Origin: Golubevia sp. BC0850 | Taxonomy: Eukaryota; Basidiomycota; Exobasidiomycetes; Golubeviales; Golubeviaceae | NCBI GenBank assembly: GCA_012976225.1 | Contig: JAAVVG010000008.1 | Coordinates: 744,001-808,000 of the forward strand | DNA: 64,000 nucleotides | Reading direction: 5' to 3' | Shown here: piece by piece, positions 1 to 64,000 of the stretch | Layout: every line of letters starts with the position of its first letter | Numbering within the stretch: the first letter of the stretch is position 1 | Program-made: the position numbers and the translations under genes | Notes under the pieces: model-generated | Databases searched by the model: none | Seen by the model: the letters and a program-made list of their open reading frames with translations, nothing else | Told to the model about the DNA's origin: nothing

Positions 1-1243
1 AGCCGTCAAGTGCAACCCAGATCCTTACGTCCTTCGCCTTCTAGCAGCTCTCGGAACAGGTTTTGACTGTGCTTCAAACGGAGAGATCCAATCAGTCTTG
101 GATCTAGGAGTCTCACCATCTCGCATCATCTACGCCAATCCGTGCAAAGCCTCCTCTTTCGTTCGTCAAGCAGCTTCTCAAGGAGTCGGTCTAACTACCT
201 TCGACAACATCGATGAACTCTACAAGATGAAGAAGTTTCACCCAAACTGCAAGTTGGTAGTCAGAATTCTCACAGACGACTCCAAGTCTGCATGTCAACT
301 AGGTTTAAAGTTTGGAGCTCCATTAACGACAGTACCAAAACTACTAGAGAAGGCAAGAGAATTGGAATTGGACGTAGTAGGAGCTTCATTCCACGTCGGA
401 TCTGGTTGTTACGACCCGGAATCTTTCAGAGATGCAGTCTCAAGAGCTAGAACTACTTTCGACATGGGCAAAGATTACGGTTATACTTTCGATTTGTTGG
501 ATGTTGGTGGAGGCTATGATCATAACAACTTTGAATTGATCGCAGACGTTCTAAGACCTGCCATCGACGAGTACTTCCCAGACAGAGATTTCGCTCCTGG
601 TGGAAATCAAGTTCAAGGAAAAGTCAACGGTTTAAGGATTATCGCTGAACCTGGTAGATATTACGTTCAGAAGGCTTTCGTTTTAGCAGCTAACATTATC
701 GCTAGAAGAGATGGAAGGAAAGAAGAGGTTGGAGTGCAAGAAGATCTTCAACAACAAGAATCAGAACCTTCAACTTCTTCAGAAATCAATGAGAAGCCTC
801 AAGTTATGTACTATCAAAACGATGGAATGTATGGAGCCTTCAACTGTATCATGTTCGATCATCAAGTAGTTCATCCAAAAGTCTTAACTTTAAACCGAGA
901 ATTTTGTTATCGTTCAGATTTAGCTGCTCCTGGTGTCGGAACTCTATCTTCAATCTCAAGTTCAGCAAACTTATCAGAAAAGGATTTAAAGCTTCAACCT
1001 TGTTCTATTTGGGGACCTACTTGTGATTCTATTGATTGCGTTAGACCTTTGGCTCATTTACCTGCTGCTACTTCCGTTGGTGATTGGTTGGTTTATGAGG
1101 ATATGGGCGCTTATACTATTTGTGCTGCTAGCGGTTTCAATGGTCTCAGGAAATCTGAAGTCAAGTACACTGTTGGTGAAACTTTGGAGGAAAATCTTAA
1201 TGCTGATGGAACGGCGGAAAAGGTCAAAGAATTGATGGCTTGA
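1..1243 (+). CDS. SPE1: Ornithine decarboxylase, 5' end cut off by the window
   Basis: Ornithine decarboxylase is the PLP enzyme that turns ornithine into putrescine, the first step of polyamine synthesis. The frame is open from base 2, so the gene begins left of the window. The PLP-lysine motif AVKCNPDP lies at the very start, so roughly the first 70-100 residues are missing. Further in are the glycine loop DVGGGY, the phosphate-binding EPGRYYV and the catalytic-cysteine motif WGPTCDSID, in family order. Two hydrophilic insertions relative to compact homologues are visible, one after IIARRDGRKE and one SS-rich just before the cysteine motif. The stop is TGA at 1241-1243. The next gene ends convergently at 1850. 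No antizyme-like gene is seen nearby. Confidence 0.95.
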   Translation, partial: AVKCNPDPYVLRLLAALGTGFDCASNGEIQSVLDLGVSPSRIIYANPCKASSFVRQAASQGVGLTTFDNIDELYKMKKFHPNCKLVVRILTDDSKSACQLGLKFGAPLTTVPKLLEKARELELDVVGASFHVGSGCYDPESFRDAVSRARTTFDMGKDYGYTFDLLDVGGGYDHNNFELIADVLRPAIDEYFPDRDFAPGGNQVQGKVNGLRIIAEPGRYYVQKAFVLAANIIARRDGRKEEVGVQEDLQQQESEPSTSSEINEKPQVMYYQNDGMYGAFNCIMFDHQVVHPKVLTLNREFCYRSDLAAPGVGTLSSISSSANLSEKDLKLQPCSIWGPTCDSIDCVRPLAHLPAATSVGDWLVYEDMGAYTICAASGFNGLRKSEVKYTVGETLEENLNADGTAEKVKELMA

Positions 1244-1849
1244 TGGGTTTAAGATCACTTTCTTCTCAAACAAAGCTTTAATTTCATGACATGCCCTTGA
1301 GATTTCAATTTGAAGACCTTCAATTTCAATTTCCCTATTACTTTGTTGAAAAAGATACCAAATCTCGTCGCAATTTCCCTCCAACTCCTGCTCTCCTCTA
1401 CATTATCTTAAACGAGTCACGATTCTTAATCTCAGAACCAAACTACCCAAAAAAGAGATCCATCGATCTTCTCAATCTCAGCGTCTCGTTTCCTTATCTC
1501 CCCACTTGCCCCCTGTAATTATTTGCCCCGTCTCTCAGTTACTGTTTTTTCTTTTGCAATGAATCTACTCTTCTCAAGTCTCACAAAACCTGGTTTGCTT
1601 TCCATTCTCGCAAGTTTGTAATGCTTTCGGGAAAGATTCTTCTTTCGGTAACGACAAAGAGGTGGGTCGAATCTGTATAGCAACGAGAGTGCAATTGAAC
1701 TTCATGGCAAAGAATAGTCTACAGACATGAAGAGAAAACAAGTGTGATTTGATGGAGGAGATTGAAAAGAGAAGAGAGAGAGACAAATTCAACTTGACTT
1801 GAAGACGAATTCGAGCGTCTTTCTGCTTTTTTTTTGCTTTTTCTTTTGA
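1244..1849. other. Convergent intergenic region, no gene seen
   Basis: About 600 bases between the stop codons of ornithine decarboxylase and the deaminase. It is pyrimidine-rich on the + strand and has only short open stretches with no family resemblance. It presumably holds the two 3' UTRs. Confidence 0.6.
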
Positions 1850-3085
1850 CTACCTGGTTTCCTCCAACTTGGTCTCTTTAACTTTAGGATTATCCAATGA
1901 TACCGAAGAAGCTCTTTTTCCAGAAGAAGAACAAGAAGAAGTAGCAATGCCATCGCTACCTTTCTCAACTCCATCCAACTCTTTCTTCCCATTTCCCTGA
2001 TTCATAAATTCTTCCTCTTCCTCCTGCATCATCATCTCCTCATTCGATCCTCCCTGTTGTTTTCCATTCTTGCCTTTCGAATTTCCATTCGTCTGTTGAC
2101 CTTTCCTAAGGAGATGTTTCTTTTCCTTCTTAGCTTTCTTCTCCTGAATCTCATCATCAGTTCCAAGGTCCGCTTCTGCCTCTTCTTCAACGGAATCCGG
2201 ATTTTGAAGTTTTTTAAGATTCCTAGCTTCCTCTCTATATCTCTTGTTATATCTCTCCCACCATTCTTTAACTCTAGTTCTAGTAACTTGAGTAGTTTCT
2301 CCCATTTCTTCCCATGCCACTCTAGCTCTTGACTCTAATTCAGCGTCTCTTCTCTTGATGATCCCTTTATGTTTCTCCTTTTGTTGAGGTGTAGGTAGTG
2401 CCGGTTGGATAGTTGAGGTAGCTTCGATAGCAGAAGTCGAAGATTCACCATTCGACTGTACGTGCTTGGAGATATTGCTTGAAGAAGAATCTTGATTTTC
2501 ATTTCCAGTGATTTCACTATCTTGAGCTACCATTTCAATCTCTTGATTCAAATCTTCCAACCTGAAATCAGAAGTTCCACATAATTCAATCCCACAAACT
2601 CTAGCAGCAACCAGGGCAGAATCTCCAGCGGGGCTTATAACCGTCTTCTTATAAACACATCTCTTAATCCCAGCTCCACAAATGAGTTTAAAGCAATCAT
2701 GACAAGGTGGGAAAGTGACATAAATGGTAGAACCTCCTAATTTGATTCCATTCTTTGCACACAAAGAGATACAGAGAGCTTCTGCATGAATCTCTGGAAC
2801 TTGCTTTGAACTTCGATGAAAGAGAACTGGAGTGTTGTTTCCGTGCATTATCACTCGAGATTTGGCTTGTTCGATTAGAGATGCCCCGGAAGTTGAGGAA
2901 GATTGGAGATTGATGGGACAAGTTGGATTTGAAGTCGAAGGAGGTTGAACTACTATTGCTCCCATGTGACCTTTCTTTGAGAAAGACATTCTGGCTAAAA
3001 TTGTGGCCCAGGTTAAGAAATTTGTATCTTCTGAGAGAGTTGGATCGAATTGGAAAGGCGGAAGTGGCATACCATCTTCCATCAT
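1850..3085 (-). CDS. Zinc-dependent (deoxy)cytidylate-type deaminase with long charged C-terminal tail
   Basis: An intronless gene of 411 codons. The N-terminal ~170 residues carry the cytidine/deoxycytidylate deaminase zinc site: HAE at about residues 100-102 and PCHDC at about 127-131, followed by KLICGAGIKRCVY, as in dCMP deaminases. The expected reaction is hydrolytic deamination of a cytosine nucleotide (dCMP to dUMP if it is the DCD1 orthologue). Residues ~235-411 form an extra tail rich in K, E and Q, including a segment ERYNKRYREEARNLKK and an acidic run of methionine and glutamate. Typical dCMP deaminases end near residue 200-320, so this tail is unusual. The start is the first of two adjacent ATGs (3083-3085). 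It is divergent from mS35 across about 206 bases. A tRNA-editing or other CDA-fold deaminase cannot be excluded. Confidence 0.8.
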   Translation of the reverse strand: MMEDGMPLPPFQFDPTLSEDTNFLTWATILARMSFSKKGHMGAIVVQPPSTSNPTCPINLQSSSTSGASLIEQAKSRVIMHGNNTPVLFHRSSKQVPEIHAEALCISLCAKNGIKLGGSTIYVTFPPCHDCFKLICGAGIKRCVYKKTVISPAGDSALVAARVCGIELCGTSDFRLEDLNQEIEMVAQDSEITGNENQDSSSSNISKHVQSNGESSTSAIEATSTIQPALPTPQQKEKHKGIIKRRDAELESRARVAWEEMGETTQVTRTRVKEWWERYNKRYREEARNLKKLQNPDSVEEEAEADLGTDDEIQEKKAKKEKKHLLRKGQQTNGNSKGKNGKQQGGSNEEMMMQEEEEEFMNQGNGKKELDGVEKGSDGIATSSCSSSGKRASSVSLDNPKVKETKLEETR

Positions 3086-3291
3086 CTTGCTTCAAGTCTT
3101 TGGAAGGGAGAGAGATAAATGGGTCAGGATCAGCTCAGCTTCGAGTCAGCAGAGCTGATGTGATCAGCTAGTGACTTACTTTCCTGGGAATGAAGAAGAG
3201 GTAAAGTCTTAAACACGATGTGACAGTCGAAAAGAAGAGACGACTTTGAAAAATCGAATCGATTCTTCTCAACCTCTGCCACCAATTGCTG
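3086..3291. promoter_or_regulatory. Bidirectional promoter, deaminase / mS35
   Basis: 206 bases between the divergent start codons of the deaminase (-) and mS35 (+). No TATA box is obvious. The shared promoter is inferred from spacing only. Confidence 0.5.
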
Positions 3292-4607
3292 ATGATGATG
3301 ACATCAACCTCAAGATGTTCCTCGAGCATAATTTTGAAATCGAGTAGGAATGCTTCATTCAATTCAATCTCATCTCTAAATTCAAATTCTACCAAATCCT
3401 TCAAGCTCGCTCCCACTCTCTCACTCAGTCCAACCAATCTCAATTCCACCAATCGAACCTTCTCAACTTCCAATGCAATCTCTGCTAAGCCTCGCAGGGC
3501 AAGGAATGCCAATGATCCTTTAGCTTTAGATAAAATGCCCGCTTTCGAATACGATGATATTCCGAGTACAGGCCATTCCATTCTCAGAGATCGTGCAAAT
3601 ATTCTAAAATACTATAGGTTGGCAGAGTTCGAGTTGCCAAAGTTAAAAGGTGAGCGTCTGACAGATACAAGATCAGGATAAAGATAGTTAGAACTGGTGG
3701 GAAGCAGTAGCTGCTTGGTTCACGAGAGAAAATCAAAGGTTGAGATTGGAAATCTGGTCATTCTTGAGAATAAATGAAGTGCTACCAGAGATAGCATTCC
3801 TGTCTCCTTCCAGATTCAAAAGGTACTTGCAAGCATTCTGCTTGATTCTCCCATTTCCCTCTTCTGACTCTCCTCCAAATCTCCCTCCTTTGTCCTCAAC
3901 CCTGCCCCAGACTTCAGCCAACCTTTCAACCCACCTCCTCCCTCTGATTTCCTACGTCTACGATCTCTCCATTACCAAGGAGAACATCATCCAGTCACCA
4001 GAAAATCAGTCTTAACCTTTTCAGTCTCAGACCTCTTCTCTTCTGGAGTTCTCAAGACTTCAATTCAGCGAAAGAGATTCCTACTTCTCTGTGGAGTCAG
4101 ATGGGATCCTTTCTCAAGATTGGATTCTAAAATTCAGAACGAAAGGAAAAGAGCTGAATTAGGATGGTATAGATATGGAAGTAGAGAGGAAGCTAGAGAA
4201 CTCGTGGAAGAAAAAAATGGAGATGAAGCTGGATTGGGAGAAGAATGGAATGAGAAATGGATTTTGGAAAACGGGAAAGGGTTGGTTAAGATCAGCTGTG
4301 AAAGGTTTCCAAATCAACAAATGAATTCTAAATGGTGTGGTGATAGACTGTTGGAATTGATTAAGGAGGCTGAGGTGAGTAGGTTGACAGTTTGGGAAGG
4401 AAATGGGGGTTCTTTGTTGGGTCGCAATCAGGCTGAAGTCCGATATGTCCTTCCTTTCTTTTTGATCCTCAGAACCCAACTTCAGAAATCGACTTTGCTT
4501 CTCTTCCATTGGATCCAAGAGCTCATCTTTCGAGACAAGAGAAGAGGAACACATTCGCAAGAACTTCTGGTTTGGGAAAGAAGGATTTCCCAAAGGAGTG
4601 GTTATAG
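3292..4607 (+). CDS. RSM24: Mitochondrial small-subunit ribosomal protein mS35
   Basis: My splice model has three exons: 3292-3649, 3911-4374 and 4473-4607, giving 318 residues with all phases consistent. Exon 1 starts at the first of three tandem ATGs and encodes a Ser/Arg-rich N-terminus that looks like a mitochondrial presequence. It then has DIPSTGH and YYRLAEFELPKLK. Joining to exon 2 gives LPKLKDFSQPFNPP and later LRLRSLHYQGEHHPVTRK. Exon 3 ends RNTFAR...DFPKEWL, the typical mS35 (MRP-S28 family) C-terminus. The product should be a structural protein of the mitoribosome small subunit. Intron 1 (261 nt) is long for this window. The 3' end is convergent with the glucanase, 86 bases away. 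Confidence 0.87.
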
Positions 4608-4693
4608 AATCAGGAATATTCAAACCCATGTATCACTAGTAAAAAAAACAATCAATTTGACTTCTGAACCTGTTTACACAAGAGCTCTTGAGG

Positions 4694-7463
4694 CTAATTT
4701 CTCCAAACGAAAGCTCCAACAGTCGACGTGAACCCATTTCTGTTCTCTTGTTCTGGAATGACATCGTCCCCATTCAAATCCAACATGATAGTAGTTCCAA
4801 TGGTGTTGATCCCTAAGATTGAAACTTGATCTTCTCCTCTCCCACTCTCCTCTCTCTCCCTACTTTCAATTCCCAAGATCCTTCTCTGACAAGTTCTAGC
4901 TTGAATGCATTCCTGAGTATAGCTGTCGAAGAAGGAATAAAGACCTGCTCCAAGAACACAGATCGAATGACTGTCTTTGATTAGCAGACCGTAACCTTTG
5001 TTGAAGTTTGGATCCTTAGAATCATTAAAAGTTGGATCTGAAGGTAAAGCAATTGGCTGTAAATCAGTTGCAGGAGGACATTTGCTTCCAGAGAAGTACG
5101 GAGTTTCAGTTTGAAGCATTCCAATCAAAACATTCTTAGCTTGATGAATGCACATTTGATAGAGAAGGAAATGTTCGGTTGATTGTCCCCATAGCCAAAC
5201 CGGTGATGTCGATTCGATTAGTATGCCTCTTCCGGCTGAGATCGAGATTTGAGATCGACTCCCATAATCTAGATCGTGATCTGCAGCCCAACACCAAACA
5301 TTAGACCCAACGAAAGAAGCTGTCTTTGTGATGTGGAAAGCTGTGAAACAAGCTCTGTTTTTGTCGCCAGGGATCTCATCTCTTGGTGACGTAGCAGCTT
5401 CAAGATCCGTTCCATCGAATCCACCAAGTCTTATATGACTATCCCAAATCCCAGCATTGCCTTGCTCTGACTGAGCTAGATTCCATTCGAGAACCTGAAT
5501 TAGATTTTGAAAAAAAGGAGTCAGAGACTGCGTGCGAGCTCCGTCTCCCTTTCTTCGATTCAACTCACGATTGCACCAGCAGCAGGTCCTCTCGTAGAGA
5601 AAAGCATCTCTGATATCTCACAAGATCCCTTTTCTCCGGGAAGCCCTACAGAGACTACTGCTTGAGGATTGTCCATGTCTTCAAAGTAGGATCCGCAACC
5701 CATCAAGACGGGCCAAGCTTCTCCAACTAATCTTGAGCCCTTAGGTACTTGAAGCGTCTTCGAGAGCAGATAGGTTCCATGAGGCACTGTGAAAGAAGTA
5801 TTAGAGAGTTTTAAATCAGCCATGGAAGGAAAAGGGAAGATGCAAGGGATGTATACTCGCCGAAGAGAATCTTTCCTTGTGAGACTGCGGCATCTAGAGC
5901 TCGCTTTAAAGCTGTTGTATCGTCAGTCTTCCCGTTCCCAGTCGCTCCATAATCTCTAGCACTGAGTAAATCCTTGACATCGGCATCTCCGTAAAGAGGT
6001 CTAGGGCGACTAAACCAGAACCCTCTTTCGCCCAACAGAGCTGACGGTCGATTGACCTCAAGATCTCTAATCCCTTCCAATCTAGGTGATTTTCCGTCAT
6101 AGAAAACTCCTTGCATCCAGTGCTCTACTTTCCTCTTCCCTTCCTTGGTTCCTGGGATGAGAACCTTCTCCCCAGCGAGAACGACGTCAGAGACGCGTTC
6201 GGTTTGGATGTTTTGGCTCGAGTGAAGAAGAGAAGGCAAGTCAGACCTCCCGTCAAATCTTCGTCTTTGGCATCTTCGTCTTTGGAATCCTCGTCTTTGG
6301 AATCCATATCATGGATCTATAATCTATTTGAGCTATACACTCACAGGATTAGAGTTCCAGAAGACTCTGCTGACATCTTGACTCCTACAGTCGTGTCTTC
6401 AATAATCCAATCACACAGGATTTCAGTAGCTACAGCTTGCGCAGTTTCGGTAGTACCAGTTTTTATCTCTAAACCAATTCCACACTTTTCTATTTTGACG
6501 TCTTGATAAAGAAAGCACCAGTTCCAAGCCTGAAAGATTGCGGTCTGGACACGAAAAAAGTGAAGGCGCTGAACAGTGAACTGTTGATTCCCTAACCAGC
6601 AGCCGAAGCGCCCCCCTGTGAAAGTTAGATCGCTCATAGTTCCACCAGATCCATTCTCCATAAAGATTCCTTGTTGCATCGATTCTGGTCCCACGTGCAT
6701 AATAAAGTCGACGAAGCTGAGGCCTGTCGCCTGGCTAACTTGATGGTGAATACCTGTCCCCGTTGATCTGGGCTGAAGTCTGAGGTCGATTTTGAAGGAG
6801 CGAATTTCCCTGAAGAAGTTGTTCTGAGGTGTGTAGAAGTTAGCTCCGTTACCTCCTTCGATGTAAGGATTCTCATCTATCACTGCCATGCCTTGGAAGT
6901 TAGGGGCAGCCAGGAGGGTAGGTCGGTCATTGGCGTTTCCAATCAGACTGGTGTTGTATAATGATATGATTGGAATTGACACCAAGTAAGTTCCAGCCTG
7001 AAGGGGAGATGGCAGAACGTGCGTTAGTAGTGCAAGACGAAGTTCGTTCGAGAAGCAGTCTGGCAAGGAAACTCACAGGAAAGTAAACAACAGCTGGACT
7101 TGTGGTAGAGCTATCAACCTTTGAGAGATGTTCTCTCTGATATGAGACAGCCTTATTAATGGCAGCAGCATCGTCTGCTTTTCCGCTGTGATTGAAACTC
7201 AAAAGTCAAAATTTCCGACCTTGGCGAAGGATCTCTTTGAGTGATGATCAGAACTGGAGACTCACTCTCCAATTGCTCCAAAGTCCCGAACATTCCTGAA
7301 TACGGTGTACGTCAAGGGAGACTCGTTGAAGGCAGCCTGGACGGGACGATAGAAGAGAGAATGTCCTTCATTCAGTCTTGTGGCAGCAATAGCAGAACCT
7401 TAAGGCATAGCGATTACTCACTAGACCTTGATGTTTGATTTCTTCCAACCAATAAGGCTTCAT
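4694..7463 (-). CDS. GH55 exo-beta-1,3-glucanase (pectate-lyase-like double beta-helix)
   Basis: This is a glycoside hydrolase family 55 enzyme, normally secreted and acting on beta-1,3-glucan. Exons on the minus strand are 7463-7422, 7336-7266, 7185-7077, 6997-6345, 6216-5861, 5786-5569 and 5494-4694, about 749 residues. Family landmarks appear across the joins: YWLEEIKHQGLAAFN, YTVFRNVRDFGAIGDGKADD, GKILFVPHGTYLL, and a second helix start ARDYGATGNGKTDDT. The intron 5860-5787 has a GC donor (GCGAGT), because only that join gives FVPHGTYLL in frame. The N-terminus is unresolved: the exon at 7463 has a usable ATG but no signal peptide, so an upstream signal exon is likely (see 8015). The intron 6344-6217 contains a 15-bp tandem repeat. 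Confidence 0.85.
6250..6307. repeat. Three-copy 15-bp tandem repeat inside a glucanase intron
   Basis: Units close to TCGTCTTTGGAATCC occur three times on the + strand, the first slightly diverged. On the coding strand they read as an acidic DSKDE-type repeat in one frame. They fall in an intron according to the splice join that restores the GH55 sequence. Confidence 0.75.
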
Positions 7464-8324
7464 TGGGCGAGTGGTTTTTTTGGTTGAGATGGAGAAGGAG
7501 AGGGAAGAGAAGAAGACAAAAGTCTAGACTCTGGCATTCATTTCTCGCTTCAGAAGAACAGAGCTGAACAACGTACGGAACGTACTGAAACAGCATTTGG
7601 CAATTCTAAGTTTTAAAGACTCTTTCATAAAAGTTTATAATAGATGTCAACATGATAAAAGATTGGGAGAGAGAGAAAGATTGTTGAGGGGTATAGAATC
7701 TTAAAATGGAGTGAGCGAATGACTTGGCTTGTGTGAAAAGGTTTGACATGCATGGGAAGTTTAGGAGGTTTGGGATACAGAGATTAAATTGATGAAAAGA
7801 GCAGGGGGTTAAGAAGTGGGAGGGAAGAACGAACGCAAAACTAGAGGACTGCTAACTGAGAAAAGAAACAAAAAGAAAACGAAGGGGAAGGACGACGACA
7901 GCAAATGCGTGCGGGGAAGAAACAAGTAGCCCACGTTGAAGAGAGTGAGAAGAGTAATAGAGGTGACTGAACGGGAGAGGCAGATCGACAACGCGACAAC
8001 GAAAGAGAGTAGCATTAGAGGTAGAAGAGTTAGAGCGCTTGATGAACCTTTGACTTCGAAGACAGAGTATATGAACAGAATATAGGACAATTAAGTTAGT
8101 CTTGAAGCAAGAAAGCAGCTTGGAGCTATTTGGAGTATTGACATTTTAGTTCTGAAGGTTGATCTTGAGGAGAGGACGAGATGCAAGTGCGATTGCGAAT
8201 TCCCAGAAGGAAAGAAGTTGCAAGAGTCGGATTGATTAGAAGTGGTGGAGAAAAGAAGAGAGAAATAGAGGTAGAGAAGCCTAGAGGTGAAGGTTGAATC
8301 CTTCGAATTGTGCGTGCTTGAGGC
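7464..8324. other. Intergenic / 5' region of the glucanase gene with a possible signal-peptide exon
   Basis: About 860 bases between the first recognisable glucanase exon and the 3' end of the RRM gene. On the minus strand an ATG at 8015 opens a short hydrophobic reading frame, MLLSFVVALSICLS, that looks like a secretion signal. A GTGGGC donor follows TTC AAC in phase 0, matching the phase at the CCT TAT TGG acceptor near 7460. This could be the missing glucanase signal exon across an intron of roughly 480 nt, which is long for this genome, so it is only a candidate. Confidence 0.35.
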
Positions 8325-10446
8325 TCAATGTTGATGCCATCTTTGCTCTTCCGGCAGATTAGAAGGCTGTCCGATAGGAGAGTCTTGAGGAGAGAATGGA
8401 GCAAACTTGCTAGACTGGACCAAGGTATAAGGGGAGTTCCTTCTTGGCTGTTCGAGTTGAGGGTAACCGTTAGATTGAGATCTCCCTCTCTCTCCGAATC
8501 TGTCCTCGGAGTCGAAGCGCTCTGTCTGTGGTAGTTGAGCAGAACGAGATCCTGAGTTGAAGCCCATTCCTTCGAAAGCGGCTCTGAGGTCCATGTCTGA
8601 GTCCAGGCCCTCACGATTGACTCCACCTTGGGTTGACTGCCCGCCACCGTAGTGGCTCATGTAGTCTGAAGCTCCGTGGAAGTTTGAGTTGAGGCGAGAG
8701 GATTGATGAGCGGGACCAATTTCACCAGAGAGACTTGAAGCGGCGGCAGTGAGCTGACGAAGAAGGGTAGAGTTGAGGTCCTGGCTGGAGAAGTCGGAAT
8801 CCGAGGAGCGACTAGCCTGGGTGTTGATGGCTTTGCTGAGACCAGCAAGCTGAGCGAGTTGAGATTGGCTCAAGCTGCTGAGACCAGCGAGACCAGCCAG
8901 ATGACCTAGTTGGGCAGCTCGTTGAGCAGCGGTAACAGCAGCTGCTGCTGCCTTGTCGCCTTGCGATCTTCCCCAACTTAGTCGAATCCTCGATCCTCCA
9001 ATCAAGAAACCTTGCATCCTATCGATGGCTCTCTCTGCGTCGGTCTTGCGAACGAATTGAACGAATCCGCAGCCTTTGCCAGGAGGGATCTTGACGTAGG
9101 TGATCTCTCCGAAGGGAACGAAGAAGGTCTTGAGAGTATCTTCAGAGATGAGAGAAGAGAGTCCACCAACGAAGACAGTCGTGTTGGAAGGGTCGAAGGA
9201 AGAGGCTGCTGGAACTAGCGATCCCATTCCTCCTGCCGAAACGGGTTCCGCCAGAGGAGATTGAGGTCCATATCCAGCTGAGGAGAACGACCCTTGCTCG
9301 TTGACAGGGGACTGAAGAGGCATGAAGTGAGGGTTGCTGTATCCTTGAGCTGGTCTCTGAAGCTGCTCCGGAGCCTGTCCCATCCTAGAACCGACGATGC
9401 TCTGAGGTTGGTAGCCACCAGTGAGAGTTGGGCTTGGCAGAGGCAGAGCTGAGCTCATCGAAGCTCCTCCAGGAGGTCCTCCGTAGAGATTGGTTCCAGA
9501 GAGAGAAAGAGACATTCCGCTGGGAGGTAGACCTTGCGTCTCGAGACCTGAACCTCCTCCTGAAGAGTGACGATTCTTGGGAGTGGCGGTGCAGACTCTC
9601 AGTGGACGTCCGTGAGAAGCTCCATTCGATGGCATCATCACCACGCCTTGCATCTCGATGAGGGCTCGGTTGCAATCGTCTTCGGTGGAGAAGCGAACAA
9701 AGCCAAATCCTCGAGAAGAACGGTTGACCGGGTCGATCATGATCTGCAGAAGAAAGAGAGGAGGCGAAAGAACAAGACGCATTCAGTCAGTACATTGTCG
9801 AATTCTAAGACGTCAGAAACTCTGCGATTCAGGTTTGAAACGAGAGAGGTGCGAGCTCGAAGACTTCTTCCAATCTCCGTCCTAACCACTCCTTGCACCA
9901 GCTGCCTTCCGACTTCATCCTTCTACCATCTGAGCTCCCACCCAAGCCTAGCTTTGAGTATGATCATGTATCTATCAAGCCTTTCTCGTCCTTTCCCACC
10001 GTTCTCGTCATTCTCACTCGTGTCAAAACTCACCTTTGAACTCTTGGTACTAGCGAAAGGCCTAGGAGCGACTCTTGGAGGTGGACCGTAATGACCTTTG
10101 GCTTGAAGTGCATGAGCGTGAGCGATTGCGAAGGGATGAGAAGGAGGCCAAGGAGGTGGGTTCAAGAATTGAGCCACCAAGTCTTCTTCTCGTAAATCTG
10201 GAGATAGGTCTCCGACGAAGATGGAGAATTCTGGCGACTCCGGTCTCGATGGAGGAAGACTTTGAGAAGGAGAGAATTGATGCTGTTGAAGGAGAGAAGG
10301 TGAAGTCTGATGAATCTGAAGTTGAGAAGAAGGTTGCATTTGAGAAGGAGGCATCGTAGAAGAATGAACTTGCTGTTGTGGGAGTTGAGTATGGATCATC
10401 TCTTGATAATTTGGTGGCATTGAATGTTGTGCTTGAGGTCGTTGAG

Positions 10447-10509
<63 letters not shown>

Positions 10510-12121
10510 GAAGGTTTTGTTGGGTATATCCTTGGACCTGGGGTTGAGGAGTCTTGAGGTACGGTGTGAAGTTGCTGCGACCAAACTCGGTAGGGAGACC
10601 AGAGTCGACAGAGTCGCGAGTAGTAGCTTGATACTGCGACCCGAACTCATCTGGACTGCGATGAGAATGAATCAGAGAATCGGTTCTGCTCTGGAGCGAG
10701 TCGTAGGAATGGTCGCTCTCACGCCAGCTGGGCGCAGCTTGACTGTCCAAAGAAGAGTAGTTACGAGTGTCGACGCTGAGGAGGGGTCCAGGAATGGGAA
10801 TGAATAGCATAAGACAGTTGGTTAGAGTTTTAGAATGAAATCAGATGGAGAAGGCGGAGAGAACAAGCTCACCTGGAAAGATCTCGATCTTGTCCTTCGA
10901 GGAAACGCTGCTCTTCGAGGCCATAGGACCCGTATTCCCCTCTGAATTCATTCTCAGGACTCTGAAAGTTAGATCCGAGCTGGCGAGATTGGAGTTGGAA
11001 GCGAGCGTTGGGGTCACTTGGGGAGAGGTTGCCTCCATGAGATCCTGATCCTGATGTGACACGGGAGTCTACACTTCCAGGTCCAGCCTCCGGTCTGCCT
11101 TCCTGAGATCCTGGTCCGCTTCCGTAAGGAGATCTACGAGCGTCTTCTCTACTAAACTGGCTATTGGCTTGTTCTGAAGGAGAGCGTAGAGAAGGACTGA
11201 GGCCTGTTGATCGATCTGAAGAAGAGCGAGGGCGACTGGTGTCAGAGTTCTGTCCGAAGGCATTAGAACCTAGATGAGCCATTTGAGTGAAAGATCTATA
11301 TTGACGATTCACAGAGTTTCCTTGACCAGTTGCTCTGGAGCCATGAGGGTCGGGCATGAGATGATCGCTGGTGGCAGGACTCAGTCCTCTAGCTGGAGGA
11401 CTGGTCAAGCTCCTGATGGAAGCGTAGTCATTATCGCTCAAGGCCGAAAAAGACAATGAGCTAGTCATAGCTAACGAGCCACTGCTGCGATTGTCATGAG
11501 ATCCAGCGTCGTACACGCCTCCAGAGCCCAAGCTGTTTCCATCAGAACCTTCGCTTCTTGAGCGAGCAGCGATGGCGTCCAGAGGAGTGAGAGCTGGAGC
11601 GAAGGTCTTTGTTGGAGCGAAGAGGTTCGATGCATCTAGAGGACCTTTTGAGATAGATTGGAGAGAGAGACCACCAGTGTGAATAGGCCAAAGTCGATCG
11701 AGGATACTAATGTCAATCTAGAGCAGTGTTGCTTCCGGCAGTCTACTTCCAATTCTTCTCTCTTTCCTTCTCCTCTCCAAGCTGCACCTCCTCCAGAAGC
11801 AAATGAAAACCTTCCATTTTGATCTATTGATCCATTGCGTACCCAAGCCTGCTTTTCCCATTGTTTCTGTTGGAACTCACCTCTATTGTTTTGACTTAGA
11901 GCACTGTCCCCTCCGTCACCGCCTAGTTGAATTGAATGATTGAAGCTGCTGGTTCCACTCGAATTGTACTCTGAAGGGCTGGCTAAAGGAGGAGTAGAAT
12001 CTTTGGAATGGTCGTTGATGTTGTTGAGGTTCAGCTGTTCTTTTGAGAGAGTGAGGTCCGTCCTACGTCCTTGGTTGGAGTGACTATCAGTCTTATCTTC
12101 CGGAGTAGGTGGTGATGGCAT
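8325..12121 (-). CDS. Q/S-rich RNA-binding protein, Nam8/Ngr1/Csx1-like (two recognisable RRMs)
   Basis: Four exons, 12121-11881, 11644-10873, 10775-10034 and 9743-8325, give 1057 residues with consistent phases. Two RRMs are clear. The first starts about residue 521 (SIFVGDLSPDLREEDL), contains a Pro/His/Ala-rich insertion, and continues across the intron into GFGFVRFSTEDD and RVCTATPKNRH. The second starts about residue 775 (NTTVFVGGLSSLISEDTL) and includes PPGKGCGFVQF and RIRLSWGRSQ. These match RRM2 and RRM3 of the Nam8/Ngr1/Csx1 family, which bind mRNA or pre-mRNA in splicing and mRNA turnover. No RRM1 is seen in the first 500 residues, which are Ser/Gln-rich and disordered. A run of about 22 glutamines lies upstream of the RRMs. 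The 290-nt intron splits the first RRM. Confidence 0.85.
10448..10511. repeat. (GTT)n / (CAA)n microsatellite coding for polyglutamine
   Basis: About 20 uninterrupted GTT units on the + strand, read as CAA (Gln) on the minus strand within the RRM protein. An almost pure trinucleotide tract of this kind is likely to vary in length between strains. Confidence 0.95.
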
Positions 12122-13011
12122 TAGATGGAGATCGCGAATTCGTAGGTCTTGATATCAGTAGCAGCAAAGAAAAGTCGTAGAGAGTCTTCAAGTGAAGTGT
12201 AGAGGGAAAGAAAGGAAGAAGAAGGAGAAGAAAGAAAAAGAAGGAAAAGAGGGCTTGTGTACTTTCTCGCCGTGGGAGGACAGAGGGTGAACTAGAGGAA
12301 GGTCCGAGTGAGATTATGACTTGAAATAAGAGAAGATTCGAGGGTCGTCGTGGGTCATGAAAAAGAGAAGGAAGAGACGCAGACAACCTTTATTTGACAA
12401 GGAGGTATGGTGAAGGAGAGAAGGGTAAAAAGTTGGAAAAGGAAAGAAGAAGTTAGGACTTGGAATTCGCTTGATCGCTCTGGATAGAATGCATCCGTCT
12501 GGTCCAGTCTCCGCGCCTCAGGTTCTATCTTTAAGTGGGGGCCAAAGATTGTTTCTAAAATCTCGAAAATCTCACTAAAATGGAACAAGTGTTTAATCCC
12601 AGCAGGCAGGCAGATAAGGCAGAGAAAGATTGATGGATTCCTGACATTGACAGCATGCTTGATACGCATGCACTTGATTCAAAACAGAAGCGAACCAGCC
12701 CAAGCAAGCAGCCATCATAGCTTGCTTGTTGGTGGCGAGAAGTCGAGGACAAAGAGAAAGAGGGGCACAATCAAAATTTATCCTGCTGCTGGGGAGCCAC
12801 GACTCGTTTGTTCGGGTTTATATTAATTTTCCCCGCAAAAAATTCATTTTTGATCAAATTGTCTGTCGATAGGACTTTCATTTAAGGGAACAGTTGCTGT
12901 CACTTCTGTCAACTTTAACGCCACCTCTCCCCGTCCTTATTTCCTTCTCTTTTTTTCCTAGGTTCCCGCAGAACAATGTGCTCTTCCTTTTGCTTCTCTT
13001 GCATCGTCGAC
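12122..13011. other. Intergenic: 5' region of the RRM gene and 3' region of the ACT gene
   Basis: About 890 bases, strongly purine/pyrimidine-skewed near 12180-12450 (GA-rich on the + strand). No open frame here resembles a family. The length fits a long 5' leader, possibly with a leader intron, for the RRM gene. Confidence 0.5.
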
Positions 13012-13730
13012 TCAATTGTAATGAGAAACAGCCCAATCATCCTTCTTCAGAGCCTCTATAGCTTCTTCCAGCTTTTTCACGAGAATGTAATCGGTGTCCC
13101 TAGATGAGAAATCGGTGGCATCGAAGGAAACAAGGTATTCAAAGTCAGCAGGCCGGACCTGAATTGTTTGATCATGACAAATTGCCTCTTATCTACATGG
13201 ATCTCAAAGTGTTTCCTGTTTACTGACCATGTTGAGGTTGCGAAGAGCGAAATTTGGGCTTTCGAAAGAGTTTTCGATACCTCTGCCATCACTCCAACCA
13301 AGTCAAATTGCATCGGGCCTCTGATTCTTAGGCACTTCCAATCTGAATCAATCTGGACGTCCTGCAGTTCCTGGAGGTGTTCCACAGTAGACGTGGACAC
13401 TTCCTCCGGAAGTGTGAGGACAAGGCTCGTCTCTCTATCGGTTCGAGTTATTGAGTTGAGGTACTTGGAGGCAGTCGGCTCTATCAGAAGCTTAGTGAGG
13501 GCAGGTGGAAGATCTAGCTTTGGAGGGAGTCTCAAAAGGAGGTAGTCTCCAGGCTGCACCAAGACTGTCGGAGAATGGGTGGAGTCATGGAGAGGTGAGT
13601 GTGGGAACTGGCCCACTGGGGTAACAAACGGGCACTAAAGGTATCATCGTCTGAAATATGACTTACTCTCTAAGAAGTCAAAATCCTTTTTATGAGAAGC
13701 CCAGTCATGAGTAGATGGCTGATCCGACAT
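13012..13730 (-). CDS. ACT-domain protein (CASTOR/ACT_7-like)
   Basis: Exons 13730-13667, 13564-13228 and 13099-13012 give 162 residues with consistent phases. The protein has an N-terminal LLLRLPPKLDL strand. The C-terminal ACT fold starts at WKCLRIRGPMQFDLVGVMAEV and continues over the last intron as TSTWDTDYILVKKLEEAIEAL. ACT domains of this type bind amino acids, and the animal CASTOR proteins sense arginine for TORC1. Fungal members are mostly uncharacterised, so ligand and role here are inference. The start codon is 108 bases from the NOSIP start on the other strand. Confidence 0.8.
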
Positions 13731-13838
13731 GGCGAGCGAAGGGTATGACTCTGTATGAGACGAGGTGAAGGAAGTTCAATTCCTTCATTGCCACAAGCAC
13801 ATCAGACTCGAGAGACAACACAAAATTCAACACACAAG
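13731..13838. promoter_or_regulatory. Bidirectional promoter, ACT protein / NOSIP
   Basis: 108 bases between two divergent start codons, purine-rich on the + strand. No TATA box is seen. Confidence 0.5.
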
Positions 13839-15170
13839 ATGGGAAGACACTCGAAATCGAACAACGCAAGAGCTCATTTCTCCAATGCAGAACTCGAAAT
13901 GGTGAAAGATCGTTGGGGAACCAAGAAAGCTAGGCTCACTGGGGACTCTATGAGAGGCTTCGATTCTTGCTCTCTTTGTCTTAGTGTAGCAAGAGATGCA
14001 GTTTCCTGTCTAGAAGGACATCTGTTTTGCAGGGTTAGTACATATCTTCCGAGGAGAGCCACAGATGCAGGGAACAAGGAAGGGTAGGAGGGGAGAGAGA
14101 GATATAAGGAATGGATCTCTGACGACTTACGCTGTCTCTTCCCTTCTCATGTCAACAGGAGTGCATTATAACGGATTTGATTTCTCAAAAAGTAGAGATC
14201 GCAAGACAAGCTTCGGAGCTCGAAAGGTTGGAGCGACAAGAGGAAGAGGAAAGGAATCAGTCGAGGCAGCAAGCAAGAGAGAGGGTAGTCAGAGACTTCG
14301 AGCGGACTTCTGGAGCAGCTCATCGGATTGGAAAGAGCGTGGATAAGGATGCTGATGGTGGAGATATGGAATCGATGTCCAAGGATGCCGCTTCTGGTGA
14401 GTGAGGACAGGAGGATGCGGGAGGAGGACAGCTGGTGTTGGACAATGTCGATTTACATCTGCTGTTGTGCAGCCAAAGGCTCTACTTCTCAGACATCTTC
14501 AAGCTTCAAGAAGCAAAGAAAGCAGAAAAGCCATGTCCCTTGACGAGCTGCAGAGCTGATCTTCTGCTGCCTCTCCCTTCCTCCTCTTCCCTAAGCCTCA
14601 ACTCTCTCGACCTCAAGCTCGATCTCACTCTCAGACCTACCGGCACGGGCTCTAGAACTCACTCAGCAAGCGGAAGAAGCAGCTTTACGAACGATAGAAG
14701 CTGAGCAGAAAGCTGCAAGAAAGGCAAAATTACCTTCTTTCTGGCTTCCTTCTCTGACACCCTCTCAGAAAGAAGGGAACGTCTCAATAGCTGATCTGAA
14801 GAAAGCTTTAACCACAAGATGCAACATCAGTCAACATGGTCATCCAATGACTTCAAAGTCTCTCATCAGCGTCAAGTTCTCGTCGTCTCCCTCCGCAACC
14901 AAGGACTCAAATCAGACCCAAAGCGTGTGTCCTAGCTGCAAGAAGACGCTGTCTAATTCAATGGTTTTAAACATCTTGAGAAGGTGTGGTCACGTCATCT
15001 GTTCAACATGTACGACCACGCTGGTTAAGCCTTCAAAGAGCTGCGTAGAATGTGATGTAGCTGTCAAGAAAGTCGACAAGGACATTATTGGGTTGGTAAG
15101 GGAAGGAACAGGTTATTCTTCTGGAGGTCTAGCTGAAGCAAAAAGTAAAGGTACCGCTTTTCAGGGTTAA
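13839..15170 (+). CDS. NOSIP-family U-box/zinc-finger protein (spliceosome-associated E3 candidate)
   Basis: Starts MGRHSKSNNARAHFSN, as NOSIP orthologues do (TRHSKN...). Exon 1 is 13839-14033 and ends ...GHLFCR; its donor is GTTAGT. Exon 2 starts at 14159 with ECIITDLISQKVEIARQ, giving the split U-box-like first zinc motif C-x2-C...C. The 3' part, from about 14635 to the TAA at 15170, has FWLPSLTPSQ, then CPSCKKTLSNS and CGHVICSTC, the second zinc motif. The middle is ambiguous. A single intron 14397-14634 keeps the frame (322 residues). An extra exon at 14473 (acceptor TTGTGCAG) would encode an attractive SSSFKKQRKQKSH but needs a weak GTCCCT donor. NOSIP proteins are nuclear ubiquitin ligases linked to spliceosomes. 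Confidence 0.87.
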
Positions 15171-15517
15171 CGTATTGAGGCCTTCATGTCAATTTATTCT
15201 TCTATTTTATTGGCTTCTTCATTCAACAAATACTGTACTGTACCTAGAATAAACGCATCTGAAACTTTGTCTTTCTCATCTACATAACAATCTTCTTTCA
15301 TTCTCGCTTACTGTATGTAGTCTCTCTCATTTTTGCAAATACTTCTTAGTCTGGTGAAGAGGGGGCTCCCCGAAATCTGAACGGATGATGAGAGGCTGGA
15401 AAATAAGGGGGGTGAGACCAGAAATTGGCTTGCAGCAAAGGGATGAAAACTTGAGATTTCCCATCCTTTCTCTCTCCTTCTCATCTACCATACATACTTC
15501 TCTTTCCCTATTGCAAG
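15171..15517. other. Intergenic, 3' of NOSIP and 5' of the debranching enzyme
   Basis: About 350 bases, T/C-rich, with no supported gene. The start of the debranching enzyme gene at 15518 is preceded by TTGCAAG. Confidence 0.6.
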
Positions 15518-18500
15518 ATGAGCAAGAGAGTAGTGAAGAAAGCTCCAACTGGAGTTGCGAATGGAGCTGTGGCACCAGCGCCACAGACAAATCTTCCCGT
15601 CTCCTCCAAGAGCTCCAAGGTTCCTTCCCCTCCAACCAAACCCAAATCTGAACTTTGGCCTAACAAACCTACAACTTCCAAATCACAATCGTCATCTAGA
15701 TCAGTCACTCCAACTCCAATTCCAATTCCAGTAGAATCAGTTAAAGCCAAGGTGGTCGATCAGAAGGTAAAGGTAAATCAAACCAACACCACCACGAGTA
15801 CCATCAAATCCAAGATGAATGGAAAACCTCAAGAGGAGGTTCAGGTCTACGAATTGAATTTAGAAGAAGATGGAAGTCCAAGTCAAGAAAAGAAGGTAAA
15901 TTTACAGTTCAATTCTACTTCTTCTCTTGCTTCCTCGACTGATAATCTTCCCTCCTCCACACCTTCTGTTCCCTTCAGTATATTCGTCTTCCAGCTCCAA
16001 TCAAACCTTACATTCTCAGGTTCAGCATAGATGCAGGTAGTAGTGCTTCAAAAGACGGAAGTTTATGGACTAACTTTCCAGCTCAAGGTGCAAGTTACAA
16101 GAGAGAAACTTTCATTGAAAGAAAGTGAGTTTGCAGATCGAGAGCTGAAGGCAAGGGTCTGTGGGGGAAGAAACTGCTGCAGCGAGAGGGCTCCTCGGAG
16201 GGAACTGAGATGCAATAGATAGAGATTGGAAAGAAAATCATCTCCTTGGGATGGCGGTGAAATTGCAGGAGCTGTTGTTGATCCGGAGACCCTCCTTCTT
16301 GCCCTTCTTCTTCCAGACTCCCAACCTCCTTCAGCCAGTCGATCAAGGTCGATCTTCTCATTCAACAAGCAGGAGCTTTCGAATTCTATGTCGAACACTC
16401 TGCTCCAGATGAAGATATTCCTTACCCTACTATCTCTAAGCCAATTCACATCGTAGATCCTTCTTCACGCAAAAGGGTTCAATCCACTCATGGATTCTTC
16501 AACGTGGACCCAATCTTGTCTATTCCGACCAGGTCTAGAATCTTAGACTCTTCAACTTCAACTCCTCTGCCAATCGGAAAGGGAGGTTCGATCTCCAAAG
16601 AGTCTCAAACTCTTAGTCAAGATGGAATCGTTTTACAAAGTTTCATTGCTAAATGGGCTGGAAGCTTAAGTGAATGGTCTACTTATCTTGACTCTGCTTC
16701 TAACTCTGGTTACAACATGTTACATTTCCCCCCATTACAAGTCAGAGGAGATTCTAATTCTCCCTACTCTATCGCTGATCAACTCGATTTCTCTAAAGAC
16801 TTGTTCGACGCCAAAGCTGGAAAGAGTAAGACTGTAGCTGATAGGAAAGAGATCATGAAGACTTGGATTGAGAACATCAAGAACAAGTGGGGAATTTTGA
16901 GTATGACTGATGTTGTTTGGAATCACACTGCCAATAACTCCGAATGGCTGAACGAGCATCCTGACGCTGGTGAGTGACTTTCTTCTTCTCTCGCTCTTCT
17001 GGCAATTGACTTTCCTCTTCTACCCCCTCTCCCATCTATCAGCCTACAATCCGGTCAACTCTCCTCATCTGACCCCAGCCGAAGAGCTCGACGGAGCTCT
17101 ACTAGATCTCTCCTCTCGTCTGGAAGAGCTAGGACTTCCATCTGATCCAAAAAATTCTTCCGATATTTCTGCAATTATGGAAGGAGTCAAGACCAGCGTG
17201 TTCTCTACCTTGAAGCTATGGCAGTACTACGTGCTAGACACTGCTTCTCACAAGGAAGAGTTCGCCAAAGCGTCTTCTGTTGGATCTAGCAAGAAGCAAA
17301 TCAATTCAGTCGGAGAAGACGATCTACGCAACGCCACTCTAGAACAAGCTCCAGCTTTACTTGAGAAGTATGCTCTACGTAACAGGATGACTTTGGCCGA
17401 CAGATATACCACCCATCTAGATATAGCCCTTTCACTCTCTATCTGTCAAACTCTAGGAGAAGGGAAATCTAAGGAAGAGATCCAACAAGCTTTCGAGAAA
17501 GCTTTGGACGTCATCAATGCTCCTCTTTATCAACTCTACGACGAGGATTCAAAGGCTGCTCTAGAGAACCTAAGTGGAAGAATGACTTACATGCGTATCG
17601 AGGAAGGTGGTCCGAAGATGGGAAAGATCTCTAAGAGGTGAGTTTTCCATTCAGAGACGAAGAGATCGATCGAAAAAGTTTCGAAATCATCGCTGACACT
17701 CCACTTCTTCTTCCTTTCCTATCGAATCCTCTCTCAGCTCTCCTCTCTGCGAGCCTTACTTTACTCGTCTCGATCCTTCTCATCCTGCTGCTAAGAAGCA
17801 AGATCCTCGCAAGCTCGCTTTAGCCAACAACGGATGGATCTGGGCTGCCGATCCACTCTCGGACTTCGCTTCTTCCAAATCCAGAGTCTACCTTCGTCGG
17901 GAGGTCATCGCCTGGGGTGACTGTGTCAAGCTTCGCTACGGTAGCAAGCCTTCCGACAATCCTTTCCTTTGGAAGCACATGGAAGAGTACACTACCTCTC
18001 TCGCCAAGCTCGGATTCGCCGGGTTCCGTATCGACAACTGTCACTCCACTCCTATCCACGTAGGAGAGTACTTCCTGGATGCTGCTAGGAGGATCAACCC
18101 GAACCTCTACGTCTGCGCTGAGCTCTTCACTGGATCTGCCGAGATGGACGTTCACTTCGTCTCGAAGTTGGGAATCAACTCTTTGATCAGAGAGATGGAG
18201 AACGGACACGATCCAAAGGAGGAGAGTAGACTACTTTACAGGTTCGGAGTCAACAAGCCTGTCGGCTCGATGGACACAGCTTGTCTCTCGGTCCCTGGAA
18301 AGGTCACTCTACCAAACTCAAAGTCTTCAAGCCCGTGCACTGTCATTCCTCTCCAAGGATCTTCTCCTCACGCTCTCTTCATGGATGTCACTCACGACAA
18401 CGAGACCCCAACTCTCAAACGTACCACCGAAGATGCTATCACCATGGGAGCTCTTGTAGCCTTCTCTTGGTCTGCGATCGGATCGACGAAAGGATTCGAC

Positions 18501-21096
18501 GACCTCTATCCCAACCTCCTCAACGTGGTCACCGAGACTAGGAAATACGAGAAGGACACTCAAAACAAAGGAATCAATGAGGTCAAAAGAGTCTTCAATC
18601 ATCTTCACCAGGAAATGGTCAGAGATGGTTACTCTGAAGGTCACGTTCACCAAGAGAACGACTACATCATGCTTCACAGAGTTCACCCTCAAACTCACAA
18701 GGGTTATCTCTGCTTAGCTCACACTGCTTTCAACGATCGTGGAAAAGCTCGTGGTCAGATCGCTCCTTTCAAGTTGAATCGTACCAAAGCCAAATTCATC
18801 CTCGGAAAGACTCTCGAAGTCACCTCTCGTTCTATTCCAAAAGACAAATCAACTCTTCTTGGACTGCCTTCCAAGCTGGTAGACGTTTCAGCTCCTCCAA
18901 TGAAGGAAGGAGAAGATCACGATGGTTTCTTCACTGAGATCACTGTTCCTGAGAATTTCCCACCTGGAAGTATCATGCTCTTCTCGACCTACATGGACGG
19001 TTTGGGATCCGAGTTAGACACTCTCTGCACTTCTGGAGCTACCGAGGCCATGGCAGAGCTCAACCTAGTTGATCTCAATGTCATGCTTCACAGAGCTGAC
19101 GGAGAGGAGAAGGACGTCACCGATGGAGCTGACGGAACCTACACCATTCCAGAATTCGGACAACTAGTCTATTGTGGTCTGGAAGGTTGGATGGCTCCTC
19201 TCAGAAGTGTCATGAATCACAACGATCTTGGTCACCCAGTCTGCGCTCATCTCAGAGCGGGGACTTGGGCTTTGGATTACGTCCACGACAGGTTGCAGAG
19301 GTGAGTAGAGATTGTCCCTTCTTCGTTCACAGATCCATCTTCACGAAATACTGACTTTGATTCCCATTTCCCAACTTTACAGGCAACTCAATATCTTCCC
19401 TCACCTAGACAAGCCAGCCGCTTGGCTCAAGGAACGCTTCGACGCCATCAAGTCGACCTGTCCTTCATTCATGCGTCCAAAGTACTTCGCTCTCGTCATC
19501 AACGAAGCCTACATGGCAGCTCGTCAAAGAGCCATCTCTCAGATGTCAAGCTTCGTTACTGAAGGTCACGACTTCACTCAATCTCTCGCTCTCTGTGCGA
19601 TTCAGATGAATGGAATGGTCAAGTCCGCCTCTCTCTGGCCCGACAAGGATAGCGCTTCTATGGCTGCTGGTCTTCCTTTCTTCTCTGCCTCCTGGGCTAG
19701 AATGTGGGGTCGTGATGTCTTCATCTCTCTTCGTGGACTCTACCTCACCACTGGAATGCACGGAGCTGCTCGCGAGCACATCCTCTCCTTCGGATGCACC
19801 CTAAAACATGGTCTCATTCCCAACCTTCTAGACTCTACTCGAACTCCTCGTTACAACTGCAGAGATGGGCCTTGGTTCTTTGCTCAGAACGTTCAAGACT
19901 ACGTCAACATGGTTCCTGGAGGAGAGTCGATTCTCGCTGAGAAAGTGCCTAGGCGTTTCCCTCCCGACGACGAATGGGTTCCTTGGGATGATCCAAAGGC
20001 TTTCAAGCACGTCAGCACTGTAGCCGAGCTCATTCAAGAAATCCTTCAACGTCACGCTGCTGGAATTCATTTCAGAGAATACAACGCTGGACCCAAGATC
20101 GACGAGCACATGAAGGACGAAGGATTCAACATCGACATCGACGTTGATTGGAAGACCGGTCTGGTCATGGGAGGAAACGCTTCCAACTGCGGAACTTGGC
20201 AAGACAAGAACGGAAGCTCAACCAAGGCTGGCAATGTTGGAGTCCCAGGTTCTCCAAGAGATGGAGCCGCTGTCGAGATCACTGGTTTGGTCAAGAGCAC
20301 TCTCAGCTGGGTCGATTCTCTTTTAAAGAAAGGAAAGTGGGCCGAGAAAGGAGTCTCTGCTACCATCGACGGAAAGAAGACTCAAGTCTCTTACAAGCAA
20401 TGGGCCGATCTTATCCAAGCCTCGTTCGAGAAGTGCTACTACGTTCCATTGGATCCTTCTGAAGACTCCAAGTACAATGTCGATTCCAAGTTGATCAATC
20501 GTCGTGGAATCTACAAGGATGTCTACGGTAGCGGAAAAGGAAGAGAGTGGTCAGACTACCAACTTCGTTCCAACTTCCCGATCGCCATGTGCGTCGCACC
20601 GGAGCTCTTCGATCCAAAGAGGGGTCTCTCATCTCTTCAGGTGGTCTCCAATGTTCTCCGTGGTCCTTTGGGAATGAGAACTCTAGACCCAAGTGACATG
20701 AACTACAGAGGAGATTACGACAACTCCAACGATACCACTGACTTTCATCTCGCTCAAGGCTGGAACTATCACAACGGACCAGAGTGGGTCTTCCCAACTG
20801 GGTTTTTTTTGAGAGCCTACCTCATCTTCGACACTCTATCGAACGGTGCCGGATCTGGTGCCTCAGCCACCAAAGGAGACATCAATGAAAGTTTCCATCT
20901 CCTATCTTCTATGCTCCTCGAACATCGCAGACACATCAAGAGCAGTCCTTGGGCCGGTCTACCGGAGCTCACGAACACTGATGGAAAGGATTGTCCGGAT
21001 TCGTGTAAGACTCAAGCTTGGTCTGCAAGTACTTTGTTGGATCTGCTCCAGGAAATGAGGGATAGAGAAATGAAGGACAGAAAGGCTGGAAAGTAG
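15518..21096 (+). CDS. GDB1: Glycogen debranching enzyme (4-alpha-glucanotransferase / amylo-1,6-glucosidase)
   Basis: Exons 15518-15895, 15979-16124, 16317-16969, 17043-17637, 17738-19300 and 19383-21096 give 1682 residues with every phase consistent. It is bifunctional: the N-terminal GH13-like transferase moves maltosyl/maltotriosyl units, and the C-terminal GH133-type glucosidase removes the alpha-1,6 glucose. Transferase landmarks are DVVWNHTA, GFRIDNCHSTP (nucleophile Asp), CAELFTGS (acid Glu) and VTHDNETP. Glucosidase landmarks are WGRDVFISLRGL and NYHNGPEWVFPTGFF. The first ~125 residues (exon 1) are a Pro/Ser/Thr/Val-rich extension, making it longer than yeast Gdb1 (about 1536). A T8 run near 20810 encodes Phe-Phe and does not break the frame. 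Cytosolic. Confidence 0.96.
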
Positions 21097-21581
21097 GGAA
21101 TGGTGAACTTCATCTTAGGTTTGGAAAACATTTATCATTTGAGTTTAGGAAAGGGTAATTGGATGTCTCATATCGTTGGTTATTGTTAGGTCTCGTAAAT
21201 GTAAACATCATTTTTTCCAATGTAGAAAACAAGTGAAATCGGTTCACCCAACACCTTGACCTTCTTGTTTGATCCAAAATTTACCTCATTCTGAAGTTTG
21301 TCGGCGCAAATGAGGACCGTAGTTCAGGATTCTAATGCTATACGAGATGAGAGACATGAACAACGTAGCAATGGGATTTGCCCTCAATTCGAGAACTCTG
21401 ATTGGAGGTCGGGTGACGACCAAAACGTTAGTGAATCTTTAGGTGATGTGGTTTGATTTGAATGTTCGATGGTAGCAGTGTTTCTAAAATACATGTATGG
21501 AGTGGAAAGGAGAAGAAAGCTTCGAGGTAGATTTGTTTGCAAGATAGAGGGTCATCTCTTGGTCTCCTCATTCTTTTGAGT
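21097..21581. other. Convergent intergenic region, no gene seen
   Basis: About 480 bases between the debranching enzyme stop and the stop of the small acidic protein gene on the other strand. No frame here looks coding. Confidence 0.6.
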
Positions 21582-22436
21582 CTATCTATCTTTGCGTTTC
21601 CCTTTTGGATCTTCCATTATGACATCCTCTCCGTCGTCTAATTGAGGAGGAGAGGGCATGCCATTCGAATCTTCATCTTCTTCCTCTTCGTCGTCGAGCA
21701 GCGATGGTTCTTGGACTATCGGCTTCGAGATTTCACCTAGTGAGAAAAAGAGAAGCAGGACTAGTTAAGAGGTAGAAAAGTAGAGCGCTAGTCTTTGAAA
21801 AGACGAGAGAAATGTTAGGAGGGTAGAGTACAGCGTCCTCCTCCTTTGATCAAAGCTCCCTCTAAGCGATATCTTTTCATGATCTGAACTAATTTGGTTC
21901 AAATTAGCAACAGGTCAAGTCAACCAGGTCAAGTCAACCAGCCTGTCCTTAGCAATCATAATCCATCATTCTCACGAGCTAACTCACCATCATTCCTTCC
22001 TTTGAATCCAACGTAGACGGTCTCTTCCTTTCCTTCTTTCAATCCCATCTTTGCCACTGTTATGCTATCAGTACTTGCTTTTACCTTGTCTTCGACCTTC
22101 TGAAAGACATAGTCACTCTGCTCATCTTTCCTTGAACCAAAGAAGAGTCCAACACTTTCATTCAGAAGATTCTCATCCTTCGCTAGATCTTCTAGACTGA
22201 AGTCCACCGAGTCTGGTAAGCTCTGATGAGTAGAAGATTTCAGAAGAGCTGCAATGAAGTCTTGCTTTACGGTAGCGTAAGTCGTGGTAGGAGTGACTGG
22301 AAGAAACAAGGTTGTCTTGGAATATTTCACTTTGATGCAGAAGGTGGCCAATGACTGAGATGGAGAATGGGAAACACTAGAGTTTATTCGTGATACTGGG
22401 TTGATTACTATATGGAATGGTTCTGTGACTCACCAT
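21582..22436 (-). CDS. Small acidic-tailed protein, unknown; first coding exon is only ATG
   Basis: My model joins ATG (22436-22434), 22354-21988 and 21736-21582 for 174 residues, all phases consistent. The acceptor CTCAG before TCA TTG GCC and the donor GTGAGT directly after the ATG are both strong, and no other in-frame ATG is usable. The N-terminal half has alternating hydrophobic strands (TFCIKVKYSKTTLFLPV), like a ubiquitin-type beta-grasp start, but I cannot name a family. The C-terminus is acidic (LLDDEEEEDEDSNG) and ends KGKRKDR. The second intron (251 nt) carries a 14-bp direct repeat. It sits between the debranching enzyme (convergent) and reductase A (tandem). Confidence 0.65.
21906..21942. 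repeat. Tandem 14-bp direct repeat in an intron
   Basis: AGGTCAAGTCAACC occurs twice head to tail within the second intron of the small acidic protein gene. Confidence 0.8.
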
Positions 22437-22874
22437 GTTCAAATTGCGTAAAGGGTTGGGTGGCGAAGAAGATGTTGAAGTTGAGATGAACCTCATTTCG
22501 CTTTGGGGGTCGCACAAAAAACAAACAAGATCCAGAACTGCGTTTTGTCTTTCAAACTAATTTACCTGTGTTCTATGGGAGATCTCTCGACCACTCAATT
22601 CCGCTGATCAATGAAGAGAGAGGAGATAGAGAGAGAAGAGAGATCAGGGGATTCACAAATTCTCGCACCACCCAACGGTTTTGAATCAAGACGAATAAGA
22701 GGCAAGAGATGTCTTTTTCAGCGCAACGCAAGAAAACATATATCAGACGAAAGAGAATATGTATATCAGATCAGGCTTCTATGCCGAGCAGGCGATTGAA
22801 GAGGGGGAGAACGAAAAACACGATTTTACAAATCTGTGTAAACAAAAATGAGTGTCTGAAAATGAAGTACAAAA
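22437..22874. other. Intergenic, no gene seen
   Basis: About 440 bases between two tandem minus-strand genes. It holds the promoter of the small acidic protein gene and the 3' end of reductase A. It is rich in GAGA-like purine runs near 22610-22650 and has no supported reading frame. Confidence 0.55.
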
Positions 22875-24165
22875 CTATGAGATGTTAGCCTTGATAGTAG
22901 CTTTTAAATCATTGAAGCCTGTGCCATAATGTTTCTTTAGTAGTTCGATGCTGGCATCATTGACGATAGTGATTCCAGCTCTGGGTGGAAAAGCAGAAAC
23001 GTCTTTCTCTTTGTAGTCTGGCTTAACCTCTTTGAGAATCTCTTGGATGTCTGCAGCTGAATATAGAGATGTAGCTGCCCAGATTCTTTGGTGGTCGACG
23101 GTTTCATCTAGAAGAGCGGCAACGTGAAGCTTAGCAACGTCATCGACATCGACGAAATAGGATGGATTCTGGAGGAAGAGGTCTAGGATTCCTTGCTCTC
23201 CATTGGCGAAAGCTATGAAAGCTGATGCCGTAGAGTAGAAACCGGGGGTAGGGTTATGGATCTTTCCAAAGACTGCATCTGGGAGGATGGTGTTGACTGG
23301 AGTGCGCACGAACAGAAGACGCGAGAAGAAGGGAAGACTGAATTAGATTGACTCAAAGGGGAGGGGGGTTTCAAGTCAACTCCTACTTTTACTCACCTCT
23401 GAACGCAGGCTGAGAGAGAAAGGCCGAGGGACAAACAGAGCAAGGAAGGTGCGGTCAGACTCGAACGTCAACAGATCGAAAAAGAATTTTCGGTCACTTA
23501 CCTTCTCTTTCTTGGTCCATCCCCAAACAGCCTTTTCTCCAGCTACCTTCGAAGCAGCGTAAACAATTGCTCCTTTTGCTGTTGGATCTTGGACGTGTTC
23601 AGCGATAGCGGCTGCTTCGTTGAACCAATCTTGATCGGTGTAAGTCTTGGGGTTGTTGCGATCTAAGTTGAAAGCTGCGGCTCTTGAAGATGTCAAAACA
23701 AACGACTTCACTCCTCCGGTAGCTTTGACGGAAGCCAGAACATTCTCAGTCATAGAGACAACTCCGTCCACGATCTCTTTGAGGTTTGGTGAAAACGAGG
23801 TATCGGATGCCACGTTGATGAATCCAGAGATTCCTTCGAAGGGAAAAGAAGAATCGATAGAATAGAAGATAAGGATGAAGCCTGAAGTAAGGAAAAAGAA
23901 AGCGGTCCGATTCTGACTCACCATCTAAAGCACCATCCAAGGCTCCTTTGACAGAGAGGTCTTTGACCTCCACGACTTCGAGAGCCCCTGCTCCGAACTC
24001 CTTTTCGGCTTTCTCCTTGAGTTGATCGAGCTTAGAGACGGTTCTGGTAGTGGCTCTCACTTTAAAGCCCTGGATCAATAACTGGTTCACTACTGCTGAG
24101 CCGATGAAGCCTCCAGCGCCAGTGACGAGGATGGTAGAGCCTGGAGCGAATTTAGTTGAAGACAT
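22875..24165 (-). CDS. NAD(P)-dependent extended SDR reductase, copy A (Gre2 / DFR-like)
   Basis: Exons 24165-23922, 23833-23502, 23409-23397 (13-nt microexon) and 23296-22875 give 336 residues. The Rossmann motif TGAGGFIG is near the N-terminus and the catalytic Tyr-x3-Lys is in IVYAASKVAGEKA. The family reduces aldehydes and ketones with NADPH (Gre2 methylglyoxal reductase, dihydroflavonol reductase, Ydr541c). The microexon join gives KPAFRVNTILPDAVFGK, a conserved stretch. A TATAAAAG box lies 112 bases before the ATG. Exon 1 and promoter are almost identical to copy B at 54.5-55.0 kb, but exons 2-4 differ clearly. Substrate unknown. Confidence 0.9.
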
Positions 24166-24413
24166 AGTAGTTGAGTTGATGAAGTCTTTGAAGGCGAGTG
24201 GAAGATGGCAAAGAGTTGAAGACTGGTGAGATGGAGTTGGGATTTGTTCCCCCCAGAAGTCTTTCAATCCTTTTATAGAGGCTGCAGGGGCTAAAGAGCG
24301 GTTGGTTAAAGTCCGGTGGTCCAGGAAGAGTTTCAAGGTATTTCTGGAAGAGCTATGTGCGCAGCTTTGCCTTCTCAGCGGAAGTCGTGATCCCAAGAGG
24401 CGACCTGGCGACG
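23911..24413 (-). repeat. 503-bp near-identical inverted duplicate, copy A (promoter + exon 1)
   Basis: Read on the minus strand, this block matches 54509-55011 on the plus strand over 503 bases with no indel and two substitutions that I could find, both upstream of the ATG. It ends about 11 bases into intron 1 (after GTGAGTCAGAA) and begins at CGTCGCCAGG. Flanking sequence on both sides is not alignable. Confidence 0.93.
24270..24277 (-). promoter_or_regulatory. TATA box of reductase copy A
   Basis: CTATAAAAGG on the minus strand, about 105-112 bases upstream of the start codon and conserved in copy B. Few other genes in the window show such a clear TATA element, which fits an inducible promoter. 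Confidence 0.7.
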
Positions 24414-25610
24414 GACTGACGGAGATAAGACTTCCGAGGCTCAACTCTCCCTACAAGTCTACAACCCATCAGTTCTCGTGACTTGCGTGACTTCTGCGTA
24501 ACTTTCTTGGGGGTCTTTGAATGTCAGATATCAGGCTTTAGGACTGGTGCTCTGTTCGGTGTATGGTTCGCTCGGATTTAGCCAGGCTTCCGTGAGAGCT
24601 TCGGTTCCTCTGTCGTTCATTCTGCCTTACATCACCTCAACAGACTGATCTTAATCCATCAATATCTACTGGAGACTTCAAACTTTCAGGATAAGGAAGC
24701 AGCTCTTCCGACATGAGGCAGAAGAACGTGTCGTCGAGGAAGCCGCAAAGTCGATTCTGAACTCCAGCAGCCCAGTGGACTTCAAGTTCCTCCCGGTTCT
24801 TTTCAAAGGAATGAAGACTGTTGAGGACTAGGTCTAACTTCTAATCAAAGTCCAATCTTGTATCAAAGAGAAACTGGATCAGATCGAGCACATCGATACC
24901 GACCAGCTTTTACTATCTATCAGCATTTAGATTGGACTACCGCTCTTTGCTTCTCCGTCTACGGCTGTTTCTCACTCATCAGCTACGATCTTTTAAGTGG
25001 TTTTTCTTCGAGTGAGGGTATCGAGACTGCCTAAAATTCAAGGACGAGGGAGAGAGAGACCTCGTTTGGATCGCCACCAAGACGCCGAAAGAAGCGTCAC
25101 CCTGGCGTCTCTCCTTTATAAGCACCTTGGACTCCATGGGTTGTTTTTGAATCTAGGATTTGAGGGAGACTCGGTTCTTTGGCCCATCAGGTGAGGAAAG
25201 GACTCAGTTAGACTCACTCGTCCTTCGAACATCGAAAGTTCGCATCAGTTTGGCTTCTTCCACGTTTCCGCTCTCTCTGGTTCTGGTTGGCTCAAAAGAG
25301 ATGCGGAAATAAAGTGCTTTCGAGTACAGAAAGTACGAGGAAGGAGAGTGGAGAGGTGAGAAGAAGCACCTGACCATCTCTTTGCACACTAGAGAGCCTG
25401 TGATATCAAGCGTGGAGACTTGTCTTTAGATATAATATCGTCATAAGATAGTGATACACATCAGAAACTCTAATCTGGTTGAGAAGTCCCTTCAATTTTA
25501 ATCGCGCTCAAGCGCTCAAGTCGTTCCATCTTCGCCAGCAGCTTCCCGCTTTCATCTCCAAGTCTCCAACTTCATCTTGGCGGGTCCCCTCTCACTCATC
25601 GTTAGTAAGC
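24414..25610. other. Intergenic with coding-like fragments, possibly a decayed gene
   Basis: About 1.2 kb between the reductase A promoter and the carboxylesterase. On the + strand, one frame from about 24680 to 25190 reads mostly like protein but is cut by several stops. One piece runs HEAEERVVEEAAKSILNS and ends FKGMKTVED at 24831; another reads IKEKLDQIEHIDTDQLLL. I found no start, splice pattern or family that joins them. It may be a pseudogene, a gene with short exons that I cannot resolve, or chance. Confidence 0.3.
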
Positions 25611-27653
25611 ATGGGATTAACAACCAGTAAGCTAAGTGGTTTCAAGACCATTCAAATCCCAAACAAAGGTGAAATCAAAGGTCTGATCTTGGAGGATTCT
25701 GAGACCAATCTCGTCAAAGCTCACAGGTACACTGGGGTCCCTTACGCTTTGCCTCCTGTAGGCGAGAACAGATGGAAGAGTGAGTTCAGATAGCCGGAAA
25801 CTTTCGCTCATGCAGTGTTCATCTGAGGAAGAGAAGCCTGAACATGTCTCTTTGTTTCGTTCATCCTACAGAGCCTCAAGCCCTGCCAACCGACTTTCAG
25901 TACGACTTTGATGGGAGACAGTATACAAACTTTGGGCCGATATGCTTGCAAGTGAGTTTATAAGATGCGCCAGTCTCCCAATTCGAGTCTATAGAAAGAG
26001 AGCAACATGTACAGCAAGACGTAAGGCTGATCCTCATGCTCTTCTCTGTTGATACTTTCTACACTGATTCATCGCTTCGAATCTTCTCTTGCAGCCAACG
26101 AACTACTCTCCAGACATCTCTCCTTCTCCGCCCAAGGTCACGAGAACTCAATCCGAGGACTGCCTTCTCCTCAATATTTGGGTGCCGCCCACTCAACCTC
26201 CTCCTCAAGGCTTCCCGGTCTTTTTCTACATACACGGAGGATGGCTTCAAGTTGGACATCCCAATCAAGATGCGATGAAAGACCCATCAGATCTCATCTC
26301 TCCGATCTCTGAAGGTGGAGCAGGGCTGAACGCTATCGTGGTTGCTCCTGGCTATAGACTCAACATCTTTGGATTTCTAGCTACCAAAGAATTGAAAGAA
26401 GAGAGTCAAGATTCAACTTGTGGAAATTATGGCTTCTGGGATCAGAGGTCAGCCCTAGAATGGGTATTCGAAAACATCTCTCACTTCAAAGGGAACCCGG
26501 ACAACATCTCAGTAGGCGGACTCAGTGCTGGTGCTCATTCGACTCACTCGCAATTACTTTACGAGTACATCAAGTCCAAAGAAGAGGAGACTTTCATGCC
26601 AATCATCAAACGGCTCTTCCTTCAAAGTAACGCAGTCTGTTTACCTTCTAAGACTTTGACAGAGGTGGCTTCTATCAATCAATTTGGAGAGATTTGCTCG
26701 AAGTTAGGAATTCAGGAGGACCTAAAGAATGAAGAGAAGTTGGAAGAATTGAGAAAGGTCGATGGACAGAAAATCGTGGATCTTCTACCAGCTTTGGAGC
26801 ACCACACTTTCCGTGCTGTGGATGACGAGAGTGAAAAGGGGTTTGTTAGAAGTAGTTGGATTGAGCAAACGAAAAGCGGAGAATTTGGTAGATGGTGTAA
26901 AGCGAAAGGTATCAAAATGGTTATAGGGGAAACTTCAGACGAGCAAACTCTCTACCGCATCATCAATTCTCCTACTGGCCCAGATTACGAGGCTTCTCTC
27001 TTGAATCAAGTCCATAACTACTATGTGGGTCCAGAAGCCTATCAGACACAGATCGCTTCGTCGCCACTGACAGCTTTCCTTGCCCCTTTCCAACGACGCA
27101 GCCTCTAGAAGTCTCCAAGGCTCTGATGTCTTGCCACCCGCCTCCAGAAGCCGCTTCCGAACGTGAAAAAGCAGCGCTTCGCCTAGGGAAGATTGCCTCG
27201 GATTCTCAGGTTCATGCCGCGGAACGCTGCCTTGTCGACTGGTTGAAATTGGGCGGGCTCACTAATCAAGACATTCTGAGGTACCGAGTTTCTTTCAGAT
27301 CTCCAATTCTAGAAACCTATACTCCGAAATGGATGGGGGTCTCTCATTCTTTCGACGACAGTCTCTGGTGGTTTGTTGTTCGTCAAAGAGGAGGCTTAGC
27401 CTCAGCGAGCAAAGAAGCGAGGGAGATCGAGAAACTATTCAAGACTTGGCTGGAGCCATTAGCGAAGTTCTTTGAAGGTGGAGATAGTGCAGAAGAGGCT
27501 GCTAAGCTCTGGTATGGTGGCAAAGATGTAAAGGAGGTCGAGGGAAATTGGATTCGATGTCTGGAGAAAGATGGGACGATCAGTGTCAGGAGTGACGAGT
27601 GGAGGGAGGAGAGAGAAATTGTCATTCGAGTCATCAAGAGCTTCAAGGGTTGA
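25611..27653 (+). CDS. Type-B carboxylesterase / lipase-like alpha-beta hydrolase
   Basis: Exons 25611-25779, 25872-25951, 26095-27024 and 27102-27653 give 576 residues with consistent phases. Landmarks of the cholinesterase/carboxylesterase family appear in order: YTGVPYALPPVGENRWK, the SEDCLLLNIWVP signature, the oxyanion strand YIHGGW, the nucleophile elbow GGLSAGAHS, the acid region VIGETSDEQ and the histidine region MGVSHSFDD. It hydrolyses carboxylic esters; substrate unknown. No signal peptide is visible (MGLTTSKLSGFKTIQ), so it is probably intracellular. The MG start followed by polar residues might allow N-myristoylation, but this is speculative. Confidence 0.9.
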
Positions 27654-28264
27654 ATCGTTGAAACCGATTTTGTAGTCGGGCATTTCTTTTGAAGGACAAA
27701 CTGTTCGCGTTCGTTCAATAATTGGAGGTGAACATAGTCTGACTTCCAGTCTCGCCCGGTGAAGCAAGAGGTTAACAGGGATTCGTGTTTGAGCTTCTGG
27801 ACGTCTCAACCTTCGCCGATCTCTCTTCTCTGGTTCGGATGAAAGAAAAAGCAAGAGCGGAAGAAAGTCGTCTCGCATGCAGCAAAAGGTCGAGATCAAA
27901 CTTGGACAGAGTCATCTGGAAAAGTCTATGCGATGTATTCGTTTCAAACCCGGAGCGCAACAAGAAGAAGAGAAACATCAAAAAGGAGAAAGAGAAGACT
28001 AGAGCAAGTTTGATGCGAAGCTTTCACCGGAAAATCGTAGGCAGAGGGGGATGGACAGGGAAGGATTTTGAGGTAAGGTCCTAAAGACTTGGTTGAATAG
28101 TCATTGAGATTGATAGACCGACCTAATTTATACAATGGGAGTTGAGAAAAAGTTAATAAAATGGCTTTCTGATGGGGCGAAAGATAAGGGAGAAAGCCCT
28201 CAAGAGGTAATTTCCTGACTTTTCGATTTGCATTTGAAGTAAGTCGTTCGTACTATCCCGGTCT
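27654..28264. other. Convergent intergenic region, no gene seen
   Basis: About 610 bases between the esterase stop and the carrier stop on the opposite strand. Only short, low-complexity open frames occur. Confidence 0.55.
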
Positions 28265-30071
28265 TCAATTCTTCTTCTTGAGAAGCTGTCTAGTCCAGAT
28301 CTCAAAGTAATCACGGAAGTAGAAGAGTAAAGCTTGAGAAAGAACGGCCTTTGTGATTTGAGCTTGCATACCCTGGTTGATATGAGAAAGAAGGGTTGGC
28401 GAAAGAGGAGATAGGTGAGAAACGAAAATAAGAGGCGAATTTGGTGAACTTCATCTCTACACAGAGCCAAGGGAGGTCGATTTTCTTCTCCTTTTTCGAC
28501 ATTCAAATCACTCACCTGATACCATCCAGAGATTCCCTTCTCAGCAGCGATCTTTCCCAAAACATCAAAAGCACCGGTATACTGAGAATTTTTAGCCTGT
28601 AACCTAATCTTAGAAAGAATATAAGGGAAAGTAACAATAGTAGCCAAAGTTTTAGAAACAGCACCAACCATGAAAGATTTCCAAGGAGTCATTTTCCCAT
28701 CTTTTGAAGCAGCTAGTATAATACCCTTGACTCTTTCAAATACACCATAAGTGATAGCAGGATTGACAGTCAAGACCAAACTTGGTTTCAAACCTCTCCA
28801 TAAACCAGTTACACCATCTTCTCTCAAAATGTCTTTAGCAACTCCAAGGAAAGAATCATCCTCCATTGCTTTTTCTGCTACTTTCTTTAAGGGTTCTGAA
28901 GCTTTTGAAGTGATTGAAGTGGAAGGATTGGTAGAATTTGAAGCTGGTGTTCCTGAAGTTGTGACTTTTCCTCTTGGTGGTCCATCCGATCCTAAATTAG
29001 ATGGAGAAGCTAATTGTTGACGAGTTGCAATTACTGAAACTGGAATTGTGAAGATTTGAGCTAATCCTCCAGCTAAAGCTCCCAGTAATAATTCAACTGC
29101 TGTTGCGATTTGAGTGGGAGCTTTTCCTCCTGGTGGAGTAACTCTACGAAGATAAAGAGTTCGAACCACCGTGTACCAGTAGAAGTATGCGAATTCTGAA
29201 AATAATGGAAAGGAAATGGAAAACGATGAAGTGCATGAGAAATGGCGAAAAGAGACTTTTGTAAATTGTGAAAGGATTTGATAGAGGAAGAGATTGGGAG
29301 GGGGACTCGCAAAAGACCCTTCCCGACCTCCGACTCCATGAATTCCATTTCCGCTCAAGTCAAGAAGATTGTTTATTCCTGAAGATGTAAATTGAACCTT
29401 TTGGGATGCCAGCATCTCCTTTGTATCCACCCTCGTCCTTCTTCTTAACCCGGTTCTCTCCTTTTGAGAGGGCCACTGCTGCCTTTGCCTCCTCTCCTCT
29501 CCAGATATCTCGGGTTTGACTAATGGAGAGACTCACGAGTGCTGAAAGTGTTAACCATACTAGCTCCAAAACCCCTATAAAGACCCATGATACCCTCTTT
29601 ACTCCTTGCCATCGTTATAACACCCTTGAATAGACCATCATTCTTCGAGATAGCGACCTGACCTGGGGCTAGCTTCTTCTGACCTGGCTTGTCTGATGGT
29701 TGACCAGCTTGAATACGTGTCTTGACTCTGTGAAAGTGAAGAGAAGAGAGGAGAGGAGGGGGAAGTGAGTTGAAAGATCAGTAGAAGCGGGTATCTCTTC
29801 TCTTCTGAAGTAGATACAAGATAGATACTAACGTATCAAGCGGATAGATGACGGCATTGGAGAACATTCCTGTTGAAAGTTTGAGGTCATGGGTTAGCCT
29901 TTTTGTTAGATTTCTTCTCAATTCCATCCATCTGTCAATTCAAATCCTCATCTCGAGATCGGATGCGGGGTGACCCGAGTGGAGAGTCGTCGAGTCGAGA
30001 GGAAGATAAGATGACTCACCTCCTAAAGCACCAGCCAAAGCGTTTCCGAAAGGTGTTAAAGGTTCAGCCAT
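28265..30071 (-). CDS. Mitochondrial-carrier-family protein, peroxisomal Pmp47/Ant1-like
   Basis: Exons 30071-30020, 29869-29833, 29727-29537, 29195-28516 and 28372-28265 give 355 residues with consistent phases. Three carrier signatures are present: YPLDTVKTRIQ, a degenerate IPVSVIATRQQ, and FPYILSKIRLQ. The C-terminus, GMQAQITKAVLSQALLFYF, resembles Pmp47, which imports ATP into peroxisomes for fatty-acid activation. A Ser/Thr/Pro-rich insertion of about 60 residues sits between repeats 2 and 3. The intron 29536-29196 is 341 nt and has a second good acceptor (CATCTTCAG near 29380), so an extra exon there cannot be ruled out. Six membrane helices are expected from the family. Confidence 0.85.
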
Positions 30072-30647
30072 CTTGAATGTGTTGGATTTTAGAGGATGTG
30101 TTGGAAGAGAATGTTGGGATGGACTGACAGAAGTTTAAGAAGATCAACTTCATTTCCATTTCAATAACCGGAAACACCGAAGCAACGTGAATCGACTCGC
30201 ACAAAACTTCCAACGAACAAGGCAAGGACAGATTCAAATGAAAACACTTAATATATCAATTCTAAATTCAAGAGAAACAAAAGAAAGAAAAGGGGGGGGT
30301 GGAAGAGTCGAGCAAAGAAACGGGACGAAAATCTAGAAAGGAGAGAGAAGAAAAACAGAAAAACGAGGTAGGTACTACTATAGAAATAAGAAAGAGAGAG
30401 TATCAACTGATGAAGAAGAGAAGTTGATTGTCTGAATAATTTTGGGGATTTGGTTGGGGGTTCATGAGAATGAAATTTGAAGTTACGGGTAGATTTTGGA
30501 ATCAATCGTTACACGGGTTTGAAGAGAGAGAAAGAGAGCTGCATGAACGGAAGGGACGAATGAGATTTGGATTTGAATTTGGATTATAGGTTGAAGTTGA
30601 TTGCATTTGTTGGAAGACTTGAAGAACGAAGTTTTGAAGGGTCTGAT
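30072..30647. other. Intergenic, no gene seen
   Basis: About 575 bases between the carrier start and the ARB1 stop, both minus strand. It includes a G8 run near 30293 and long GA-rich stretches. Confidence 0.55.
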
Positions 30648-33288
30648 TTACTTAGCTCCCTTGCCCGTCAACTTGGCTTTTTCGATGGCTTCCTGTGAAT
30701 TCTTCATTAGGAGCTTCTTGTAGTCGGCGATACCGATCTGTCGCGGAAAGAAGAGAGGAGAAAAGAAGAGGGAGAAGGGAGTTAGTAATAGCTCAGAGAG
30801 AGAGAGACAAAATGCAGCTCGAGGAGAGGAGAAGGAGGATGGATCAAAAACTCACGTCTTGCTTGGTCAAGTTGACAATCTTCTTGTCCTTAACTTCCCA
30901 AAGATCTTGAGCTACTTGAGAGATCAAACGGAAATCGTGCGCTGTACGTTGGAAGATTGGGGGGGAGGGAGGGAGGGGATTGAAAGAAAGAATCAGCATA
31001 CATGCGAGCTCAAGACGATCAAGTGCAAGAAGATCAACTTAGATTCTCAATACTCACAAACAATGACCACTCCACCCTCAAACTCCTTGATGGCAATAGC
31101 CAGAGCGTCAATAGATTCCATATCCAAATGATTAGTAGGTTCATCAAGTAAAAGAATATGAGGATTCTCCATAGCCAATTGAGAGAAAACGACTCTATTT
31201 CTCAAACCATCAGACAAAGTTCTAATAGCACTAGTTTGATGAGCACCAGTTAAACCAAATCTACCTAATTGTTGTCTCCAATATTGAGTTTCCTTATCAG
31301 GGAATTTAGCCTTATATAAACTTTCCATATATTCCAAAGGAGATTTATCATAAGGTAATTGATCTGCAGAATGTTGAGAATATTTTCCCAATTTCAATCC
31401 AGCATGTTTTTGAACTGATCCTTCAACAGGTTGTAAAGCACCAGTGATTAAGTTTAAAAGTGTAGATTTTCCAGTACCATTTTGACCAACGATAGCAATT
31501 CTAGAATCCATATCAATACCGAAACTTAGATCTTTATAAAGGAAATCTCTTTTTTCACCAGAGTAAGAGAAAGCGACATCATTGAAAGCGATGATAGGAG
31601 GAGGTAATTTTCTAGTATCTTCAAAGTTAAATCTTAAAGGTCTTGAAACATGAACAGGTTCAATTAAACCAGCAGCTTCCATTTTATCAATAATCTTTTG
31701 TTTAGATTTTGCTTGTTTAACTAAATTAGCATAAGTACCAGCAGAAGAAATGAATTTCTTAATATGAGCGATTTCTTCCTGTTGTTTTGCGTAAGCTTTC
31801 ATTTGATTCACTTCATTTTCTTGTTTGGTTCTAACATAAGTTGAGTAATTTCCACCATAATAAATCATTTTCTTTTGAGTTGTTAAATCCATAATGTTGG
31901 TACAAACTGAATCCATGAAATCAGCTGAATGAGAAGTGATGATCAAAATATGATTGTAAGTTGAAAGGTAGGCTTCTAACCAAACCACAGCTTCTAAATC
32001 TAAATGATTCGTTGGTTCATCCAAAAGTAATAAATGAGGTTTGATGAATAACGCTCTGGCAAGAGAGACACGCATTCTCCATCCTCCAGATAAATCTTTG
32101 GTTGGTTTTTTCATCATGGTGGTTGAGAATCCTAAACCGTGAAGAATTGATCCTGCTTTGGCTTCAAAAGTTGATGGATCTAGATCTTCTAATTCTTCGT
32201 ATTTGAGTTCAAGTCCTACTTCATCTACTACGTCTGCGACAGACATCTCTTCAATTTCTTTTTCTAGACGAGCTACTTTTTCCTTGGCAGAGTTGATAAT
32301 GTAGTCTAAAGCATTGATTTGAGATGGCTCAGCTTCTCCAGTAACAATGTAGATCTGTGTAAAGTGGAAGGGAGCGCAGCAAGATTAGAGGTCAGAAGAC
32401 TCAAGGTTTCAAGGTTGCTGTCTCTCTCTCTGATAGGCAACTCACATCGATGTGCTCTGGAATCTCGACATCACGAGCGGCTAGAGCTTCTAGGAAAGTA
32501 GTCTTTCCGGATCCGTTTTCTCCCAGGAGACCGTATCTGAGAGAAGGTAAAGGGAAGCGTAGAGGGTGGGAAGAGAAGTCGGGTTGAGTCTCTCTCTCGC
32601 CAAATCGAGCTCGGAAACTACAACCTTCATTTGATTCCAGGTTTCCTAACTTTCCATCATCAAACTCAGGAAGGATCATGTAGAGGTCGGAAGTCTTTCA
32701 ACTCCAAATCCCACGTTGGGGAGAGAAATTTTCTTTTTCTGCCTGCCAAAAGCTCCACTAATTCTCTCTCCCAGTAAGGTTCTCCTGTTGCCCCCAATTC
32801 CCGTCTCTTGGAATGCCAAATCTTGAATAATCCCAAAAGATCATTGGCTGCATCAGGTAAGTGCTCACCTTTGACCGTAATTGAGTTGAATGGTAGCTCC
32901 ATCAATGAGAAGTCTTCCATGGAAAGACATGGTGAATTGATCGATATGAATATCTCTTGATTTATCATCTGAAGTCATTGCACCTGAAGCATTTCTTTCA
33001 GTTGCCATTGCTAACTTTTTCATGTCCAAATCTTCAACCGAGGTGGCTGCAGAAGTGTTTGTTAATGGAGTTCCAGTTGAAGATGGAGCTGTACCAGAAG
33101 TCGCTGAAGATTCTCCTTTCGCAGCTTGCTTGGCCGCCTTTTCGCTGAGGAAGAGTGAGCATAGGAATAAGCAAGAAAGGGGAGATTAAGGAATGGAGAG
33201 AGTGAGTAGGGATGATTGATTAGAGTGAGGGACTCAAAACTTGTACTTACGCTTGACGCTTTGCTTTTGAAGCAGAGACTGGTGCCAT
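30648..33288 (-). CDS. ARB1: ABC-F ATPase, ribosome biogenesis/recycling factor Arb1 (ABCF2)
   Basis: Exons 33288-33251, 33144-32869, 32536-32446, 32354-31058, 30941-30856 and 30737-30648 give 625 residues with consistent phases. The N-terminus MAPVSASKAKRQAEKAAK matches Arb1. Two ABC cassettes are complete: Walker A GLLGENGSGKTT and VGQNGTGKST, signature motifs DLSGGWRMRVSLARAL and TLSDGLRNRVVFSQLA, and LLLDEPTNHLD in both. There are no membrane segments, as expected for ABC-F. Arb1 is a cytosolic/nuclear ATPase that shuttles with pre-ribosomes; it is also implicated in peptide release from stalled 60S subunits. The second intron is 332 nt. It is divergent from mL41 across 239 bases. Confidence 0.96.
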
Positions 33289-33527
33289 GATTGAGTGAAG
33301 GTTAAAAGGCTGTTTAAAGGAATAGAATTAAGTGATAGATTCTGATTGGAATTCCCTTTTGAAATGAATCGAAATTGGGCTCCGAAGTTGGGTAAGGGAA
33401 AGGAAGGAAGAAGAGAAGTTTCCAAAACGCACTCCACCAGCACAACCAGTGAAAAATCATACATCATAGGCCCCCTTGAGAGCTATCCAATCGCAGCCTG
33501 ACTAGTCAATAGTGACTCCTCACAACA
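33289..33527. promoter_or_regulatory. Bidirectional promoter, ARB1 / mL41
   Basis: 239 bases separate the divergent start codons of two translation genes. No clear TATA box is present. Confidence 0.5.
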
Positions 33528-34422
33528 ATGAGACCAACTTTAAATTTATTCGGTGCTTCAAGATTACCACTCACAAGTAAAAGGGCAAACAAGGATTTCT
33601 ATAAAGGTACGTTCTACCACCACCTCTCTCTTCTCACTACCCTAACCTCTAACCTCCCCTCCCCTCCCCTCCCGATCTCTCCTCTTTCAGGTACGAGGAC
33701 GGGGAATGTGATGCAAAGGAAACGCATAGCTTTGGCTGATAGGAAGGGAAGAGTTATCTATGATGAACACGGTAGACCAAAGACTTGGAATCTAAAACTT
33801 CATTCAATCGATGATTCAAGGTTACCTTGCTATGTCGTCCCTCCTGGCTTGGCTACTACGGAGGTGAGCTTCTTGACAGAATTAGACTTTTGAATCAGCT
33901 GGGAAGGGCTTGATGCAGAAGAGGAGAGAGAGAGAGAGAGAAGGTAGAAGCATTGGAGCTGCAGGACTTTCCAAGGTAATGAGGTCGCTGTGTTCAACAG
34001 CAGCTTCAAGCTCTCTCTCGACTTGCTATCTCTCAATATCTACTCTTCAAGCCAATCCGAATTCTATCTCAAAAGAGTCATACACTTCCAGCCAGTCTTC
34101 CATCTTCCAACCTCAACCATGACCCTAACGCCTATCTCTCTCTCTCCTCTCCCACCCATCCTTACCTTTACCTACTCCTCCTCCCCTTCTCCTTTCTTCC
34201 CCTTCTCAGCTACGACCCTACGTCTTCACAGGAAAATCAGGAGGTTCAGCGATCCCGCTTCCAGGTTTCCCAGGTGGACCAAAGATGACTTCTCATAGAG
34301 GTTTCGATTCAACTTACTATCAACTCATCAGAGATGAAAGTATGGAAAATAGGAAAAGGAATGAAATCATCGATAGAGATTTGAAAGAGGTTAGGAAGTT
34401 GAAGGTAGAGAGGAAAGAATGA
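33528..34422 (+). CDS. MRPL27: Mitochondrial large-subunit ribosomal protein mL41 (yeast Mrpl27)
   Basis: Exons 33528-33606, 33691-33863 and 34210-34422 give 154 residues. The start MRPTLNLFGASRLPLTSKRANKDFYKG is the typical opening of the MRP-L27/mL41 family in fungi (shown here only in part), followed after the first intron by TRTGN. Later come YVVPPGLATTELRPYVF and a charged C-terminal helix. It is a structural protein of the mitochondrial 54S subunit. The second intron is 346 nt, among the longest in the window, with a GA repeat near 33925 and a C/T-rich 3' half. The 3' end is convergent with SKI8. Confidence 0.9.
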
Positions 34423-34635
34423 TATGGGAGTGAGAGTCAAGACCAATGTACTTTTATTAAATCGCAAAATTCAAATTCTTTGTTGGGATGTTTTCCTTTT
34501 GGCTTTCGAAGAAGGATTTTGGGTGGTTTGAAAAGGAAAATGGGATTAGAAATGAAACAACAAGGAAAAACTACAAATTGGGATGAATTGAGCTTCCACT
34601 TTTTGTTTTCGATTTACAAAAGAGGGGATTCTTCT

Positions 34636-36508
34636 TTATTCAGAAGGAGCAACTCCAGCACTTCTATACCATCTCAATTTCCCATCTTGACCACCACTAA
34701 CAAAAGCTCTTGGAACTGAATTGGTTTGTTTTGGCATTCTCAAAGCTTTCTTTTCCTTTTCCGATTCTTCTTGGTTGGAATTGGTCGTCATTGAAGGACA
34801 CCAGGAAATCGACCAAATCGAATGACTTTCAGTTTGAGTAGAAACACATAATTTAGGTGTTGATTCTAAGTCCCAAAGTTTGATTGTGTTGTCCGAAGAA
34901 CTGGATTTAAGGAATTCAAAGAAGGAAAAGAAAAGAAAGGTGTTTTGAGATCTGGTTGACAAGTAGAGGGAGTAGGAGAATTAGAACTTACCTTGTAGCA
35001 ACGATTCTTTCATTCAAATCAGAACTTTGAACATCTAAAATCCAACCATGATGTCCTTGTAAAGCAGCAACTTGTCCATCATCTTCATCCAATTCCATTT
35101 GTTCAATCCCCTCGTTAGTTTTTGAACTGTTGGAAATTTGTTTGACGTCGTGGATTGTTAGAAGCCTATTGTCTGACCCTATCAGAAGGTGGGAAGCAAG
35201 ACCGTTGGATGAAGAGGTGAAGGAGAGAGCTCGGACTGGCAGGGAATGACCTGGTTGGAGAAGGGGAAGCAACAAGTGAACATTTGCTGCAAGTCTCTTA
35301 AAGAATTTGAACAGGTTGAAAGTCTCAATCGCTACTAACTTGAGATTGTTCGTAAGACTTGGCCTGAAGAGACGCCGAATAATGAAACCTTGGTAGATGA
35401 GAGAAAGAGAAGAGATCAGATTTATCAGCAAGCTTTACCACTGTTCTCAACTCACCTGGCCTGTATTAGTTCCAGAAGCAACTAAATTCCCATCTGGACT
35501 CTGTTTTGTGTGAGCAGAAGGTGATAGAAGGTAAGAGCAGGGAGAAAGAGACGTATACATTCAGCATTCTTCAGAGGTTCAACAGGCTTCTGGGGACGGT
35601 CTTCCCACTCACGAACACAACCTTCATACCAAAAGGAGCTTCTTTAGAACCCTTTGAAGCAGGAGAAAGATATTTGATTGGCTCTCCAAATGGCGTCGTT
35701 GAGTAGAGTGAGATTCCGCCTCCAACTCCTGTCGTCGCAAAGCATACTCCGGAAGGGTGAATAGCGGAGCAATAAACCTCTGAAAGGTAGTCACAGCACA
35801 GAACGTATGAGTTTCAGTGAGTGAATCAGTGGCAAGAGAGACTCAAAGTCTCGAGGAAATGACTCACCTTTACCTTTTCCACTCAATCCAGGAATTTTGA
35901 CGTCAGACAAGGTTTTCTTACTCTCCTCCAAAATCAACTCTGCTTTCAAAGTCGGTTTCTCTGGAGGAAGCGGCTCATCATTTGAAACTTTCTGCTCATT
36001 GCCATTTACTTCTTCTGTAGGAAGTAGATCTGATTTTTCGACTCGAAAGATCGCAATACTTCCATCGAGACTGTTTGTCAGAACCTTCTGTCCATCTTTC
36101 GTCACTGATAAAGAAGTGATTCCTAAGGAGTGAGTTTGAGGTGCTATAGAGAGAAGTAGTCCATTCGAAGAATCCCTGGAAAGAAAAATGAGACTTCGTT
36201 CAGTTTGGAATTGTAGAACTTGGCTTCGCTCTTTGGAGAGACGGCTCACCACAACCTAATCTGACCGTCTAAGGAAGCGGAAAGAACTACTCGATCTATC
36301 CAAGCTGTTGCCCAGATTTCATCTTTGTGAGCTGTCAAAAGAGAAGAGATGGCCAGTCAGCGGATGAAAGAAAAGAGCTTCTCCCAAAAGACTCACAATC
36401 TGCCGATTCGAAGTCTGCTAGGTATTGAAGAGACTTTAGGAGAAAAGAATTGAAGTTTCAATTTGTAGATTAAGAGGAAAAAAGAAACTTCTGAGGAGAA
36501 CTTACCAT
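34636..36508 (-). CDS. SKI8: WD40 protein Ski8 / WDR61-like
   Basis: Nine exons: 36508-36506 (ATG only), 36433-36397, 36331-36250, 36175-35868, 35779-35613, 35500-35456, 35388-35340, 35250-34992 and 34900-34636. They give 404 residues with consistent phases. The joined N-terminus reads MSLQYLADFESADSHKDEIW, as in Ski8. WD repeats follow: SASLDGQIRLWWD, LTNSLDGSIAIF, FSPDGNLVASG, and the C-terminal SSSDNTIKLWDL with FVSGGQDGKLRWY. Ski8 is a subunit of the Ski2-Ski3-Ski8 complex that feeds mRNA to the cytoplasmic exosome, including mRNA on stalled ribosomes, and in some fungi it acts in meiotic recombination. It is divergent from RBG1 with 128 bases between ATGs. Confidence 0.82.
36506..36508 (-). 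other. Start-codon-only first coding exon of SKI8
   Basis: The ATG is followed directly by a GTAAGT donor. The next exon, starting at 36433, restores the Ski8 N-terminus in phase 0. Confidence 0.8.
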
Positions 36509-36636
36509 CTTCAAGAAAAGCTGCGTCTGTGGAGGAGAAGTCTGCGACTTGTTGCTGGAAAAGAAATTTGAGAGCTTCCTTCTGAACATCACAAGCCTCT
36601 CTCACCTTTTAGCAACCCCCAAAATAAGTAACAGTC
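36509..36636. promoter_or_regulatory. Bidirectional promoter, SKI8 / RBG1
   Basis: 128 bases between two divergent start codons. Both borders carry the same 11-mer ATGGTAAGTTC, one on each strand, because each gene's first coding exon is only the ATG. Confidence 0.6.
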
Positions 36637-36639
36637 ATG
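36637..36639 (+). other. Start-codon-only first coding exon of RBG1
   Basis: ATG followed by GTAAGT. The acceptor at 36807-36808 (CTCTCAG) yields ACG ACA GTT TCA, matching the conserved DRG1 N-terminus. A competing AG two codons later would break the frame. Confidence 0.82.
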
Positions 36640-38956
36640 GTAAGTTCAAACCGTTTATCGCAACTCAAGTTCTCCAGAAGTCTCAAGTAAACGCTGCCAG
36701 CTTCTGGGTCAACTGCCCTGCAATCTTCTTCAACTCCAACTTTGAATGAGCACTCAATCCTTCATCTTCTTTCTTCTCTTCTCTTCTCGCCTTCCATCCA
36801 ACTCTCAGACGACAGTTTCAAAGATCAAAGAAATCGAAGATGAGATGGCTAAGACCCAAAAGAACAAGGTACGTTCATCTTCAAGTCCCTATTCACTTTT
36901 GTTTACCCTTCAAGAGCTTAACCTCTTCTTTATGATACCCTCTTCTCATCCGATCTTTTCTTCTGGAATAACAGGCCACATCATATCATTTGGGTCAACT
37001 CAGAGCTAAGCTTGCGAAGCTGAAGAGAGAGCTTATCTCTCCATCTGGTGGTGGAGGAGGAGGTCCTGGAATGGGTTTCGATGTTGCTAGAACTGGTATT
37101 GCCAGTGTTGGGTGAGTTATTCTGACGAGTTCGAAAGATAGGGATGATTCTTCTTTGACTAAATTAAATGGAGATGCAGAGGATAAGAACTGGAGATTGT
37201 GGGCAGCCTTGCGAGAGGACGGAAGGCCATCAAGGAAAATCTTCACTGCTTACACCTCTTCATCACTCTAATCTGCTCCACATCTGATAGGTTTGTGGGA
37301 TTTCCTTCTGTAGGAAAATCTACGTTGTGAGTAGGCAGCGGATAGATAGTCTTGACCCAGCTCAAGGAATCTCATTTTGACTTCATTCCCCCTCCCTCGT
37401 ATGCTTCTTCCAATCCTCTTCTAGAATGTCTGGACTCACTGGAACAACTTCAGAAGCTGCTGCATATGAATTCACAACCTGTGAGTTCTCTTCAACTCAA
37501 TTTCGATCCGGAGTTGTCTCTGAGCCTGAACTTCTCTCTCTCAAATCCTTCTCTCAGTAACGACCGTACCTGGAACCCTCAATGTGCATGGAGCCAAAGT
37601 TCAAATCTTGGATCTTCCTGGAATTATTGAGGGAGCTAAGGATGGTAAGGGTAGGGGTAAACAAGTCATTGCAGTCGCTAGAACTTGTAATTTGATTTTC
37701 ATTGTTTTGGACGTTGGAAAGCCGTTGGTGAGTAGATCAATTCACTCCTTTTCTTTTTCGGAAACCTGATCTGATGACCAGCTCTTGCATCTCCGCCACC
37801 TAGGTCGACAAAGCGATTCTCGAGAATGAATTGGAAGGTTTCGGAATTCGATTAAACAAGACCCCACCAAACATCGTTGTCAAGAGGAAGGATCGTGGAG
37901 GAATCAATGTCACCAATACTGTTCCTTTAACCAAGCTTGATCCGGATGAGATCAGAGCTGTGCTTTCGGAGTACAGGATTAATTCGGCTGACGTCTCTTT
38001 CAGACAAGACGCTACTATCGAAGAACTCATCGAGTGAGTCCATCGAGTTCCCTTCTGAAAAGACAGTCGATTGTAGCCGCTCAAAATCTGTTTTTCTTAT
38101 CACCTCTCACTCTTGCTCCAGCGTCATCGAAGGAAACAGAGTCTACGTCGTGAGTGTCAGCTCCCCTTGAGACTTTCAAAGCGCTCTCTGACGTTTCTCT
38201 CGCCTTTTCCTCTCTGAATACAGCCTTGTATCTACGTACTAAATAAGATCGATTGCAGTGAGTATCCATCTTCTCCTTTACTCATAGAATTCGGCTGCTG
38301 AGAAGATCGTTCAGCTTCCCAAGTTTGCGAAAGTTCTTCTGGGTCTGTGCGTCAAACAACTTGTAGTGTAACAAAGCGCTTCTTACTAATCTCCTATTTC
38401 CTTCTCGTTTTTCAGTCTCCATCGAAGAGCTAGATCTTCTCTACAAGATTCCAATGTCAGTTCCGATCAGTTCGAGAATGTGGCTGAACGTTGACGAGCT
38501 TGTCGAAACGATGTGGAAGGAACTTCGATTGGTAAGGGTTTACACAAGACCAAGAGGTCAAACTCCTGACTATGCAAATCCGTAAGTGCATGTAAAGATG
38601 CGACGTGATCTTTCAGTCATGAGCCATTCCTTACCTCGACTTTTCATCTCTCTGGCCTACAGAGTCGTTCTCAGACAAGGAAAGTGTTCCATCGAGCATT
38701 TTGCGAACGCTATTCATAAAGACATTATGAGACAATTCAAATGCGCTGTGGTCTGGGGAACTAGCGCTAAACATGCTCGAGGACAGAGGGTTGGATCAGA
38801 GTGAGTGCCATTTTTGAAGGAAGGGAGACGCTCCCAGATCGCTCTTCTTTCAATCGTTACTCAGGCTTTCATTCTTGCTGAATCTTTCCTTCCTTTTCCA
38901 TCAAATTCAGACACATCCTTCAAGATGAGGACTGTGTGACTTTGTTCAAAAAGTAG
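36637..38956 (+). CDS. RBG1: Developmentally regulated GTPase Rbg1 (DRG1)
   Basis: Twelve coding exons: 36637-36639 (ATG only), 36809-36868, 36975-37111, 37291-37326, 37425-37480, 37558-37727, 37804-38033, 38122-38149, 38224-38257, 38416-38581, 38663-38800 and 38911-38956. They give 367 residues, exactly the length of human DRG1. Landmarks are [21 protein letters not shown]1 [10 protein letters not shown]3 [17 protein letters not shown]4 NKID and a C-terminal TGS domain ([15 protein letters not shown]). DRG GTPases with a DFRP partner associate with polysomes and help ribosomes through pauses. It is the most intron-dense gene in the window. Confidence 0.95.
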
Positions 38957-39343
38957 AGTTTTGTGTCCGGTCCCGTTTTCTATCTTCTAAGCTGTTCTTA
39001 CCCATACGTTTTATCGAATATATATTCTTTTGTACCATACCTTGGACGCTTGATTGCATGACTAGATCAAAAGAAACTGAATAGAAGAAATTCACAGGTA
39101 CCCACAGACCCAAGGGGGAAGATTTCCCATAGAGGGAGGGGCGGGGAACGGGGATTATTAGAAATGCCTTTAGCGTGTTAGGTTTCTCTCCCTTCTTTCT
39201 GTCTTTCCCTCTCTCTCTTTCCCTCTTTTATCTCATATCCTTTCCCTTCCCTTTTCTCTTCTTTGGTTCTCCTCTCATCTGCCTCTTTCCTTCGCCCTCA
39301 AGGGTCCCACGTTCTTTAAGACTTTCCAAGATCTCCACCACAG
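38957..39343. other. Intergenic / tannase promoter
   Basis: About 390 bases with a long C/T-rich leader at 39180-39290, common before highly expressed fungal genes. No gene is seen. Confidence 0.6.
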
Positions 39344-42300
39344 ATGCGAGTCAAACTCTCTCTTCTTTCGACCCTGCCCCTATTGGCATTTGCTTCTTCT
39401 AATTCTCAACTCAAGTTCGAAATCCGCTCTGCCAACTCCTCTAATTCAGCGTCCCCTAATACCTCAACAGCCTCCAGTTCCAGCAACTCCAACAATCGAA
39501 CTCCAAATGGGTTACCGTATGAGACTCCAGACATCTCCCACTTCAAACCATCAAAAGGAGCCAAAAAGGCTTCGTTGTACTCTTCCAAATTATGTACCTG
39601 GATAGGTCAACATTTTTCTGAACTTTCCTCTCAAGAGATCACTGAAGTTTTCGGGCAGGTGAGAATTGAGATCTCACTCTAGCGTGGAACGAGTAAGCAA
39701 CAAACAAACATTGACCCTGACCCTTCTCTCACCTCCCTTTCCTCTTTCAGTACTACCCTGAAGGTAGTAACCCGTCCCTTGAGCTCCTGTCATCCACCTA
39801 CCCGCCTGGGGTCATTCCGAATGGGACTGATGTTGCTGTGGGTATAAGGAATCTTCAAGCGGTAGCCAGCAGCAGCCGAAAGATTGGCAGGGAGACTGAT
39901 CTTCCATCTTCCCCTTTTCTTCTCCAATCAGGCCATCCTGGAATCAGTTGGTCCGGATATCGACATCACCCAGGACTCTTCTTATGGTTTACAGGTGAGC
40001 AGAGAGGAGAGGAGAGAGTATAGCTTTTGCTTTGGCCCGTTTACTCACTCCCTCTCCCTTTCCCATTTTACTCCGAATTTAATTCAATCCACTTCCAGGG
40101 AAGAGAAGCTCAACATGGTCCTCTCGGAGGTCTGCCAGCCTTCTGTCGAGTTGGAGGAAACATCGCCACATCTTCTCTCACGAAGGTACTCTTTGAAGTC
40201 TGGCTACCACTCGCTTCAAACCCTTCGATAGACCTGGCTCCCATAAATGCTACCGACTATCCAACCGCCTCAACTCCTGTTGAACTGGCTGCAGATGGAT
40301 CTTACATCAAGGGGCCTCCCGAGCTTACGAATCCAGATGCCTCATCTTCGGATGCTGATGCCTCTTCTGCTTCTGCTTCTTCGGATGACACTTCTAGTCA
40401 TGTAGAAGAACGCTCTCGTCACGGCTCTTTCTCTGGCGAAGAGCTCCTCGGATCTTCTTCATCGTGGAATGGAAGACTTCTCTGGATCAACAACGGAGGT
40501 CAAAGGTGAGTTCTTGAAGTTGGTAGCGCAGACCCTGAACTCTTGCGAATCGCTGACGAAAACTTCCCTGCTTTTCCTTCTCAGAGGATTCGTACCCTTG
40601 ACCGACCTCAAGCAGCAGATGAGTCGTCACAGATTCGCTGTTGCAGGATCAAATGCCGGGCATTTCTCGACCGCTGGAAGTGGCGCTTGGATACCTGGAC
40701 CTCAGTACTACGATACTCTTTTGGATTGGAGTAGTAGGGCTAGTCACGTCGGCAAGATCGCGAGCGAGGAGGTCATCAATCTTTTCTACGGAAACAACGC
40801 TGGAACTCGAGTCTCGAAGAAAGGTCGCCATCACGAATCTCGAAAGACTGGCAGCGGAGGAGTCAATTCTCCCAAGTCTAAGAGTCGTATCAGAGCCTAC
40901 GCGGCAGGGTGCTCGGTGGGTGGGAAGCAGTCTTTCGGAAGTGTTACAGAGCACTTCGACGACTTCGATGGAGTCATCAGTGGAGCTCCAGCTTTCTTCT
41001 TCAATCGTCTTAACCGAGGCCAGGTCCATACCCAAGTGGTCCATCGAAAGTCGGCCGCTGGTCTAGGTGAGTGAAGAAGGTGGAGAAGATTTTGGTCTGG
41101 TCGCAAATTGACTTCCTTTTTGTACATATCCAGGATATTTCAACATCACCTTGATGCCAGGGGCTATCCATCAAACTATTCTCAAGCAGTGCGATGAGTT
41201 GGACGGAGTCAAAGATGGAGTTATAGTTGATGTGAGTTACTGAAGAGAGAGGACAGAGAGAGAGAGAGTGTGTGTGTGTGGGAAGGGGGAAAGAGCTGGA
41301 CCTTCCCAGTTTGTAGTTTCTGACGCTTTAACCTCTGTTTCTTTCACTTTTTAGCCTACCAAATGCAAGCCCAACTTCGAACAAGAGCTGCTCTGTGGAG
41401 CTCCCAATTCGATGTTCGGCGGATCGTTGGACACTTGCATGACTCAAGCGCAAATCGACAACCTCAAAACCATCTACGAACCCACTATCATCAATGGAAC
41501 CTTCGTCTACGACCCCTACTACTACGGATTGGAATCTCGTGTCAGTTCTTTGACTGGAACTGCTAGCAAAGCATCTCAATACACTCAAACGGCAGTGCTT
41601 CAATACTCAGAGATCGATCCCAAGTTCGACGTCTACAACAACTTCACTCTTGAGACTGTATTGAGAGGAGAACGTCAGAACCCGAGTGGCAGCAACCAAG
41701 ACGTCACTGATCTCAGTCCTTTCCTCAACGCTGGAAAGAAGCTCGTGAGTATCTTCTCCGGCCTTCCGAAACGACTCGCTCCCGCCTAGAGTCTTCTCAC
41801 GCATCCCTTCTTCATTCGTTTCCCTCTCATAGATTCACTACCATGGTCTGATAGATATGACAGTGAGCCCAGCTGCCTCTGCTAGATTCCACGATCTCGT
41901 AGTCAAAGACAGTACACCAAATCTCAAGCACGGAAAGGTCTCAGATGGTTACAGGTACTTTCCTATTCCTGGGATGAGTCATTGTCGTGATGGAGATGGA
42001 CCTTGGCATTTTGGTTCAATCACTCAGAATGTGAGTACTTTGAGAACAAGTCCAACGATCTTTGAGCTTCGGGAGACTCTGAACTCGAACTAGAGGTGCT
42101 CGACCTCTCGCAGTTGGCTCTCGAGGTTGCCTTCTTCTTTCACTGACACTTCTCGACCCTGTTCCCTCTCACAGGATGCTGGAAATCGTCCGCTCAAGTG
42201 GGACTCCAAACATGATTTGATCCTTTCACTGGTCGCCTGGGCTGAGAAGGACGAAGCCCCCGAATTCCAGATTGGTGCCAATTACCACTCAAGACAGAAG

Positions 42301-42483
42301 GTTTTACCGATCGATCCATCGTCTAATGGTGCATCCGATTTAAAGTATTTACCTACGATCTACCAGTCAAACAAATACGGAGTCGTCAACACTCGCAAGC
42401 TTTGTCCGTATCCAAAGCAGCCGGTCTACAAGGGCGGCAACATCAACGGTACTAAGGCTTGGAAGGATTTCGATTGTCAATAG
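39344..42483 (+). CDS. Secreted tannase / feruloyl esterase family hydrolase
   Basis: Exons 39344-39658, 39751-39837, 39932-39994, 40099-40505, 40585-41066, 41134-41231, 41355-41744, 41833-42030 and 42175-42483 give 782 residues. A signal peptide (MRVKLSLLSTLPLLAFASS) is followed by a Ser/Asn-rich stretch. The family CS-D-HC catalytic pattern is present: AAGCSVGGKQ, HYHGLIDMTV and IPGMSHC. The calcium-site-like DGVKDGVIVD is also seen. It hydrolyses aromatic acid esters (gallate or ferulate), suggesting plant-material use. An acidic Ser/Asp-rich insertion of about 75 residues sits between FEVWLPLA and WNGRLLWINNGG, where relatives usually have a few residues. Confidence 0.92.
41255..41282. 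repeat. GA/GT dinucleotide microsatellite in a tannase intron
   Basis: A run of GA units followed directly by GT units within the intron 41232-41354. Confidence 0.85.
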
Positions 42484-42882
42484 TTTTGTTTCCTCTTCTG
42501 TCTCCTGTTCCCGCTTCTCCAATCTCGATGCTACTTTCTTATACTATTAGACGATGCTCTGTATTCATCTTTTCTGCCCTTCATTCTCGCTCCCTGCTTT
42601 CTCTTCCTCTTTGTGCACCTACTTTCTACAATGTCATTTTAGTTCCTTGAAAGCACCAAAAGTTGTTCTGTTTGACTGTCAGTTGGTTTTCTAAAGAGTA
42701 TGTGGATTCTGAAAAGATACGAGAGACTAACACTGGGGAGGTATTCTAAGGCGTGGAAGTGAATGAGGGTTATTGAGGGAGTACAATGGTAGAAACGGAG
42801 ACTAGAGGAAAGAAACTTGGAAAGAAGGGAAGGGAGACAAATCAAAGAAAGTAGATCAACAGAAGTTGAGTCGCCAAAGTGT
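42484..42882. other. Convergent intergenic region, no gene seen
   Basis: About 400 bases between the tannase stop and the stop of the ADF-H/PH gene. No convincing frame. Confidence 0.55.
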
Positions 42883-45800
42883 TTAGTTCTGGGCCTTGGA
42901 GAGCACGCCGATGGCGCACAGAAGACTCTCCTTCTCTTCGTGACTATCCGTTGCCAAGATAATCGTTTCCAGTTCAGACGAACCAGTATTGACAAAACCC
43001 AACTGAAAGGAATTGAGCATCTGCGAGTCTTCTGGGTTGTCTTCTAGCGATCGCACCAAACCGCGAAGTTGAATCGTGTCGAGAATTGTCGATTTCTCCT
43101 GGATAAATGAGAGCCACAGGATAGAACAAGGTCAATGAAGGGGGCTCAGATCGAGAGTGATGCAATGCGGAAACGTTACTCACTGATTCAGACTTCGACA
43201 GTCGAAGGTCACTCCCTCGGAGTTCGTAGAAGCGACGACGCCAGATCTAAAAGTGAGCACAAGAGACAGATTAGCAAGAACATGAAGCAGACTCTAATGG
43301 GTATTTCGCAGGACCGCTCTCGTCTACACTTGTCGCCAAATCTATCTACTCACTGTAGCATCTGACTTTTGAACTGTGACGTTCCCGCTCAAGACGACTG
43401 TATCATCGTATGTTCGACTCTCGAACTTTTTCATGAGAGACTGCCTCTGCGATCTCTTCTTCTCTTCTCGCAATCTGACCTCCTCCTCCCTCTCTTTCCT
43501 TCTAGCCACTTCGGCCTTGAGCCGCTGCTCTCGTTCTTCGGCATCCTTTCGTCTACGCTGGGCCATGAGGATGGCTTCCTTCTCCTCTAAAGCCTTCTTC
43601 TCCTTTTCTTTCCTTGTCTCCTCAGCAGAATGAGCTTCCTCCCGATTTCTCTTCTCGACAGCCTCTCTACGAAGTCGCTCAGCAGACTCGAGCTTGGATC
43701 TTTCGAACGCATCCAGTCGTTCTCTCTCGGCTTGCTGCCTCGCCCACCGAGCCCGGGCAGCTGCTTCAGCTTCGTTTCTCTCTCGATTCCTTCTCTCCAC
43801 TTCAGAGAGTTGAAACTCCAGAGATCTCTGCTCTGCTCGAGCCCGCTCGATTTGAGATAAAGCGATCTGCTCAGCTCTGTCCATGCTACTCGTGGCTCCT
43901 CCGCCTCCAGAACCGACCCGCTTGGATCCAGGTACGTGGGGTGACGTTGGTAGATCCTTCTCGCGAGGCAATACTTTCGAATAGGTGGATCCAGCGAGCA
44001 CTCGTTCTTCGGACTGCTTCTTGGTATGTCGCGAGAGCCAGCTTTCTCCGTATTCTTCTTCCAAAGGTTTTCCAGGACGAGGGCTTGAGGCTGGAGGAGG
44101 AGAGGTTTGAGCGGGAGATGCAACTCGAGAGATGGACTCGCTAGCGCCTCTTCCGACTTGATGCGAGAGAGTTCTAGGTCTCATACCCTGATCTGAAGCC
44201 CCTTTGGAGTGTCCATTGGTAGCGGGAGCAGGTCCTGAGTACGTCCTATCCCTATCCTTCTCCGCAGCTACCAACTTGCCCGACTTGCTGGCTTTGGTGG
44301 ATCTACTGCTGTTCCCTTTTTCCTGCTCCTCCTGAAGCTTCCTCATGACCTCTTCCCTCTTCGCTTCGTCCTTCTTGACTAGCTCTCTTTCTTTCCGCTT
44401 TCTCTTTTCCCTGTCTAGAGCCTCACTCCTGATCGCCTCGTTCCTTTGGAAAGCAAGGAACTCTTCCTTCTCCTTCTCCAACCTGGCTGCTTCGTACTCG
44501 TCTGCTGGAGGAGGAGGCGGAATAGCTTTGTTTGAACGAAGCTGAGGATTAGGAGTTTTTGGAAGGGGAGGGAGAGGAACATCAGGAGGTCCAGCAGAGC
44601 CGGCTTCTCCAGGGAGAGCTGGGAGTGGAATTCCTATCGGTGGGGGTCCGGGAGGACCAGCGAAAGAATTGGACCTAGACCGGGAGCTGTTAGGAGTGAT
44701 GGGTTTGAGTTTGCTTTGGACAGCATTCGAAGTCGAGGCTAGAGGAGTCGTCACGCTGAATGACGACGGAGTTGAAGGTAGATTCGAAGCTGCAGCCAGA
44801 CCGGGAGGCTGTGGATTGACAGCCAGGTTTCGTTTCATGATTGAAGCAGTGACATCCTGATCTGGACTTGAGGAGGTAGTCGAACTCCATTGGGAGACGT
44901 CGTTGAAAGATGAATTGGATCCATTCCTAGCCGCTGCGACTCTGCCTCCTGCTCCTTCCTGATTTCGATCGTTCTCCATCTTGGGTGAAGAGTTGAGATT
45001 CAAACCGAGACCCAAGCCTTGGATTCTTGGCCTTGAAGAGCTGTAACCGGCAGGAGAGGCATTGAGAATTGAACTTCCACTGGGACTTGAAGCGTTGGTA
45101 TCTTTGAAGGGAGAGTTAGCTTCCTTCGAGTCCATCAGAGGTGTCGTTGCTTTAGGAGTTCCAGCAGGGGAGCGGGAGTCCGGATCCGGGCTACCTCCAT
45201 TCAGACTGTTCCTTTGAGATGAGGGAGTAGGCCATGCTACACTAAGACGCTCCTGTCTCTCCCTTTCCCTCTCTGCCTCGGAAGTGATAGGTAGAGACCT
45301 GTCCAGCTTGAGAGATGATCGAATTAAAAACTCAGTCAAATCCTCCTGTCTAGCTATCACGACATTCGCAGAGGCGGCTGAGAACATGTTGCAAACAGCT
45401 CTGCCATGTACCAGAGCTCTGGCTCGTTTGACCCCACTGTTGGATGAAAGAGGAGATGCGAGGGTTGAAAATAAGCAATGAGGAAACTCTCAGAGATATA
45501 GAAGACCTCTCGCAAATAGGCCATGCTTCCCAAAGAGGGAATGCTGCGACCATCTGCTCCCCATCAGTCCATCGTCCCCTTCCGACGTCCCTTTGTCTGT
45601 GCTCTGAAACTCACCTGATATCTTCGCTGAAGTATTGAATGATCAAGATCTTCCTTTGTATCCGAATTAAGGCAAAGAGGACTTCTCCTGGCTTGAAGAG
45701 AGGTTTGAGTTGCTGCAACCCATCAGTTCCAAGAGCAGCCAATCTCAAAGCTTGTTGAGTCTGAAGTGAGGATCGAAAGTTGGTGCTACTAGGGTTTGGT

Positions 45801-45958
45801 GAAAAGGTAGAGTTGCTAGTTGGGTTTGGATCGTATTCGAGGAGAATGAAGTCATGAACAGCGATCGATTCATCTTGCTGCTGTTGTTCTGGAGGAGGAG
45901 GATGGAGCAGGCCTTGATAGGCCTGCTGAATTGCAGGATCCGAGAGATTCAAGCTCAT
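42883..45958 (-). CDS. ADF-H / coiled-coil / PH domain protein (actin-membrane linker candidate)
   Basis: Exons 45958-45615, 45436-43354, 43246-43184 and 43098-42883 give 901 residues with consistent phases. Residues ~1-155 look like an actin-depolymerising-factor homology domain (FILLEYDPNP, VLFALIRIQRKILIIQYF, then SGVKRARALVHGRAV), as in drebrin/coactosin-type proteins. The middle has Ser/Pro-rich segments with polyproline (PPPIGIPLPALPG, AIPPPPPADE) and long charged coiled coils rich in E, R and K. The C-terminal ~120 residues form a PH domain spread over three exons (VLSGNVTVQKSDATIWRRRF, YELRGSDLRLSKSES, IQLRGLV). The expected role is at cortical actin, linking filaments to phosphoinositides. 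I do not know a named orthologue. The long exon has many antisense open frames from its biased codons. Confidence 0.75.
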
Positions 45959-46502
45959 GTTGCTCTCCGTCCAAGGTAAGAGACGATGGATTGAAATTCC
46001 TCGATATCTTCTTGCTTTGAAACGATGGAAGATGGAGTGGTAGAGGATGATCGATGAGAGAAGTCGGTCTTTGGAGAGTCCCTTCTCGCCTTCTCTCCCT
46101 TCCACCACGCTAGCCCCCCCCCTTTTCCCACGCCCACAGGGCTTGACCTTTGCCCCTGAGATTGCCTCTTGAGTCTTTTGATTTACGCCAACAGCGCAGT
46201 TATCATCATGCAATTTCGGTAGGAGAGGCGCAAAAGTACATTTCGAAAAGTAGCTACTGTGGTACAGGACAAAGGGACAGAGAATATGAGAAGTTCATGA
46301 ATCGATTCGAAGATCTGGAATATGAAAGAAACTAGAGAAAGAAGGGAAATTGAATTTGACGGTGGCTTTGATGAGGAGAAGTGAGATTGAGGAGAAGATG
46401 AAAGGGAAGGGTTCCGAAAATTTGACAAAGATTGAGTACACCCTTCGAAGATCGTCCATCACTTCTGCGTCGTTGACTGGAAAGAGCAGCAATGAGGAGG
46501 AA
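45959..46502. other. Intergenic / promoter of the ADF-H/PH gene
   Basis: About 540 bases between two minus-strand genes. It contains a C9 run near 46112 and no supported gene. Confidence 0.55.
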
Positions 46503-49500
46503 TTACGACCTGGAGCCAGATCTTTGCATGTCACTAGGTGGTAAAGAAGCGAAGGAGTAATTTGGAGTCTGAGCTCGACTGGAAGGTCTTGACCTCTGTT
46601 GAGTTCTTGTTCTTCGAGTGGTTTGACTTGATCCAGCAGATGGATGACCGTAGGCGCTCCTAGAAGATGAGTGGGCGAAAGCAGAGTCGTGAAGGGTGGA
46701 AAAGATGGTAGAAGAACTTCCTTGGTGGAACAGAGTCTCTTCTTCTTCCTGTTGATTGTCAATGGCAGAAGAAGAGCTCCTTCTCGTGCTGCTTGGCGAA
46801 AAGGCGAGGCTGGGAGTCCCGCTTGGTTGAGAGTGAGATGCACTGTTGGTCCTTGATGACTTGACTCTGCGTCTTTTCGAAGAGGCAGAAGTTCCTTCCG
46901 AGACGTTCGAGTCGGCACCAGGGCTCATTCCTCTCTCCGTCCTCGAGTCGTAGTTTCCTTCTGCATCCCAAGGAGTTGGAGAGGCCGATCCGTAATTTCC
47001 GACTTCGATTCGATTTCCGTATTCGTCTTCTCCGTCCTCGATTGCAGCCGCCTGAGCAGCCTGCTCGTGTTGTCTCTTTCTCTGTAGTCCCAAAACCCTC
47101 AATCTTTCCACCCAGATATCGGCTCTGTCCAATGATTCTCCGAAGACTACAGTGACGCTCCTAAGAATGTCCAGACTTTCGACAGCCAGCGTCAGGACTC
47201 TGTTGGCGGCTTGGGCAGTGGCGGCTGCTGCCATCCTCTGTTGTTGAGCACCAGATCCGTGGCTGAGTGAAGAAGAGGACGAAGACGAAGGGCTTGAAGA
47301 ACGGGGACCGGAGCTCAGATGAGCAGGCGAGAAGGAAGGAGAGACTGGACTTCCACCGAAATTAGCTGCTCGAGCTCCAGCTCCACTGGTTGGAGTCTTG
47401 TTTACAGTGGCCCATCTTGCCGGTAGACTGAGGATGAAGGCCTTGACGCTTGATCGAGCTTGCTCTGGAAGGGCGGCTCCAGCGTACTTTCCAACGACGT
47501 CGACTACTCCTTTGATCGTGTTGACGACATCTCCCTTGATGGCAGCTAGATTTTGAGTGGCTTGAGTTGACATCTCCAGTTCTCCGTGATTGAGCTTGAC
47601 GATCAAATCTCTGAGGACCGTGATCTGATATTCAATGTGAGCGGTAGCGTACTGGAGCCATTGAAGACAGTACTTCATCGACTTCATGCTCTCTTCGCTC
47701 ATAGCTGCGCTCAATCCTCCAGCCGTCATTCCAGCTTCTACGATCATTGATCCCCATCTAGATCCGTTTGCAGCAGGTCCAGGCATACTGATGTTGCTTC
47801 TCGCAGCTCTGAGACCATCCGCAGCTCGAACGACCTGTCCAGATGATGTTCGGCCTCTGTTTCCGCCTTTAGGACCAACGAATCCAGCTTCTTGAGTTTG
47901 AGTATGATCTTGAATCCATCCACCAGATCCTTGACTGTGATCGACTTCGCTCATGTCGCTGTCTTCTCGAGATCTTTCTTTTCCTTTGCCTTTCCTTTGT
48001 CTCAGCTCGTTGACGACAATTTCTCTTTCCTTCTCCTCTAGTCTCAAGGACCAGTAAGCATTTCTTCTCTTTGAGATCTCTTCCGAAGACATGTCCTTCC
48101 ATTCGTTTCTAGACCTCTCGTCCAATTCTTCCATGATGGAGGCCTTCTCGTCTTTGGAGATAGCATGATCGGATGCTGACGGATAGATCTGGAGGGGGAG
48201 AAAGCACAGGGCAGTCAGTACTATTGAATGCTCGATCTTTGGTGCTTCTGAGCAAGCCCAATGAAGAGGTTTGATCGACTCACTCTATCCAACTGTCTGC
48301 AAGCGAAGTCGTCTAATTGTTCGACTCCTCTGTTTCCAAGCGAAGCTCCAAGCCTGCTAACTACCGGTCTAGAAATCGATTTGACTGAGGATTCTACAAA
48401 ATCAGCACCGTACTGTCGGAGAAAGAATTGAGAAGGGGAGAGTGGGAGAGGGAAGGGAGGAGAGGAAGAATCAGTCGAGAGTTCCGAACAAGCTCCCACC
48501 ACTGAAAGCCCTCCTATGCGCCAAGTCTTTCTCCCTTTCACATCAGATTTTGAGTCAAAGCTCCATGAAAGCAGGTCTCTTTGGCTCGACCTATCTGATA
48601 GGAGGGTGCAAGGTCATGCACCTTAACGAGGGAAAGAAGTCAAACCTTCCTACCTCCGAGTTCCTGGCTAGGCTCCACACCTCCGTCCTTTTCAAAGATC
48701 GATCCCTGGAACATCTGTTCCGAAGGCGTAACATCTGTTTCCTATGCCTTGTCTTGTACACCACAAATGCCAACCCACCCCTTTCCACGGCTTTGATCCA
48801 AACTCACCTTGACAACTCTGCTACTCTGTTTCCCCAGCTCATACGCCCTCAATGTACTCCTAACGATAGGCAAATGACTAATCCTCCTCAAAAAATCTTC
48901 ATCTTCCATCATTTCCTTGTCAATCTTGATTTCATTCCCATTCTCATCGTGAATAGTTGAAGGTAGTTGGAAGCCTTCGGGAAGATCTTTCAAGATGCTT
49001 GTAGATTGATCTAGATCAGTGCTGTTCGTTGAAGACCCAGCAACAAAATCAGATTCATCTGCAGAAGTTGAAGCAGAAGCAGAAGAGGAAGTTGGGTGTT
49101 CATCTCCTCCGTAGCCAGCTGCACCACCTCTTCCCGATCTCAAGCCACTTGTTTGAATTCCTCCTCGGTTTGAATGGGATTGAGCATAGAGTTGAGCTCT
49201 GGATGAAGTAGGTTGAGGATTCCTATTCTGAGCACCAGCAGACACTCCCGAGACTGAATTTGGTGGGGAAGTGAAGGAGGTCTGTGTGAAATCAGTAGCA
49301 GGAGTAGAGGTGGATGATGGAGTGGAGACTGCAGACGAGGTCGAGACGGCTGACCCTGTGAGAGATGCCCCTGTTTATCAGAGTAGAGTTTAGCGAGAAC
49401 AAAGAGAGAAAGAAGAATCAGAGACTGAAGAGGGAATCAAGGACAGTGGGGAACATGTGGGTCAGCAGCACTCACCATCATGAGATCTCTCTTCCATCTG

Positions 49501-49893
49501 AGTGTCCTCTTGGCCATGACTTCCACCGCGACTTGGCCTAGGAGAAGATGAGTTTGAAGATGAGCCGTCAAGATGCTTCATTGCACCTAGAGCCAGGATT
49601 GCGATCTTGACATCCTCATCCTCTGCATCGACCCGATTCTGATTCTGATTCTGCTGCTGCTTTTTTTGCTGCTGGATTGGAGTGGGTTGATCTGCTGTTG
49701 TGGAGGTAGTGGATTCTAATTGATCTTGTTCTTCCAGGTCATCATCGTCTGTTAATGGAGCTGGAGTTGGAGCATCAAAGTCATCGGAATTTGACCGATA
49801 TCTTAGCGCAGAGGAGGGAGAGGAAGGATCGAGATTCTGCTTTGAGGATGATCCCTGAGATTGATGTGGATTAGCTTCAGTTGAGTCTTCCAT
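46503..49893 (-). CDS. OPI1: Opi1-family transcriptional regulator of phospholipid genes
   Basis: Exons 49893-49476, 49370-48808, 48412-48284 and 48188-46503 give 931 residues with consistent phases. Opi1 landmarks are DVKIAILALGAMK near the N-terminus, a central block reading YELGKQSSRVVKYGADFVE and FACRQLDR, and the C-terminal activator-interaction block YCLQWLQYATAHIEYQI. In yeast Opi1 is held at the ER by phosphatidic acid and Scs2 and represses INO1 on release. A DDFDAPT segment at about residues 37-43 resembles a weak FFAT motif (inference). The protein is over twice the length of yeast Opi1 (404), mainly from Ser/Gln/Pro-rich N- and C-terminal regions. Confidence 0.88.
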
Positions 49894-50321
49894 TTTGAAG
49901 ATGGATTGAAGATCCTATGAATGAGTTGAGTGGATTCGAGTTGAAAGAAGTGTTGAAGTTGGGATCAGCAGTTTTGAATTGAATTGAATTGACCAAAATC
50001 CTTGCGAGCGCGTGAATAGAGCTTTCTGGTCCGTGCCTTCTGAGTTTGTTGGATATGATACCACAAGAGGATTGCAACTCAAAGAAGAGAAAGAGAAATT
50101 AGAGCGAAAGAAGGAAGGAAAGGTAGGTTGGGGCAGATCTCCTTTCACCAAGTCCTCTTCCACAAAGGTTCCTGGGAAGAAACTCGCAAAAGTCAGAACT
50201 GTTGTGATCGCCGTCCTTACTCGATATCCGCACCCGGAATTCCAATGCACAATGAACAAAATTCATTCCCAATCGCAGAGCCGTTTCACTTCAGCCAAAG
50301 CGCCAAAGAATTAAGAAAGGC
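49894..50321. other. Intergenic / OPI1 promoter
   Basis: About 430 bases upstream of OPI1. One minus-strand frame and one plus-strand frame are open but match nothing I recognise. Confidence 0.45.
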
Positions 50322-50707
50322 TCAAAGGCAGATGAATGACCCCTCCCCCAACATCCCTCCTTTATCTTCATCATCTTCTTTCAAACCAGATATTGAGAAC
50401 TGAACCTCATTTTTGATAGTTTGTACATATCTCGATCAGTTTCTAATCTTACCTTTGCTATCTTTAGTCGTTCATCCCCTCCCATGATTTCCACGTCTCG
50501 GCGGTACTTCAAACCCTCGAACCGAACGAAGGTGGCGGTGGCACCTGTTGAAACTTGAAACATTGAGCCACCTTGAAAGAGTACTCCTTCAGGTGACAGA
50601 GAATTTGCGAGCTTGAATTTGAGCTCAAGTTGAGCTGTAGCAATCACACGACAGTACTTCGAGAGTTCTAAGATGTCAATTTGCCACTCCAAGAGCTCTC
50701 CAAACAT
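50322..50707 (-). CDS. Small hypothetical protein
   Basis: A tentative two-exon model (50707-50453, 50399-50322) gives 110 residues in frame. The intron is 53 nt (GTAAGA...TTCAG). The first exon reads like a folded protein (LEWQIDILELSKY, GATATFVRFEGLKYRRD). The second ends in an acidic, Gly-rich tail. I do not recognise the family. The start is 103 bases from the stop of the upstream minus-strand gene, so it may share its transcript region or have a very short promoter. The model rests only on phase agreement and open frame. Confidence 0.4.
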
Positions 50708-50810
50708 AATCGAACTGAAGCTTCAAGACTGACAGAAGAAAAGAAGAAGAAGGTTTGTATTCCACAGGTATACACATAAACCGAATACAGATGAAAGGAA
50801 GACGCTCCTC

Positions 50811-53029
50811 TCAGCGCCGAGGAGAATTAATGGCAGGACTTGCAGGTCGAGGAGAATTTCTTCCAGAGATGACTCCACTAGCTGCTCTTCCTTTTGCTGA
50901 GGCAGATGCTCCAAGACCTATGGTAGTAGCTCTTCTGTCTCCTTTCGAGGAAGCAGACTTATCAGCTCCGGCAGAAAGTCGATTTGAAGCACCCATTACC
51001 AAATCCCGAATCATAGAGTCGTACATCTCCGCGTCCGCCGAGTGAGATTCTCGAAGAGTTAAATGATGCGTGAGGAGTGATGAAGAGCTTGTAGTTAAAG
51101 AGTGAAGTTCTCGAGAGAGAGATCGTAAAGCTGGAAGGGATTGCAGAGTGAGTTGATCTGGCCAGGAAAGGGATGTGGCGAGAAGATGAGAAGTCAGTGA
51201 GAGCTGAATTATGCCAGAAACTGATAATTCGCGTCGTAGTTGATGACCTCAATTGCATAAACTCACCTTCAGTAAGAGCAACAAGTTCCTCAGCTCTCTT
51301 CCAATCCAATTCGGGAGCTGGACCCAAACCCAATTCCTCTCTCCTCCTTTCTGCCATTCTCTCTCCATTCGTTCCAGAATTAAGACCAGGACTTCCCGTT
51401 CTTGGAGTACTACTAGTACTAGCTCCAGTACCGGGAACCAATCCAGATTGAGATCTTTTTGGAGGACCTCTTGCATCGGACCCAGGAGCTGAGCTGGGAC
51501 CAGGAGTTCTTGGAATAGCACTGTCCAAGGTTAGAGCTAGAGGAGGTAGTGTTGATCGACCTCCCATTCCAGAGGAAGAGACAGAGACTTCATCCAAATT
51601 GATTGGGATGCCTAGAGAAATCAAAGATGATCGACGAGTGAGAGAACGAGTCCAAGAGATTGGTTGGAGGGAGGGAAGCTTCGAGAGTTGAGAGAAGGCT
51701 TGCCGACTGGAAGAGGAATGAAACGCAAGTTATCAGATCAGTCAAAGTAGCGAAGAAAGAGGAGAGGACTTCGACTTCAGATTGGTAGACTCACCTTTTC
51801 TCACTGACGAGAACCTGCGAACTTCCTTCCACTTGTCGAAGTCTTTCCGTCCCAAGCAAATCCCCAGATCCATCATTATAAGGATAAGGTCTGGATCCAG
51901 AAACAAGGGGTGGTGAGAGAAGCTCTCTAATTTGAGCTGAGACTGACTCTGAGGTCGAGTTTAGATCCACTTGAAGGCAAGGCTGGAAATTAGATAGAAG
52001 AAGAGGCAAAAAATTCAGCTTTGGACCATTTGCAGAGCTTTGAGGAATTCTGTGTAATTCACAATCTCGAAAAGAGAAACAGAAAGGATCTTTATCAAGA
52101 ACTTTGGTCCCATCTTCGATCCTGCAACCCCCACTCTTTTCTCCTCACCTGTCAAAGCTACACATAATACTCACCCAGTTCGCTGAATTTGTAGTCTGCT
52201 GTACTCCCTGAGCTTGCGTCGGCTGAACCACCTTCTCTTGCATCTCAGGTTCCAAACTTCCATCATCAAAGTCACCAAAATCTCCGAAGTCATCATCTGC
52301 CTCTCCACCGTCATTCCCATTAGTCTCTCCAAAGTCATCGAAATCATCGAAGTCATCTTGAGGAGCTGGAGGAGTGATCGTTGGAGGTTCAGTGATGATT
52401 GAAGTTGAAGCTGCTGGAGGTTCTTCCACTGCTTCTTTAGGTTTCGGACTTGGAGCTGGAGTGTCAAAATCTTCGAACGAATCTTCTTCTTGAGTCTGGT
52501 TCTGCGATTCGGTTGAGATTGGAGGTTGAATTGTAGGTGAAGTTGTGGGAAGATCGCTCTCTTCATCTCGGATGTCCTTTCCTAGGCTTTCCTCCTCTTT
52601 GATCTCCTCTCCCTCTTCTTTCTCGACAGGCGTAGGTTCTACTTCTTTTTCTTCTGGTCCAATCGTTTCCCCCTCGAGCTGAGTCTCATCGGCACTCGGT
52701 GATGTCTGTTCTTGAAGTTGAGCAACTTGCGATTCCTCTTCCTTGTGCTCGAGTCCCATTTGATCCAATTGAGGTATCGGATCTTGATCTTGAGTCTTTT
52801 CTGGTTGAGTAGCTGGACTTGATGGTTGATCCCAAGTTGGAATGGAGTCATCTGCGAAGAGTCGATTAGAATTAGAAGTTTGACCTTCTTGAGACGATAG
52901 ATTTAGAGATGGAGATCCTATCGATTCTAGAAAGTCTAGCGAAGTCTTTGAATTTGAGGTCGTTGGAATTGTTGACGTTACTGGAGCTGAAGAAGGTTCA
53001 CCCCAAATTGAGAAAGGATCGTCTGCCAT
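50811..53029 (-). CDS. Acidic DF-repeat protein, aftiphilin/Laa2-like AP-1 cofactor candidate
   Basis: Exons 53029-52175, 51982-51795, 51706-51267 and 51157-50811 give 609 residues with consistent phases. Residues ~1-285 are disordered and acidic with clustered phenylalanine motifs: SFEDFDTPAP, DDFDDFDDFGE and DDFGDFGDFDDGS. Such DF/FGDF clusters are typical of adaptor-binding trafficking proteins such as aftiphilin and yeast Laa2. A helical region follows (RQAFSQLSKLPSLQPI), then a Ser/Pro-rich linker and a C-terminal helix (ADAEMYDSMIRDLVMGASNR). I assign it to clathrin-adaptor function by motif and layout only. It shares a 108-base promoter with the WBP2-like gene. Confidence 0.55.
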
Positions 53030-53137
53030 TGAAGGAAATAAAGATAGTGTGGTGGGTGGGTTGGAGAAGGACTTATTGGAGATCGAGGTTGCTCTTTCCT
53101 TCTTGACAATTGACAATCGCACAACTATCAATTCAAA
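53030..53137. promoter_or_regulatory. Bidirectional promoter, Laa2-like / WBP2-like
   Basis: 108 bases between divergent start codons, the same spacing as the ACT/NOSIP pair. No TATA element is seen. Confidence 0.5.
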
Positions 53138-54332
53138 ATGGCGTTGAATTGGGTTCAAACTACATCTGAAGGAGATAAACCACTTCCACTACCTCAAGAG
53201 AAAATCTTTCAATCCATAGAAGGTTGCAGTCTAAGGTGAGTGACCCACTGCTGCGACAGCTGCTGCAATCGCCAATCTCACTCTTTCCATTCATGCATGA
53301 ATATGAACATGAATCCGCAGCTTAGAATTCAGTTCCACAAAAGACAAATGGACAGCCAAAGGAGCTTCCTTCGTTACATCTCAAAGGATTATCTTCTTAA
53401 GACTACCACCACTTCCCTCTCCTCAAGATCCAACAATTGCTTCTCCTCATCTACGATCTCTATCTGTTCCAATAGAGAGACTTTTAGAAGCAAGATACAT
53501 GATTCCAATCTTTGGTTCCCCTTACTATGAAGCTAGAGTTCTACCAGTCAAAGATGGAGGATTACCACAACCTGCTCAACAACAAGGAGTTAACGGAAAC
53601 GATGCTGCAGGATTGGGTTTGCTCAAGATTTGGTTTGAAGGTGGAGGTGGGATTCAATTCAGAGAAGCGGTGGAAGAAGTCAAAGCAAGATTGGATGAAC
53701 AGGGTGGGAAGTTGAATCACCTGGAGCAACTGCGTGAGTGTGATAGAGTTGCGCAGTATAGAGACACAAGGCAGGAGCTCTGCTGTAGCAAGGAAGCCAT
53801 GCTCTGAAACAGAAGTCACTCGAGTTTGGAAGAAAACTCAGGGAGGTGGAAGCAGTGCAACCTTAGCAGCAGAGCTTCTTTGACTGACTTATCACCTCTC
53901 CCATTCCCAACGCTCTCCCTCTCTCTCAAATCCTTCCCCTTTTTTTAAACATCCCATTTTGCTTCTTCAGCTTCATATGAGCCACCTCCATCACCCTCTC
54001 AAGTCTCTCATTCCGCCTCTTCCTCCTCAATCGCACCTCCAATCTCAACTTCTCCCACAACGAGGCTCTCAAACTTAGCTGTCGAAGACCCAGCACCCTC
54101 CTCCAATTCAACAACATCAGAGCTTCCTCCAAGAACAAGACCTCAAAGATCTGGAACTCTACCTCCGGATTCCACAGATCTAGAGGCAGCTCAAGTAGCT
54201 CGAGAAAACGAAGAGATGGAAAATCAAGAAAGGTTGAATAGAGATGCTGTACAACCTCCTCCTCATACTGAGGTGCAGACTGCTTCTGGAGAAGGGGCTC
54301 CTCCTGGTTATGAAGAAGCTTGTGAGAGGTAG
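53138..54332 (+). CDS. WW-domain-binding protein 2-like GRAM protein
   Basis: Exons 53138-53235, 53321-53733 and 53971-54332 give 290 residues with consistent phases. The opening MALNWVQTTSEGDKPLPLP followed by EKIFQSIEGCSLSLEF is the WBP2/GRAM start. Next come KDKWTAKGASFVTSQRIIFL and FGSPYYEARVLPV in the same fold. The C-terminus is Pro/Ser-rich with a PPGYEEA motif, a PPxY ligand for WW domains such as those of Rsp5/Nedd4 ligases. GRAM domains bind lipids at membranes. The 237-nt last intron has an earlier, weaker donor that also keeps the frame but gives a poorer join than PSYEPPPSP. The gene ends about 180 bases before the duplicated promoter block of reductase B. Confidence 0.85.
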
Positions 54333-54508
54333 GGGGAGGGCGAGGGGTGAGGTCACATTTCGCTCGTTCTCTTCAAAGGTTTCACAACTGTACACTTATA
54401 AGTTGATGTTTTCAGATAATGCTTCGATTTCAATAGTCCAAGTTCTTTGGGATGAGAGAGCCTCGATGGAATCAGACGTGAGACTGTCGGCAGGCGTAGT
54501 TCCGTCGT

Positions 54509-55011
54509 CGTCGCCAGGTCGCCTCTTGGGATCACGACTTCCGCTGAGAAGGCAAAGCTGCGCACATAGCTCTTCCAGAAATACCTTGAAACTCTTCCTG
54601 GACCACTGGACTTTAACCAACCGCTCTTTAGCCCCTGGAGCCTCTATAAAAGGATTGAAAGACTTCTGGGGGGAACAAATCCCAACTCCATCTCACCAGT
54701 CTTCAACTCTTTGCCATCTTCCACTCGCCTTCAAAGACTTCATCAACTCAACTACTATGTCTTCAACTAAATTCGCTCCAGGCTCTACCATCCTCGTCAC
54801 TGGCGCTGGAGGCTTCATCGGCTCAGCAGTAGTGAACCAGTTATTGATCCAGGGCTTTAAAGTGAGAGCCACTACCAGAACCGTCTCTAAGCTCGATCAA
54901 CTCAAGGAGAAAGCCGAAAAGGAGTTCGGAGCAGGGGCTCTCGAAGTCGTGGAGGTCAAAGACCTCTCTGTCAAAGGAGCCTTGGATGGTGCTTTAGATG
55001 GTGAGTCAGAA
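54509..55011 (+). repeat. 503-bp near-identical inverted duplicate, copy B (promoter + exon 1)
   Basis: The partner of the block at 23911-24413, in opposite orientation. Two substitutions (one near 54607 and one near 54639) and no indels were found by direct reading. All 244 bases of exon 1 are identical. Confidence 0.93.
54645..54652 (+). promoter_or_regulatory. TATA box of reductase copy B
   Basis: CTATAAAAGG, 105-112 bases before the ATG at 54757, identical in sequence and spacing to copy A. Confidence 0.7.
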
Positions 55012-56032
55012 GCCGCAGCTTCCATGAGCGATTTCTTTTTGCTCAACATCCATCTCTTTTCTCGATTCTTCTTCCCCTCGAAGGCATCGCTGGAGTTGTC
55101 AACGTAGCCTCCGATACGTCTCTAACTCCAAACCTCAAAGACGTAGTAGAATCAGTTGTCTCTATGACCGAGAACATCCTTAATTCGGTCAAGGCTGCTG
55201 GAGGGGTCAAATCGTTCGTTTTGACATCCTCGAGAGTGGCAGCTTTTCATCCAGATGGAAAGTCAAAAATTTATACTGATCGAGACTGGCAAAACGAGGC
55301 AGCTACAGTAGCAGAGCAAGTTCAAGATCCGCTATTGAAAGGAGTAATGGTCTACTCTGCTTCTAAGGTAGCGGGAGAAAAGGCTGTTTGGGAGTGGACA
55401 AAAAAGGAAAAGGTGAGTGTCTGAGCATCCTTGATTTGTGTCGACAATCATGATTGTGATGTGTCTTTCCATTTCCTGCTCTCCTTCTTTTCCCTCTATT
55501 CCAGCCCGGGTTCAGAGGTCAGTAGGTTTTGGACTTCATTTGAAAGCCATTTTGCCTGTTCACTGACGAATTCGTTCTCACTTTTCATTCTCAATTCTAC
55601 ATTCCGCCAGTCAATACTGTCCTCCCAGATGTAACTTTTGGGAAGATTCACAACCCTGCTCCTGGAAATTACACTACTGGGTCTGGAGTCAGAGACTTTG
55701 CAGATGGAAAATCTGGACTCTTGGACTTCTTCTTTGCATATCCGTGCTGGTTTGTCGACGTCGATGATGTTGCTAAGCTTCACGTTGCCGCTCTTCTAGA
55801 TGAAACCGTCGACCAACAAAGAATCTGGGGAGCTACTTCACCATTTTCAGCTGCCGACTTCCAAGAGATTCTCAAAGAGGTCAAGCCAGATTACGAAGAA
55901 AGAGATGTTTCTGCTTTTGCACCCAGAGTTGACATCACTATCGTCAATGATGCCAGCATCAAGCTGCTCAAGAAACATTATGGATCAGGCTTTACTGATT
56001 TAAAGACAAGCATTAAAGCTAACATCTCATAG
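54757..56032 (+). CDS. NAD(P)-dependent extended SDR reductase, copy B (Gre2 / DFR-like)
   Basis: Exons 54757-55000, 55084-55412, 55505-55517 (13-nt microexon) and 55611-56032 give 335 residues. The intron positions are the same as in copy A, and one codon fewer lies in exon 2. TGAGGFIG and the catalytic VYSASKVAGEKA are intact, so both copies look functional. Exon 1 is identical to copy A, while exon 2 shows many synonymous and non-synonymous differences (for example ISGFINVASDTS against IAGVVNVASDTS). Divergent 3' exons suggest a different substrate range under what was recently the same promoter. Confidence 0.9.
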
Positions 56033-57296
56033 AGTTACTTTCCTAAAGATTTACTTTCCTAAAGTTCAAGTGTGATTCAGTAAATTTGTGAAAAGTACTC
56101 GTTTCTATGACTTCTGTCTTCCGACGAAATTTCCTCCTACCTGTGTATCAGTGTGAGGTAGTCGTGCGGGGAAAGCTTTTCAGCGATAATCCGAGGTCTT
56201 GAACGAGCTGAAATGACCCTTCGAGATTGGATGGAATTCTCGTTTTTCAAGTTTCATTAATTCATTCCTACCATCACCTCAAACCTCGCATCCCTCACTC
56301 TGATCTACTCAAAACCTAGCTCTCCTCTTCCGATTTCTGCGTCCCACTCTACTTCACCAGGCTCTTCTCCTTTCAGTGAAGAGCTGCCTTCCGTCATGTT
56401 CAGATGCCTATGAAGCCTTTTCCCTTCTCTTCCATCCCTCTCTTTCCAAATTCCTCATCGATCGTCACTCATAACTATCCCCCTTAATAGAGCTCTAGTC
56501 GACATTGTGGTTCTTAAAGAGGTTTGGATCAGAGGGATTAGGGACGGGCAATCATGAAGTCGGTAGAAAGGTGCAAGAGATGGCAAAAGTGATTCGATGG
56601 AGGAAGGATTTGAACTGGGATAAGAGATGACTATTGTATGGAGATCTCTGTCAGTTGAACTTTGTATTCGTAGACACACCACACCCGCTTGAGAATTGTG
56701 ATCTGTTCTGCCCAGAGAGACTTCATACCTATTTTTGTGAGGAATTAGCAGAACTAATTCTCTTGAAGATTGGCGATCAAAAGATTCTATATCTGCTCTG
56801 CATCTTTCAAATCCAGTTGAGCTCAAAGGGATTCAGAAGGGAGAGAAATTTGAGAAGGCGGTGGACTCGTCTCGGCGGTGACAGACATGTGATGGGAGAG
56901 ATAGAGGGTGAGAACCTTGATGCATTGTACCGTAGATTTCTCGATTATAAGTGAATGAAAAGTATCTGGCATTCTCTGTAGACTGAGAAGATCCTTTCAA
57001 GGATGAAGTGGAGTTGCATGGAGCGGAGAAGGGTCTTCTTGTCTCTTTCGGAAATTTCATCTCTTTACCCCTCTCAGCTCTGCAAATCTTCCTTTCAAGA
57101 ATTCAATCCTAATTTATGGCAACGTATTTGGGAATAACTTCCTCTAAATCTATTCAATTCATTCAAGGTACATCTTCTGGATTCATTTCAATTCATTAGC
57201 AGGCTTGCATTCACTGCTCTCTTGCATCAACCAACCGACTTCAAGCTATACTCAATCATTTCCAATCCTGCCAACATTCTTCTCTTTTAATCATCA
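56033..57296. other. Long intergenic region, one weak open frame
   Basis: About 1.26 kb. On the minus strand a frame of about 120 codons (56826-56455) and a shorter one (57060-56833) are open. They lack good start and splice context and resemble no family I know. I do not call a gene. Confidence 0.4.
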
Positions 57297-59199
57297 ATGA
57301 GTCAACCAGCTACAGCAGGAATCATAGTTGGCTTAATCTTTGCGATTCCATTAACTTTATTCCTAAGTTGGAAAGGTTACGTTCGATATAGGAAGCACAA
57401 ACAGCTGAAGCTATCAGAACCATTGCCTCCAATCAGAGAACCTTCAGCTATAGGTTATAACAATGGTACAAGGGATGGGTATGCTAGTGGAACGATAGGG
57501 AGTAGAGGATTAGAAAGTAGCATGGGTTTCAATTCACCAAACTTGACTCCTTTCACTTGGAGGAATTCAGTCAGTAAGAACTCTTTAGGTGGAAGTTCGA
57601 TCTTCAATGGTTTAGCTGAATCAGATATCAATGGAAGTGGGAACAGAAGTAGAAGAGCCAGTTCTCAAGGATTGGTCAGTCCAATAGGAGGAGGTTCACT
57701 TTATGGAGGTTATGGTTTACCTCCTCCAATTGGCGGTGGGAATGGTGGTGGTTCAGGTGCAAGCTCAACAGAAGCTCCTGCTTCTCCACTAGATCCAACT
57801 TCAGCTGTTGATTCTTTAGAGATTCCGCCGGAAAGCTATGATCACTCAAGAGGTGCAGGTGGAATGGTTGGTTCTTCTTCTTCAACTATGACTTTGAAAA
57901 GAGCTTATGAGAACTCAAGCAATCAGATCTATCATCCTAAAGGTTTAACCTCTTCTTCTTCTTCATCTAATTCACCTAACACTTATGATCAATCTTCGAT
58001 AGGGAGGAGAAGAGAATCCTATTTACCTCATAGTCCTTTAAACAGGGACTCGATTCAGAGTGAGTGTCAGGCCAAGAGGTCCTTGCTTTTCTTTTTCTCT
58101 TCCTTTATTGACCTCCTCGGTCTCTCTGTTTGCTTTTGGCTACTCAGTTGTTCCTCCTCAGCCTCTTGGCTTCGGACCATTAAATGGAATGGCAACTGCT
58201 ACGGATCAGCGAACCTTGGCGTTCTCAAAGACCTCTGGAGTCGGAGGTAATGAAGACTGGAGCACTGGATTGGTTTGGAATACGAATGGAGAAGAGCTGA
58301 ACAGGCCATCAAGTGCAGCTCGAGTGGCTGAGGAGCAGAGGTTACGCTATCTGATGCAAGGTCCAACGACCAATAATTCAAGTCTCAGTGCTCACCCAAC
58401 TTCAGGTTATGGATCTGTGAATGGTTCCAAACCTAGTAGCTCCAGATCTAGATCTCCAAGAAGTGAAGGAAGATCTGATTCCAATTCGGATTACCCTGGA
58501 ATGAAACCTTCATCTTCAAACTCCACCTCGAATTCATCTTCTTCCTTCCGAAACTCTTCCAGTAACAACCCTCTTCCAATTCCTCCTTCCACCTCTAGTT
58601 CTGGGGAATCGAATCTGGTTAAACCAGTTGCTCGACATCCATTAGAAGCTCCAGGTACTGCGGACTCAAGCTCAAGTGATGGATCTCAATTCAATCGAAG
58701 TCAAATCAATGGAAAGGGAAACGAGAATTCTATCGGAAAATTAAACAAAATGCATAGTAAGGAAGAAGTCATGACTTCAAGACAATCTCCACTTCAACAA
58801 TGGGGAGATGCAAGTGGAACGGGAAAGACGACGACGAGGAAATCTAGTAAAGATGCAAGTCTCAACGGAGGGTTTAGTCCTAAGAAATCGAACCTCAATT
58901 CCAATGGAAATTCTAATGGATACAGACCTTCCTCCTCTGGAACTACTGGAACTGAAGGTGATGGTTCTCCAATTCTTAGCGCTTTCAAAGTTAGCATAAG
59001 TGGAACTCCATCAGATTTCGAAGAGAAAAGATCTGGAGTTGAAGAAATGCCTTCACCTAGGAATAGATCTATGGTCCTTGGAAAAGATGGTCAAATGAAA
59101 ATGAGAGATCTAGATGGAGATCAAGGAGATCAAGGAGGAGAGAAAACTGAAAACTCGAAGGGGAAGAAAGGTTGGGGAATTACTTCACTTTTCGGTTAG
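57297..59199 (+). CDS. Single-pass membrane protein with long Ser/Gly/Asn-rich tail, unknown
   Basis: Exons 57297-58059 and 58148-59199 give 604 residues. Residues ~7-25 form one hydrophobic helix (AGIIVGLIFAIPLTLFLSW) followed by KGYVRYRKHKQ, so an N-out signal-anchor with a cytosolic tail is likely. The tail is low-complexity, with many SP/SS sites, and contains no domain I recognise. It ends KGKKGWGITSLFG. The basic cluster just after the helix and Ser-rich tail suggest a phosphoregulated membrane scaffold, but that is speculation. Confidence 0.75.
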
Positions 59200-60090
59200 A
59201 AGTTTGGATGCAGGCGGTCTCTATTCGAAGACAGACAGGTTCCCCACATTCTCTCCTCTCGTTTCAAGAGATGTACAATTATTCATGCAGATGGAAGATC
59301 ATCTTTCTCTACCGTTTTGCCTCATGCTTCATCTCATAGTTTTCCTTTGAGTTCCTATCATAATCTTAAACTATACCTTCTATGGTTTTCGAGATTTTCT
59401 TGTAAATAACGATGTACAAATACTCAACCGAAATTCAAGAACCATCAAGGAAACGTTTCACTTTCTGTTCTGAGCGAGATCTTTTGTCCTTCTGCTTGAG
59501 ATGGAGGGAGATGTAGTGGCTGGATATTGGATCTTCTGACCACTTCCATGATTGTCGAGGATTGAACAAAAACATCTATTTCCAGCTCCTGTAGAATCTC
59601 AAAGGGATGAAAAAGGGGTTGATCATATGATCTCTCGACTTTTGCCACATGATTCAGGAGGGGCTGTGGAGACCGCGCCGCTCTGCATTCGTGTCTGGAA
59701 TCGACTGGATTTCCATCTCGATGACAAAGTGTTTGCAGGGGTACGTTGAGTAAAGGTAAGAAGATGTTGGAGGTAGAGTGAACGGTGAAAAGTGTTGTTC
59801 TTTTTGGATGAGGTTCGCGGAGAATTGGAGAAGTCCAATGGAGGTCTAGAGGTTCTCGAAATGAAGGAGAGGTTCTGGATCCGCGTCTGCAATCAGAAGC
59901 GAATTAAAAAGGGGCTGAGATCGAAGCGATTGAGAGAAAGGTTGGAGGTCAGATGGTCTGTTCCTTGGGTAATTTGTTATCGCTGGCTGACCTATAAAGT
60001 CAAAGAATTTCCTTCTTCTCTCCCAATCCTTCCCCCAAACCTTCTTCCTTCCTCTTCCTCTTCTTTTCCCTCTCAAAACTTCCTATCATA
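59200..60090. other. Intergenic / promoter of P5C dehydrogenase
   Basis: About 890 bases without a supported gene. A CTATAAAG element lies near 59991-59998, about 95 bases before the P5C dehydrogenase ATG, and may be its TATA box. A C/T-rich leader follows. Confidence 0.5.
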
Positions 60091-62354
<2,264 letters not shown>

Positions 62355-62982
62355 ACTTTCGAATTCTGGTTAATGAAAATTCTACTTTAGACTCTTCTCT
62401 TCTCTTCTTTCTCAAAACGTCACGGCTTCGCATTCTCAATTGTAACACATCTTCGGAGTTCTGGCCGAATTAACACATCCAGATATTTCTTTTTCTCTTT
62501 CTCTCTTACACCCATCTTTTCATCAGTTCTATTTCGCTCTCTTTTCTCTTCAACCATCATCTCACAATTGTAATACTTTAGCACCGCCTTGGTCTGGGGG
62601 CATTAACACACCAGACAAATCTTTCTCGTTCATGACATTTCAATAGTTAAATCAACTTAGAATGACAGGTTGTTGTGCGAGTGAAAGAGGGAGCAGTAAC
62701 GCTTCTCCAGAAGGAATCAAGGCTACCTTTCTGCTTTGTATTGAGAATCGGAGGAAGCTTCGAATACTGTAATTCGATCCGTTTATCTTTTTTTCGGCTT
62801 CTTTTGCAAGAAACAGAAGGGGGCTGATTCGTGGAAGATCGAGAGAGACAGTTGTCCTCCCCCCTGATCTTCCACATAGAGGTTCCACAAAGAAATGCAC
62901 ATGTCAAACTTGCCATTAAGGATGGCTTTTGGAAAAAAAAAAAAAAAAAAAAAAAAAGACTGAACGTACGGAATCAGCTACG
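62355..62982. other. Intergenic with an A homopolymer
   Basis: About 630 bases, T/C-rich 3' region of P5C dehydrogenase followed by the promoter of the next small gene. No gene is seen. Confidence 0.55.
62933..62957. repeat. Poly(dA) tract of about 25 bases
   Basis: An uninterrupted A run 25-50 bases upstream of a start codon. It could exclude nucleosomes at a promoter. The exact length is unreliable in most sequencing. Confidence 0.9.
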
Positions 62983-63550
62983 ATGAAAGCAGAAAAAGCT
63001 GGAATGTTCGGCGGTGGAAATGGTTATCAACCCTTGAATTCCGAACAGTTTGAAAGGTTGGGAGATGGAGACAACAATCATTTCGAATCTTTCGGAAATG
63101 GTGAGTGTCTATCGGTTTTTCTTCCTTCTCGGAGTGGCAGCAGCTTTTCGACCTCTCCGTCGTTGAATTGTTTTAAGGTACTGATATGCATTTTCTTCTT
63201 CCTCGACAGACTCCGACGCCTTCAACGCAGCTGGATTGCCGTTCAAGGAGAAGAAGAAGCTGCCAAGCAAACTCTCTTTCGCATCTGCAAATAACGTGAT
63301 TTCAACAAGTGGATCTCCCATGCAGAAGGCGAAGCCAAGAGCAACTTCGAAAACCAAAAGATTCATCGCCAGCGGTCTCGTATTCGATTCAAGTTCTCTC
63401 AGCCTGGTTTCTGAAGATGATGCTCAAGTTGTTTCATTTGGTCCTGGCGCTTCAAAGGCCTCGGTGAGTTCAATTCCTCTCCAACTTTCTGAGAAATCTA
63501 ATACTGACTCTCGGGTTTCCCATTTTTGCTCCTCTCCCTCAGTGATCTGA
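62983..63550 (+). CDS. Small hypothetical protein
   Basis: Exon 1 is 62983-63100 (MKAEKAGMFGGGNGYQPLN) and exon 2 starts at 63210 (DSDAFNAAGLPFKEKKK), in phase. The frame stays open to TGA at 63548-63550 if there is no further intron. A GTGAGT donor at 63464 with a CCTCAG acceptor at 63541-63542 would instead place a TGA stop as the first codon of the last exon, giving 124 residues. It is basic and Ser/Lys-rich in the middle, with no family recognised. Confidence 0.5.
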
Positions 63551-63708
63551 TTCTCTCATCGTCTGGAATTCTTCAAGATAATGAAATTTTACTAGCGATT
63601 CTTTCAAGCTAGGTACTTTTTCAAGACTGCTTCTTCCTTTCCCTTCTTTTCTTCTCGTTTCTACTTTTCTGCCCGTTTGGATTGTCTCTATTTCCATAAC
63701 TCCTATCT
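63551..63708. other. Short convergent intergenic stretch
   Basis: T/C-rich sequence between the small hypothetical gene and the frame on the opposite strand. Nothing else is seen. Confidence 0.4.
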
Positions 63709-64000
63709 TCATCGATATTCTAGCGTCGTCAAAGCCAACTCAAAATCGATCTTCCTTGCCATGAGCTGTAAGCACGAGACGAAAGGAATAAGCCATGATG
63801 GATCCAGAAAAGGTTTGAATCGAACTCTAATACAGTGAGGATCTCCAGGCACTGAATCCCAAATCAACTGAAGTGTGAAGTGGGACGAGAACCTAGACGG
63901 AGGAGCTTCGAGAGCGTTGCGAAATAAAAGTAGACTTGATGAGAACTCCATCTCTCTGAACGGGAAAGGCCTCCTTTCAAACCACCGCACACCGTCCATT
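63709..64000 (-). CDS. 3' exon of an uncharacterised gene cut by the right edge
   Basis: A minus-strand frame is open from the window edge to a TGA at 63709-63711. It reads like protein (FTLQLIWDSVPGDPHCIRVRF, then FVSCLQLMARKIDFELAL). The gene start lies outside the window. I do not recognise the family, and an intron inside this stretch cannot be excluded. Confidence 0.45.
   Translation of the reverse strand, partial: MDGVRWFERRPFPFREMEFSSSLLLFRNALEAPPSRFSSHFTLQLIWDSVPGDPHCIRVRFKPFLDPSWLIPFVSCLQLMARKIDFELALTTLEYR

Follow-up and report, generated by a model that had tools for sequence, protein, structure and literature searches.

The window analysed here, a stretch of 64,000 nucleotides from one contig of Golubevia sp. 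BC0850, contains two reductase genes in inverted orientation, which we refer to as A and B. Gene A (22875..24165, minus strand) has exons at 24165-23922, 23833-23502, 23409-23397 (a 13-nt microexon) and 23296-22875 (stop included) and encodes 336 aa; gene B (54757..56032, plus strand) has exons at 54757-55000, 55084-55412, 55505-55517 (also a 13-nt microexon) and 55611-56032 (stop included) and encodes 335 aa. Both genes were spliced by hand, and the frame is intact in both models. The gene A protein matched the PF01370 profile (E 6.7e-15), and the best solved chains by sequence for gene B were ketoreductase 9phg, aldehyde reductase 2 8jqj/8jqk and aldehyde reductase II 1ujm/1y1p. As read from the gene models, exon 1 contains TGAGGFIG and exon 2 contains YAASK / YSASK, which we take to be the glycine-rich cofactor motif and the YxxxK motif, respectively. 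From the epimerase-family profile and the long similarity to solved members, A and B are predicted to be extended SDR of the aldehyde-reductase-II-like type; protein similarity to 1ujm, 1y1p, 8jqj and 9phg covers most or all of the length. A dN/dS of about 0.12-0.20 in the diverged part of the pair suggests that both genes are functional.

The two genes share a block at their 5' ends. Copy A of the block (23911..24413, minus strand) and copy B (54509..55011, plus strand) aligned over 503 columns with 0 indels and 2 mismatches, one at index 98 (A 24315 / B 54607, 150 nt upstream of the ATG) and the other at index 129 (A 24284 / B 54638, 119 nt upstream of the ATG). The block consists of 248 bp of promoter and 5' leader (246/248 positions identical), the complete exon 1 (244 nt) and the first 11 nt of intron 1, and ungapped A/B identity is at chance level beyond both edges. 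An inverted-repeat search recovered the same pair with 30,095 nt between the arms, as well as weaker inverted arms over the later exons (74-80%). Indeed, the alignment and this search reproduced what the preliminary description had reported, namely an indel-free block of 503 bases with two differences, both 5' of the ATG, an exon 1 that is 100% identical over 244 bases, an end of identity 11 bases into intron 1, and inverted copies 30 kb apart. Its further statement that two reductases lie under one promoter held for the core 248 bp and not beyond it. When the same 299 differences were shuffled over the 1,524 aligned columns, the longest identical run reached at most 69 columns in 20,000 permutations, compared with 373 columns observed. 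A search of the promoter half against the own genome (E<=10) matched only A and B, a missing match not being proof of rarity. By eye, short repeats (TCCGTC / GTCGCC) were seen at the upstream junction of the block.

The later exons gave a different picture. In the CDS, A and B matched at 243/243 positions of exon 1, 243/330 of exon 2 and 344/432 of exons 3-4, and the corresponding fourfold differences were 0/46, 22/44 and 16/49 (exon 1 vs 38/93 in exons 2-4, P 9e-9). In the tree of exons 2-4 from ten genes, A and B were sisters (support 100) with branches of 0.12 and 0.20, and in the exon 1 tree of the same number of genes both branches were near 0. The A-B distance was near 0 in exon 1 and 0.32 in exons 2-4, which means that the segments give conflicting ages. 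A and B are old paralogues, as exons 2-4 confirm. The earlier claim that exons 2-4 are clearly diverged was correct overall (38/93 fourfold sites), but the divergence is uneven, with a 47-nt identical run in exon 4 (A, 23092..23138, minus strand; B, 55769..55815, plus strand). Over CDS 732-810, limits that were chosen post hoc, there were 0/12 fourfold differences vs 38/81 in the rest of exons 2-4, and a second, shorter converted tract in exon 4 of A and B is possible. The identical stretch of exon 4 is also well conserved in other paralogue pairs.

The paralogue family served as a control. Ten paralogue loci were retrieved, a set that excludes weaker genome matches such as those on C64, C4, C33, C2, C16, C5 and C44:305k; L042 (interrupted in exon 1) and L047 (distant) were excluded from the 45-pair table and the trees, which comprise ten genes, A and B among them. 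Fourfold divergence in 41 of the 45 pairs was 0.45-0.81 in exon 1 (pooled 0.61) and 0.46-0.81 in the later exons (pooled 0.60), and exon 1 was the less diverged part in 20 of these 41 control pairs. The four exceptional pairs were A-B and the three pairwise combinations of L039, L040 and L043. The argument that selection would not freeze the synonymous sites of one exon was thus upheld, because exon 1 is as diverged as the later exons in the control pairs, and a family-wide synonymous freeze of exon 1 is excluded. Synonymous and non-coding sites of the A/B tract are homogenised, beyond constrained sites alone.

Outside the tract, homology between A and B is unequal on the two sides. Downstream it is strong from exon 2 on, and residual homology is present in introns 1-3. 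The remainder of intron 1 had a local score of 38 vs 20.3 +/- 3.4 in shuffles (P 0.004); the view that this remainder is unalignable was therefore wrong for the part that keeps homology and right only for the rest. Upstream, the 40 bp adjoining block A (24414..24453, minus strand) seem to keep weak residual homology to the matching 40-bp flank of block B (54469..54508, plus strand), with a global alignment score of 27 vs 6.5 +/- 4.6 in shuffles (P 0.002) and a local alignment that was not significant (P 0.07). Since this flank beats the shuffles end to end, the A/B tract seems to be embedded in older homology.

When searching for A-locus homologues in other strains, we obtained only P0025, a metagenomic allele of B type, apparently from another strain, in which, at the protein level, the flanks on either side of the block are those of B, in support of the B junctions. 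Because P0025 likewise has a near-identical block, the exchange may have taken place before that strain split off, or more than once. In this one allele, compared as protein only, codon-visible block differences of 167 numbered 2 for A-B, 4 for A-P0025 and 5 for B-P0025, and the changes in P0025 amounted to 5/167 codons in the block vs 0/120 in the flanks (P 0.077).

A similar 5'-confined pattern is present in another branch of the reductase family. On contig C21, a pair of genes 78 kb apart is near-identical over 3.1 kb on the 5' side, as far as exon 2; past this tract, the exons are about 80% identical. A third copy has an older version of the same pattern. In the tree, the C21 group (L039, L040 and L043) branches almost as a trichotomy when the 3' parts are used. 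Positions in these three genes were numbered relative to the base that aligns with the start codon of A and B, and the blastn alignment of the tract is lost ~2.6 kb upstream of that position; their own reading frames start 96 nt further upstream, so that part of the apparent L043 promoter is coding. Moreover, a 279-aa ORF lies within the near-identical tract upstream of the pair, with no match in Pfam (E<=0.01) or NCBIfam, and the DNA around it is a dispersed family in which most matching pieces are 65-76% identical. The C21 tract therefore holds more than a promoter plus an exon.

The ~0.5-kb tract of near-identity in A and B comprises the core promoter, the leader and exon 1 and lies within otherwise diverged homologous genes, the frames of which are both intact. 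The sharp block, the old paralogy and the unfrozen exon 1 of the controls support gene conversion, which had been put forward as the simplest reading, and we consider it highly probable that the 5' ends of two anciently duplicated, inverted extended-SDR genes, 30 kb apart on one contig, underwent recent ectopic gene conversion. A double-strand break near one promoter would have been repaired with the paralogue as template, and copying would have ended where the two genes had diverged, in intron 1 and about 250 bp upstream. The tract would be young relative to the A/B duplication, and the result would be a common core promoter and N-terminal glycine-rich cofactor segment, with the remainder of the protein, encoded by exons 2-4 and including the YxxSK motif, remaining different.

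A one-sided templated replacement (break-induced or microhomology-ended), with invasion in the homologous exon 1 and the donor promoter copied outward to unrelated sequence, would agree with the sharp upstream edge of the block, where homology beyond is weak and the local test is not significant, with the short repeats at that junction, with the unaligned DNA adjoining the upstream end of the C21 pair and with the promoter half having no relative besides A and B in the search. We regard it as unlikely, however, because the 40 bp past the block still align above shuffles in the global test, and because the own-genome protein search found no displaced old exon 1 within the window, upstream of A or B. 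A mobile element or dispersed repeat is also unlikely, the promoter half having matched only A and B and no terminal repeat having been seen by eye at the block edges. A site-directed inversion switch, by which the 503-bp inverted repeat could flip the 30 kb with both genes intact, found no support and would be a rare event at most; P0025 has the arrangement seen here, with the upstream flank of B beside intron 1 of B. As to the background of the window, pieces of 19,801, 19,587 and 7,901 bp (44001-54508 left out) were compared with the own genome, and long listed matches were 67-77% identical and shorter ones up to 88% (138 bp) and 95-96% (37-75 bp), a weak control in which a long near-identical copy could be missed, one candidate being unscored and the own place unlisted in each of the first two pieces.

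An artefact of the hybrid SPAdes assembly, in which two diverged 5' ends would have been merged into one or differences between the copies lost, was weighed against the design of the BC0850 assembly (largest k 111, average PacBio subread 3.5 kb). Where the copies differ in the central part of the block (about -8 to +143), SPAdes could remove the differences as bulges, so a few may be hidden in these 152 bp, with the main pattern unaffected. Nevertheless, we judge the artefact very improbable: a merger is not expected for sequences that differ as much as exon 2 does (74% identity), the two differences near the left block edge were retained, the 17 exon 1 fourfold sites outside the vulnerable middle are all identical (P 0.0004 vs later exons), the average subread is longer than the block, the B junctions are present in P0025, which comes from another contig, and an artefact alone could hardly give both diverged 3' halves one common 5' half. 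Improbable to much the same degree is a recent duplication after which other paralogues replaced the 3' parts, so that the 5' identity would be original and the 3' divergence imported. The near-trichotomy in the C21 group is in its favour, but the 3' parts of A and B are the closest mutual relatives among the ten tree genes (support 100), with no third donor seen there. Finally, exon 1 is the best conserved of three segments at the amino-acid level between A and 7/8 other paralogues, and the same is true of B, as would be expected if exon 1 and the core promoter were frozen by function (an RNA element or an overlapping gene) in both copies. This explanation is already contradicted by the fourfold divergence of the control pairs and by the variation of the block in P0025 (5 visible codon changes), and it is hardly credible.

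The human fetal gamma-globin pair has a converted 5' part and a diverged 3' part with the boundary inside an intron; A and B are also homogenised 5' and diverged 3', but they are inverted, 30 kb apart and fungal, whereas the gamma-globins are tandem genes with a longer converted region. At yeast ARG4 and HIS4, meiotic conversion has a polarity that arises from promoter breaks, with tracts that begin close to promoters and diminish along the gene. Those events are allelic and were measured in crosses, whereas we infer the A/B conversion from paralogues, without crosses. Interlocus (ectopic) gene conversion has been described in Aspergillus flavus/oryzae paralogues (PMC12844118) and for copepod GOT1 (PMC3728101), and these cases resemble the present one in the mosaic of near-identical and strongly diverged sequence between paralogues, in islands of divergence beside homogenised stretches and in ectopic conversion in a fungus. 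The present case differs in that the pair is inverted, with a tract that covers the core promoter and exon 1, and in that a similar 5' placement occurs in another family branch.

In this plant-surface fungus, a smut-lineage yeast, the A/B locus would thus be a clean case of inverted paralogues with ectopic conversion across a core promoter and a first exon. The similar 5' pattern in other family genes suggests that copying at gene starts may recur, and we tentatively propose that 5'-anchored ectopic conversion from promoter breaks might be recurrent in the reductase family, giving a common promoter and cofactor exon with exons 2-4 free to diverge, a modular concerted evolution in which one regulatory/cofactor 'head' serves several substrate 'bodies'. 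The similar placement in a second branch leads to the testable claim that conversion between dispersed paralogues may have a polarity, like allelic conversion. Further, conversion may keep regulation common while the enzyme bodies diverge, and the exon chosen influences the gene trees obtained for such families.

Realignment on the respective strands bore out the preliminary description of 23911-24413 (-) and 54509-55011 (+), the 5' tracts of two inverted reductase genes, A and B, as an alignment of 503 columns without indels, with only two mismatches, both 5' of the ATG (at 150 and 119 nt), and with identity ending 11 nt into intron 1. This block contains 248 bp 5' of the ATG, with a TATAAA at -112 common to A and B, exon 1 (244 nt) and the 11 nt of intron 1, and identity drops to chance level at both of its edges. 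A repeat search recovered the inverted pair with arms 30,095 nt apart, together with weaker arms over the later exons. In 20,000 random permutations of the 299 differences between A and B among the 1,524 aligned columns, the longest identical run never exceeded 69, against 373 observed. The exon 1 sequences, described earlier as 100% identical, are so in the assembly (243/243 in whole codons, no change at 46 fourfold sites), whereas the later exons are diverged at synonymous and amino-acid sites as had been claimed: exon 2 is 73.6% identical (fourfold changes 22/44, dS 1.35, dN 0.17) and exons 3-4 are 79.6% identical (16/49, dS 0.69, dN 0.14), giving 0/46 against 38/93 fourfold changes (P 9e-9).

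Both genes were intact when spliced by hand into four exons, A (ATG 24165, minus strand) encoding 336 aa and B (ATG 54757, plus strand) 335 aa, and the low dN/dS in their diverged exons suggests that both are functional. Their third exon has 13 nt (23397-23409 (-) in A, 55505-55517 (+) in B), was also modelled in seven of the eight other paralogues used, and may be overlooked by automatic gene finders. The proteins are extended short-chain dehydrogenases (profile PF01370) and are similar, over most of their length, to Protein Data Bank entries for aldehyde reductase II and ketoreductases; exon 1 encodes the glycine-rich TGAGGFIG motif and exon 2 YAASK/YSASK. The neighbouring genes are ordinary (glycogen debranching enzyme, carboxylesterase, mitochondrial carrier, ABC protein, Opi1, LAA2-like, aldehyde dehydrogenase). 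Of the named records among the matches listed for the glycogen-debranching protein, the nearest is from Exobasidium rhododendri (67%), with other Ustilaginomycotina coming next. Just 3' of gene B, 56321-56678 is an undescribed dispersed repeat of roughly 350 bp, with 77% copies on contigs C8 and C63 and shorter pieces (70-81%) on C62, C8, C11 and C61. The last 140 bases of the window (63861-64000) have other copies on C63, one 88% identical at 663599 and another at 703679 with 96% identity across about 75 bp, and an Rfam search of the window gave no matches.

BC0850, a fungus that came from pustules of powdery mildew and was tested for biocontrol, has a published hybrid SPAdes assembly built from Illumina reads and PacBio subreads averaging 3,542 bp (PMC7272565). 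It totals 25.85 Mb, with 89 contigs of 500 bp or more; the genome searched here comprised 25.77 Mb in 64 contigs. Since the average long read exceeds the 503 bp of the repeat, the layout of the two blocks is probably right. In SPAdes with k 111, differences in the middle of such a block could be merged as bulges and those nearer the unique flanks should survive; we take the vulnerable part to be index about 240-391 (-8 to +143), so that the complete identity of exon 1 may be slightly overstated. However, exon 1 has 17 fourfold sites beyond this part, and these are also all identical, against 38/93 changed later (P 0.0004); bulge merging is therefore rejected as the cause of the pattern. Further, P0025, a conceptual protein of 287 aa encoded on an ENA contig of 2,112 bases, apparently the B locus of another strain, runs from B's upstream flank through the block into B's intron 1, and supports B's junctions from a separate contig with the block in the same orientation beside B. 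Compared as protein only, it matches B at all 88 codons upstream and all 32 downstream of the block and differs at 5/167 within it (P 0.077); of the two sites at which A and B differ, one must carry A's base and the other most simply does. Visible codon differences (A-B 2, A-P0025 4, B-P0025 5) hint, in numbers too small to settle it, that the A and B copies of a single genome are more alike than the B copies of different strains. An idea of between-strain divergence is given by the JGI protein P0041, which differs from paralogue L045 at 2/193 residues.

The expectation that selection would not freeze synonymous sites in exon 1 alone was borne out within the family. A genome search listed 51 matching pieces; ten paralogue loci were taken, of which eight had usable models, giving 45 pairs with A and B. 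In 41 of these, fourfold divergence was 0.45-0.81 in exon 1 and 0.46-0.81 in later exons (pooled 697/1146, 0.61, against 1635/2724, 0.60), exon 1 being lower in 20/41, so there is no special synonymous constraint on exon 1. The four exceptional pairs, which have copies in common and are not independent, were A-B, L039-L040 (0/41 in exon 1 against 31/94 later, P 2e-6), L039-L043 (4/40 against 30/88, P 0.003) and L040-L043 (4/39 against 28/89, P 0.008). Two further paralogues, L038 (C7:386800-390000, in-frame stop in exon 2) and L042 (C49:30000-33200, frame broken in exon 1), look interrupted, either as pseudogenes or through assembly errors; compared with each other, they have no such 5'/3' step in identity.

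L039 (G000 C21:149000-152000), L040 (C21:71000-74000) and L043 (C26:127800-131000) are paralogues with homogenised 5' ends and diverged 3' exons. L039 and L040 lie in one orientation, 78 kb apart, and their near-identical tract (about 147,385 to 150,478, 3.1 kb; 92-100% per 100-column step, at least 97% in 27/31 steps) is longer than promoter and exon, as it extends over an ORF farther upstream that belongs to a dispersed family. Identity falls within exon 2, the rest of the exons being about 80% identical (differences 4/244 in exon 1, 4/125 in intron 1, 7/101 in the first part of exon 2 and 45/170 thereafter), and the two loci cannot be aligned in their 3' flanks. The upstream stretch (L048:7350-9000, C21:147350-149000) belongs to a large dispersed family; of the 47 pieces listed as matches, most have 65-76% identity. 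Two of its ORFs tried against Pfam and one against NCBIfam gave no matches. The stretch shared with L043, about -77 into exon 2, is an older version; since in all three genes the reading frame is extended N-terminally by 32 residues, starting at -96 relative to the A/B start codon, in L043 it begins inside coding sequence and the promoter of that gene is not homogenised. Tree distances (L039/L040 0.017 in exon 1 and about 0.26 in exons 2-4; A/B near 0 and 0.32) agree with homogenised 5' ends in both pairs.

Gene conversion between A and B, as originally proposed, is upheld as the best interpretation, the main rival being one-sided copying anchored in exon 1. Two-sided conversion would need a tract embedded in older, wider homology, and this appears to be so, because the upstream 40 bp (global alignment 27 against 6.5 +/- 4.6 in shuffles, P 0.002) and 100 bp (P 0.006), and introns 2 and 3, exceed shuffled sequence globally. 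The upstream evidence is thin: local tests were not significant (P 0.07 and 0.20), 487 bp gave P 0.08 in the global and P 0.99 in the local test, while the 3' flanks of A and B yielded nothing against shuffles. A second, short tract is possible in exon 4, at the opposite gene end, where a 47-nt identical run (P 0.0006, permutation) lies and CDS 732-810, with limits set after the data were seen, has 0/12 fourfold differences against 38/81 in the remainder of exons 2-4 (P 0.001). Constraint contributes to this identity, as the stretch is the best conserved of four segments in 6/6 other pairs checked (0.79-0.92; L039-L040 0.92, fourfold 1/11).

Conversion of 5' ends is known in gamma-globin genes, and conversion polarity at yeast ARG4/HIS4. 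Ectopic conversion among paralogues is already known in fungi: it is reported in Aspergillus, as hardly described there before (PMC12844118). Divergent regions lasting beside converted ones are described for copepod GOT1 (PMC3728101). Our literature search, with most subscription papers outside its reach, found no report of the A/B locus. Three tracts in two branches are too few to prove 5' polarity. What is added beyond the case of A and B is recurrence in the family: among ten compared genes there are three homogenised 5' tracts (A/B, L039/L040 and an older tract shared with L043), and each of them covers exon 1.
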